Part shown: positions 1 through 64,000 of the stretch, piece after piece
How the letters are laid out: each line of letters opens with the position of its first letter
Numbering within the stretch: the first letter of the stretch is position 1
Origin: Cymodocea nodosa
Lineage: Eukaryota; Streptophyta; Magnoliopsida; Alismatales; Cymodoceaceae
NCBI GenBank assembly: GCA_036874045.1
Contig: CM072341.1
Coordinates: forward strand, 16,690,501-16,754,500
DNA length: 64,000 bases
Reading direction: 5' to 3'
Made by a program: the position numbers and the translations under genes
Notes under the pieces: model-generated
The model's input: only the letters and a program-made list of their open reading frames with translations
The model's database searches: none
Told to the model about the DNA's origin: nothing

Positions 1-3000
1 TGAATAAGTGTATTTACACCTACTACCAAACACCCATCCCTATAAGAATTCCTGGAATTAACTATTTTTGGGTGGGAGCAGAACCAAGATAGGTGACCAT
101 TTGGGAAGTTCTCGTGCAGTACCTATAGATAGTAGTGTTGGTTTTGCTCAAGCATTGGTAAGTTATAAGTGTGTGCATTACTTACCTAATTCATGTGCCA
201 ACATTGTGGACATTACCTCAGTTAGTAATCTCAACTGAGTTGGTGGATGGAGCCGCTCAAGGTACCTCCAACTAGTTGGGAATCTCTACAGGACAAAGTA
301 CACGATACTTGGAGAAATCTACTATATTAGGGTCTAGCAATGACTCCTACAAGCTTTCACCTTCTTGGATACTTTTGGTGTATATCAGGTCGTTTGAGTG
401 TCCATTGAGACTCACATGTTATTATCTCCATAGATACTCTTGGAAGATTAAAAAAAAAGAATATTTTAAAATGAAGACACATATAAGTTAGAAATAATAA
501 ATGAATTATATAAAGTTGAACATGAAATATTAGAAATCTTGGGTGAATTATATAAAGTAGAATAAGAAAAGTTGCATGTGTAGTATAAATCATCAAGAAA
601 AACTAAATATGTGATAAATATATTATTCTTATTATTTGAGTAGTAAGCACTTCAAAGCAACTAGATTATCATAAAGTGTAAAAATATGTGAACAATTTTT
701 GGTCATACCACATGACAAAAAAGTTGCATGATTGATGTTTTACTTGACTTGTTGTAGTAGATGGTTAATTTAAAAATTATATCAATATTTTAAAAAATTG
801 TTGATGTTGTTGTACATGATGCGATAAACTCATGTTATTATTTGATATTATAAATTCTTATGTCATTGTTTGACGTGATGTGATAAACTTTTATGTTGTT
901 ATTTATATTGATAAGTTAAATCTATTATCTTATAAATATTATTTATATATATGTAATCAAGTAATATACATTACAATATTTTTATAGATGACATTATTTG
1001 CAAATGAATTTAGAGAAAAATGTCATTGTTGTTAGAAGAATAGAAGGAAAAAGTAAGGAAAAGATAATGATGTGTACGTGTAGTTTTTTTAGTACAATTA
1101 TATGTCATTCTAGTGGTAGTTTAATTGTTACTGATTTCATATATAATGTTATTAAAGAATAACCATATAATGTTAGATGTTTATTGGATCTTAATTTACC
1201 AAATTAAATATATAATTATAGGAAAATATATCATATAAGTCAATTTATATTCCTATAATTTTGTGACCTATCAAGAAAGAGAGAGTAGTATGTAATGATA
1301 ATAATATTATTATGGTAAGTATTCTTACCATATATATTATGGTGAGAAGGAGGGAGTAGTACCTATTTTCAATGAAATGTTGAATGATAAGTATTCCTTA
1401 TCAATACTTAATAAAATTTGTAATTATATAAGTATCTTCTTACATTTTAAGGTAAACTATTGTTACCTAATTTTTTATTTTTAACAATATTAATCTTATT
1501 TTAAATAATGCTTTACTTATATTTGTTAATAGAATTGTATTGACGCAATAGATGATACATATATAAAAGTAACAATTTATGAAGAAGAAATAACAAAATT
1601 TAAGAATAGAAATGATGAATTATCATAAAATATATTAGTAACTTATAATTTTGATATAAAATTTGTTTATATTTTTATTAGATAAGAATGATTTGTCATT
1701 GATACTAGAGTATTTCAAGATACAATATCTCTTACCTAATAGACTTTAAGTTTCATCTGTAAGTAGTTTTGAAAAAATTCAAATATAAGTTAAATTATAT
1801 TTAAGTAATAATGAGTTAGACTAATAGATATTTTAATGTAAATAAATTTTACTTCATAAATGTTAATTTTCCAAATCGAGTAGAATTTATCCATTCATTT
1901 AGAGATATTAGATATCATTTGTCTAATTATGATGTCTCGATTTTCAACAAATACTACAAAAAATTTTAATTATAGACATTTATAATTAAAAACAGTGATT
2001 AAGCTTATATTTGAAATAAAGAAGTTGAAATAACATTTATATATTGATTAATTTAAAAATAAAAAAGAAATAATTAATAACATACGTAAACAAATGACAT
2101 AATACATGATGTATCGTTGTAAAGAAGTAAATATTATTAACTTATAAATTTTTTCATAAACTTGCTAAGAGTATTAAATATTTTATTTTATTCAATTCTA
2201 CTTTCTATTATTTTTGTTATTTTCTTATTTATGTACAAATATCTATATTTTCTATTACCTTTTTATTATTTTTTACAACTTTTATTTTCGTCACATTTTA
2301 TAACTTTCTTTTTATTACTTTTCATTAATTTTTGAATGCACAGGCGAGCGAACTCTCTGTATATATATAATATAACATGTTAGATATATAAATTATTATT
2401 TTTTAGTAACACGGCAGAAGATATATAGATTATTGTTATTACGTGTAAGGCAAAATGAGTGAATGTACGTAAGAGTAAGAAGATAAGGATGATTATTTAT
2501 GAATGGACAGTGAGCTAGAGAGGAGGAACACAACGACGAAAAAAACAAATCATTCTAAACATATCTATGTTATTATTAAATCAAATTATGATGGAATTGG
2601 AAAAATCACTTAAATATTCCCACAAACGCAGGTGAAATCAAAACTTTCCTTCTCTCTCCATTAACAAACCTTGGTAAAATAATTCACGAATTAACGCACT
2701 ATGATTGAAATATCTTTCCACCTTTTTCTATTTCGGTTAGTTCGGAATAAAGTAGGTGAAGTGCATACTTGATCACTTGAAAGTTAAAATCCAAGTGGAT
2801 AAATTTCATTGATGAATTTATCGTCCAACAACATACTTCTATCTTAAACATGCATATTTAGTTAGGATTTTCTTGGAACATTGCCATGCGCCAGCTTAAA
2901 AGCTCTAACAAATGTGAAATTCCCAGTGAATTTTTCAATATAAAATTGGAGAATACTCGAACTTGTTAAATTGGATTTCTATTTTAAGTTTTTGACATAT

Positions 3001-3430
3001 TTAGAATCTTCTTAAAATCCATCATTTCAAAGCATTATTGAAAAAAATCGATTACCGAAAAACTCATCTGTCAAATTAAATTAAACATAACATGTTGAAT
3101 TAATTAATTTCCTTGGTGATTGTTACGATGATTTTTTAAGATATTAAGTTAGTTTGTATAACTGTAGTTAAACTAAAAAGAACATTATTTGTAAATTGTT
3201 TTAATAATTTAATTATTCGGAAGTAACGTTTTTTGTAATTTTTAACATGATTTAATTTTTAATGAACATGAAAATATTTATTATAAAAAAGTTATTTGTA
3301 GCATTTGATGATTTTATATGAAAATAAAGAAAATTAGAGGGACTTTGAGAGAAACATATAATACAAATATTAATTTGAAGATATATATTGAAAAAGAAAT
3401 CTAAAAAAATTAGGATGAAAAGCAGTTTCA
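1..3430. other. AT-rich intergenic DNA upstream of CCT2
   Basis: No open frame here is long enough or protein-like enough to support a gene. The first 470 bases are less AT-rich than the rest and could be the edge of an unrelated gene or element, but I recognise nothing in them. From about 480 to 3400 the sequence is dominated by A/T runs, TA-rich strings and short direct repeats, typical of decayed plant intergenic DNA. Confidence 0.6.
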
Positions 3431-3439
3431 AAACGCAGT

Positions 3440-3602
3440 AGCCCACGCCATCCGCTCTTCACTCACAACCCTAAACCTCAATGCGAGGCTAAGCCGAGGT
3501 GCTACACTTACCAGTTACGATTCTCAACGTCTTCACACTTCTTTCCCTGTCAGGGCGGTTGAGGCGGCGTACACCTCCTTCTCTACAGCCCTAAGAAGCG
3601 AT
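3440..3602 (+). other. CCT2: probable 5' leader exon of CCT2
   Basis: A GC-richer island stands out of the AT-rich upstream DNA and ends at a very good splice donor, GAT/GTGAGT, at 3602/3603. It lies about 0.8 kb before the first clearly coding CCT2 exon. An ATG overlaps the donor (3601-3603), so the AT would stay in the exon and the G would leave with the intron; the start codon is therefore not formed by ordinary splicing as written. The exon assignment is inferred from position, composition and donor; no transcript is available. Confidence 0.45.
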
Positions 3603-4396
3603 GTGAGTGGCTTATGGATTGGCTCTACTGTTCATAAAGTTTATGAGATGTTTCTATGCATTTTCTATCTGTTGGAAAGGGTTGTGTACTTTTGTTGTGG
3701 GTTTTCGAGGGGCTGGAGGCATCGAGTAGGATGAGGAGAACGTAGTAGTGGGAAGAGCGAGAATAGTGTGTAGTTATCGGCACCTTTCATAGATGGAATT
3801 AGTAGATTCTCCAACTATAGCTTTTGGATTGTAACGAAGTTCAGGACCTGCGAGTTATTTATTGAGCTTGATTTTATTGCTTTACGTTTTTTTTTTCATA
3901 TTGCATCACTTACTTTTGTGCCATCTCATCGAATGTAATCCATAGGACGCTGGTAATCACTTGCCCCCTTAACAAATTGAGGTTATCTCCTTAATATATG
4001 CATTTTTTTTGTTACGTGTAATAGTGACAACTCTTGCTTGTACACTAATCTTTGGTAATCAATGCACCACAGGATTGATTGTCATTAAAATTTTGCAGTC
4101 TTAATTAATGCTTTAATTAAAAATTTGCAAATATAACCAAACCCTAGTCATATTCCCCACCTTGAATCTCTGGCAGTCTTCTTCCAAATTCCAAAATTGC
4201 CTTTGATAACTGCCCTGTTTCTTCCCATTTGCAGCTTTTCTCCATTTTTGGCGTGGCACTTGTCTAATATTCATCAGAATCGCAGCTTATTGAATTGCAT
4301 CTGATGAGAGTAATTTTGGGATCCTTTTTATTTTCCATGTTGTGTTTACAATGACCATCATTAATGTCTCATACTGTTGCTGGTTGTTTTATTTAG

Positions 4397-7300
4397 ATTG
4401 GGACGCTCCTTAAAGATGAAGCAACAGAAGAGAAAGGAGAGAGAGCTAGAATGGTGTGTTTTCAAAATGGAACTCACGTTTACACTAAATATTTCCATCA
4501 TTTAAAAATATATTCCATATCTTGCTATTTATTCATGTGTGCATCCATATTAAATAAATGTGCATCTCAGGAAACATTTGATCTACATTGGTATAAATAT
4601 TTGATATTGTAAAGATCCTACAACCATACACATGGAAAATCATCATAGTGCAATGTAAGTAAAATACACTAAATGTTAAACAAAAAAGTAGAAAGATAGG
4701 TAGTGCATCAAGAAATTTGGAGGATTCTCTCCTCTCTAAGATTGTATTTGATCCAAAATTTAGCTCATACTTTTCTACAAGATATTTCTTCTAGTTAGAA
4801 GCTCACTTAATTTAGATTTTGGCTTCTAATAAATTTATATTATCGGAAGCCATGACATCCCCATCTTTAAACTGGTTTTGCTTATTACTTGGGTTGGATA
4901 TGGCTGTAAATGACTCCTATTAAAATTTACATGTCTCAATCAAACTTGATCTATGCCTAGAACAGAAAATATTTTTCATTCTATTAACATGTAATATGAA
5001 ATTTTTGAGGGAAGTGATTTTTCATTTATTGCCTGTCACTTTTTGATGTGTAAGAGATATTAATAATTACTATTAATTCACTGGTGTTATGATCATCACC
5101 GAATAACTGGAAGAGATCTATTTATCTTTCAAGAATTATTCTATAAATCATCATATTTAAGAATACCTGTACCTTTACTGCAGGCATCCTATGTTGGTGC
5201 TATGGCAATTGCAGATCTGGTCAAAACTACTTTGGGTCCAAAAGGAATGGTATGCTTAATTATTTTCTTCACATGCTATTTGGGTCCAAGATTTTACCAA
5301 TAGCTTTAAATTTGATGATTTTATCTGTAGGATAAAATCCTGCAATCAACTGGTAGAGGGCACAATGTTACTGTGACCAATGATGGTGCCACCATTCTGA
5401 AGTCACTTCACATAGATAATCCTGCCGCTAAAGTTCTTGTTGGTATACCTATCCCCTTCTCTATATCATATAAGTGAGTGTGCATTCAGCGACTTAATTG
5501 AAATATATATGTATTATAGTGTATATGTAAAAAACTTATGTACACAATTATTGAATATACGCAATTATTTTATATATGTATATATATATGGGCATCTAGG
5601 TACTCATGCTCACCACCATCCACTTTGGTGCCTTAATAACTATTATATTAGTACAATATTAAATATGTAATTCATTATTTCAAAAAACGAAATTAAATGT
5701 TGTTTAAAACCATTTAAATGGTTTTATATCAAAACTGTTGTTTTTGTAAAAAAGGTAAAAACAGATTTAAAAAATGGCATTTTTATTGAAAAAAGGGGTA
5801 TAAATGGATGTGAATCTTGGCCTTGTGTTTTGAAAGCTGGATTTCTTTTTTGAGTTTGAAGACCTTGTTATCATGTTGAAGTTTGGTTTGGTTTTCCTTA
5901 CTTTCATGGTGGATTTCAGCTTGACTTCCCTTGTTTCCTTGTTGGGCATTTCTCAGCTTAGCCAAAAAATGCATTTTTTTCCTTTTGATTATTGATTTTT
6001 GTTTGATTTCCATATTAAAAGTTTAGGGTAGTCCATGTTAAAAGTTCATGGCGACTTGTATAGTTATGGAATGGAAAACCAACATTCTTGGCTAAGGTTC
6101 CAAACCTTGGTATCTTGTTGAATGTCAGGAATCCTATGAATTGATGTTTCATATGCTTGCTTGGTGTACCAGTATGTTTTTATTCAATAATTTAAACATT
6201 GTGCATTGAATCCTGGTAACCACAAAATTGTGATTTTTATCTACTTCATGAATACACTATATGTAATAATTTTTTGATTTTTACATGCATGGACTAGACA
6301 TTTCAAAAGTCCAAGATGATGAGGTTGGTGATGGAACCACATCCGTTGTTATTTTAGCTGGTGAACTACTGAGAGAGGCTGAAAAATTAACCTTGGTGAA
6401 GATTCACCCAATGACAATTATTGCAGGTATGTTTTGTTGTCATCTCTTCATTCACAAATATTTTTGCAGTTTTATGTTTGAGTAATCTTTCTTACAACAA
6501 ATTAATCTTAATCTACTGGGAACGATATGGATCCATAGTGGTCCATGCAACCAACCTAGGGTTTAGGGATCAGGAAAGATTACTGCAGAATGCCTAGATA
6601 GTAATAGTTAACAAAGCTAAAGTGAATCTGAACTTGCAATTGGTTGTACTTCCTTGTACATGTAGCTAGCTATATTGACACAAGAACCTGTTGGAAATTT
6701 CTAGTTTCAGACTCTAGCTACCAATTGATATGAAGTGATATTAAGCGTGCCTAAACTAATTTGATCAATTGTTGCTTTTTATGTTTAGTTTTTGCAATTT
6801 CCATGATTCTTTTGGTATCAAGAAACTTATAATTTGATTTGTCAAGTAATATGTTTGAAGTGTGTTAATATTTGCTTTACAACTGATGCTATTGCTGGGG
6901 GCAGATGATATTGGATGAAGCAACTGTGACTTGGTTCTTATCACTTGCATCTAATTGATCTGTGATGGTTTGTTTGAGTTCCGCTTTCATTTTAACAATT
7001 TTTTCTTGTTGCTGTTAAACAAAGGTTTACAACTAATATTTGACAACTGAACAATATCATCGTTTATCTATGTGTGCAAATATGTGATGCACATTGCTCC
7101 TAATTTGCAAGAGATATATTTATGGTCCTTTCAACCCATCTGTTATCTTTTTTCGAGTAGTCTAGATAAAAACCATTTTAAGCATATAAAAAGTGTACAT
7201 AGAAAAATAAGCTTATTGGGAAAATATGCACCAAAGAAAGAAAAATAGCAAAAAGACACAAGGTGAAGATCAAAAATCAAAATAAATGTATCAAAGCAAG

Positions 7301-10300
7301 ATTTAATAGGTAATGATAGGCAACCCTTGAGCTGGCCTGGAAAAAATGTTAAATAGCTGTCAAATGGCTGTTTTTTTTTCTTCTGTTTAACAGCTATTTA
7401 ATGACAATTTCTACATAATGGATTTTTTTGAAATCCATTTAAATGGTCAATTTTTTCTTTTATAGACCATTACTAGAGTTTGAAGCCATGTTTGAATCCA
7501 AGAAAGTGACCATTTCAATCAAGCACACAGAAGAGATGCTATTGTTACAAAGAGATGATACGGTTACAAAGAGATTGTGGGAATAAGCTTTGTTCCAAGA
7601 GTGATGGATCTTACCATTCTTCTCCAACCTGCAGCGTCACCAAATAACATGAGGGAGAAGCATCCAAATCGCTTGTCATATTGTAGAAATGTGGAAAAAA
7701 TCTTAGGAAATTTTTTTTGTTTGTGCTAGACATGTATCTCGTGTACGTGATTCTGTCGTGCTGGGATTTATTCTTTGCCTTTCTTCATTAGTAAGAGTTA
7801 AATCATTAACGCATGTTGTCTTCCAAATTAATGTAATAGCAGAGAAACTTCAGATGTTCTCACTATGCCAAATCAACCTTATCTGCAGCTTTCCCTGCAA
7901 TGTTTTTTTCCTGGCTATTTTGGCCTTATTAACCAAGAAGTCCTTGATTGTCTCATCTGTATACTGTATCTCCTCCAGTGGTGTTGACTCCATCTTTGTG
8001 TTTGCTTTCCATTTCTAATCAAACAAGCAATCTTTCATATTTAGGTTTGCCATGACAATGGGTTTATCTGGCTGTTTTAGGGTGTTGTGCTCTGTTCACC
8101 CATGGAACAGCAATTTATCTGCTTGCTGCTATGTTTGTGGTAGGGTGTTTAGATTACATTCTTGCAGTGTTTGGAGTTTTGGATCTTGCTTTTATCATTT
8201 TTTTTGAGAAGAGTAAGATGGAACTCATTAAAAAAATAATTAATCAGATACCCTGGCAAAAAAAGAGGAAAAAAAACTTGTAAGCCCCTTATAAGCCTTG
8301 CCACTGGCAGGAGTGGCCTATATGCGCCCCCCCCACCCAATTTGAGAAGAAGTGTGTATTGGATGTGGAAGGTCCTCCCAAGTATTTCCCTTCTGGTCTT
8401 TGAATACAGTTGAAGTAACTGATAACCACCCATTGAACACTGAATTGAATTCTGACCATTGAAAATTCAGAAAATGAAATTCCTTTGTCCTTGTGACTAA
8501 GCAGGTCATAAACTAAAGTAAAGAAAGTTATTTATCCATTATTAATGTCTTTGAGAAGGACCAAAACAAGAGAAACTGTCAACCCTTTTATCCTATTACT
8601 TTTTATCAGGAGTCTTCTAAGTGGGTGGGCAATATCCTATTACTTTTTATCAGGAGTCTTCTAAGTGGGTGGGCAATATCCTATGCTTTTATCAGGAGTC
8701 TTCTAAGTGGGGGACTATATCTAAAACTGGACTGTGATTAGGGCCATGTTTTGACCTTCCATAAATTAATATGGAAATGCAGATTCTCATTGAAGGTCAG
8801 GGCTTTTGTGGTTAGTAATGCATTGGAGGCTGGTCACCGAACTTTGCACAAATAAATGGGTGGGATTTGACCTTCATTGTGTCTTTGGCAACATGGAGCA
8901 TGAGCAGGATGATCATCTTTTTTCCAGTGTCCTATTTACCACTGGATTTGGCATCAAGCTACTTATGATGCTATTCAGGAGGGCATTCCTGTGAAGACAA
9001 GGGAAGAGCTACAAAGAGTTATTACTCAAGGAAAGAAGAAGAGTTCAAAGCAGAAAGCTCCATGCTATATACCAGAGCTTTTTGTCATTTAGAAATGATG
9101 TAATTTCAATATTTATAGGATATCACTTGGTTGATCCTTTATCCTTATTTAATATAAGAATCTAGCTTATCCTCCTTAAAAAATATTTATAGGAGATCTA
9201 AGGAGAGCATCTTGTACTTTTTGGTTGTTTTGTTCAATGTGTGGGATAAGACATACACTTGTGTTTAGTTGGAACTTTACTTTTGACCAATCTTCCTGAT
9301 CATTCTCCTTTTGAATTTTTCTGAACTTATTTTAGTAAATATTCTAACTTAGTCTTGTAAAAGAATCAGATTTTTTTCTCTTAAAAACTCTTGTGAGGGA
9401 AGCATTCTTTTATTGCCTGTTCTGACTACAGACTCATCTGGCTAGGTCGATTTCCTCAATTTGATGGTCATGATATATTTCAAACTAGTTTTTATTGTCA
9501 TAGTGTGCAACTCCAAGCCTGCAACATTAAAATTCATGTGGTTGTGTGATGTGCAAGGGTATCGAATGGCTGCTGAGTGTGCACGTGATGCTATATTGCT
9601 GAAGGTCATGAATAATAAGGATGACACTGGTAATTTTTTGGTTTTAAACATGTTTTATATTAATATTTAATCTACATTTGGTCGTTGACATTGTGCGTAC
9701 CTTCCCAATAAGTCTTCCCATTGAGAGTCATTGACTTTGTTGAATTATTGCATATGAAATTCAAATTCATGTAATTAGTACAGGCGTTATTTGATTATCT
9801 TTATTTGAACTAGTTTTGATCACTTTGGTGAAAAGATTTTTTTCCCCATGTTCAATACTTCAATGTCATTTTTTTGTAACCTTAAAAATATATTTCAAAA
9901 AGTCAAAACTCATAGTTTCTGAAAAATGGTAAAATATCAAGGGAAATGCTGAGTTCTGGTAATGGTCTGTAATGATAAATACTACTGTGATGATTCAGTT
10001 AAATCCTCATGGTGTTGAGTCCCCAAGTTATATATCTGGAATTCTGGAAAGTTTTATTCATGCAATCTACATATAGAAATATCTATCTTGTTGCAGTCTA
10101 GAGTTTCTCGTCACATTTTATTGTAAAGTTATGCATAACTTAAGCACTTCAATGCCCTGAATTGGTGGGAGTTTAATGCCACTGGGTTTGGCATTTGTTT
10201 GTTTTCAACATGGCTACAAAACTTTTTTAGCTCTTCTGAGGAACGAACAAGAAAAGAATCATTAAATGCAATACGTGGAACAGAACTTTTTAAAAAAGGG

Positions 10301-13300
10301 TACAATTTAGTAACCAAGAAAGCAATTAAATGGCGTTTCAACAAAACATTGGGAAAATTATTTAAACAAACCAGCTGTTACTATAAGATACATGGCATTG
10401 ACTACAAAGGAAAAACATTTTGATATTTTTACTAGGAAAAAAGTAACCAGTAATATTTTTATATTGTATCACTAAATTGTCTTTGATTTTCCCTTTTCTG
10501 ACGATGCAGAAAATATTTGGATCCACTTAGTGACATGCACAGTTTCCAAACTGGGGTTCAGTCGCAGACTTACAGTTCCCCACCTGTTTAACTGATTTCC
10601 TTTGCTTTCAATATTTTTTTCCATGTCTATCAATTGGCAAACGGCATTAATTTAAAAATGCAATTTTTCATTAGCAAATGAATTTTTGGAGTGCCAACCC
10701 ATCTCAAATGTGTTATGCTTCAACTTCTTTTTCGAAATTTTTTCATTGCAATTTTTGATTGCTATCTATATAATACCTCTCCATGTTAAATTGCAGAGAA
10801 ATTCCGATCAGACTTGATGAAAATTGCAATGACAACTTTGTGTTCGAAAATACTGTCTCAGGATAAGGAGCACTTTGCTAAGCTAGCCGTTGATGCTGTT
10901 TTAAGGCTTAAGGTAAAGCCGAGGGTGTACTAGCTAATTTTATATTGCTTAAAGCTAAAAACCTTTTTCTACAAATTTGAAGTCAATCATAGAAAAAACA
11001 TCCATCAGAAATGGAGTTTTCCATCAGCACAGAGGTTTAGTGCTTTAGTATCTTATGCTAATCTAAATGCAGGCATCGAGTCATGGATTTTGATAAAATT
11101 TCTCGTGACTTATGTGCCCTTTTATGTGCATCTTGATCGACAATATTGATACGTACAAATCATAGACAAAAAACCATTTACTGCAAGGACTACCCTGATT
11201 ATATTTTTTACTACAAATTCTCCCATACCGATTGCATTTTTAGTGCAAGCTTACCCTTATATTAAGAAAAAACGCCATAAGATTTTAGATTTTTTTTGAA
11301 CTTTGATTTTGTTTACATATTTATCCACAATCATTTAATGTCTCATATTACATATCCATTACATCCCTACCACTTTTGCTATATACCCAAATCCTGTATT
11401 TCGTTTTTGTTTATTTCAATGTAGATTATAGAACAAATCAATCCTATTAAGGTGCCAAGGTGCCTGAACGATAAGCCTGGATGCCTGGGCACCTAGCTGG
11501 TGCCTAGACGTCCATTTATATATATTTTTTAGACATGTATTATATATATTTATACATATTTAATAATAATTCTAAGTATTTTCAGCTCTATTATTTCTTA
11601 AATAATATACAAATACATAAATTATCTTAAGATAGCATCAAAATACGAAGTGTATCAATGTTAATGTGTATATTTTAGCAATATGTATAAGTTATATATT
11701 TCAAAAATTATGTACATTTCAGTAGTATTCCATCAAATACATACACATACACAAGTTTTTTTATTAGGAAAAATATTTCAAAAAATTAATTAAATGGATC
11801 TAATAGATGATCCACATAACTAAGACAAGGTCAGGTGGACCTCCAAGGTGAGGCCCTACCACACCTTGGTGCCTAGGTGTCCTTGATAAGTAGGAAACAA
11901 ATGTATCTGGGTTAAGACTTAAGGGATGCACCATCCAGGGTCCTTCACTATGTACATTTGCAGATTGAGAGACTTGATTGGAAGAGAGGTCTTCAATTAC
12001 AACACTTTGTTGAATTTTTATAATTGGCAGTATTTTGGCCAATTCAAGTAACAGTACAAAGGAAAAAAAAAAGGTAGATTCAATGTCTACGGAGGATAGT
12101 GCTTTATTTTACTTAAGTCTTGGATGAGATTCATCCTACCTTTCTCTCATAAGAAATTTACAAAAGATGATGCATCTTTCTGGAGACCTCAGACAGTGAT
12201 AAAAACTGAAGAAAATTCACAGGATTGCAAGTGAGGCTAGATTGCATCATGGGCATCATGTACTCTGATGAGGAAGGCATTCTGTTTTGTATTGAATGAT
12301 TCTTTCATGAACACCAGCAAGCCTAACCTCAGTTACCTATTTTTCTTGATGGATTTGGACTCTACCACAACAACTGAGAAGCAGCCTTAGAGATGGAATT
12401 TGCTGAATCTGAAGTCAAGGTGCCATCTTCATGAATCTTGTTGACAAGGCTCTGTTCAGAATTCTGATGGCTTCACTTTGGCTATTTTCCATTGTTGATG
12501 AAATGTAGGGCATCTTTGAGGAATTTCATAAGGATGGTGGAGACATTAGGGTGATCAGCTCAAGTTTCATCAATCTGCAGTGAAGAAAGAAGGGGGCATT
12601 TATATAATTTTTTTTCATATAATTAGCCTTCACAAAGGGTTGTACAAGAATTGTTACTAAGTGGTGAATTGAATGTCTAAAACCCCTTATTTGTGGTTTC
12701 GTTGGTGACTTTGTGACAACTTCCATCGTTCAAGATTGACATATATTAGTGAATTTCTTGGTTTCCTAGGAATGTATTTATGTTTGCATGAATTGAAAAC
12801 TATTATAGGCTTGGGAATCTTGACATTTTTATTTGCATGATTGGGAAGCTTGACATTGAAATAAGGATTTGACAATGTTAATTAGTCCAATCTAGATGAA
12901 GTTCTAAGATATATGAGATTTTGGAAAAAGTGGTGGAATTGGATCGAGTACCGTGTTATCTCTGCCAAATTCTATTTTCTAATCAATGGTAGTCAAAAAG
13001 GTTACTTTCCATGTGGGAGAGGCCCTTGTTAAGGGGATCCTTTATCTTCACTGGGCTTCATGTTGGTGGTTGAAACTTTAGGCATATCTACTTGAATGTG
13101 GGGGAAGGTCTAGCATCCAACGTTTCTTACCCAAGTTTAGAATTTGAAGCATTTCTTTAATCACATTGCACATGATGTTGTCAACCTAACATTTTCATCA
13201 TGGGTCTTAACTTCAATTTTCACTGTCCATTGTGATTAGGATTTTGATGTTATGAATCATTTGTTCTTAAAGAGGTTGATTTCTTTAGTTTTGCTTCCTT

Positions 13301-16300
13301 GTTATCATCTCGGTTTGCCATTTTGCAAGGTTTGTCTTAGCTACTAATTGGTCTCTTGTGATTACCGGATTTGAGAAATGGTTGAGTGGTTGGGTAGGTT
13401 GATTTCTACCTATGGACGGTGTAATCATTAAAAATCCTACTCAATTGTACATGTGATATAATTCAGCTGACAATCCAAATTGATGGAATATGAAAAGAAT
13501 TAATTGAATATATGAAAAACCCACAAACCAAATTAGATGGCTAGAGGCTGTCAAGGTAAGTCTAGGTGGAGGTTGTGGAATGAAATTCCTCATGTATTTG
13601 GTGGCAGCACTGGTTAGAAAGGAACAACAGGATTTTCCAAGACTTGGTACATGATGATGACTACTTCATATTGATGGTGGTTAGTGTGGCTGAATGGACA
13701 ATCTTGGCATGTGGGTGCTGTGATGTTGGCTGCTGACGTACTGGCGGGGTTTCAAATCCTTGTCACCTCATGATTTGATCCTGGGAGAGCCAGTTTATTA
13801 GGTGGCTACTGTTTGTCTTTTTGTCTTTTTCTTATCCTTTTTTTTCCTGCTTTTATCTCGGAAACCCTGCCTTGTTTTGGTTAGTTTTGTTTTTAGTTTG
13901 CCTATGACTTGTGTAGGTCTCTCCTTTTTACTTGATTTTAATATATCTCTAATTGCCACTTAAAAAAATATGGAGTTGTCACCTAGTCTATTGTGGTACA
14001 CCATAAAAATTGTGGGAAACATGTAAATTAATGACACTGGACATAATAATGGATAAGGCGACACAGTTATTAAGGTGCCAAGATACTCAGGTTGTAAAGC
14101 TTAGGCACCCATTTAATCTATTTTTAAGCATATGTTATATATATATTTACGTATTTAATAATAATAATTATGTATAGTTTTAACTCTGTTATTTCGTAAA
14201 TAACATTCAAATATGTAAATAATCCTAAAATAACATCAAAATATGAGATGTAATGATACCAATATGTATATAACAAGTTGGGTTCAGGTTAAGGTTAGAT
14301 GAATTAGGTTGTAAACAAGTTGAACCTGAATCCAACATGTTGACTCATTTTGCCACCTGTACTCTGGTCATGAAGTCAGTGCAAAAAAGGAAGTAAAAGG
14401 GACAAGTGCTATTTTGTTTCTGTATGACTCTAGGCTTGAAATGATTTGATGAGTATTAATGCACTTTTTATTTGGATCTTATCTTAATAATACTTATATA
14501 TTTCAATGCTATTTGCAAATTAATATAGTAAGTATACATGATTACTATTAAAAATTTAATATATACGTAAAAATAAAAATTATATGTACTTATCTGGGTG
14601 CCTAGGCACTCATGATGCCTTTGTTTACTACCTGAGCTATGAAGAACAATAGTTCACAAACAATTTAGCTGACACCAACAATAGGAATTGTCTTGTTCGT
14701 AAGAACTCTGGTAGCAAAAAACGAAAAGATTGGAAATGGAAACTGTGCCACTAAGAAATTGCAGCCTTTCAAATATGAGCTGGCCAATTTATGGTTATTA
14801 CATGAAATTATTTGCAAAAAAAAATGGACATATATGTGGAGTGGGATGTTTGCAGGTGTTTCTTTTGTTGGGGAAGGTGTGGTAATCCATTCTGCAATTT
14901 TAGATTAGGCCTAATCATCAATCAGCCTTGATTACTATTTCATGTTTGAAATTGATTTCATGATTAATTTTTTAAATATATAATACAAAACGTGAATCTT
15001 TTCTTGGTCATCATATAAATGCAACTATGATTATCAAATCTGTCAATAACGTCATGAAGTGGACCAAGTGAATTAACGTTCAGCAGTGGTTCAACTATGT
15101 TAACCTGTTAAATGTTTTTTGTCTTAGTGATTAGTGGTTGTTTGGGCCATTAGTCCTGTCACAGTTTAACCAGTTGTGATCATGCCTTTGTTTTCAAATT
15201 TCCAAATATTATTTCTTTGGGAGTTATCATTACTTGGATGAATGTTTGATGTTTAATTGTTAAAGTTGGCATTCTGAATATGCAGGGGAGTACAAATTTG
15301 GAGTCTATCCAGATAATAAAGAAAGCCGGTGGATCATTGAAGGATTCTTTTCTTGATGAAGGGTAGTTTTCGTATGTTGAGTTTTCTAATATACCGTAGA
15401 TCTTATCCTTTGAATTATTTACTTTATAAATCATGATTTTCCATTAATGGCCAGTCAACTCTGTTGATTTACTTGTGTTGTCAGTTCTGCAATGTTACTG
15501 TTTTGTTTAGAATTTGCATTTCATGCAGCAAGTTTAATGTGAAATGACTAGTTTGCTTATTTTTCTACTTTGGTAAATAAATTGTCAATGTCACAGATTA
15601 ATCACAATTTATGTTACATGGTTCCTGGTTTTACTTCATGGTCAGCCTATTGCCCAGTGTTGAAGCATCTCGACGTCCTGTTTTCCATCCATTATGATTT
15701 TTGTTATGTTTGTTGAATGATGAGGGAGCCTTGGTGCAATAGTATGACTACTCCATTGTGATTTATAGGTTAAGGATTTTAATATGTGGGATAAACCCTT
15801 CTAATCCTCTCGTTAGTGGCAACTTCGACAATATGGTTTTTACCTTTTATGTTTATTGAATGATATGAAGTTTCTTTACTTGACATGTGTTTGCATTTGT
15901 TTGAGAGCTTCTTTAAATTTTGAACAATTTGAGGCATTCTCCTTCATTGGGTTTGATGCTTGATAAACTGGGTACATTAAATTGCGTTTTCTAATTGTAG
16001 ATTTTATTTATGGCTTTCATATTTGTGTGTCTTCCACAAGGCATTTTATTCATCAAAAATCTTGGGTATTCATTTAAAAATTTTCTTGTTTTCCTGTAGA
16101 TTTATTCTTGATAAGAAGATAGGCATTGGTCAACCTAGACGTATAGAAAATGCCAATATATTGGTGGCAAATACTGCCATGGACACTGACAAAGTCAAGA
16201 TTTATGGAGCTCGCGTACGTGTTGATTCAATGTCTAGAGTTGCACAGATTGAGGCTGCAGAAAAGGAGAAGATGAAAGAGAAAGTACATAAGATAATTGC

Positions 16301-19300
16301 TCATGGGATTAACTGCTTTGTTAATCGTCAGTTAATCTACAACTTTCCCGAGGAATTATTTGCTGATGCTGGCATACTTGCTATTGAGCATGCTGACTTT
16401 GATGGAATCGAGAGGCTTGCATTAGTAACTGGTGGTGAAATTGCGTCAACCTTTGATAATCCAGAGTCAGTGAAACTTGGTCATTGCAAGTTAATTGAAG
16501 AAATAATGATTGGTGAGGATAAGTTGATTCACTTTTCTGGAGTTGAAATGGGTCAGGCATGCACAATTGTTCTGAGAGGTGCTAGGTATGCTCTATTTGC
16601 TGTGTTTTGGTCTGTTAATCCATTTTTCTGAATTTACCAATTGAGCGTACTCCATGTTAGGCATTCCTTATGAAATAAATTATTTACTTTGGATACAAAA
16701 TCTAATATAGATTCATGTCTTTTTTATTAATCATAAATTTTATCTCAGCAGTATTCAAATTTTATTTAATTTTCAGAAAAAGGCTGCAACCATCTGAAAG
16801 TGTTTCATCAAAAAGGACATGGAAAAAACATATAAACTTGAAACCTTGAAAATTACACAAAGTTCATAGAAGTTCAAATCTTCGATGCAATGCTAAAACG
16901 TATTTCTTAAAAGCTCTCTATAATTTGATACTAAATTAAAATGTCAGAATGTTAAAATTGACATCATTTCTGTCTACCCCTTGCCTAAGGCCAAATTGAT
17001 CCTCGTAGCGAGCATGTAGTAGAGCTTCCATGTGATATATTTAGAAATTTAGTTCTGAAAGATTAATGTTTTTAAAATTTTTAGTAAGGTTTGTTTTCAT
17101 TTGAACTAGTTTGTTCCTAAGACAATTAAAATGAAATGAACTGTTAGTGATCAACGACATGATAACATATAATCACTAGGAAACCACAAAAGGGCCATTA
17201 GAAGGTATCAAGAAGATGACACTAACGATAACAACCAATGCCTTTATGTGAAATGGCCATTAGAAGAATTTGGAAAAAATCCATTTGACGAAAATCATCA
17301 TATTCATGGAAATCTTGAGAGGCAAATGAAAAGGGAGAGTTTGGAGAGAAACTTGTTGAGGACTCGAGGTTTGGCTAATAGTAATAATAGTGGGCAATTG
17401 ATTTATTAATCAATTGAATATCCATTTGGATTTATGCTAGTTGGCTTAACAATCAAAGCTATTTATTTACTCAGCAAGTAATTTAAAAGTTTAGAATCAA
17501 GAAAAAAGAGCCTTCGTATGAGCAGTTGGTGGCTAGAATCTGTTTGTGTCTTTTTGTCGTATTCCTTGTACTTTTGTTTTTGTGTCTTTCTCTTTTCTTT
17601 AGCAGTTTTCTTTGTCATCTCATCTTATCCTCTTGATGAGCTATTTTTTTATACTCCTTTTGATTTTATAGTATTTTTTCCCTGTTTACTGCTCAAAAAA
17701 AAGAAAAAGAACCTCCATATGATATTCGTTGATTTAGAAAAGGCTTACAAGAGTACCCAAACACCGATTTGGTGGGTATTAGAATGAAATTAATATATCC
17801 TTTAATTGTACTGATATCATCATATGTATGATAAAACAGTAACTAATATTAAAACTATTAAATTTTTTTTCTCAATAAACTAGATTTATACCAAGGAGGA
17901 GTTTGTGCAACCAAAATTTGACAGAAGAGAATTCATTTTCCATCATATTCCGGTTGGGGCTTTTTGTGCACAGACAAAATTCATTTTCGACGGAAAATGA
18001 ATTCCATCTCCAGTTGAATTTTGGGAAAAAAATTTCCTAGGTCTTGAGTTCAAAATTCAAATATGCAGTAATGATTTTAACTAAGATCTTATTTTATTAT
18101 GGTAATATGATAATCTTATATTACAATTTCAACTAAGATCTACTTTTGAATTTTTTGATCTCAAGAATAATTATGGAATATATGGATGTAGATATATACT
18201 TATATTTTTGCATATATTTAGTTTTGATAAATGATATATACTTAATTAATTGATAAATGATATATAAATATCTAATTTTATAACATCTTAATTGATTAAT
18301 GTAAGTAATTAATTCATTGATTAATTACTTCAATTCATTAATTAAGAACTTCATTAAAAATCAACTTTATTTAATTCTCTTATATGTACAAATATTTGAA
18401 TTTCAATTTCTATTGTGAACATACACAAATACTTGAATTTTGAATTTTGTTTTCGTTAAATTCCGTTAAAATTCAAATTCTATCAGATACAATTCCCTGT
18501 GCACAAACAAACCTTAAGAATCAACTCTTAAGCTATTACCTTTTGTGTTAGTTATGACAAAATAGTTAAAGAAATTTAAGGAGATGTAACTTAATGTATG
18601 TAGCTTGTTGTTGACATAGTCTTAGTTGACGAAAATAATTTAGCTATTAATTCTAAATGATAATTATAAAAATATACTTTAGAATTCAAAGGATTTAGAT
18701 TAACTAGGACTAAGTTTCAATTTATAGAATGTGAGTTTATTAGTTGTAGGAACAACTGGTGAAAGCATAAAATTGAATGGTCATGAGATACCAAAAAAAA
18801 GAAATAGGATTTATGATAAGGAACAATTGAGAATTTAGTGTATACCTTTCACAGAATTAAAGTCGAATAGACAAAATAGAGGCATGAATGCATTGAGATT
18901 GTTATGTAATAAGAGTACCCTTAGAATTAAAAGTAAAATTTTATAGAATATCTATTGACCTAGCTATCCTTTATGATGCGTGATGTTGAGTTGTTAAACA
19001 CAAACATGGGAAAAAAGTGCAACAGAAATGAAAATTATGAGTGATAATGGTATAAGATATAGTGAATGATTTCATCTAAAATAGGGGAGTTGTACCTATT
19101 GAGAATAAAATAAGAAAGTCTTCTTAATTTGGTCATGTTCATAGAAGACTTACATATGCATCTATGAGAAGGAGAGAATAATTAAGTTAGGAGAGATTGA
19201 ATAAGGTGAAAAAAGATACAAAATTACTTGGTTACAAATAAGGAAATGATTAAAATTGCATCAGTTAAAGGATTTAGAAATGAATAGAAGTAAATGATAG

Positions 19301-20106
19301 GATTCATATGGTTGGCTTCACATTGTTGGATTATATGGCATCGCTTGTGATTTTTGACTTTTTGTTATGAACTATCAAGTGAACACAAATAAATGGTGGC
19401 CTATGATGTATATACCTATTAGTTTAGCAATCCAAGATTGATGTTCCTCTTATTATAAACATATATTCCATCAGTTTCATGTTGTATCCTGTTCAAACTA
19501 TGATGTCTTATTATTTCTTGTGTATTGTTCTGGTTCCCAGTGTCCATGTGCTAGATGAAGCAGAAAGGTCGTTGCACGATGCTTTGTGTGTGTTGTCTCA
19601 GACTGTGAATGACTGCCGTGTTCTGTATGGTGGTGGCTGGCCTGAAATGGTAATGGCAAAAGCAGTTGATGATCTAGCACGGAAAACTCCTGGAAAGAAG
19701 TCTCATGCAATCGAGGCATTTTCTCGTGCTCTTCAGTCTATTCCAACAATCATAGCCGATAATGCAGGCCTTGATAGTGCAGAGCTGATCTCCCAACTTC
19801 GTGCTGAACATCATAAGGAGATGACAACTGCAGGCGTTGATGTTATATCTGGTGGAGTAAGTGCTGCTCGTTGATCCAATTCAGCCAATGTATTTTTGCA
19901 TGCAAATGCCAATTCTTAAGCTTTAATAAATCGAATAAGATTTATCTTTTGTAAAACAGGTAGGAGATATGGAGAAGCTTGGTATATCTGAATCTTTCAA
20001 GGTTAAACAGGCTGTTCTTCTTTCTGCCACGGAGGCTGCTGAAATGATACTGAGAGTTGATGAGATCATTACTTGCGCTCCTCGCAAAAGGGAGGACAGA
20101 ATGTGA
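4397..20106 (+). CDS. CCT2: T-complex protein 1 subunit beta (CCT chaperonin), 10 coding exons
   Basis: One of eight subunits of the cytosolic CCT/TRiC ring, which folds actin, tubulin and other proteins using ATP. In-phase exons are 4397-4453, 5184-5249, 5331-5442, 6298-6426, 9558-9629, 10797-10912, 15286-15362, 16100-16585, 19541-19856 and 19960-20106 (TGA). They join to 525 residues, one or two short of the usual CCT2 length. Group II chaperonin signatures are visible: TLGPKGMDKI near the N-terminus, VTNDGATIL, the ATPase motif VGDGTTSV, then VRVDSM and GGGWPEM in the later exons. The C-terminus [10 protein letters not shown] is typical of plant CCT2. Introns before the exons at 9558, 15286 and 19541 are 3.1, 4.4 and 3.0 kb and hold transposon debris. 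The odd point is the start: the first coding exon reads [19 protein letters not shown], where relatives have M-A-(I/V)-D-R-(I/V), and no initiator ATG joins in frame from the leader as sequenced. Identity is certain; the first residues are not. Confidence 0.95.
8190..8520 (-). mobile_element. possible LINE 3' tail remnant in CCT2 intron
   Basis: On the minus strand this stretch reads like the terminal untranslated part of a plant LINE: a T-rich tail with a string of the type 'ttaatgagttccatcttactcttctcaaaaaa'. There is no coding signature to confirm it. It lies in the 3.1 kb intron between the exons at 6298 and 9558. Confidence 0.3.
8589..8715. repeat. 44-bp tandem repeat, about three copies
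   Basis: The unit starts TATCCTATTACTTTTTATCA and ends GTGGGTGGGCAA. Copies start at 8589, 8633 and 8677. The first two are essentially identical; the third has lost a few bases and diverges after CTAAGTGGG. It is intronic. Confidence 0.85.
8780..9185 (+). mobile_element. LINE remnant (zf-RVT zinc-binding region)
   Basis: Translation in shifting frames gives LKVRAFV, then [12 protein letters not shown] and EHEQDDHLF, the pattern of the zinc-binding domain at the C-terminus of plant LINE reverse transcriptases. It is followed by an A/T-rich 3' tail ending near 9185. Stops and frameshifts interrupt it, so it is a dead fragment inside the CCT2 intron. Confidence 0.55.
11447..11884. mobile_element. 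MITE-like element, copy 1, in CCT2 intron
   Basis: The left end is rich in GGTGCCAAGGTGCC and GGGCACCTAGCTGGTGCC; the right end carries ACACCTTGGTGCCTAGGTGTCC, which is largely its inverse complement. Between them lies an AT-rich core (TTTAATAATAATT, CTCTATTATTTCTTAAATAA, ATAGCATCAAAATACGA). A second copy of core and ends lies 2.6 kb downstream in the same intron. No transposase is encoded; the superfamily is not assigned. Confidence 0.55.
13550..13960 (+). mobile_element. LINE C-terminal remnant in CCT2 intron
   Basis: The stretch around 13600-13700 translates to [16 protein letters not shown] and then VSVAEW, the signature tail of plant non-LTR retrotransposon ORF2 products. It is followed by a pyrimidine-rich 3' end and a short A-run near 13960. 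It is truncated at its 5' side. Confidence 0.6.
14070..14625. mobile_element. MITE-like element, copy 2, in CCT2 intron
   Basis: It begins TTAAGGTGCCAAGATACTCAG and ends near GGGTGCCTAGGCACTCATGATGCC, matching the ends of the element at 11447. The core shares TTTAATAATAATAATTATGTA, CTCTGTTATTTCGTAAATAAC and AACATCAAAATATGAGATG with that copy, in the same orientation. Confidence 0.5.
17690..17795 (+). mobile_element. LINE reverse-transcriptase scrap
   Basis: After an A-rich run, the frame reads [15 protein letters not shown], which matches the conserved (M)(V/I)FVDLEKAYD block of plant LINE reverse transcriptases. Only this block is recognisable. Confidence 0.5.
17954..18516. mobile_element. 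MITE-like element with imperfect terminal inverted repeats
   Basis: The left end GGGGCTTTTTGTGCACAGAC and the inverse of the right end (AAGGTTTGTTTGTGCACAGG) agree over the GTGCACAG core and its T-rich flank. The interior is AT-rich and contains repeated AACTAAGATCT. It lies in the CCT2 intron before the exon at 19541. A clear target-site duplication was not found. Confidence 0.4.
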
Positions 20107-22420
20107 GCCGTTATTGTCTTACAGTCCGGACTATTGCTTCTCTAAGATACCCATTTTTGTGTGCACTTGTAGGTCGGCTCTAAGTTAAACTCGTTGTATT
20201 TAAGCGAGAGGTTTCGATTATTGTCCAGACGTTTGTTGTACATTTAGATATTTTCGCTCACCCAGAGTTTTGGTAAAGAGTCCCAGGTGCAATTCATATG
20301 GCTTGCTTATTTTGATCCGATTGATAATTGATATTATGAAAGCTTGAAACCTAAAACCTTCATGCCTTTGCCCTTTTTCCTGAGAAGGCTTTTTTAGCTC
20401 ATGCACGACAAGGTGATCTGCATTCGTCAAACATTGATGATATTCTTAAAAAAAAAATTACATGTGGATTCATATGTTGTCTTGTGTACATTTTGGAGTT
20501 GATACAGCTCCATATGCTCTTGGTATTGGATACAGATTGGACACTTCGGTTTAGAACTTGAATAACTTAATATTTGCATCATAATAATGTTTCAGTTTGT
20601 TTTCTTTTTGAAACGTATCATGTATTTCGAAGCACTTCAGCTTGTTTCCATGTTGAATTTTTCAAGGGTTCGAGCATCAGGCCCAGATTGTGGTGTGACT
20701 TTGCAACAAATTTTTGTTCTTAAGTAGTCATGTTGTTCTATTTGGTGTCTACGGTTTTATTTTTGGTGTTTACTTCAACGGGCCTAGTTTTGTAAGTGTT
20801 CTAAAAATAGTTTATTTTTAAAATTGAAATACCACTTTGCTGTTCATATCCATGGGAGCAAGACAGTGAAAAGGCACCTTCGTTCGTCCATGGGACGTCA
20901 TTCAGTTATTCTTTCTGACGTCAGAGTTTCGACGACGGTTTTTTTATAATGGTAGTATCTTTTGTGTTTTTCAATAATCAAAATTTACAGAAAATTACAA
21001 GTAGTATCATTGTGATTAATTAATTAAAATGTTAATTCACATGACTCATGTGCCGCCAAGAATAACTGACAGGGAAATTAGAAAAAACGTGGAGAGGGAT
21101 GGATGCATGATTTTTCCTTGAAGTTTTAAATTAATTCGAAGGAATATGACATGGACGTTTATCAGGGAAATAAATCGTCCGCTGTACAATTTGGTGATTA
21201 TGACATGGGCATTATTCCTTTTTCTTTAATTTTTAGAAAACGTTTGCATGGCTGTCTTTTTTGAAAGAATTCTAAAACTGGATTTCTTGGATATATAGGG
21301 TATGAATTTCACTAACGTATTATTTGATACAATCTCCGATCTATATCTATACATATACATGCACATGTGTATGTATGTATGTATTTATCAGAAGTCTGCA
21401 ACCGCAATATTGAATTAGAAAAAATAGCTTTTGATTCTTTTCGTAGGTTATATTATTTACGAACATAATCAAAGAAGATCATCCGATCGGCGAGTCTAAG
21501 GGAAGCAACACCGACGATTCTCGTCCACAGTGCGTGCGCATCACTCGTCTCATGCAGGGACAAGTATCTAACGGATGAAGGCGGCCGGCCAGGTTTTATT
21601 AAAAGAAAGCACCGGCCACCAGCCACCGGCCTCCCTATGTATGGTTCTCCACCGGGAGAAACACATGCCTAGCCTGTGCACCAACCTACCTACCATGGAT
21701 GGCGTCGGCTTGAGCTGGAATCTCGCGCGGCGGCGACAACACCGCAACATCGTCCAGCCATATATAATGGCCGTCAGTCATCGTGGGATACAATGAGCAA
21801 GCCTACCGCCTTATTTAATCAACGATGGGAATAAGCCAGGGTGTTCCTTCTTGTTGTGTACACATCTTGGGTGTCACTTGGAGAGTGCAGGTTCATGAGC
21901 ATACCTAGCCTGCACATGTGGTTGCATGTGCGTCGACGGTGGAGAACATGCATCCAGAGAAAACCTAAAAGCCTAACCTTCAACCATATCGTTTATGTGA
22001 GACTTTCTTTTAATACGCTCCTTTGTTTATAGTTTTTTATATTTTATACATCTATAAGCGACCGCAATGGAAATTGACTTTGATAATAAGTAAAAGTTTA
22101 ATTCAAAGGCTAAATCATGTATCCTTTTATATGGATGTAGTACCTTGTTTCAATACGACCATGCTTGCTGTCAAGGACATTAACAATGGGATAATGTAAT
22201 TGATTTTCTACTCGTAAACTTTTTTGATAATGGTTGTGTCTTTATTTGAATACTAAATCTATGATTTTTTTTGTACTTGCAACGTAGGAAATCTTGAATT
22301 TGAATTCAAACAAAAAATACTATTATCGTATAAAAAACTCCCTCGATCTCCATGCTTATCCTAGACTTCGAAGCACAACCATCGATCATTGCCATCGTCT
22401 GTTTTCATCCCAAGAAACAG
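20107..22420. other. CCT2 3' UTR and intergenic region
   Basis: The first few hundred bases are the likely 3' UTR of CCT2; an AATAA-type polyadenylation signal could be any of several. The remainder contains no supportable gene. A GC-rich patch at 21480-21800 has short open frames on both strands without recognisable content. The last part is the likely promoter of the HLH gene. Confidence 0.55.
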
Positions 22421-22430
22421 TATATATATA
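22421..22430 (+). promoter_or_regulatory. TATA box of the HLH gene
   Basis: TATATATATA lies 73-82 bases upstream of the ATG at 22503, a suitable distance for a short leader. No other core promoter element stands out. Confidence 0.5.
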
Positions 22431-22502
22431 CGAGTACAAGCAGGCACTGATCACAGTCTTGTGTGCATGGGCTTCACTTGTGTTTGTTAACTAGCCTTGA
22501 GG

Positions 22503-22754
22503 ATGAGAAGCAGATCTAGGCCTGGATGCAAGGGAAGGATCCGACAGAGAGTGATGGAAGGCGAGGTCCGGAGACACGCGAGAGCCCTGCAGAAGCTCCT
22601 CCCTTCTGGGGAGGAGGAGCCCATGGGGCAGCTGGATGGTCTTCTCCAGGAGGCTGCTGATTACATCAAGTTCTTGGAGGTGCAGGTGAAGGTCATGAAG
22701 GTCATGGTCAGGGTGTGTGAGGAGAGTCTTGTCACTCATGATGATGATTCGTAA
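22503..22754 (+). CDS. atypical HLH protein, UPBEAT1-like
   Basis: A single-exon gene for 83 residues. The ATG at 22503 is the first in frame. After an Arg-rich start (MRSRSRPGCKGRIRQR) comes one helix-loop-helix: helix 1 about residues 18-34, a loop with a Glu run, and helix 2 with MGQLDGLLQEAADYIKFLEV, followed by QVKVMKVMV. The helix 2 block closely follows the plant UPBEAT1 type (LDGL-x-(Q)-x-ADYI-x-x-LE-x-(Q/K)VKVM). The basic segment lacks the His-Glu-Arg contacts of E-box binders. In that family such proteins act as transcriptional regulators through other partners; Arabidopsis UPB1 represses peroxidase genes at the root transition zone. Whether this one shares that target is inference. 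IBH1- or PAR-type proteins are the alternatives. Confidence 0.8.
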   Translation: MRSRSRPGCKGRIRQRVMEGEVRRHARALQKLLPSGEEEPMGQLDGLLQEAADYIKFLEVQVKVMKVMVRVCEESLVTHDDDS

Positions 22755-22779
22755 GGAAGAAGAGCAGTAGGCGGTACAT

Positions 22780-22780
22780 A

Positions 22781-22844
<64 letters not shown>

Positions 22845-22863
22845 TGTTGTTGTTGTTGTTGTT
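22780..22863 (+). repeat. trinucleotide microsatellite in HLH 3' UTR
   Basis: About twenty TAG units are followed directly by a run of TTG units, starting some 26 bases after the HLH stop codon. A compound SSR like this usually varies in length between individuals. On the opposite strand it creates a spurious poly-Thr reading frame. Confidence 0.9.
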
Positions 22864-22869
22864 CTTGAG

Positions 22870-24670
22870 AGGGTGTTTCTTGCTAAGTTTTCATGTTTTG
22901 AATATGTATTGCATGATGCAGGGAATTTAATATATATGTACGCATGTTGATGTCTAATTATCTGCAAGATGTAGTTTATTAATTTCACCACGCATGCATG
23001 TCCACAATGAAGTCTTTCATTGTTGGATGTGCTAGTGCCTGAGGGTTTTGATTACTGTCTTTTAAATTTGAACTTGTTATATGAGATTTTAATTCGATGA
23101 TTAGATGAGAGATATCTTCCCACTCGAATATTGAAGCGTAAAGCAATTGGGTGATATTAGAATCGAAGTACTAAGAAGGAGGGATTTTTGACAGACCAAA
23201 CAATCAGTGTGCCAATGTTGCCACATGTTTATGCTCCTTTGCTATTATTTAATTAAGGGAGGTTGCTTATGAGGGATGGAGTGGTTAAGCTATTTTAGTC
23301 ACCTAGCTTATGCATGTTGATGATTCTAGATTTTACGCATTATTATTTTTATGATCTACAAAACTCATGTGTGCATTATTTCTTTGTCACGATTTATTGC
23401 ATAATTCTTGCAAGTCCCAATTGAATTATGTCCAGTATGCATGCATGAATAATTTGAAGCATGATGACAAGAAGGAGAAGATAATGCAAACTCAGAGACT
23501 TTGGACACTTCAACAACCACGGATTAACTTCAAGAAAAACTATGAATTTCATGAAATCATGCACTATGGGATGAGTGCATTGATAATGAGAGAGACATAC
23601 CAATTAATTTAGGCGTAATGAAATTGGTCTTTACCAAGGTCAAAGGATTTTTTGATGGAAGATGATTGTATCGGTATGTTTCATTCTTTTGACCATCAGG
23701 AGCATCGCTGACACACCACTAGCAGATCAACATTTTGATCACCTAGTTGTTGGGAATAATCTACTTAGCCGCTGATGGAATTCTTCCTTGAGTCAATTGG
23801 TCATGAAACACCTCCTATTGAGTAACAATCAGTAATTTTAACTAGTGAATTGAATTGTCTTTCTCATATTTTACGTATGTATGTTATTTTGAATTCTTAA
23901 AATTTACACCTTTAAAATCAATTAAGAGACATGCTTAAGTGGCTTATCCCTTATTATACTAAAAGTTACAAATAGTAATATAGTGTAGATATAGACAAGA
24001 CTGATCTACTTATGTGGATGTAAATTGGGTAGAATTCAATTGTATCAGTTGTACCATTGACCAGTTCAACACAATTTTTTAAGGTGATGTTGGTACAACC
24101 TGGTATAAATACATAGGTTAATATAATATGGTTGAACTTTTTGTAAATTTGGTAAGTTAAGATCACTTTATAGTGAACAGTATATTATTTTGCAGAAATA
24201 ATACATTATTTTTCTAAATTCGACATACTAAACATAAGTTCAATATATCAAAATTATGATAAAAAAAATTTGTTTGATTTCTAACATATTGTTTCTCAAT
24301 TTGAATACTTTGAATCTACAATTCAATATATTACAAAACGACAGCATCTAGTACAATTAATTTGTACCATTAATCCACACGACATGAATAAGCTACGGAC
24401 TTAAATTATGTTTGAGTTATCTTCTTTTGCCCTTCGCACAAGTCGTACACAGGTGTACAATGTACTTAAACACTAAATAGATAAATTTCAACTTGTTTAA
24501 TAAAAATATTCAAGTCTAACTAATTTTTAAGATAATAAATGGTAACCAATTACCCGGTTTGGTCGAGGATCCGTTTACCGGAAGCCCTACCTGGCCTGTG
24601 CGCAGGTGGAGACCGAAAGCAGTCGTACCTCAGCCAGCACGGCCGATCTTCCATCTGTGCGAGAATAACA
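22870..24670. other. intergenic region between HLH gene and prefoldin gene
   Basis: No gene is supported. Short frames at 23367-23612 (both strands) have no recognisable content. The last 130 bases are GC-richer and form the 5' leader of the prefoldin gene. Confidence 0.55.
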
Positions 24671-24677
24671 GGCGAGG

Positions 24678-27600
24678 ATGGCTGCCGCATCTGCGTCTCC
24701 TTCTGCTGCTCCCGAGAGAAGGGGCATTCCAGGGGCTTCGTTCGTGGAGGATGTGCAGGCTTATCTCACGCAATCTTCTCTCGATGTCAACTCCGCACTC
24801 TCCTTCTTACAAGAAAGGTCTCGCCTTTCCCGTCTTCCTTCCCATCTTTATTTGTTTGACGTGTTCGCCATCTTCTCCCCTCTTCTTGTTCTGTGCGTGT
24901 TGGTGAGGCTCCCCTAGGTGCCTCTCTCGTGGACTTGAAATCTGATGCTTCGGTTTGAACTCTCCAGAAGGACACAGAATAGAAGTGATCCAAAGTTATT
25001 TTTTACTTGCATGTCATTCAAAACACATTTATTTACATGCCGTTAAAAAAATTTCCATTAAACTTTGATATCCTTGCCGTTATCCTTGATACATTAAATT
25101 TTAGCGGCATGCAAATGCATTTTTGGATGACATACAAGTAATTATCAATGTTTTTGATGGTATGCAAATAGAGAATCCTTTTTATATTTTTTTAGATATT
25201 TCTGCTTCAGAAAGACATTGGAAATTAAGACAAATATTTCATTTATTTTGCTTTTTTTTTTAACCATGTCTAACCTGAATTTGATTATTAAATCCTAGTC
25301 TTTTTCTCGAAAAGGCAGTGAGTATGATCCTTCCACAAGTCAGTGATTAATTGTCATGTATTGTGAATATATACCCATATATTCCTAGTGATGGTAATTG
25401 GTCAACTTTGTATCTGGTGCAGACTACAACAGTACAAGGTTGTGGAGATGAAGCTTTTGGCTCAACAAAGGGATCTCCAGGTGTTTATCTTCTTCATCTT
25501 CTTGTACTTTTCTGATTTCATACTGGGTAATTTTCTTTAAGATGTTAATTAATTAAATTTTACAGTGAGAAGAATGAAAAACAAGCAACAAACAGACAGA
25601 CTAAAAACATCAAACAACACTGCCCAAACATTTACAAAAAAATAATAAACAAAACTTCACAAAATGGAAGTCTGGAATAAATATAGAGATTATTAAAAAC
25701 AAGTACCCTTGGTTTTTCACTCATCTCTACGGGACCACATCAAACAACCAAAATGAAGTGCAATAGAGAAACCCAAAACAAACACAGACCAATCACACTG
25801 AGCTGCACCACAAGCTGAGCATCTGACAGCCAGAATCAGGGTGTCTGACCGCAGCAATTGAAATAGAATTTACGTGGAATCAACATTTTCCACAAAAATA
25901 AGAAATAATATTTCTTTTCTTAAAATGAATTGTGTTTTTATTCAAGATGACCACATGTGGAATCATTCTCCACGCACCTTTGTGAAATGCCTCTTGTTTT
26001 ATCTTGCCCAAAATCCAAATAAGTATTCCATTGCATTGATTTTAGAGGAGAATCCCTAAGTGTCATTCCCTAAGCAAGCAAAGTTCATGCTGACATGGCT
26101 ATTGCGTTAAAAAGATGATCAGTGGTTTCCTCACAATCTCTATGTAACACATATCTATGAATCCAAGAAAGTGCACATGAGCTTTTCTGAAACAAGTATC
26201 ATTGCCACTGTTTTTTTTCAACAAATTAAAGTCATGGTCCCATGATCATTTTCGTTCTTTTCTTATTCAAATCTGTCAGGCAAAAATTCCGGATATTGAA
26301 AAGTGTTTGGAAATTGTTGCCACATTACAAGCTAAGAAGAGTAGTGGTGAGGTATGTTATTGTGCTTATTTGCTTATACTTATTTCTCATAAAGAATTTC
26401 ACTATTATCCATTATCCATGGAAATGATGATTATTTAGAAATTTAAAATTTTATTATTTTCATGCAATTATCACTATTTCTTGTTTTTAGGAACCTTTAT
26501 TACCTAGGAAAAGAGAATGATGGTTTTGTAGGCGTATTTATTAGCTTCTTAGAGGCCAAATATGGCAGCTAAATGATTAAAGGTTTTGTGTTAGGATGTA
26601 CCATATATTGCATCACAAAATAAATAGCCTTAGCAATTTTCTGACACATTTTGATGATGCTTCCATTGATTTTTAATAGGAATACTCCCAACCTCTTGAT
26701 AATAAACATATCTTGCAAGACTCTTGAGCATCATTTGTTTACTTAAATTCTTTTTTCTTAGATTCTGGTCCAAATTTGGAGCTGCTTTTAATTGCCAAAC
26801 AAGAAAATGAAACTTCGATTCATAAAAGAATCATGATGGATTAAAAGAGAGAAACGTATTGTAGAATATGCATAAGTAGAAGCAAGATTTTCCTACTCCC
26901 AAAGAGAATCTAGAGCAGGGGAGAGACTGGTTGAACTCATCTACCTGAATGATGAATAAAAAATGAGAATATTTCAATCATTTACCTAGACTAGAAATAG
27001 AGGAAGGAGGTAAAAGAAATTTATGTTTAATGAATTGCACACCGAGATATTGATAATACAGAGTTAGTTGTATTTCATACTAATCGATTGAACAACAGCT
27101 AGTAGGCCACCTGGGAAAGAATACTTATTATTTCGTCCACACCCTGATATAAGAAGTGCAATAGGGTACTTGAAATAACGTTCCATAAAAAATACTTATA
27201 CTGAGATCAGATAAGACAATATGATATCCAAAGAATCAAGAACTTGATTCTAGTTCTCAGGCAAGGCCTTGATCTTTCTTTTGTTGGTTCACAAGCTTCC
27301 AAATTGCATTATGATGTATTGGGCATAAAGGATTAGAGGAAACTTGGGCTAAATTTGAGGATGCTTGCTGGCCTATGAAGAATGAAGGAATTGACGTACT
27401 TGGAAGTTTTAAATTTGGGAAAAATTAAGTTTTAAATTTATAAGTCGCAAGTGCACTGTGTTTATTGAAGAATATTGACAAGTATAGGTTGATCTTCAGA
27501 GAATTAGGGATTAGAAATTATATTTTAGTTGTTAATCCTAAATCTTTATGTTAGTTAGATTTTAGTATTATGAAATTACGTTAATCTTATCTTCATAATT

Positions 27601-30600
27601 TACAAAAACTGAAACTATTAAGGGTCTTGACTCCTAATAAGCTACAGAAATCTAATGCAACTTTGGAAATTCAAAACTTAAGATATACTCATCCAAAATT
27701 CACGAGTAAATACTTGTTAGAATGCTATTTGAGTGTACTATTCACAAAAATTATCAAATATCACAAAGAGAGACAAAGACGCAGACTACTCGTCTGCAGA
27801 CACCCTTAACTTCTAAAAATCATAACATTCAGCACAGTGAATGAAATTACTTCAAATTGGTGGCATTCAAAAGCTAACTCAATGAAATTTGAAGGAAAAA
27901 AAAGAAATCAAATGCCACAATATCGGATTTGCATGAACAAAAGAAATCAGACATCTTTAAAAACTGACTGATTGCATACACCTCATATGCCTAAAAGAAT
28001 CTAAACGAAAATACACTTCTAGAAACTTAGGAAAATAACTACAGATCACTACAAAAATTGTACAACTTGTACATGTTACCACATGATCTACCTATATAAC
28101 GAGCACTCCATACATGAAATTACAAGACACATGGATATAAACATAGAATACAATAAACATAATATGGACAACACTCACAACAAAATATTTCATTGGTTTT
28201 AGAATGAAAATTGTCTTACAAGCCTATGTTAGTTTGCAGGAAACAAATATATCTAATGAACTACTTTATTCTACTCTATTTTACTTTAAGAAAAATGATA
28301 AAGGGTGAACACATCTCTTCAACAATGTGTATTAAGAAATGGGGAAAGATGGGTGCATCCACACAAGACTTCACAAATCATCCTTGGTTGAAGTTCTCTG
28401 GCCACATTCACAAGCTTGGAACTCTAAATTGTTAGAATCCTTGTATTTTGATAATGCAACAATCCATGTGAAGAATTAAGTTGTATTTCACAAAGCAATT
28501 ACAACAGAAAGTCAGTTTAAAGTAGTAGGAATTCTTTTGAAAAGTTAGAAGGCTAATTATCTGAAAGTCAAGTATTTTGAAAGGTTACCAGGGAAAGTAT
28601 TCGAAAGGTAGTTTAAAACAGTAGAAATTCTTTCGGAAAGTTAGGAGGCTAACTATCCGAAAGTCAAGTCTTTTCGGAAGGTTACTAGGGAAAGTATTCG
28701 AAAGGCAGTTTAAAGTAGCATGAATTCTTTTAGAAAGTTAGGATGCTAACTATCTACAAGTCAAGTCTTTTTGAAAGGTTACTAGGGAAAGTATTCGAAA
28801 AGCAGTTTAAAATAGCAAGAATTCTTTCGAAAAGTTAGAAGGTTAACTATCTGAAATTAGAAGTTCTTCGGAAAGTTAGTAGGATAATTGTTCGAATAAT
28901 TGGAAGGTTTTGAAGCTAATTATCCGAAAGGTACCTTTTGATAAGTTACATTTTTCAAGTATTCAAACTTAAGGAGAACTCACGTGTATGACTTAAAACT
29001 CACATGTAACACAGACAAAAAGATTCTCCAAGCAAATCGAAAGGTTTTGAAGTTAACTATTCGAAAGTCAAAGATCTTTCGGTAAGTTACATTTTTCAAG
29101 CATCTGAATTTAAAGCTCCTCAGGTGCATGATTTAAGTTTTCACGTGACAAAGTTAAAGGAAGTTTTTATTTATTGGAAGGTTACAAATAGCTTTTGGAA
29201 GGTTATGACAGGTAACTATTCGAAAATCAAATAGAATCAGAAAGTTACCATGAAACATCACTTTAAATAATAACTTACCATATTTAGGACTAGCAAAGTG
29301 GTAAGTACAGAAGAATAAATCCGTTGAAGAGAAATATGATTGTTATACCTCTTGGTATAAATATGATAAGTAACAGGAAGATAAAAATAACGATTTATCA
29401 TATTGAGAGCTACAAATTTCACAATATACTAGAGAAGAATTCTCAAGCAAAAGTACAGAAAACTCTCTATGTATAAAGTTCTGTTTGATAAAGTTCAAAA
29501 GTGTTGGTTCTTGAGTTTGACACCTGAAAATTCACTATTGGTTGAGAGTTTATACTTGAAAGTTTGTGAAAAATTGGTTGGTGAGTTTTTATTTGAAAGC
29601 TCAAGTGCTAATTCTTGCTTTAACCTGAAAGTAAGTGTTGTAAGTATAAATATACTTAGTAAAGCTCAAATTGTGTCTTGGAGGTGAACTAGCTGTTAGT
29701 GGTGAACCATCTAAAATCCTTTGGTATGATTTATTTTTCTATCCTGTGCTTTAGTCATAATTGTTCATTGATTGTCACATACACAAGTGGATGGAAATGC
29801 ATTCATTGATTGTCCATTGATTGTACATAAGTGGATCCATTGTTCATTCATTGATTGCCCATTGACTGGAAATGCATCTATCTGAGAGTTTGGTTGGATG
29901 GAAAAATGGGATACAGCTGCTTCACAAAGAGATCCTTTTAAAATCTATCATGCCAGGAGTTCATAGTGGCAGAACATTTGGGTCATTTGGTTGGAGGTTC
30001 CCAAAACTTCCAATTTGATTGGTGTTCAACATCAAACATGAAGGTATTAAGGGCCATCAATCAGTCAGAAGATGAGTGGCAGGAAGGAATGCTGGCATTG
30101 GCTATTGAAGCAGGAGGAATGGCCCTAATGTGGATGGAAGCTTTGTTTTTCACAGGAATATGACACAAAAGGGGAGCAGCTCTGCATAGGCATTGGAGTA
30201 CTCGTGTGGTTGAACTGTCACAGGAGGAATTTCATTGTTCTTTGGACATTTTCCTACTTATTAGAGAGGAACTACTAGAGCAGATGTGTGGTGAGGCATT
30301 TACATCCAAAAATCAAGAACTCTTTTTTAACTTGCTCTCTATGGTCTAAAGGAGTGAATACTTTATTGAAAAAAAGGTGTTTTTCTAGGGTTCCTGGCAT
30401 GAAATCAGTCTGTTCCACTATATCCTTATGATCTTTAGTTGAGCATGTTAGAGTGGCACTTGAGCCCCTCTGAGGGGGTTCAGGATTTAGAAAACGTGAT
30501 TAGAAATGACATAATTGGGCCTAACAAAGCAATTGCTTCAGTAAGGACAAATCCCAATCAAATAATTGTTTAGCTAGTGACATTTCTAACGTCACCAGCT

Positions 30601-31923
30601 ACACCTGCTAAAGCAATGACAACCACTCTATGTTTCTGTTAATTTGGTCTCCTCCAACATATTTTTCCCTTTTTAATCAGATGCTTGCTTTTCTTCTTTT
30701 CTTTTCCACGTGGAATGGCATTTAGGTGGATTTTGGCTGATAGCTCCAACATCAGGGGGCGAGGAAGAGGTATAGAATTGCTTTGATTTCAAGGAGTGGG
30801 GAAAAAGTGCCTTCCTTCTCTCCTTGCCCTACCTACTTAAGATGAAAAATATTTTCTGTGGAGGTAGAGGACATTGACGGACCATTTATTTGTAAAATTA
30901 AAGTCCAATGGTAACTTGGGTTTACCAATAGCATGATAATGTAGTTGGTTTGTCACTACATTGTGAAGAAAAAGTCGAGTTGAAATCTAATCCAAAATCA
31001 CCACCATTTTAAAAAAATGGTGACTTGGATTTAGTCAAGAGCGGCATTGGATATTGCCACATACGAAAATAAATTTTGGCATTAAAGGTAAAATTTTCTT
31101 CTAAGGGTACCGGTTGCTCAGTTTTGATGCCATGCCTCGTCTTCATATCTATATACCTATTCATTGTCTTTGGTATGGGAAAGTGCCTTTCCAGTGCAAA
31201 AGCTTTTCTCTATTTAAAATTTTAAAGAATTGCATTGTTTTATACTTCCATTCAAGTATGGTGCTGCTTTCTTCTTAACACTTCTTTTTGTTTCCAGGCA
31301 GTTGTTATATTACGACATGGATATCTACAATCATTGTACATTTATGTTATTTTACTTTCTTACAGGCACTTCTTGCTGATTTTGAGGTTTCCGAGGGCAT
31401 TTATTCAAGGGCAAAAATAGAAGCGACTGATTCTGTATGTCTTTGGTTGGGAGCAAATGTTATGCTAGAGTATTCTTGTGAGGAGGTTGTTCATCAACAT
31501 TAAATGCAACTATTCTTGTGGAATTTGAATTCGCAAGAACGTGTATCTGACTTTATTTTGCACAGGCCAATGAGCTCCTTAAAAAAAACCTGGAAAATGC
31601 GAAAGCTAGTTTGCAAGTTCTGATTGCTGATCTGCAGTTTCTGAGGGATCAGGTGACAATAACCCAGGTATGATAGTTTGAAGCATCAAAATCTTTGGCA
31701 TGTTGCATATATGTGTTTTTATATTTAGTTAGTATTATACCTCTTTTTATTCATTCTCATTCTCCCTAAAGCATTTTATCCTTGTTCATTGGCGTAAACC
31801 CTAAACCCCTAGTATTATACTTGTCTGATTGTTATTGTTATTATCGAACAGGTTACGATAGCTCGGGTTTATAATTGGGATGTTCACCAGCGAAGAATCA
31901 AGCAAGCGGCAGCCGACTCTTAA
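24678..31923 (+). CDS. PFDN3: prefoldin subunit 3 (VBP1 type), 6 exons
   Basis: Alpha-class subunit of the hexameric prefoldin co-chaperone, which captures nascent actin and tubulin and passes them to the CCT chaperonin in the cytosol. Exons 24678-24817, 25423-25480, 26280-26351, 31366-31485, 31566-31667 and 31852-31923 join in phase to 187 residues, the usual family size. The N-terminal helix starts around FVEDVQAYL and continues through [19 protein letters not shown]. The beta-hairpin region carries the diagnostic [19 protein letters not shown]. The C-terminal coiled coil includes [16 protein letters not shown] and [20 protein letters not shown], and the protein ends [15 protein letters not shown]. 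The start ATG is in a GC-rich context and matches the family N-terminus. Intron 3 is 5.0 kb and holds a tandem repeat array; intron 2 holds an antisense LINE piece. No lesion is seen. Confidence 0.95.
25560..26220 (-). mobile_element. antisense LINE remnant in prefoldin intron 2
   Basis: The minus strand near 26080-26160 reads [20 protein letters not shown], the zinc-binding block found at the end of plant LINE ORF2 proteins. Sequence continuing toward 25560 is A/C-rich on the plus strand, i.e. a T-rich LINE tail on the minus strand. It fills most of the intron. Confidence 0.55.
28500..28900. repeat. ~97-bp tandem repeat, four copies, in prefoldin intron 3
   Basis: The landmark GTTTAAA recurs at 28515, 28611, 28708 and 28805, a period of 96-97 bases. 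Each unit contains GAATTCTTT, AAAGTTAG, a GCTAACTAT-like block, TCAAGTCTTTT and AGGGAAAGTATTCGAAA. Decayed half-units with the same TCGAAAG words continue to about 29280. Confidence 0.85.
29760..29880. repeat. degenerate short repeat (CATTGATTG words)
   Basis: CATTGATTGT/CATTGATTGC recurs about five times among GGAAATGCAT and AAGTGGAT words. It is a local decayed repeat in the prefoldin intron. The following sequence to about 30420 has short frames with no recognisable protein. Confidence 0.5.
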
Positions 31924-33400
31924 TCTTATTAGGCGAAAAACATAATTATGGAGCAAGCATTTAATTGGTTTTGTACGTTTGCCGTTTTTTATTTATGTGG
32001 CAGTCCATAGGCCTTAAGCTAAATGAAATTGGTGTTAACTTTACTGATTGGAAGAAGTGGAGAAACCGCATTCGGCTGTATCTTCATTCTTAAACTGTTA
32101 GCTTTCTTCCCATGTTAAAGACTGTTCATGCTTATTTTATTATTTTAGTTTTAATTATATGATTAGTTAATCTAAGGTATCTATTATGTATTAAAATTTT
32201 AACTTAATCTAAGTTATATCGACTAAGATATTTTAATTATAAAATCAATGGTTGAAATTTAAAAAATTAGTAAATTTTTGAACGTTTAGATAGGGATTGA
32301 TATTTATCTGATTAAAATAAAAATTTTATAACTTAATATATGCAGTACAATCATTTCTACTTTTTTATGTGTGTTCACAAGAAAAAATTAAGAGAATTTA
32401 ATATAGTTCTCTAGAAGTATGTCTAATATATATATATATATATATAGTTTCTTAATTATGTTCATGCTTCTTGGACGTCAAGCTTGAATAATTAGGTGGC
32501 GAAGGTTTTCCATCGTCATCTCCGTGGCATTTGAAATACGCGGTGTATTTTAAAATCTTAAAAAAATAATGTTTTCACTCCTTGCTTTTCAACCTCCGCA
32601 CATTTGTCGCACGTGGCGATAAAGGCCCATGTTGCCGTAAAATCCAGCCTGAGATCCTCGTTGCCAACGCAACCATAGCATTGTACGTGGCCATTTATTA
32701 TTTATAAATAGCACATGTGACATCGTATAGGTCCACGTATGCACGGTGGAAATGAGTTCGAGAGAATATGTAAAAAAAATTAATTATGTTCGATAATAAT
32801 AAAGAGAGATTCCCCCTTTCGTAAGAATTTGCGTGCGTGCCTGCGCACTTCGTTTATGTTAATTTAATAGAAAGGTGTTAATGACAACGACCATGGAAAT
32901 TTATGCAAAAAAAAAAAACAATGTCCTTCGAAATCGGTGACAAATGTCTCCTCTGACTACTACTCCAAGTCAATGAGCACCCGGACAAAAAATATTACTA
33001 CTAATTTTATCTTTAATCAAAATTTCAATTAAAAATATAATTAGTTAATTTATAATACAATCTAATATAACTTAAAATTTGAACTTAATCTAAGTTATAT
33101 TCATTAGTTTTTTTTAAAAAAATATGGTTCAAATTTAACAAAAATTGGTCAACTTTCAGATTAAGAATCAATATTTGTTAAAGTATATAATTTGATCGTC
33201 TAATGTTAAAATTTATAAATTTATTTCTTTATCTTTTCAGGTATTCATGAAAAAAAATATATAAATGAATCCCTTCAAAAATTACTTCTTATTTTTGAAA
33301 AGTAAAAAAAAAAAAAAACAAAATCCTTACCCTAAAAATTACTCCTTATCCAAAAAAAATAAAAAATAAAAACTTCTCCTTCAAGCCAAAGATCACCAAA
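31924..33400. other. prefoldin 3' UTR and AT-rich intergenic DNA
   Basis: No gene is supported. Two diverged copies of one AT-rich word series lie at about 32140-32340 and 33000-33240; both contain ATTAGTTAAT, AACTTAATCTAAGTTATAT and a later block beginning TTTAAA/TTTAAC. They may be remnants of one small transposon family. Confidence 0.5.
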
Positions 33401-33936
33401 CTTCCTCCCCACGCACGCAACCACTGCCACATCTGGCCTTATCCTCTGCCCATATCATATCACTTCCTTGTGGCCAAGCCAGTCCTCACCCGTTCCTCCT
33501 CCTCTCTCCGTACCCCACCGTTCCTTTTCATCGCTTCCCTCCACCCAGCTCCCGGCCAAATCCTGTAGCCTTTCGTCGCTCTTGTCTCCTCCCTTCGGGT
33601 TACACATGTATCACCTTCACCACCATCACCGCTACTTCCACCGTTTCTTTCCGTCGGTGGGGCTTGGATCATCAATCGTGGCAGCGAAGCGGCACCTGCC
33701 TATCTTCAATCTGCGGTCTTGGTGAGTGCCTCGGCGTGGCAAAGGGATAACGCTGAAATTACACTTTTACATTTTTATTTCTTCCTTCCTGGTTCCGTCT
33801 TGCATAGAGCAATATGGAGGCGGTAGTGGCTGCTGCTTCTCTGAGTGCTTCATGTGGTCTCCCTTTTCGGTTTGCGGTTTTGGCGATGCTTTGATTTGCT
33901 GTGTCAAGTGCCATCACCTTGTGCCGTGGGAAAAAG
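33400..33936 (+). promoter_or_regulatory. GUN1: 5' leader region of GUN1
   Basis: A pyrimidine-rich, GC-richer stretch directly upstream of the GUN1 start. It holds a few short upstream frames. The long frame is open from 33901, before the first ATG, but those upstream codons contain no Met. The exact transcription start cannot be seen. Confidence 0.45.
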
Positions 33937-36900
33937 ATGGCTTCTTCAACTCCTCCCCCTCATTATTCTATAGCACAATCCAAAACGCACTATAACCACC
34001 AACAAAACCCTTTGAATCACCTACAGAAAAGTAGCCACCCCAGGAAACACCAGCGCCACCAACATCAAAGGTATTCATCCTCCTCTTCTACTTCTGCTTC
34101 GCCTTTTTCTCTACCCTTCTCTCCCACTCCATCCAACTCTTGTTCTTCTTCGGCTTCCTCGTCGTCGTCGTCGTCGTCCTCCTCCTCCTCCTCGTCTAGT
34201 GCTTCCCCTTCTGTTGCTGTCGTTGGTGGCGCTTCTGCTTCTACTTGTGCTTCAACCATTGGTGGCATCAGCAGCACGATTTCAGGCTCTGCCGCAGGCA
34301 TTTGCCCCTCGACATCATCTGCAGCTGTCGTACAAAATGTTCCAAGAAGAAACCGCGGCCTGCTGCCATCTAGACCGGAATTAGGTTCGGAATTCCGGGG
34401 CGCAAGATCTACCAGGGTCGTCTCCAAGAGGAATCCCAATCGTCAAAGGTACCCCAGCGGCAACACCACCACCACCAGGAACAATCACCACCGGTCTCCA
34501 TCTTCCTCTGCTGTTGATTGCCTGAAAAAGCTCACTAGTCTTGGGTCCTCGGACGAAAAGACCATGGCAAACATGCTGCTCAATTTTGAACCCTTGCTCT
34601 CTGGTCCGGATGATTATGGGTTTGTCATCCGGGGGATTGGAGAGCATGGCAATTGTTGCAAGGTGGTTCAGTGTTTTCAGTTTGCCATGCCTCGCATGCG
34701 GGATCCGACCGAGAGGGGAAAGGTCTTGACGACCATGATCAGCGCATTGGGCAAGATGGGTCGTGCTGATCTTGCCAAGGAAGCTTTTGACGTTGGGCTT
34801 ATCGATGGTTATGGTAACACCGTTTATGCTTACTCTGCACTTATTTCAGCATATGCACGGTGTGGCCTCTTTACAGGTGCCATTGGTGTTTTTGAGTCCA
34901 TGAAAGCTATAGGAATGAAGCCCAATAGTGTCACATACAATACTTTGATAGATGCTTGTGTGAAGGGAGGGGAGGATCTCCATCGGACAATAGAGATTTT
35001 CCGTGAAATGCTGAGGAATGGTGTTCGTCCTGATAGGATCACTTTTAATTCCCTTCTTGCTGGTTGCAGCCGTGCAGGTCATTGGGAGGATGCCAGGGTA
35101 ATGTTTGATGAAATGATTCACTTGGGGCTTGGGCGGGATGTATTCACCTATAATACTTTTATAGATGCTATTTGCAAGTGTGGGAACATGGAGTTGGCAG
35201 TGCAAATCATGTCAGAGATGCTTGCCAATGATGTTCGACCGAATGTGGTCACATACAGTACAATAATGGATGGATATTCCAAGTTAGAGAGATTCAATGA
35301 AGCATTGAAGCTACACGAAGAGGTGAAGGCTCTTGGAGTACCAATGGATAGGGTTTACTTTAACACTTTGTTGTCTATTTACATCAAGATGGGAAGGTAT
35401 GAAGATGTTGTAAAAACCTTTGAAGAGATGGAGAGACTGGGAATTGATAGGGATGTTGTAACATACAATGCACTGATAGCTGGATATGGGAAGCAGGGAA
35501 GATTTGACGTCCTTAGCTATTTGACTGAAAAAATGAGTGTGGAGGGGATCATTCCAAATGTTCTGACCTATTCTACTCTGATTGATATTTATTCAAAAGT
35601 AGGCATGCTTCAAAAAGCAATGGATGTTTATGAGGAGTTTCGGAGGACAGGTCTTAAGTCAGATGTCGTCTTGTATAGCTCTTTAATTGACACTCTATGC
35701 AAGAATGGGATGGTGGAATCAGCTGTATATTTACTTAATGAAATGATTAGGGTTGGCATTCAGCCCAATGTTGTGACTTACAACTCTATTATTAATTCTT
35801 TTGGCAAGCCTGTAGCTTCTATGGAGGAGGATAGTAGTGAAGTCCAGGGTAATGGTGATTGTCATCAGGTAGTGAAGGTAGAAATGACTACTGCAGGAAG
35901 GGAACAACATTTATCGAGGGAAACAAATCGAAATTCACAGGATCTATTTTGCATTATAGGATTGTTTCGAAGGATGCACTATCTTGGCATCAAACCAAAT
36001 GTTGTGACCTTTTCCTCCATTCTGAATGCTTGCAGGTAAATTTCTGTAGATTTAATAGTGATCTCTTTTTATTTTAATTTACCCAATACTATTATTCTAA
36101 TATGTTCTTGGGATATCACACTTACGTCATTGCAGTAATTGCAACTCATTTGAAGATGCGTCATTGTTACTAGAACAGCTTCGATCTTTTGATAACCGTG
36201 TCTATGGTGTTGCCCATGGACTTCTAATGGGATCGAAGGAAGTCTGGTTGCAAGCTAGGCTCCTTTTTGATGACTTGAAACGATTGGACTCTTCAACAGC
36301 TGTTGCTTTCTACAATGCTCTGACTGACATGTTGTGGCATTTTGGTCAGGTGGGATTCATTTTCCAGTTTACGGTGGTGTTTGGTCTTCCTTTTTGTGTG
36401 ATGGTACAGATAAAATAGCATGTGGCATTCATTAGGTATTTTGTTTTTCAGTTTTTATCAATGAATATCTTTTACTACATGTACAGCGAGGATCTTTATC
36501 TTTTGCAGGTTAAGAAGTATAACTGTGGTGTCATAAGTGTCCTGAAATGTTTATTTAACATGGTTGAATTTGAATTGATGATTTCCCCCAAAAACCTTCA
36601 CGTTAGCAATCTTGAACTTAGATTTGGTTCCCCAAAGAAAAATTCAGATTATCTAGTAATAGAAAATGTGATAATATGGTCAAGTGATGCCATATATGGT
36701 TGGTCTACCGTGCAACATCCAAGTGGTGCTTAAATGGTTATGGCAGTCCGTTGCACCAGACTTTTAGGCGGCATATATGATATAATAACCTCCTCTAGGT
36801 TTATTTCTAGATCTCTGCTTTCGTGTTGCCACTGACAAGCACACCAAAGGTGTAGCATCTTAGTTCTATGCTTCAATGAGAGATTTACACTAGGTTTAGT

Positions 36901-37686
36901 ACGGACATGAAACTGATTGCAGACATGAAGACGGTAGATCTTGGGCCTCTTGCATGGCTACACTTGATACTGATTGCCATGGAGATCGTTTTTTTTCCAA
37001 AATCTGTGTATGTATATCATGGTCTTCTGTATGTGGGCAATGTTTATTTCTATTTTTTATTTGTTTAAATTCTACAATAGTGCTTTTATAACTTGCCCAA
37101 TGTTATTCTTAAATCTTTAATTGCCTCCTTACCAACAGAGACAAGGAGCGCAACTAGTTGTGTCCGAAGGTAGACGAAGAAATGTTTGGGAGAATTCATG
37201 GACTGATTCTTGTTTGGATTTGCACCTCATGTCATCTGGTGCATCTCAAGCAGCGGTACATTCTTGGTTGCTCAATATACGTTCTGTTGTTTATGAAGGG
37301 CGGGAACTACCTTATCTTGTCAGGTACACTAACAGTCAGGATCATTTTCTGAAGTTAATCAGAACCATTATTGTCTCGTTCTTATTTTTAAAGTAGAATA
37401 CTCAAATTACCTCTCTTTTTTCAGCATTTTGACCGGGTGGGGGAAGCACAGCAAGATATCAGGTTCAAGTACCCTACGGCAGGCTGTTGAGATACTACTA
37501 GCCTCACTAGGTGCTCCATTCCACGTTGAACACTTCAACATGGGAAGGTTTGTGTCACATGGTGCCGAAGTAGCTATTTGGCTGAAGGAATGGTGTCCTA
37601 TAAATACCCTGATCCTCCAAGATGACCGATCGCAACCAGAAAATGGCTTGGGACAGCTACCGAACCTGGAGTCCCTAAAATTGTAG
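33937..37686 (+). CDS. GUN1: PPR-SMR protein GUN1 (plastid retrograde signalling), 4 exons
   Basis: Chloroplast pentatricopeptide-repeat protein with a C-terminal SMR domain, known in Arabidopsis for plastid-to-nucleus signalling and plastid protein homeostasis. Exons 33937-36035, 36136-36349, 37139-37323 and 37425-37686 join in phase to 919 residues, nearly the Arabidopsis length. The ATG at 33937 gives MASSTPP, as in relatives. Residues 1-200 are Ser/Pro/His-rich and low complexity, with a pure Ser run near residues 70-90, consistent with a transit peptide and a disordered N-terminus. From about residue 260 to 770 there are about a dozen 35-residue PPR units (for example [19 protein letters not shown] and [17 protein letters not shown]). 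The SMR part holds [20 protein letters not shown] and the TGWGKHSK loop. Conserved landmarks NSFEDAS and [15 protein letters not shown] flank the exon 2 ends. The gene looks intact. Confidence 0.95.
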
Positions 37687-38370
37687 GGCTAGTGGTTCTC
37701 AATGTCTTACAAAATCATCAGTTTTTTTTGCTCCTGCAAGCCTTGGATTTTGGCTTTGTTTTGTCAAGAACGGAAGATATTGACCATCGGAAAGGATAAA
37801 AAGAAAGTTTCATTTTCTCTTTTAGAGATTCTCAGTCTATTTTATCCTTGCAGGCACAGTTTAGGTGGTAAGTAAATGAGAAGATGACAAGCTATGCATA
37901 AAATGGTTTACATTTTCTTGTTACGCAGTTAAGGGCGGTTATACTATTTGTAAGTTATTATTGTTAGTCCATCGACTAATTTTTTTAATTTTAGTTCTTG
38001 GCAATGCCTTTCAAGATAAAAAAGCATGTCTAAAAAGGCTTAACAATAGCTTTGGACCTATTTCCTCCCGAACTCCAGTACTGGAAATCAAAGAATCGTT
38101 GAAGATCCAAAACCCAGGACTTGGTTTGACGTCTTTAGCGGATTGTCGCAGGTTTCTAATGGTCTTGTCTTTACGAATATTCAACAGGTATGATGCTTCT
38201 CTTGCTATATGTAGATAAATAATATTCTACTCGTTGCCAACAACTACCACACTTCGCCCTTATCAGAAACCTTATGACAAAACCTTCGCTATCTATGAAA
38301 TATGTTTGCAGTTTTCGTTACTTTATTAGTACTGAAGTGCTTCTTCCTTATGATTCCAATCAACCAACTC
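37687..38370. other. GUN1 3' UTR and junction with the tandem array
   Basis: No further gene is supported; one 85-codon frame at 37961-38218 has no family resemblance. Sequence shared with the duplicated array begins near 38370, matching the stretches at about 47590 and 54980. Confidence 0.5.
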
Positions 38371-38715
38371 GTTATCTTCCTCGCGAAGAGTTTGAATTAC
38401 ACGAGCACAACAAGTTTTAATCACACACTTTATTCAGAAGATAAAGAAATTTATACATGAAAGAAAATTCCTTGATAAGAACGAATATGCGTACGGAAGA
38501 AGACAACGATAAGCACACCACCAACAACGAATTAGTGGGCATTATTCTTGCATTACAAAAACGTTAATTATTTATTTATTTGGTACTCTCATTTCTACGT
38601 ACCTCTTCTTGTTCCTACCGTAAACGGGTGTATCCGGGCAGCTAGCAACGACAGTGCCCGTTTGCCGTTGGATTTCCGCAGCACCGCACTTGGGTTCGAG
38701 GAACGGCTCCATTGG

Positions 38716-39322
38716 TTAAGGCAACGGAATCGGGATCCGGCTCGGAGATCCAGGTATCGGAAACATCGGAGGTTTAGGTATCGGAAACATCGGAGGTTTA
38801 GGAATCGGAAACATCGGAGGTTTAGGAATTGGAAACATCGGAGGTTTAGGAATTGGAAACATCGGAGGTTTAGGTATCGGAAACATCGGAGGTTTAGGAT
38901 AGGGACCTGCAAAATCATATATAACGTACGTACACAAATTAAGAACCTTCGTTTCATGCAAGGAGGAGGAGGAGGAGATGGTGGGACTGGACCTGAACAA
39001 CATAAGCAGCAGCCGTCCGGAGTGCCCGGTTGCGCGTGACCGCAGCACCGGCAGTTCGAACAACCCCGCCCGGAAGTTACACCTCGAGGTCGAGTAAAAG
39101 AAACCTGATCTGCAATAGAGAAACACCAGGACGGTAATTAATTACATCTAATTGGATTAGTAACTGCATGCATATATATATCTATATGTATGTATGTATG
39201 TAAATGTTGAGAGATGAAGAGATCGATCGACCCTGAGCGACTTTGGCAGATTCAGAGGGTAAGGACGCAGAGACGAGGAGGAGGAGGAGGAGAAGAAGAG
39301 AGAAAAGGAGGGAGGTGGCCAT
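38716..39322 (-). CDS. secreted cysteine-rich/proline-repeat peptide, copy A1
   Basis: Family not recognised. Exons on the minus strand are 39322-39232, 39109-38993 and 38906-38716 (stop TAA). Introns are 122 and 86 bases, both phase 1 with GT-AG ends, giving 132 residues. Exon 1 encodes a signal peptide (MATSLLFSLLLLLLLL, then VSASLPSES). Exon 2 holds one eight-cysteine module, CSNCRCC, ten spacer residues, then CCLCC, ending SG. Exon 3 continues PYP and then six KPPMFPIP octapeptides from a 24-bp DNA repeat, ending GSPSRIPIPLP. The model is supported because A2 has the same sites, phases and stop position with different sequence and repeat number. A secreted or wall-associated product is inferred from the signal and the proline repeats. 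If intron 2 were retained, exon 2 would read on into a PPPP run and a different frame through the repeats; the conserved stop argues against that. Confidence 0.65.
38753..38896 (-). repeat. 24-bp coding tandem repeat, six copies
   Basis: Unit GGTATCGGAAACATCGGAGG plus TTTA on the plus strand, with small changes (GGAATCGG, GGAATTGG). On the minus strand each unit encodes KPPMFPIP; the nucleotide changes leave the peptide unchanged. Confidence 0.95.
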
Positions 39323-39446
39323 GGTCACTAGCTCTGCAGGTTTGGCTGCAGCGAAGGTGATATGGCTGATCGAGTTGGGATATATTGAGGGAAACGAAGG
39401 AAATGGAATGGATGTCTACGGCACCTGAACAAGGCGACACACACAC

Positions 39447-39459
39447 ATATATATATATA
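39447..39459 (-). promoter_or_regulatory. TATA region of copy A1
   Basis: An alternating TA run about 125-137 bases before the A1 ATG. The matching site in A2 (48511-48520) sits at an equivalent distance. Confidence 0.4.
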
Positions 39460-39479
39460 CAGGAAATTGCACAACCACA

Positions 39480-40900
39480 TAAGACTCCTGGGATCCTACT
39501 TCAAGCACACATGCAGCTTCTGCCCCCACCACTACTCCAATGGGTTTATTGTTTTCGGTAATAGTCAAGATCTATGGATCTGTTCCATTAATGATCTCTT
39601 TGTTAATTTGAAGGATGCCTGTTGGTTGATATATTTCGTACGTATAAATGTACCAAGCACTGCCGACTGTAGTTGATCCACATATACTGAATTGACAAAC
39701 GATCAAAATATTCCAAAGTCTTCCGCCTCTCGTGGTCAGTAGAATGTGAATGATTGAATAATGAACATGGTACTCTCTTTCTTGTGGTGATGTTGATTAT
39801 TCAAACAAAATCCATCAATAGGTTTCAATAATGTATTCCTTTATTTAATGACATGCATGTATCTATAAATAACTTCGCCTAGGAATGGATTCTTCATGAA
39901 ACAACTGTACCCCATTGTATTTTTATTTGTGCATATATATATATACATATATACAAACAAAAGCCATTAATTTTCATGCATGGATACGGATTTCTCTGAA
40001 CGTAAATCATTTTTCAAAATGTAAACCGACGCATGAATGATCCAAAGGACAAAATTGTTTATGGACTTTTATCACGAGCTATGCAATTTCATGAAACAAT
40101 GATATTTTTAGATTGCACTATGATTTGTCCCATTCATGTGTATAATAAATTCACTAAAAGAGAAAATTATAATTCATTTTTGACAAATATAAACCACGAA
40201 TTCTAGCTTGGATTAATAAAAGGAATAATGTACCATTGAAATCTAACTTCAGATCGAGATATTCGAAGTCAACTTAATTATTTGATGTTCGTATTATATA
40301 TTGTGTCATCTAATTTTAGAGCCCAGAAGTCAGATCTGATTTCAGTTTAGACGGGTCAATTTGGCATCCGATCGGAATAATATTGGAAATAGGTTATAAT
40401 CAAAAGTCTTCATCAATAAGCAACCAATTAATTAATCACCGATTAGTACTGAGAAATGGATTCGAGTACTCATCAAATAATGGATTTACTTATTGCAGTG
40501 ACGACGATTAATCCAACTTGCATGCAGATCATGCAAATGACTGCTTCTTCGTACGCCAGTGGAAATTAATAAATTATTACCATTTGAACATATTTTTAGC
40601 TTTTACCGATTCACAAAATTATATTTTTTGAATTCTTATAAGTAAGAGCGCCCTTTGCTTCCAGTTGAAAGAAAAACGAGAATTTTAAATCTTTGAAATC
40701 GGAAAGTCAAAGGGAATGATCAAGTCGTGCACCACCTTCACACAATGGGTAATGCAGCAATGGTAGCACGAGTAGACTTTCACATGTAAGCGTTGACCAC
40801 GAGAAAGGACTATTATTTTGTGAGGGTGTTATATAATGGTTTCTACGTGAACACTCTAATTTTTTTGTCAATATCAATATTTAAACTTCAATCTCGACCG
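39480..40900. repeat. 5' flank of A1, duplicated at A2 and A3
   Basis: This stretch lines up with 48540-49860 and 55250-56350. Shared landmarks include CACATGCAGCTTCTGCCCC, GGTTTCATTAATG-like words, GTTTGATGTTCGTATTA, CCAGAAGTCAGATCTGATTT, GGGTCAA and CATCCGAT, and TGAGAAATGGATTCGAGTAC. It is noncoding and marks one of three copies of the A unit. Confidence 0.75.
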
Positions 40901-41339
40901 TACACGTGCCCAAACAGACGTACGGTGTGGGATTTTGAGTTTTAAAAAGAAATGTAAATACACATATTTAGTAGTGGTGCATGAGAGGCTTTCTTGTGCA
41001 TCATTGAAAATTTCTAATTTTATCTTACGAATCGACAACGAATTTGCCATCATTCCACATGACCTACCGTATGTCATCAATATTCATGCTAAACTTGTGT
41101 CGTTCAATCTTGTGTGGAAGTTTTAGCAATGGAAAGCCCTGAGTTGTATTTGAGGTTTTTCTAGCTTGTAAAATGGTAGAATATTATGTATATATTGGTG
41201 TACCATTTATTGAAATATAATGTAAGATTTGACCAGCATAGGCTAATTCGTGGTCTCGTGGATTTTACACATGACAGTGAAAAGGTTTTCTACGTAAATC
41301 ATTCATTATCTTCTCTGTGACTTTTAACAATTCCCATTT

Positions 41340-41830
41340 ACGCGTGAACCATACTCGAGCAGTGCTTTACCGAGTCAAACATGAGCAACTTAACAAGCTG
41401 AGAAGAACTTACATGGTATTTTATATTTTCGCGAAGAATGTCTAACTAACTATTCTTTTATAGATTATTATAAAATATGCGCTATGAATAATGATAAATT
41501 CTGTTAATAATTAATCAAGCAAGTAGATCATAATAAACTCAAGCCTACAAATATATACCATACAATTCAAAAACAAACAAGCCGAATATAACCGAATTAA
41601 GCTGGGCCGAACTGACAATGTTTAGCTCGGCTTATTTAATTATTTGAAGGAGTTTAAAACAAAGTTCAACCACAAGGTGCACACATTTACAATTAAAACA
41701 AGTTCAAACCAAACTCTCATTGAGACGACCGGGAGCACTTCAACTAGCTAGCTAGAACTCGATAAAACGCTCAACTCTTATTCAAAACACTCTTACCTTC
41801 ATAAACGATCGTTATCATTATTTAATGGCG
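41340..41830. repeat. 3' flank of B1, duplicated at B2 and near 46 kb
   Basis: Shared with 57100-57240 plus 62590-62990 (B2), and in part with 46020-46150. Landmarks are CTCGAGCAGTGCTTT, GAATGTCTAACT, TTATAAAATATG and CTCGATAAAACGCTCAACTC. At the B2 unit a copia element interrupts this flank; here the site is unoccupied. Confidence 0.75.
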
Positions 41831-42016
41831 GGTATTACTCGTACGTTCATATGCATGGCAGACGTACGTGTACGTGCAGAACAGTCGCAAGCTTCAATGG
41901 ATGGTTCGTTCATTTGCAACTCGCGCATTTCGGATCCCAGGGTATGGTCATGGATGGAGATCGAACTTCAGGTAGTGGTCTCGGTCGGGCCGGTTGAGGA
42001 GGTAGGGCGGCCGGAC

Positions 42017-42351
42017 CTGGACAGCAACGGCAGCAACCGTTCAGAGGCTTAGGACCGCAGCAATATGCACTTTGGGCAGTCTGCTGGTTCATCCACACGT
42101 GCAAGCGGTGAAAACAATATCAGTCAGTACGTACGTAGTAATAATTAAGAAAATAGCATGCATGGCGTGTGTGTGGATCGATGTATCATTCATCTGATCA
42201 AAAGTGATCGATGACTGGAAGGACCTTTAGGAAGCCTAGAGCAAGCTTCGCATGTGGGAGTAGCAGAAAAGAGGAGAACAAGGAGGAGAAGAAGAAGAAG
42301 AAGAAGAGATGAGAGGAGGCAGGCGGCCATCTGCAGGGATTTGGCAGCCAT
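42017..42351 (-). pseudogene. secreted cysteine-rich peptide, broken copy B1
   Basis: Exon 1 (42351-42225) is open and encodes a signal peptide very like that of B2 (MAAKSLQMAACLLSS, then a Leu run and TCEAC), with a phase 1 donor. The exon 2 equivalent (42092-42017) has three faults against B2: the acceptor AG is GG, an extra T shifts the frame inside the cysteine module after CPKC, and exon 3 is missing. A deletion runs from the exon 3 stop region (near 41925) into intron 2. The CCGPKPLNGCCRCC segment is still readable. It is a pseudogene unless alternative splicing rescues it; the obvious alternative acceptor leads to an early stop. Confidence 0.65.
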
Positions 42352-42410
42352 ATTCTTGTTTGATAAACGCTGATTAATGAGGCCTAAACCGCCCACACGT
42401 ACATGCATAT

Positions 42411-42419
42411 ACATATATA
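42411..42419 (-). promoter_or_regulatory. TATA box of B1
   Basis: CTATATATG on the minus strand, about 60-68 bases before the B1 ATG; the same position carries CTATATATATAC in B2. Confidence 0.4.
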
Positions 42420-42429
42420 GCTAGGGAGA

Positions 42430-42620
42430 CATGCAGGCCACACTGGCTTGGTGCTCCACCACTTACGTACACCGGCTACTTAGGTTTATGATTAATCCGG
42501 CCGGTAGATGTCGAGGTGAAAAGGAATTGTCTTTGTCAAACTAACATGAAACAGGCATAGAGGTCTCGGTTTCATTTGAGTACATTTAATTATATGACAG
42601 TTCTTATATATTCTTCAAAT
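42430..42620. repeat. 5' flank of B1, duplicated at B2
   Basis: It matches 63655-63835 closely: GGGAGACATGCAG, GGTGCTCCACCACTTA, CCGGCCGGTAGATGTC, GGTGAAAAGGAATTGT and TTTAATTATATGACAGTT. It would include the upstream promoter of the B-type gene. Confidence 0.7.
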
Positions 42621-42829
42621 CACTAAGCAAACATGATCAAGCACGATCCCCGCCCAATATTCAAATCACTAGCAAAATATATTGTATCACTTAACTAAAA
42701 GATTGGTGAATTTTAACCGTATTGTACTTAAATGAATTGTTCGTCATTAACCAGCAGATTGTGTTAGGTTATCGCCAGGTGGTTTTAGACTATGTCGACA
42801 AATAATATTATCGATTCGAGTTATTATAA

Positions 42830-42854
42830 TAATATATATATATATATATATATA
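42830..42854. repeat. (TA)n microsatellite
   Basis: An uninterrupted run of about twelve TA units in AT-rich intergenic DNA. Confidence 0.9.
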
Positions 42855-42984
42855 GTTATTGTTATACATGTACTACTACTCCAATAAACAAACATTATTT
42901 TTGAATTTTTACTCTTTTCTATTAGAATTATTAAAAACTAAATACTATTATAACATCACTCCTGGTTAAAATGATCATATTTTA

Positions 42985-43365
42985 AAATAAAAACAAACGC
43001 AACCTTCGTCGTAGATGCTGCTCCTCAATGATACCACCCTTAACCATCCGTTGTTGGCGATGGTTTTAAACACCTTTGTCGTCCATTTCTGCACAACCCG
43101 TAAATACCTCTTTCCGTCGAAGGCCATTAATAAGTCGATTCCGTTGACATCGATCTTCCAAATGACACCATAGGATGCGACGACAATGCAGGCGGTGTCG
43201 GCTGAAGGATCTACAACGATGACAGAGGGGAAAAAGGTGAGTGAGGTTAGGAAAACGCGTTGGTGTGAACAACGAGATCGGAGATCATAAGTAGCAAGGG
43301 AAGGAGGATCGATCACGGAAGCGAGAAGGCAGCGGCTGGAGGAGCGGGTTGCCATTTTCATTTTT
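42985..43365 (-). pseudogene. NHL/SMP-30-type beta-propeller fragment, copy 1
   Basis: On the minus strand the frame reads LLASVIDPPSLATYDLRSR, then VFLTSL, FFPSVIVVDPSADTACIV and SYGVIWKIDVNG. This resembles a plant NHL/SMP-30-like family with AYDLRSRRR-x-FL and GxIWKV-x-x-DG signatures. Intervening family sequence is missing, so this is a collapsed fragment although the 128-codon frame is open. Two related fragments lie near 46.3 and 53.2 kb. The family call rests on recall of motifs only. Confidence 0.5.
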
Positions 43366-43734
43366 CCCGGTTTAGAGATTTGCGTGAGAGAAAGAAGTGG
43401 TGAGAAGGTTTAGGAGGAAACCACCGACCGACGTGCATGAAGGGAAGAGGAGAAAAATTACTGATCATACATGTACTGGACGGAGCATGCCGTAAGAGGA
43501 CGAGGAGAAGTTATCGGCTGAAAGCCAGCAGTGAGAAGAGAAGCTTCTAATGGGTTTAGGGTTTTTTTTTGTTGTCGTTGTTTTGAGGTTTTTTGAAGTT
43601 AGGTTGCGAACTAGGGAGTTGTTTTAGCCCATTCGAAGTATTTTTAGCGGTGTTTGAATTATGCAGTTTTTAACCATTTTTCATTACCACTGCATTTATA
43701 GAAATTTTCTTGATAAATATTATACAAATCGGGC

Positions 43735-43900
43735 TCGACGCGCATTTCTTGGAGTTCAAGGGAACAGATAATTGTTGCACTGATGGAAGTGGAGTATCGT
43801 GTTGTTGCTCGCTTGGCCACTAAACTTATTTAGCTCAAATCGTTACTTGTGCTCTATGCGATTGGAAACTTTTTTGGTACATTAACTTAGGTTACGTTTC
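43735..43900 (+). mobile_element. Ty1/copia RNase H scrap
   Basis: The stretch reads as decayed FLGVQGNR, then VEYR and LATKLI, corresponding to the copia RNase H segment (WSSRKQ..VA.SSAE.EYR..A). It follows the NHL-like fragment in the same arrangement as at 54000-54350, so the two were duplicated together. Confidence 0.5.
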
Positions 43901-44281
43901 TAAGAAGTTGTTTAAATCGAAGTGGTATTGTAGTTGTACTTGTACTTAAAAAAATCGTAGAAAATAGTTGAATTCAAAAGTGACGTTTGTTTAATATTTA
44001 TAAAATTTTAAAATTATCTTTCTGTACTTATTCTTTTTCAAAATGTAAATTAATTATGTATGATTACTTTGGTTATTATTTATGACATTATTTTATTATT
44101 GTACGTGATTTAATATGATGCAACGGTGTCCGCAGGAGTTGTATGGCGTTGAAGAAGAGAATGTTCACGCAATAGAAGCTCGTAGTATTGATCGAAGGTA
44201 ATCCCATCTTTGAAGGCCACACTTGTAAGGAAATGACGGTAGTCGGAGTCGAGGCCATCAGAAGGACTGTTCAGAAGTATT

Positions 44282-44953
44282 GTTGGGAGTTCAATGTATT
44301 TAACACATACTCGTCCAGATATTATGTTTGCAGCCAATCTGGTGTTAAGGTTTATGCATAGTCCTTCAATGCATCATCTTGGAACAGCAAAACGAATCCT
44401 TCGATATGTACAAGGAACAAGTGACTATGGGATCTGGTATAAATCATCCTCTAAGTTTATTTTATTTGGTTTTACTGACAGTGATTGGGCAGGTTTTGTT
44501 GATGATCGAAAAAGCACAAGTGGCTATATTTTTAATTTTGGATCAGGTGTTGTATCATGGTGTTCTAAGAAACAAGCATCTGTAGCTTTGCCTTATTCTG
44601 AGGCTGAGTATATTGCAGTATCTGTCGCTGCTTGTCAAGCTGTTTGGATGAGGAAAGTGTTGGAAGATATGAAGCAATCTTCAACTCATGCCACTGAAAT
44701 CTTTTGTGATAATAAAGCATCAATTGCCATGACTAAGAATCCAGTGTATCATGGGAGAACTAAACATATTGAATTACATCATCATTTTATTCATGATGTT
44801 GTTGGTGAAGGGGTGATTGAGATGAAGTACTGTTCAACTGAAGAACAAGTTGCAGATGGGCTTATGAAGGCACTTTCATATTCAAAGTTTATAAAATTTA
44901 GATCTATGCTTGGTGTAAAGGATTTTGCATCAAAGGAGTGTGATAATGAATGA
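44282..44953 (+). mobile_element. Ty1/copia RNase H domain, truncated element
   Basis: An open frame of about 220 codons with copia signatures in order: YLTHTRPDIMFA, LGTAKRILRYVQGT, FTDSDWAGFVDDRKSTSGY, WCSKKQASVALPYSEAEYI, FCDNKASIAMTKNPVYHGRT, HIELHHHFIHD and EQVADGLMKALS. It lacks protease, integrase and reverse transcriptase; its 5' side is cut off just before VGSSMYL. The domain itself has no stop, so the fragment may be fairly young. Its end runs into the inverted repeat at 44942. Confidence 0.85.
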
Positions 44954-45401
44954 TGCAAAATTTAAATAAGTTGGTGTGAAAAACACCAGGGCTGGTTGAT
45001 GTGTCTCTTCTCTGTGTTGGGTTCGTATGAGTGTACTGGAAGATGTGGCTGCTAGAATTTAACTGACAACAGTTATGGATGTTTGTGTGGTTTATTTTAA
45101 CCTTGAAGGGTTGTGTTGTCTAGAAAGGGTCGTGTCTGTTTAGAAAGTGTTGTGTTGTCTAGTAAATACTCATACAACCATAAACCAATACAACACTTTC
45201 TAAATAGACACGACCCTTCCTAGACAACACAACCCTTCAAGGTAAACATAAACCACACAAACATCCATAACTGTCGCCAGTTAAATTCTAGCAACCACAT
45301 CTTCCAGTACACTCATATGAACCCAATACAGAGAAGAGACGCATCAACCAGCCTTGGTGTTTTTCACACCAACTTATTTAAATTTTGCATCATTCATTAT
45401 C
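44942..45401. repeat. 212-bp inverted repeat around a 36-bp spacer
   Basis: The left arm is 44942-45153 and the right arm 45190-45401, near-perfect reverse complements with only scattered mismatches. The left arm starts in the last codons of the copia fragment and runs into its 3' noncoding sequence. The right arm continues on the minus strand from a short leader that follows a TGGTACCAGAC-like primer-binding site (near 45450), as in an internally deleted copia copy lying tail to tail with the first. A transcript would fold into a long hairpin. Confidence 0.85.
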
Positions 45402-46000
45402 AAGGATGCCATGGAAGCTGATTGGTCACAGGAAGAGGATCGATCTACGTCTGGTACCAAATGGAAAAGATGAAATGACACAATGTTTATGATTGACTTA
45501 AACCCCTAGCCAAGGCAATGAACACTATATATAGGAAGGTGTAATACAAGGAAAATGTTTCTCCATTAAAGACAATTGAATGGGATGGAGAAGCGAAAAG
45601 ATACACCAGATATTAATACCATAATTACACCAATCAACAAATCAATCGATGATTTCACACTTTGCCAACCTCTTGCAAGCCCTCAACCAGTTCGATCATC
45701 ACACCTATGCCGTTCCTAGCATATAAAGACCTCCTGACCCTCCCACGCGTAATGGTCGACCAGGGTTTCATCAGGTGGGGAAATCTGCGGGCGAACAGAT
45801 CCCAGAAGATAGTACTAACAGAGGCTGTTTTGCAGTCTTGTGTGTTATTAGTAGGTTTATTATAAGAAGAGAGACAGGATATTCATGTCTACACAAATTT
45901 AATCTTTGTTAGTTGAACTGAAATAAGGCTTTAATTGAATTTGCCGGGGAAGGAACTTCAAGCATGATAACAAATACACACTACATCGACCGATGCCTCG
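45402..46000 (-). mobile_element. possible internally deleted copia copy (leader and LTR side)
   Basis: Read on the minus strand, this has a TATA-like CTATATATAG near 45530, a TGGTACCAGAC primer-site-like word near 45450, and then a short leader joining the right arm of the inverted repeat. The LTR limits are not clear and no protein is encoded. The sequence after 45860 may belong to the array flank. Confidence 0.35.
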
Positions 46001-46289
46001 ATGAGTATATTATTCGTCAATTCACTTGTAAGAGTGATAATCGATTATTTCTCAAACCTATGCTCATAGAAAGATAATTTATATAGGATTTTATATTTCT
46101 GCAAAGGATGTCTAACTATTCTTTTATAAACTATTATAAAATATACATTGCGAATGAGTATAAAAGTGTTTTGAACGTCTTGTTCGTAATGTATATTTTG
46201 ATAATGATCGATTATGAAAATATACATTTGAATGCCACGTCTCATTCCTATCTTTACCCCACAGAATCCACCCATCCTGACCCTCGCCC

Positions 46290-46620
46290 ACCACCGCTGC
46301 AAATCCTTCCACTCAATTTTTCTTCTCAACAATACCACTCTTGCCCAACCATTGTCGATGTCGATCTTAGGCACCTTGCTTGTGGATTACTGCACCACTG
46401 GTAGATACCCCTTCCTGATGATGGCCATTCCGTTGATCCCACTTTCGCCGCAGACCTCCAATTTAGAGAACATGAACGTCTTTCCGTTGGCATCGATCTT
46501 GTAGATGACACCAGAGAAGGAGGCAACAATGTAGGTTGTGTTAGATGAAAGGGTGCAGGGTGACGACGGAGGGAAGAAAGGGGAGTGAGGTTAGGAAAAT
46601 GCGTTGGTGTGAGCGACGAG
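46290..46620 (-). pseudogene. NHL/SMP-30-type beta-propeller fragment, copy 2
   Basis: The minus strand reads NTTYIVASFSGVIYKIDANG, KTFMFSKLEVCGESGINGMA, IIRKGYLPVVQ, an in-frame TAA, then STSKVPKIDIDNGWARVVLL. This is the best preserved of the three copies and shows the family order (IWK(V/I)..G....S, GLNG(V/I)A, KGYLLVVQ, K(V/I)D.D.G.ARLV). The stop and flanking frameshifts mark it as dead. Confidence 0.55.
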
Positions 46621-47590
46621 GGAAGGAGGATTGGTTACAGAGGCGAGAAGGTGGTCGGCACGATTGGACTCATGCAATAGGTAGGTTGTGCCTGGACCGT
46701 ACCAGTTGATGCTCGCATTGTCTTGTATAAGGTGGGGAAGAGGGGGCTGTCATTTTCGTTGTTATTCACTTAGAAATCTGCGTGAGAGAAAGAAGCGGAG
46801 AGAAGGTTTGGGAGGAAGCTACCATCTTGCATGAAACGAAGAGGAGAAAGATTATTGATCGTGCATGTGCTGTAGGAGAGGAGCTTGACGAGAAGAAAAA
46901 GTTATCTGTTAAAAGCTATCAGTAAGAGGAGAAGCTTGCGGTGGGTTATCGACCAATATTTTTGGAGTTTTCTTCCTTAGGAAAGTTGGGTTGAAAACTA
47001 GAAGGTTGTTTTAGCCTATTCTGTGAGTATTTTTCGAAGCATTCGAAATATGCATTTTTTTAGCTATTTTTTATTATTGATGCATTTATGGATTTTTCAA
47101 TGATAAATACTGTACAAATCAGGCTGGATCTGATACTAAATAAATTTTCGATATTTTTTTGAAGCATAATAGATTATGAGTGACAACATATAAATAAATC
47201 TTGGGCGACTACCCATTGATGTTATAAAAAAGGAAGATAATTGCTACAGCAATCATAGTGGTTATTAGTTGTTATAGGTAATTTTGATCGGTTAACAACA
47301 ACCTTGTATATATTTATATGTTGTAACATCTTCGTATATAGCAGAAGTAGAGACTGCAACAATTCTTTTTTTGTCTCTGTTCTTTGTTATTTTCCATCCG
47401 GTTGTTCCATCAGTCTAGTATTCTTACACTCATATATAATTAAGATTGCTTACTGTTTAATGTAATATTATTTACCGATCTATTGGTTAAGAAATACATA
47501 ACGATTTTAGTAACAAACACACATTTGAGATTTTCTTTCCGTACTTAACAAGATCGAGAGGGATATTAAAATAAAAGATACGACATTTGC
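46620..47590. other. duplicated noncoding block
   Basis: The part to about 47110 matches 43370-43730 and 53690-53980 (for example GCGTGAGAGAAAGAAG, GAGAAGGTTT, CATGAAG/CATGAAACGAAGAGG, GCATTTATAG, TGATAAATA). No gene is supported; the remainder to the A2 unit is AT-rich. Confidence 0.55.
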
Positions 47591-47857
47591 ATGTCTATTC
47601 ATTGATGAGAACAAAAACACCAACGGAACTAAACAACGACGAGCACACCAACAACGGATTCGCGGGCATTATTCTTGCACTACACGAATGTTATTTAATT
47701 ATTTATTCACTGGTCACACAGACCACTCTCTCATTTCTACGTACCTCTTCTTGTTCCGAACGTAAACAGGTGTATCCGAGCAGCTAGCAACGACAGTGCC
47801 CGTTTGACGTTGGATTACCGCAGCACCGCACTTGGGTTAGAGGGACGGCTCCGTCGG

Positions 47858-48394
47858 TTAACGAAACGGAATCGGGATCCGGTTCGGAGATCCAGGTATC
47901 GGAAACATCGGAGGTTTAGGTATCGGAAACATCGGAGGTTTAGGAATCGGAAACATCGGAGGTTTAGGAATTGGAAACATCGGAGGTTTAGGATAGGGAC
48001 CTGCAAAATCATAAATATGTACGTACACAAATTAAGAACCTTCGTTTCATGCAAGGAGGAGGAGGAGGAGGAGGAGGAGGTGGCGGGACTGGACCTGAGC
48101 CGCAACACCTTCTGCAGCAGCCGCCCCGTGGCATGGGATCGCAGCAGATGCACCTCGGACAAAATCGAGCAACAGAAGCCTGATCTGCAATAGAGAAACA
48201 CCAGGATGGTAATTAATTACGTCTTATTGGATTAGTAACTGCATGCATATATATCTCTATATCTATGTATGTATGTATTTGTTGGGAGACGAAGAGATTA
48301 TTCAACCCTGAGCGACTTTGGCAGATTCAGAGGGGAGGGACGCAGAGAGGAGGATGAGGAGGAGTAGAAGAGAGGAGAGGAGGGAAGCGGCCAT
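47858..48394 (-). CDS. secreted cysteine-rich/proline-repeat peptide, copy A2
   Basis: Exons on the minus strand are 48394-48307, 48184-48095 and 48000-47858 (stop TAA); introns are 122 and 94 bases, phase 1, GT-AG. The product is 106 residues: signal peptide MAASLLSSLLLLLILLSAS, a short linker, the eight-cysteine module CPRCICC, seven spacer residues, CCRRCC, then GSG-PYP and four KPPMFPIP repeats, ending GSPNRIPIPFR. Against A1 the module spacer has changed completely while cysteines, signal peptide and tail are kept, which is what selection on a secreted disulfide-rich peptide would leave. The family is not recognised. Exon borders are inferred from phase and from comparison with A1 and B2. 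Confidence 0.65.
47895..47990 (-). repeat. 24-bp coding tandem repeat, four copies
   Basis: Same unit as in A1, encoding KPPMFPIP on the minus strand, but four copies instead of six. Confidence 0.95.
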
Positions 48395-48510
48395 GGTCAC
48401 TAGCTCTGCAGGTTCGGCCGCAGAGAAGTGGTAGATCGAGTTGGGCCGGATTGAAGAAAACGCAGGAAATGAAATGGATGTCCACGGCACCTGAACAAGG
48501 CGATACAGAC

Positions 48511-48520
48511 ATATATATAG
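48511..48520 (-). promoter_or_regulatory. TATA box of copy A2
   Basis: CTATATATAT on the minus strand, about 117-126 bases before the A2 ATG. The A3 flank keeps a shorter CTATATAC at the matching place. Confidence 0.45.
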
Positions 48521-48539
48521 GAGAATACACAACCTCGTA

Positions 48540-50440
48540 AGGCTCCTACGTTAGGTACACATGCAGCTTCTGCCCCACTACCACTCCACTGGGTTTATAT
48601 TTTTCTCTAACGTCAAGATTTCTGGATCTCTTCTATTATTGAAGATATGAATATTCAATTATGTTTCCAGCTGATGAGTGTGAAAGTGATAATTAAATAT
48701 ATGAATCAGATTGGTTAAATGATCTGTGTAATTTTTTATCATTAATCAATTAATTTCACTATATGTGATTAGACAGTTAATCCAACGATTACCTGTTTAT
48801 TTATCTAGTGAGTTAATTAACGGAAGAGAATTCTTCTTCCATTGAGGTTAGATAACACCCATTCCAACCCTATCCTCTCATTTATGCAATTCCTACAACT
48901 TCTAGTGTTATAAACACAGTCACTGCACAACTCCTTCAAAAATTACTAAAACGATAGCTCTTGCTGCTATCATAATAAATAAATCCCCTAATCAAATGAG
49001 GGTTTTGAAAAGTTAGTAAGATAATTTAAAACTAGTGCGCACATGCATTGTTCCATGCAACTTTGAAATAAATCCTTGTTATATATTATAAGTGGTTGTT
49101 GTTTATATATTACAATTTTGACTTTAGAACCTGTTTACATTAGTTAATTTTGATAAATATAAACTAAGAATTCTAGTTTAGATCAACAAAAGAAATAATG
49201 TACAGTTGAAATCTAACTTCGGATCGAGATAACCAAATATCGATTAAGTCAACTTAATTGTTTGATGTTCGTATTATATATTGTCATCTAGTGTTACAGT
49301 CCAGAAGTCAGATCTGATTTCTGATTAGATGGGTCAACTGGGCATCCGATTAATTGGAGTAATGGAAATAGGTTATAATAAACAAAAGTCTGGATCATTA
49401 AGCAACCAATTAGTCACCGATTAGTACTGAGAAATGGATCCGAGTACTCGTCAAATAATGGATTTAGTTATTGCAGTGACGTCGATAATATATATATATA
49501 TATGTTATATTTATAATTATTAATCCAACTTGCAGATCATGCATAGGACTGCTTCGTCGAACGCTAGTGGAAATTACTAATTAAATTATTACCTTTTCCA
49601 TTTGAACATACTTTTACCAATTCAGCAAATTATATATATTTTTTATTTTTATACGAGCGTCTTTTTTATTCCCGTTGAAAAAAAAAGGGAACTTTAGATC
49701 TCTGAAATTGGAAAGTCAAATGAAACGATCAAGTTGAGCACGTTCACACAACCGGTGATGCTGCAATAATAGCACCTGGCTGACTTCCACGCCTACGAAA
49801 GCGTTGACCGCGGGAAAACACTATTATTTTATGAGGGTTTTAATGCATGTTTCTACAACAAAAAGGCCTGGCCTCATTTGTTTAAATCAAGTCGAGTTCG
49901 GCCCAGTATATCTTTTCGGATTTGTTGATACTTACGATTAAAAAAAATGTAGATGTTTATTTTGTAATTTAAATATATTAGATTAAAATGTATTGATATT
50001 AAAGATTGCATGTTAAATGTTTACTAAAGGAAAACATCAGATATGATCTTCACAATTAATAAATTTTAAATTTATATATTTAAGTTATGAAATAGACACT
50101 TATAGATTTTTAACATCTACAATAACATTTTCAATTCTCTATATTTTATTCAAAAATAGATATGTAAAAGGGGTGCAAAGTCAAGGAATGTATTTCTTCA
50201 ACCTAGGCATTATTCGTGTTAGGCCAGGTTGTGCCTTGGTCACAAATTCGTGGCCCTAGCATGACCCCACAGCCTAGTCTATACAGACTCATGCCGGTTA
50301 ATGATACGGTTTAATCAAGCCAGTATGACCCGCATGAGTCGACAACATAGGCTAAGCGTGACTCCCCACAGCAAAATTGAAGACTACACGCTGTTTGTGA
50401 TTGTCCAGGTCAAATCTAGCTCAATGACAATTGTTTGTTG
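48540..50440. repeat. 5' flank of A2 and adjoining intergenic DNA
   Basis: From 48540 to about 49860 this is the duplicated A-unit flank (matches at 39480 and 55250). A TA-rich run lies near 49490. From 49860 to 50440 it is unique AT-rich DNA with no gene. Confidence 0.7.
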
Positions 50441-50559
50441 TTATATTCACCTACCATAGCCACGAGCCCCCTTCTAACTTCACCATGTTGGGAGAGTGGT
50501 GAGGCGACAGCCTCATCTTAGGTGACACCACCAACGTTGAGCTGATCTAGGGCCTGGCA

Positions 50560-50820
50560 TAAGAGGAGGGAGACCTAGTGGTAGGGAAGAACACATACAA
50601 CATGTTTCGAGGGATGAGGCTAGAGGAGAGGCTTAGGGGGGTGGGGGTGGAGGAGGTGATCATCATCAATGTGATGACAAACGTCTACTGCAAGACATCT
50701 TCAAGGAGGTATTCGTTAAGGGGTTCAGGGTGTTTTTCTCCACCAATGGGACAACAATTGCAAATAATGACTTGCACGATGCCATGCTAAAGAACATGGT
50801 GCATGAGTTCGCTTATCTAG
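50560..50820 (+). pseudogene. unidentified gene fragment
   Basis: A GC-richer stretch whose frames, allowing shifts, include [20 protein letters not shown] followed by [17 protein letters not shown]. The block looks like real protein but I cannot name a family, and it has no intact start or end. It is most likely a captured or decayed exon. Confidence 0.35.
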
Positions 50821-51116
50821 TCGATTGCAAGAGGTTGGAGTCGAGTTTCGGTTGAAAAACTTGATTCATTTTGATTCGCTTCTCTGGTCGATCACAAGAG
50901 GTTAATCTCCCTCCCTTCCTTAGGCACCTCTGCATAAATGGGTTTTCTCTTCTACGTCGATCATTGATCGCTTTGGATGGAGTGGTGGTTGTGGCTGCTT
51001 TGTTCCCTGCTTTTATTCTACGAGACGATTATTGTGTTTTGAATGGAAGGGATGTTGTAGGGTTCTTTGACTAGGATGGTTGTATCGATCGAGTGGTCGG
51101 TTCACTTTGTTTTGTG

Positions 51117-51128
51117 GTGGTATCAAAT
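51117..51128 (+). other. possible copia primer-binding site
   Basis: TGGTATCAAATC resembles the initiator-Met tRNA primer site of Ty1/copia elements (TGGTATCAGAGC). It lies upstream of the copia remnant on the same strand. The LTR that should precede it is not evident. Confidence 0.35.
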
Positions 51129-51429
51129 CTTTAAAACATGGTACAACCACAAGTCCATGAGAGAGCATGCTGATAGGAGTAGTCTTGGTTCTACTCACCA
51201 CCACTTGGATCTTCTGGATCCAAGGACATTTAAAATTATTACATGATGTAACAAATCGACGAGACATGCAAGTGGCATCTCTTGTTAATGATCAATGTAT
51301 GCCAAGATAACTACAAGAGAAGTGCAATACCATATGACGAGGCATGCATACAACAGTCATGTCTCAATGAAGTCATCAATCAAGGTTGTGAATCTTCAAC
51401 TCAAGTGCATGTGTTAGACAAATGCATGT

Positions 51430-52950
51430 AGCATGATGAAGGCTATGCAGATCACACCATGAGTAATGATGTTCTAATTGAGAACATGAGAAGTTCTCAA
51501 CCAATCAATCATTTTGAGCAATGGGAGCTTACAAAACTTCCATCCAACCATAAAGTTATTGACAACAAGTGGATCTTCAAAATAAAGAAGAAATCAAATG
51601 GTAACATTAAGAAGCATAAACTAAGACTTTTAGTGAAAGTCTTTGAACAAAAGTTTAGTAGGGATTACCATGAATTTTTTTCTCTTGTAGCTTGCATGGA
51701 GACCATCAAGTTGACCATAGTAATTGCTACACAATATCGATGGAACATCTAGCAAATGGATGTTAAGTTAACTTTTCTTAATAGACCACTTTAAAAAGAA
51801 GAGTATGTTAAACAATCATTAAGATTTAAAGGGAAGGAACGATAAAATAAAATATATCATTTAAGGAAGGTATTGTATGGGCTCAAGTAAGCGTCGTGAG
51901 GATAGAATCAATGTATTGATTTGTTCCTTCTTACTATAGGATTTCAAAGAAGCTCTTCTGATCATGCAATTTATAGAAAGGTCATTAATCACAATTTGCT
52001 GTTAGTGGAACTTTATGTTGATGATTTAATCTTCACAGGAAATAACATTAAATTGATAAAAGGGTTCAAAGACTTAATGCTTTGCATGTTTAAGATGATA
52101 GATCTTGGACTCATGTCATATTCTTTTGGATTGGAGGTGTGCCAAGGAAATGATGGTATTTTTGTTAACAACAATGTGCTTTGTAGTTATTAAAAAATTT
52201 TAAATAAAAAATGCAAATCTATGAGAACACCACTTGAAGTAGGAGTGAAGTTATCAAAAAATGGTGACGATACACTAGTCAATCCTACATACTTCAAGCA
52301 AATTATTGAAACTTTGAGGTATCTCACTCATACAATACCAGACATCTCGTATGGAGTTAGTTTAATTAGTAGGTTCCTTGAATGTCCAAGATAGTTCTAT
52401 ATGTAAGTTGCAAAAACAATCATCAGATATATAAAAGGAACTTATAATGATCGTTTGTTTTATAAGTCATCTACTATCAACTCTTTTGTTAGATATTTGG
52501 ATAACAATTAAGGTGGAAGCATTGATGATTGCAAAAGCATAATTAGTTATTCCTTTAGTTATAGATCTACTATTTTTTCATGGTCATCAAAGAAACAATC
52601 TATAGTTACACTCTCAACATATAAAGTAGAATATGGAGCTCCAGCATCGTGTATATGTCAAGCTATTTGGTTAAAACAAATAACGAAGGAGTTTCAACTT
52701 TCACTTAGTTCATTGTTGAAGATTTTTATTAATAATTTATTAGCTATCAATTTAGTGAAAAATTCAGTTCAACGTGGAAAAAGTAAGTATATTGAGACAA
52801 GGTTTCATTTCCTATGTGATCAAGTACAAAAGATAAAATAGAGTTGATTTATTATAAGTCTAAAAATTAACTAGAATTAAAATATGATGCATTTATCAAG
52901 TTCAAGAAGATGTTGGGAGTGATTAAAGAACCAAAATCAGAATTTGTTAA
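51430..52950 (+). mobile_element. Ty1/copia remnant: reverse transcriptase and RNase H
   Basis: Decayed pol in one orientation. It carries WELTKLPSNHKVIDNKWIFK at about 51520, FFSLVACMETIKL, LYGLK, and the catalytic LYVDDLIFTGNN near 52010, then MRTPLEVGVKLSKNG, YLTHTIPDISYGVSL, SWSSKKQSIVTLSTYKVEY and ICQAIWLKQI. Several stops and frameshifts interrupt it, and gag and integrase are absent. It is older than the RNase H fragment at 44282. Confidence 0.85.
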
Positions 52951-53214
52951 GAATATAATTCTAGTTTATAATCTATGATGGTGACTTTTCATTTCAAGGT
53001 GTTCACATAGATGATGTGACTTAGTTGCATTGTAAGTGGTCACGTCTCTTCATGAATGGTTAGTATTGAATGTAAGTGATTAGTTATGTGTATAAATGAT
53101 TGCATGCTTTAGTGTATGGGTGTGTTAGTTACGTAAGTCTTATTATAGATAAATGTAAATGTTATGTACTTGATATATCCTTTTAAGATCAGAAAGATAA
53201 TGTAGGTTCGTTAT

Positions 53215-53420
53215 TTCTTCACATTGTCGACGTAGACCTCCAATCTAGAGAACGTAGAGGCCTTTTTTTGGGATTGATCTTCCAAATGACACCATAGGAT
53301 GTGGCGGTAACGTAAGTGGCACTGGAAGAAGGATCTACAATGATGACAGAAGGGAAAAGGGTGAGTAAGGTTTGGAAAATGCGGCCAAACCGGTGATCAT
53401 AGGAAACAAGGAAAGATGAT
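53215..53420 (-). pseudogene. NHL/SMP-30-type beta-propeller fragment, copy 3
   Basis: The minus strand reads FPSVIIVDPSSSATYVTATS followed by YGVIWKI, parallel to FFPSVIVVDPSADTACIV in copy 1. It is frame-shifted beyond that. The downstream block to 53980 matches that of copies 1 and 2. Confidence 0.45.
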
Positions 53421-53999
53421 CAGTTATGAAGACAAGAACGCAATAACTGGAGTGGTCTAGAGAAATGGAGAGAGAGGAGGTACAAGTAGGGGTATAAATG
53501 AGTCAGGCCCAATCATGTCGGGCCGAGATGGTTGAGCCCGTGCCTTAGCTGCACCAATCGATACCTTGACACGGTTCGATCCAAAAAGAAAAGAGATCGA
53601 AACAGAAAAAAACTAGTCATGCTAAGTTGGCACGACGAGAGGAAGAGAGGGGAGGAGGAGGGAGTCGTCATTTTCATTTTTCCCACTTTAGAGATTTGCA
53701 TGAGGGAAAGAAGCGGAGAGAAGGTTTGAGAAGAAACTACCGTCGTGCATGAAGGGAAGAGGGGAAAAATTACTGATCGTTAATGTGCTGGAAGGAGGTT
53801 GCTGTAGGAGGTCGAGAAGAAGTTATCGGCTGAAAACCAGCTGTAAGAAGAGAAGCTTCTGATGGGTTTAGGATTTTTTTTGAGGTTTTTCTCCTTAGGA
53901 GCTTGTTTTAGCCCATTCAAAGTATTTTTTAACTATTTTTTATTACTACTGCATTTATAGAATTTTTCTTGATAAATACTATACAAACCAGGCTCGAAA

Positions 54000-54350
54000 T
54001 CCATTTCTTGGAGTTCAAGGGAACAAATAGTTGTTGCACGTTCGTCTACCGAAGTAGAGTATCATGTCGTCGCTCTCATAGCCACTAAACTTATTTAGCT
54101 CAAGTCATTACTTATTCAATTAGACTGTGAAGATCAAGTTCCTCAAACTGTTTGGTTTGATAATATTTATGCCATTTCTCTCACAAGAATCCAGTTCTTC
54201 ATGGCCAAGCGAAACATGTGGAAGTTGACATTCATTTTATTCGAGAAAAAGTTGCTGCAAACCAATTTAATGTGCTAATATACATTTCTAATATTAGTCA
54301 AGTTAGCTTATCTTTTTACAAAGAGTGTTTCTGCTACTCAGTAAGTGTAT
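54000..54350 (+). mobile_element. Ty1/copia RNase H scrap
   Basis: It reads decayed ISWSSREQIVVARSSTEVEY, then ATKLI, VWFDNIYA, NPVLHGQAKHVEVDIHFIRE and KVAANQF, with stops and one frameshift. It corresponds to the smaller scrap at 43735. Confidence 0.7.
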
Positions 54351-54980
54351 CTCAATTGCAAACTGAGCATTGCGATCAAAGCTCATAAGATTGCTTACTG
54401 TTTATTGCACTATTTACCCATCTATTGATTAAGAAACACATAACAAATTTAGTAACAAACATACCTTTAAGATTTTCTTAATTTGCGTAACAAGAGAATG
54501 GTATTAAAATAAAAGATATTACATTTGCATGACTACTCCTCGAGGGGTTAATGAAGGAGTATTGGATTAAAAAGGATGATATCTATTTGAACCTTGGTTA
54601 AAGGTTAATTGAGGGATCTTAATCAATTGTGGTTAATATCCTATAAAAGAGAAGTCGATCCGGTGAACCAAATCAGACGATATTGATAGTTTATTTTAAC
54701 TAATTGGAATATGAAATCCATGGAGACATAGGAAACAATGGACATGAATACTACCAAATAAATAATTGTATTGCAAACACAATTTGACCAGGGATGTTGA
54801 ATACCTGATATAAGTTTACCCATTTACTGACGAAAAATACCATAAGTTTTCAAGAGAGTCATAGCTACAGCCTTTTATGCTATACTTGAACATGCCGTTT
54901 AAATAGTATTGTGGATTATTTATTCATTCCTCTGATGGGGTGACGAAGTCCATTTGTTCTCTCTCTACCAACCAACTCAG
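54350..54980. other. intergenic DNA before the A3 unit
   Basis: No gene is supported. Short stretches resemble the DNA ahead of the A2 unit (for example AAGATTGCTTACTGTTTA and GATTAAGAAACACATAAC at 47440-47520). Confidence 0.5.
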
Positions 54981-55250
54981 ATCTTCTTCGCGATGGGATT
55001 GAATTACACGAACATATATAACAAGTTTCAATCGCAAGTTTTGTTCAGAAAATAAACAAATACACGAACGGAACAAGACAACCATAAAAGCACACCAACA
55101 ACAGATTAGTGGGCATTGTTCCGGCCGCAGAGAAGGTGAAGTGGTAGATCGAGTTGGGCCGGATTGAAGAAAACGCAGGAAATGGAATGGATGTCCACGG
55201 CACCTGAACAAGGCGATACAGACATGTATATAGGAGAATACACAACCTCG
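54980..55250 (-). pseudogene. A-type peptide locus with its coding region deleted, copy A3
   Basis: Left of about 55120 the sequence matches the 3' flank of A1 and A2 (AACAACAGATTAGTGGGCAT). Right of it the sequence matches their 5' flank (CCGGCCGCAGAGAAGG, then GGAATGGATGTCCACGGCAC). Relative to A2, everything from about 47672 to 48412 is missing, which removes the start codon, all three exons and the stop. The promoter-side flank continues normally to 56.3 kb. Confidence 0.75.
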
Positions 55251-56350
55251 TAAGGCTCCTACGTTAGGTACACATGCAGCTTCTGCCCCACTACCACTCC
55301 ACTGGGTTTATATTTCATTAATGAATATATGAATATTCAATTGTGATTCAAGTAGATAGGTGTGAAAGTAATAAAGAAATGAATGAGATTGATTAAATGA
55401 TGTATATAATTTTTTGTCATTTATCAATTAATTTCACCATAAGTGGTTTAATTAACGGTTAACTGTTAATCGAATTGACTTTTGTGGATCCGAGAATAAC
55501 GGTTGCCAGTTTATTTATCGAGTCCGTTAATGGAAGAAAATTCGTCTCCCAGTGAGGTCAGATAACACCCATTTCAGCTCTATCCACTCATTTATGCAAT
55601 TCCTATAACGTCTAATGATATAAACATAGTTACTGTACAACTCCTTCAAGAATTATTAAAGCAATAGCTTCTGCTGCTATCATAATAAATAGATCCCCTA
55701 ATTAAATGAGGGTTTTGAAAAGTTAGCGAGTAAGATAATTTAGAACTAATGTGCACATGCATTGCTACGTGCAACTTTGAAATAAATCCTTTGAAATAGA
55801 GTTGCCCACTCTTGTTATTATAAGTGGTTGTTGTTGTTCATCAAGCGACAATTTTGACCTTAGAATCTAGCTACTTACATTATTTAATTTTGATAAATAT
55901 AAACTAAGAATTCTAGCTTAAATTAATAAAAGAAATAACGTGTTAAAATATAACTTCAAATCGAGATAACCAAACACCAATTCAAAGTCAACTTAGTTGT
56001 TTGATGTTCGTATTACATGTTGTGTCATCTAATGTTACAGCCCGGAAGTCAGATCTGATTTCCTATCTGATGGGGGTCAACTGGGCATCCGGTTGGACTA
56101 ATGGAAATAGGTTAGCCCTAAGTCTTTATCAATAAACTAGCAATTAATCACTGATTACCACTGAAATGGATTCGAGAACACATCCATTAATAATGGATTT
56201 ACTTATTGCAGATCATGCAAATGACTGCTTCTTCGCACGCTAGTGCGAATTACTAAATTATTACCGTTTTCCACTTAGAACATATTTTTACCGATTTATA
56301 GTTTTCGAATTTTTATAAAACCGTCTTTTAGCTTTCCGTTGAAAACATAA
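55250..56350. repeat. 5' flank of A3
   Basis: Third copy of the A-unit flank, aligned with 39480 and 48540, with small indels. No gene is present. Confidence 0.75.
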
Positions 56351-57239
56351 ATAGACTTCTCACGAGGAATTTTAAAGAAGAATTTGTACCGTTAGGAAAG
56401 TTAGAAATTAAAAATTTTGAAAAGATTTTTTAACTTTGTTAACATTTATATTGTTTGAGAAAATTAAATTTTTAACTTTTCAATGTATAAAAGAAAAACT
56501 ATTTCTAATTTCAGACTATTTTATTTTCTTTATTTCTTGATATTTTGATTTCTATCTTTTTTTTTTTAACTTTTTAGTTCTTCCATTTCTATATTTTTTT
56601 GATATGACACAAACGAATTTTAAATCTCTAAGATTCCAAAGTAGACGTCTACTCATTCTTCCGGAGTTCTGAAATAAGAACATTCAAATTACCATGGACA
56701 TATTAATGTCCAAGACTATCATTAGGATTAAGAAAAATCGCACCTATCTAGATAAGAGAGGATAATAATGTGTGCAGCAATGCAATTCTACAGTGGTGGC
56801 TCTTGTCCGTGATGGGTACAGAATTTTAAAAGGTGGTTTTAATCATGGATCAAGGTGCAGCTGTTGAGGCCTTGTCTGAATGGCGAAATGTCATTAGATT
56901 GATCGAGTTTCAATTGGATTTGTTGACAAATTAAGGAACGATAACAACTACACAATACATTGATCGATTCCTTGATTAGGATATCATTCATCAATTCAAC
57001 TGTAATAGTGATAATCGAGTCAAATAATCAAATGGCGTTCAAGCTAGCGTTACTTGTTTATTTAAATGAATTTAAAATTATGTTCGCACTCGACCCATTT
57101 ATAAGCGATCAACTATACTCGAGTAGCGCTTTTTCGAGACAAACGTGAGCAATTTAACAAGTTGAGAAGAATTTAAAAACCTATCCTCATAGAATGATAA
57201 TTTATATAGTATTTTTTCTTTTGCAAAGAATGTCTAACT
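56350..57239. repeat. A/T-rich spacer and left part of the B2 3' flank
   Basis: From about 56930 the sequence matches 45960-46090, and from about 57100 it matches 41340-41440. It ends in GAATGTCTAACT, where the copia element begins. No gene is supported. Confidence 0.6.
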
Positions 57240-57457
57240 TGTTATCGATCATGTTGTTTCGCAGTTTGAGATTCCAATAGTGGATAATTCGAAGTATATA
57301 TTTTTTGTAAAATCACATTCATTTATAATCGTGGGGAGGATAAAACTTTCTCTACCATCTCTATCTTTAACATTCTCTCTTAATTTCTAGTAACTACTAA
57401 AAATTTAATTTCAAATTTAATTTTGAATGTTGAATTGGATCTTGGTCTTTTTGACCA
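57240..57457 (-). repeat. copia element, 3' LTR (left copy)
   Basis: About 218 bases beginning TGTTATCGATCATGTTGTTT on the plus strand and ending at GACCA. It aligns along its length with 62387-62586, with small indels and substitutions. Flanking TAACT (57235-57239) is the likely target-site duplication. Confidence 0.8.
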
Positions 57458-60400
57458 ATTCCTATCTACTACTTGATCACAAAGATCAACTATATTCGTT
57501 CATATGCTAAATCTAATAATGCATACTTTATGTTTTCATTCCGCTCCTACCATACACTGACAACATAATTTCAATCTTTCACTCTCACTAATCATGAGAA
57601 TGTTCTTCATTTCTATTATCCATAGAATATTCCTTAATCATGAGAAAGTATTTTTTTGCTAGTATCTCTTTTATCAAAGGATCAGCAATCTTTCGTAGGG
57701 ATATAACTCAATCTTATTTCTCCATTTTTTACAATATCACAAATATAGTGATAATGTATATTTATATGTTATCTTTTTGTTGTATTTGCATTACTATATA
57801 CAAGATTTATTGTTGCTTGATTATCACAATACATTTTTATTAGACCATTTATCAAATTTAGATTCAAATCATTTATGAATCTCCTTATTCAAACTACATG
57901 TGACGTAACTGTACTATAAGCAATATATTCAGCTTTCTATGTGTATTTTGCTATACACCCTTGCTTCTTACTTCCCTAAGATATAGTTGCATTTCTAAAG
58001 ATGAACACATGTCCTAAAGTGGACTTCCTATTATCTTTGTCACCACCTAAATCTACATTTGTATAACTAAGCACTTCAATCTCATTTGCTTGATAAGTCA
58101 ATTTATGGAGCAAAGTTACTTTTATATATTTTAATATTTTCTTGATAGCTTCCCAATATTTTGTTTCGAGGTTACTTTGATACATATTGACAATACTTAC
58201 AGCATATGCCAAGTCCGATCTTATACACAACATAACATACATCATACTTCCAACCACTTGAGCATAAGGTGCTCTTAAAGGTTCCTTCCCTTTTTTAGGA
58301 CATTGGTCATTACTTAATCTTTTCCTTAAAATATAAGATGTGGGAGCTAAGGAACAATTGTCTATTCTAAACATTTTTAGCACCATGCATAAGTATCTTT
58401 CTTAATTTATACTTAGTGTTCTAAATTTTCAATCACTTAAGATCTGAATTCCAAGATCATAAGATGCTTCTCCCATGTCCTTCATCTCAAATATTCTACT
58501 AAGTTCTTCCTTTGTTTTATTTAACATGTTAGTATTATTTTTAGCAAGTAAAATATCATCCACATACAAGGATAATATAATGAACTTACTCCCATTATTC
58601 CTAACATATACACAATAATCTAACTTGTTTGAAACAAATCCTATTTTGACAATTATATTATGAAACTTATGATACCATTGTCTAGATGCTTGTTTTAAAC
58701 CATATATTGACTTCTTTAATTTGCACACTTTCTCTTCATGTCCTTCCACCTAGAATCCCTCAAGTTGTGACATGTAGATTTCTTCCTACAAGTTTTCATT
58801 TAGAAATGTAGTTTTTACATTCATTTGATGTAATTCCAAATCTAAATGTACAACTATAGCCAATATAATTCTTATAGATGAGAGCTTAGCTACTAGAGAA
58901 TATGTCTTATGAAAGTCAATTTTCAATTTCTATGTATAACCTTTAGCAACTAAACAGGCCTTATATTTTTCAATAGACCCATCAACCTTTAACTTTTTCC
59001 GAAATATCCACTTGCACCCTATAGCTTTCCTTCCTTTAGGTAAATCACATAATTCCCATTCTTGATTCCATTTCATGGAATCAATCTCATCATTCATGGC
59101 ATTTAACCATAAATTTTTTTCATGAGATTCGACAACATCCTCATATGTCATAGGTTCTATGTGATTTTCCTTTATATCTATCATTAAACAAGAAAGCTCA
59201 TAGGAATACAAATGGTAGTCATCCATCCATGTTGGTTGATGTCTCATCCTTTTGTTGCTAATAGGTAAATCTGGTTCTCTATCTTCTCCATTTCTATTAA
59301 TTTCTTTAATTCCATTTATAGGCTGATTTTGGATTCCTCCCATGATTTTTATGGGTTCACAGTTGTTTCCATCAACAATTTCCATAGGTTCATCTATATT
59401 TTCAATGTTTCCTTCTCCTTCAACTCCAAGATCATTTTCTAGGACATTATTGAAATAGTTATCATTCACCACATATAGTGGTTCATGTTCCTTTCCTATT
59501 TCTTCCTTTTCATTTAGATTTTCTAGGAAAGTGGCATCCCTATATTCAATAATTCCCTTTTATTTACTATAGAACCTATAACTAAAAGAATTTTCACAAT
59601 AGCCTATAAACTTGCATTTTAGAGTCTTTGAATCTAACTTATCCTTTAATTGTTCGGGAATAAGTACATGGGCTATAGATTCCTATTTTCTTAAATGATG
59701 TAAGTTGGGCTTAGTTTTGATCTATAATTCATAAGGTGTGCTAGGTACAGACTTGGAGGGTATTCTATTTAATACATAATATGCTGTGGTTAATGCTTCT
59801 CCCCAAAAATCTTTAGAGAGACCTGAATGTGAAAGCATGCATCTAACAAAATTCAGTGTTTTGTTCTTTCTTTCTGCCACATCATTTTATTGTGGTGTAT
59901 AAGGCATTAGAATTTACCTTTTAATTCCATGCATTTCACAAAACAACTTAAATTCTTTAGAATTGTATTCCCCTCCCCTATCTGACCTTAATACCTTAAT
60001 ACTTCTTCTAAGTTGTTTTTCTACTTACAACTTGTATTTCTTAAAATAAGTCAATATTTGACTTTTGTGTCTTAATAGATAAATATAAGCATATTTGGAA
60101 AAATTTTCTATAAAAGTCACAAAATATTCCTTGTTATCATGAGTTTTAACACTTAAAGGATCACATACATCAGAATGAATTAAGCCTAATAACTCATCTG
60201 ATATATATCCCTTACTAAAGGGTTTTTTAGTCATTTTTCCAATTAAGCAATGTTGACATTTATTTAATTCCATGTCTTTAATTTCAAGCAACATGTTCAA
60301 TTTTATCAATTGTTGTATTCTAAATTTATTAACATGTATCAATCTTAAATGTCACAAATCAATTTTAGATAAATAACACACAATATAATCAAAAACTACT

Positions 60401-61689
60401 TCATTTATTTCATTAGCAATAACAGAAAGTTTAAACAAATTATGTTCCAGTACAAAAATTCTCATAGCAAAGATCTTTTTGTCTTTTCCTATGGATACAT
60501 GTTTATTGTAAAATCAAACTTCTAGACCATTCTTCAAGAGAGTGCCAACAGATATTAAATTCTACCTCATGCCAAGTCCATAGAGGACGTCTTTGAAAAT
60601 CATAATGCTGTCTCCCAAGTCCAAACGATATGTGCTAATAACTTCCACATCTAAATAAGTATTGTTACCCATATAGATACATTGTTGTCCAAGACTCAGC
60701 TCTTTAAAGGAGTCAAGTCCTTTTTTGGTTTTGGTAATGTGCTTTGTGGCACCAGAATTAATCTACCATTTGTCTGAATTAGAGGCTACAACATTATTGT
60801 ATTTCACAACTCTTACATAGGTTCTTTAGGTTCGATTTTGAGGTCCTGCTTTTATTTCCATCCTTGTTGGGACAATGTACCCTAAAATGACTAAATTAGC
60901 CACAAGCATGGTAAGATCCTCGTGGTTTTTTTCCATGTGCTTGATTTGGCTTGAAGTTGTTCCTATTTAATCCATTTCTTCTTTTATTATTTTTATCAAA
61001 TTTGTGCTTTTGAAATGTAGCTTTGACTTCTTCTAGATGAGATTCATGTTGGCTCTGTCTAACCATCATTTTCTATTTAGTACCTAACCTGGCTTGCAAT
61101 TCAAATAATTGAAGTGGGGTAGACCTAAGAAATGTCGTAACCATATTATAGTTGTGTGGCAAACTATTCAATATAGTTGTTATTTGCAGTTTTTCAAGTA
61201 TAGGAGTTCCTACAGTAGTCAAGTCTTTTGCCATTACTATCATATTATTTATATGTTCCATCACACTTTGTTCCTCTAACATTTTGCAAGAGTTATATTT
61301 TTGAAGAAGTAACTGAGTGTTCATTTTAGTTGTTTTATTATATTTTTCCTTCAAAGCATTCCATAGTGTATAAGCATTAATATAAGTTTCATATTATTTA
61401 ACAAGACAATCTTCCATAAACATGAACATCAAATTATTTGCCTTTTTATCATTTTTCCTCCATTGATTTATTCTTTTAATTTATGCTTTAGAAGTGTTTT
61501 CATCTATTTTCAGAAGATGCAAACCTATTACATGTTCAAGATCTTCATATTCTAATGTTTGATTAATTTTCTGATACCACATCTCATAATTTACCTCATT
61601 TAATTTATCCATCCTTGCCAACTCAATTGTAAACATCTTTGAAGTCATATTTATATCTACAATTGAAATCAATTTCTAATTTCAATAAT

Positions 61690-61915
61690 CAATTACTTTT
61701 GAACAAAATACAATTTTGAAAAATATGCAAATTTCAATTTTAAATTTTCAAATTTCAAAACTATTTGAATTCAAATTTCAAATTTCCAAAATCAAATTCA
61801 AATTTCCAAATTCAAATTTAAATTTCAAATTCTCAAAAATTAACTTTCAAATTTCCAAAACTATTTAAATTCAAATTTTAAATTTCCAAATTCAAATTCA
61901 AATTTTAAACTTTTC
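61690..61915 (-). repeat. AT-rich simple repeat next to gag
   Basis: Degenerate reiterations of AAATTTCAAATTCAAATTTCCAAA just upstream of the gag start of the copia element. Confidence 0.8.
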
Positions 61916-62099
61916 TTTTTAAAACATGTAATATAAATAATGACTAACAAAAATTAACAAAAAAGAAATTACAATTTTTTTATTTTCCAATATAATATAT
62001 TATATCATATCATAATGTTAAATAAAGAAGGGGGGAGTGAATATCCCTAACCGGGATCGCCCAAGGGTGAAAGACTAGAGATTCCTACAAATCGACGAT

Positions 62100-62340
62100 T
62101 ATGCGGGTGGATCGGTGATGTCGTTCGCATGTAAGTAGCAAAGGTGCGTGTGAGTGACATAGGTGCACACATGTAGTAGAGGTACGTGTGTGGGCAGCGA
62201 AGGTGCACGTGAGCGGTGGAGGTGCATGTGAGTAGTGGAGGTGCACACGAGCAGCAGAGGTGTGCACACATGCAACGAGTAGTAGAGGTGTGCGCAAGCA
62301 ACGAAGGTGCATGCAAGCAGTAGAGGAGCATGCAGACGGA
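62100..62340 (-). repeat. degenerate minisatellite in the copia leader
   Basis: Reiterated words of the type GTGAGTAGTGGAGGTGCACA and GAGCAGCAGAGGTG, period roughly 18-24 bases, between the primer-binding site and gag. It produces Cys/His/Leu-rich frames that I take as artefacts of the repeat. Confidence 0.7.
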
Positions 62341-62373
62341 GCTGTAGTGGTGGAAGAGTGGGCAGAAAAACTA

Positions 62374-62385
62374 GCTTTGATATCA
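62374..62385 (-). other. primer-binding site of the copia element
   Basis: TGATATCAAAGC on the minus strand differs at two positions from the usual TGGTATCAGAGC and sits directly inside the 5' LTR. Confidence 0.6.
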
Positions 62386-62386
62386 T

Positions 62387-62586
62387 TGTTATCAATCGTG
62401 TTGTTTCTGGGACTCCGATGGTGAATAATTCCAAGTGTGTATTCTTTGTAAAATTACACTCATTTATGATCATGAAGAGGTTAAAACTTTCTCTACCATC
62501 TATGCTCTCAACTTTCTCTCTTAATTTTCAGTAACTACTGAAAATTTAATTTTAAATGTTAAATTGGATCTTAATTTTTTTAACCA
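62387..62586 (-). repeat. copia element, 5' LTR (right copy)
   Basis: About 200 bases, TGTTATCAATCGTGTTGTTT to AACCA on the plus strand, matching 57240-57457. The following TAATT is the decayed second half of the target duplication. Confidence 0.8.
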
Positions 62587-62587
62587 A

Positions 62588-63048
62588 TAATTATCCTTTT
62601 ATAAATTATTATAAAATATACAGTATGAATAATTACAATAAATTACATTGATAACTTATCAAGCAAGTAGATTATAATAAGTTCAAGCCTACAAACATAT
62701 ATACTATAGAATTCAAAAACAAACAAGCCATGTATAATCGGATTAAGCAGGGTCGAACTAACAATGCTTAGGTCGTCTTATTTATTTAAAGGAGTTTAAA
62801 ACAAATTTAGTCCAACCACAGCACACATTTGTAATTAAAACAAGCTCAAACCAGGCTCTTACAGAGACGACGAGGAGCAGTTTAAGGAGCTACCACTCGA
62901 TAAAATACTCGACTCTTATTCAAAACGCATTTATCTTCATAATCGATGGCTATCATTATTTAATCGCTAGTATTACTCGTTCGTTCATTTGGATGGCAGA
63001 CGTGTACGTGCAGAACACTCAGCAGCTTCATTTTGTGACTAGCGCACT
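62588..63048. repeat. right part of the B2 3' flank
   Basis: It continues the sequence cut by the copia insertion and matches 41455-41900 of the B1 unit (TTATAAAATATAC, CAAACAAGCC, CTCGATAAAAT, TCATTATTTAAT, GTACGTGCAGAACA). Confidence 0.7.
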
Positions 63049-63587
63049 TCAGCAGCAGAGACAGCACCCGTTCAACGGCTTGGGGGTGCAGCAAAGGCAT
63101 GCCGCGCACGCAATCGGTTCGGGTTGAGGCTGAGGTTTAGGGTAACCTGCATCGATGGATCGATCAAACGAAAGTGATGTCCATGAGTGTGTGTGTGTGT
63201 GTCGAGGGGTCCATGCATGCAAGGTGGCTGATTATATGTGGGAATTTAGAACCAGAGGAGGTAGGGCGGCTGGACCTGAACAGCAACGGCAGCAACCATT
63301 CAAAGGCTTAGGACCACAGCACATGCACCTTCGGCAGGCGACTGGTTTACCTACACATGTTTGCGGTGAAATTAAACATCAGTCAGAGTAGTAATAATTA
63401 AAGATAATAGCAAGCATGGCATATTTGTGGATGCATTATATATTCATCTGATCAAGATTGATCAGGAAGGACCTGGAGCAACAATGGAGGTAGCTTCGCA
63501 TGTGGTAGTTATGGAAAAGAGGAGGACGAGGAGGAGAAGAAGAGATGAGAGGAGGCAGGAGGCCATTGGAAGGGATTTGGCGGCCAT
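63049..63587 (-). CDS. secreted peptide with two eight-cysteine modules, copy B2
   Basis: Exons on the minus strand are 63587-63473, 63350-63276 and 63146-63049 (stop TGA); introns are 122 and 129 bases, both phase 1, GT-AG. The product is 95 residues. Exon 1 is a signal peptide (MAAKSLPMASCLLSS, a Leu/Val run, then TTTCEA). Exon 2 is CRRCMCCGPKPLNGCCRCC followed by SG. Exon 3 opens with YPKPQPQPEP and then repeats the module as CAACLCCTPKPLNGCCLCC, which ends the protein. Module two keeps all eight cysteines and the PKPLNG loop, so duplication within the gene is likely. Exon sites and phases are the same as in A1 and A2. No family is recognised; metal binding or disulfide-stabilised extracellular roles are possible but not shown. 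Confidence 0.7.
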
Positions 63588-63641
63588 CTTCTTGTTTGAT
63601 AAACGCTGATTAATGAGGTCTAAACCACACACACGTACATG

Positions 63642-63651
63642 TATATATATA
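63642..63651 (-). promoter_or_regulatory. TATA box of B2
   Basis: TATATATATA on the minus strand, 55-64 bases before the B2 ATG, in a stretch conserved with B1. Confidence 0.45.
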
Positions 63652-63654
63652 GCT

Positions 63655-64000
63655 AGGGAGACATGCAGATCACACTAGCTTGGTTCTCCACCACTAAGGT
63701 ACTTGGTTCTCCACCACTTAGGTACATCCGGCCGGTAGATGTCAAGGTGAAAAGGAATTGTTTATATTAAACTAATATGGAACATGCAGAGACGTCTCGA
63801 TCTCATTTGAGTATATTTAATTATATGACAGTTGTTTATATTATGGTTTTGGTAGATTTAGGAGTGAACTAACCAATTAGACCAGGTTCTTGGTCGTATA
63901 CGTATTAATGTTTATACAGGGAGGTACGTGTCCACCACTCAGACTGCGATTGATAGATCTATATTAATTAAAATTTGCGTAGATTTTAAACTGACGAAAT
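63655..64000. repeat. 5' flank of B2
   Basis: It matches 42430-42620 up to about 63835. TTGGTTCTCCACCACTNAGGTAC occurs twice in a row here (near 63680 and 63704) but once in B1. After 63835 I see nothing recognisable. Confidence 0.6.

Follow-up and report, generated by a model that had tools for sequence, protein, structure and literature searches.

Candidate secreted peptides with a cysteine-doublet module and an accelerated module exon in Cymodocea nodosa

Analysis of a window of 64,000 nucleotides of the Cymodocea nodosa genome (contig CM072341.1) revealed three gene models, A1, A2 and B2, whose predicted products belong to the general kind of secreted cysteine-rich peptides, with a leader, a small chain and a conserved cysteine frame. 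The module exon of A1 and A2, which encodes this frame, is accelerated over the introns, and copies at the locus turn over by duplication and loss. We infer secretion, a disulfide fold and a role in defence for the module peptides. That they form a secreted disulfide-rich plant peptide family without known relatives here, probably active in defence and diversifying by birth and death, we judge to be about evenly balanced. The models and the broken copies in the window are listed in Table 1.

Table 1. Gene models, broken copies and decayed modules identified in the window.
Feature	Position	Strand	Structure	Basis
A1 gene	38716..39322	-	exons 39322-39232 (leader), 39109-38993 (module CSNCRCC-x10-CCLCC-SG), 38906-38716 (PYPKPPMFPI... 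repeats)	spliced translation
A2 gene	47858..48394	-	exons 48394-48307, 48184-48095 (module CPRCICC-x7-CCRRCC-GSG), 48000-47858	spliced translation; alignment to A1
B2 gene	63049..63587	-	exons 63587-63473, 63350-63276 (module 1), 63146-63049 (linker, module 2, stop)	spliced translation; module 1 vs module 2
B1, broken copy of B2	41910..42351 (limits approximate)	-	frame lost in module exon; no intron-1 acceptor AG at aligned place; second module unrecognisable	
A3, relic	55055..55315	-	5' flank and leader region (96% to A2, 194 nt) fused to 3' flank (81%, 67 nt); intervening exons gone	
Decayed second module 3' of A1 stop codon	38645..38683	-	CCGNPTANGHCRC	tblastn of B2, E 0.02
Decayed second module 3' of A2 stop codon	47787..47825	-	CCGNPTSNGHCRC	tblastn of B2, E 0.05

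An earlier note on this DNA had proposed the same three-exon structure with identical intron phases at all three loci. This was borne out by spliced translation, in which all six introns follow the GT-AG rule and lie in phase 1. The predicted proteins have 132 (A1), 106 (A2) and 95 (B2) residues. Corresponding exons of A1 and A2 differ in length by 3, 27 and 48 nt, all of them multiples of three. Intron 1 has 122 nt in both genes, and the length difference in intron 2 is 8 nt. All three models start with a leucine-rich leader as judged by eye, which agrees with the signal peptide assigned before, and continue with a module of the form CxxCxCC-x(7,10)-CC-x(1,2)-CC. A proline-rich exon had also been expected after each module. 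It was found in A1 and A2, the only genes with the long repeat (PKPPMFPI, an 8-residue unit of 24 nt), whereas B2 carries two full modules joined by the short linker PKPQPQPEP and ends with module 2. The donor sites read CAG/GT in four of the six introns and AGG/GT in the other two (intron 1 of A1 and A2), and the third intron base is C or T throughout. Compared with the plant consensus, C or T at this base is characteristic of a weak donor.

Cysteine accounts for 8 of the about 20 residues of the module. A six-frame search of the window finds its pattern four times, always within A1, A2 or B2, but not once in 200 order-1 Markov resamplings.

A1 and A2 are identical at 80/88 positions of exon 1, 109/122 of intron 1, 57/90 of the module exon, 81/85 of intron 2 and 140/143 of exon 3. 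In cysteine-anchored codons, the module exon shows 19.2 replacements in 67.5 sites and 1.8 silent changes in 19.5 sites, and 17 of 207 intron sites are changed (replacement sites versus introns, p = 9e-5). The dN/dS comparison suggested in the earlier note hinges on gap placement, with values from 0.54 to 3.55 and a median of 1.03, but the excess of replacements over the introns is robust, as p stays <= 2.2e-4 whichever of the 31,104 tested gap placements is used. Within the module exon alone, the difference between replacement and silent change is not significant (p = 0.14), and the acceleration was observed in this one gene pair only. Between the outer cysteines, 10 of 11 aligned residues are changed, and none of the eight cysteine codons is, which confirms the earlier statement that the spacers vary while the cysteines stay. 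Retention of the cysteine frame with nearly everything between the cysteines changed is the pattern to be expected if the peptide serves defence or recognition.

The same signature, a leader, few cysteine-framed residues and rapid replacement change, would be expected of a reproductive recognition peptide (a pollen coat, pistil or synergid ligand) undergoing diversification among relatives. We consider this reading unlikely, since such ligands do not typically carry a proline-rich repeat tail or come from a precursor with two modules. Cysteine-rich reproductive ligands are described in the available part of PMC5557327.

It seems equally unlikely that the module exons of A1 and A2 are older rather than fast-evolving and that gene conversion homogenised the sequence on either side of them, which would be compatible with any functional reading. 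In favour of this, a module exon of 63% identity is surrounded by introns and an exon 3 that are 89-98% identical, repeats such as those of exon 3 readily undergo conversion, and under many gap placements the silent rate of the module exon clearly exceeds that of the introns (median dS 0.45). In the most parsimonious alignment, however, both are similar (0.10 in the module exon, 0.087 in the introns).

The B2 modules show strong past coding constraint. Modules 1 and 2 differ at about 11.5 of 11.5 silent sites and at 8.5 of 45.5 replacement sites (19%). Because the silent sites are saturated while so few replacement sites differ, it can be concluded that the module frame was translated. Compared with the copy on C17, the two modules show pS values of 0.74 and 0.56 and pN values of 0.17 and 0.19.

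With hmmscan at E up to 10, Pfam listed no family for the modules, which agrees with the view that they are not defensin, snakin/GASA, LTP, Bowman-Birk or metallothionein; the HMMER filters drop most matches above about 0.1, which limits such listings. Neither the B2 protein nor a profile of five modules gave a convincing match to PDB sequences (one 10-residue match of the profile, E 0.13), and no description of the family was found in the open papers searched. The word undescribed, used in the earlier note, therefore holds for Pfam, PDB sequences and these papers, and reaches no further. The predicted structure of the A1 module exon is of too low quality to support a fold search (pLDDT 62.6).

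Plant cysteine-rich peptides like defensins, thionins, hevein-like peptides, knottins and snakins are similar in their leader, their small cysteine-framed domain, the variable residues between the cysteines and their clustered genes, but differ in that the modules described here have no Pfam match. Thionin, hevein-like peptide and cyclotide were rejected, as neither models nor modules match them in Pfam. The C-terminal part of GASA/snakin proteins has the arrangement CxxCxC-loop-CxC, and its CxxCxC spacing resembles the module. GASA/snakin proteins contain 12 cysteines and a KCP end, both of which are absent from the modules. The GASA profile (PF02704) finds 10 places in the same genome, and no match to models or modules was obtained with hmmscan at E up to 10. 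The best blastp match, between the A1 module and a GASA stretch on C17, covers 21 residues at 43% (E 1.5e-4, in a database of 10 sequences searched without composition correction). Descent from GASA was rejected, since hhalign gave a probability of 3.9% (E 0.011, one target) and the sum score was matched by 157 of 400 modules with shuffled non-cysteine residues and 223 of 400 full shuffles. A single GASA gene is found in the neighbourhood of the C13 cluster, and the paralogue most similar to it is located close to the C17 copy. This linkage is better explained by paralogy of the C13 and C17 stretches.

Bowman-Birk inhibitors show CxxCxC-loop-CxC spacing and repeated domains, both of which resemble the modules, but the extra CC doublets differ. 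The family (PF00228) was rejected, as it was not listed for models or modules at E up to 10. A small inhibitor of proteases or other enzymes, Bowman-Birk-like in action and not in descent, with its inhibitory loop between the CC doublets, is improbable. The spacing, the two head-to-tail modules of B2 and the fact that a changed loop would change the target favour it, but the Bowman-Birk profile misses the modules although it finds two places on C8 of the same genome, and no scissile site is evident in the B2 loop GPKPLNG.

The defensin and LTP motifs given in the available part of PMC8198727 do not fit the CxxCxCC-CC-CC order of the modules, and both families (the latter as nsLTP) were rejected on these motifs and on the missing Pfam match. 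The MEG-like motif in the same source, CX2CXCCX4,16CX3,4CCX4C... with twelve cysteines, shares the opening CX2CXCC. It continues with CX3,4CCX4C..., whereas the module ends with CC-x(1,2)-CC; as only the opening agrees, membership was rejected. The string CXXCXCC, found in one subgroup of plant type 2 metallothioneins according to the available part of PMC3677015, also opens the module. The remaining cysteine order differs and the chain here opens with a leader; metallothionein was rejected, given the leader seen by eye in three of three models and the missing Pfam match.

Eight places were located in the genome, of which only A1, A2 and B2 are intact, a qualification to the multicopy family proposed earlier. 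The broken or relic copies are B1, A3 and the three copies L011, L045 and L046, with one each on C13, C1 and C17. By eye, the copy on C17 might be read as an open frame across one very short intron (about 60 nt, in a different phase). On reading, L017 (C21) looks unrelated. L048 (C14), with 39-41 nt at 92-93% identity (E at most 1e-10 when four loci were searched), was set aside, the matching part of A1 intron 1 being TACA/TATA-rich. At the protein level, the 60 kb around L011 gave two short matches to the window and its flanks, none to window frames, which were taken for repeats. Least probable of all is a dying locus whose open copies are silent remnants, as the few intact places and the weak donors would suggest, since A1 and A2 keep frame, intron phases and eight cysteines although the rest of the module changed several times faster than the introns, and the B2 modules were strongly constrained.

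According to the defence reading, the leader would be removed and the eight-cysteine module would fold in the secretory pathway, perhaps into a hairpin-like core with the CC doublets closing the loop of 7-10 residues. The proline-rich tail (A1, A2) or the second module (B2) would stay attached or be cleaved in the apoplast or wall, and the residues between the cysteines would form the binding surface. B-type modules would have been held constant and A-type modules rapidly changed after recent duplication, with loci turning over through duplication and loss. The most likely role would be apoplastic defence against microbes or pests. The weak donors at the predicted introns and the poor structure prediction were counted against this reading, as was the number of intact copies, three being a small number for such a family. 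In its favour, the available part of a review (PMC4695807) states that in plant antimicrobial peptides the mature part often varies more than the flanking pro-regions.

More tentatively, and at somewhat less than an even chance, the module may represent a previously undescribed cysteine-doublet scaffold, in which duplication can be followed by replacement of nearly all of the module except its cysteines, with introns, leader and tail remaining near-identical, and a two-module precursor as in B2 may have become the one-module form with a repeat tail in A1 and A2.

The module-exon acceleration, the silent saturation in B2, the decayed second modules and the relatives outside the window go beyond the first reading. 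Relatives may be unannotated elsewhere, because gene finders easily miss genes with such short exons. If expressed, these genes would add a very compact cysteine scaffold to the secreted peptides of plants and would show cleanly, in a natural setting, how a module exon diversifies while the introns on both sides remain near-identical.

On the minus strand of the window, which spans 16690501-16754500 of contig C13 in the 374.6 Mb assembly searched (28 contigs), three predicted gene models were spliced (A1, A2 and B2). Each opens with a leucine-rich leader exon, followed by one exon for the module and one for the tail; all introns are GT-AG and of phase 1. This is the three-exon family with identical intron phases that the earlier note had claimed, and its observation as a whole is confirmed and strengthened. 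The donors are weak; the third intron base is C or T at all six of them. The module, CxxCxCC-x(7,10)-CC-x(1,2)-CC, places 8 cysteines within 19-22 residues. A six-frame translation of the window shows four occurrences of this pattern, every one inside A1, A2 or B2, and 200 shuffles of the window show none.

B2 contains the module twice. Between its two modules, about 11.5 of 11.5 silent sites differ, which means saturation, and 8.5 of 45.5 replacement sites (Nei-Gojobori). Compared with L011, a relative on C17, the B2 modules give pS of 0.74 and 0.56 and pN of 0.17 and 0.19. This pattern indicates an ancient frame that selection has maintained. Corresponding exons of A1 and A2 differ in length by multiples of three, whereas their second introns differ by 8 nt.

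The duplicates A1 and A2 are separated by 9 kb, and the broken B1 lies in that interval. They are identical at 80/88 positions of exon 1 and 140/143 of exon 3, at 109/122 and 81/85 of introns 1 and 2, and at 57/90 of the module exon. With the codon alignment of the module exon anchored on the cysteines, 19.2 replacement changes were counted in 67.5 sites and 1.8 silent changes in 19.5 sites; both introns together show 17 changes in 207 sites (replacement sites versus introns, p = 9e-5). None of the 8 cysteine codons changed, against 14 of the 21 other aligned codons of the exon and 10 of the 11 non-cysteine codons that lie between the first and the last cysteine, which bears out the claim of fixed cysteines and variable spacers. 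The dN/dS of the pair, a comparison proposed in the earlier note, ranges from 0.54 to 3.55 with a median of 1.03 over 31,104 gap placements. The excess of replacements over the intron rate held in every placement (largest p 2.2e-4; least dN 0.335 vs 0.087 for the introns), but replacement and silent change inside the module exon alone do not differ significantly (p = 0.14). Diversifying selection on the module exon is the simplest reading, although this p value and the gap-dependent dN/dS speak against it. The module exon may instead be older, with its flanks homogenised around it.

The genome was searched at the protein level and, with B2 and A2 as queries, at the DNA level. The family occupies at least eight places, and three of the eight found are intact. 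Another 136 kb of flank on C13 and the 60 kb surrounding L011 yielded no further modules, only weak tblastn matches. In L011 an SP repeat comes after the six cysteines, and there is no 120-nt intron between leader and module. L046 is far from the cluster, and the DNA upstream of it is mostly unrelated. A decayed second module lies 3' of the stop codon in both A1 and A2, and that of L046 retains more cysteines than these two. Because of these remnants, the ancestor probably had two modules like B2, and the A branch would have lost the second and gained 8-residue repeats. The chaperonin and pentatricopeptide-repeat genes adjoin the cluster. The inverted repeat, which is adjoined by a Copia-like reading frame, is possibly a MITE or a hairpin RNA source.

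Features of the window and related loci in the genome
Feature	Position	Description
TCP-1/cpn60 chaperonin gene	window 15981-19874	Pfam
Pentatricopeptide-repeat gene	window 33895-36039	Pfam
A1	window 38716-39322	intact, minus strand
B1	window about 41910-42351	module exon out of frame, acceptor AG absent
Copia-like reading frame	window 44243-44953	read from translation, no Pfam match
Inverted repeat	window 44941-45157 and 45186-45402	near-perfect; two 217-nt arms, 94% complementary, with 28 nt between them
A2	window 47858-48394	intact, minus strand
A3	window 55055-55315	promoter and leader region fused to 3' flank
Copia-type reverse transcriptase fragment	window 58930-59559	PF07727
B2	window 63049-63587	intact, minus strand
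L045	C13 at 16606372	promoter and leader, start codon missing
L046	C1 at 25598230, about 1501-1735 of locus	A-type 3' end, worn second module
L011	C17 at 15017930, 1380-1590 of locus	six-cysteine module, out of frame with leader
GASA gene	C17:14950274
GASA gene	C13:16902062
Bowman-Birk inhibitor profile matches	C8:3618636 and C8:3635229	17 kb apart

The earlier note had not recognised the module as defensin, snakin/GASA, LTP, Bowman-Birk or metallothionein, and this stands as far as Pfam, the PDB sequences and the papers searched show. Pfam gave no match to the four module stretches at E up to 10, and the complete models A1, A2 and B2 yielded just two weak matches, both to the leader; the HMMER filters discard most matches above about 0.1, and therefore very weak kinship would stay hidden. 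PDB sequences did not match B2, and a five-module profile gave one 10-residue match (E 0.13). The two Bowman-Birk matches are not related to the module family. Descent from GASA was suggested by one blastp hit, in which the A1 module was 43% identical to a GASA stretch over 21 residues (E 1.5e-4, database of 10 sequences), but was rejected, since the sum score of five modules was reached in 157 of 400 shuffles of the non-cysteine residues. Among the cysteine motifs printed in PMC8198727, that of MEG-like peptides is closest to the module at its start and diverges afterwards. No paper carrying the module letters or motif was found in the literature searched; the motif search gave one metallothionein table (PMC3677015).

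GASA, called a plant-specific family in the abstract of PMC5658915, occupies 10 places in the genome by profile search. Its presence, with that of the chaperonin and pentatricopeptide-repeat genes next to the cluster, marks the genome as that of a plant. Within the set of ten, the listed genes on C17 and C13 are each other's best match (76% identity, against 52% for the next best), and each lies upstream of a family site on the same strand, at about 67 kb on C17 and about 148 kb on C13. Comparison of the nearer flanks gave no additional common genes. On this one gene pair the two stretches are taken as paralogous segments, and the family would therefore be older than their split.

The peptide would be secreted, with its CC doublets paired in a hairpin-like core and the intervening loops contacting a target. 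In the predicted structure of the A1 module exon, residues 21-24 (CCGH) and 34-36 (CLC) form short strands, which are only a hint of such a core because pLDDT is 62.6 and the prediction used no alignment. A defence role would fit best with the fast change on a fixed frame, the clustering and the frequent loss; the peptides may also act in reproductive recognition or enzyme inhibition. According to a review, hypervariability is common in the mature part of plant antimicrobial peptides, with conserved terminal domains on either side (PMC4695807). The mode of variation proposed for a defence role would therefore have a precedent, even if the scaffold has none.
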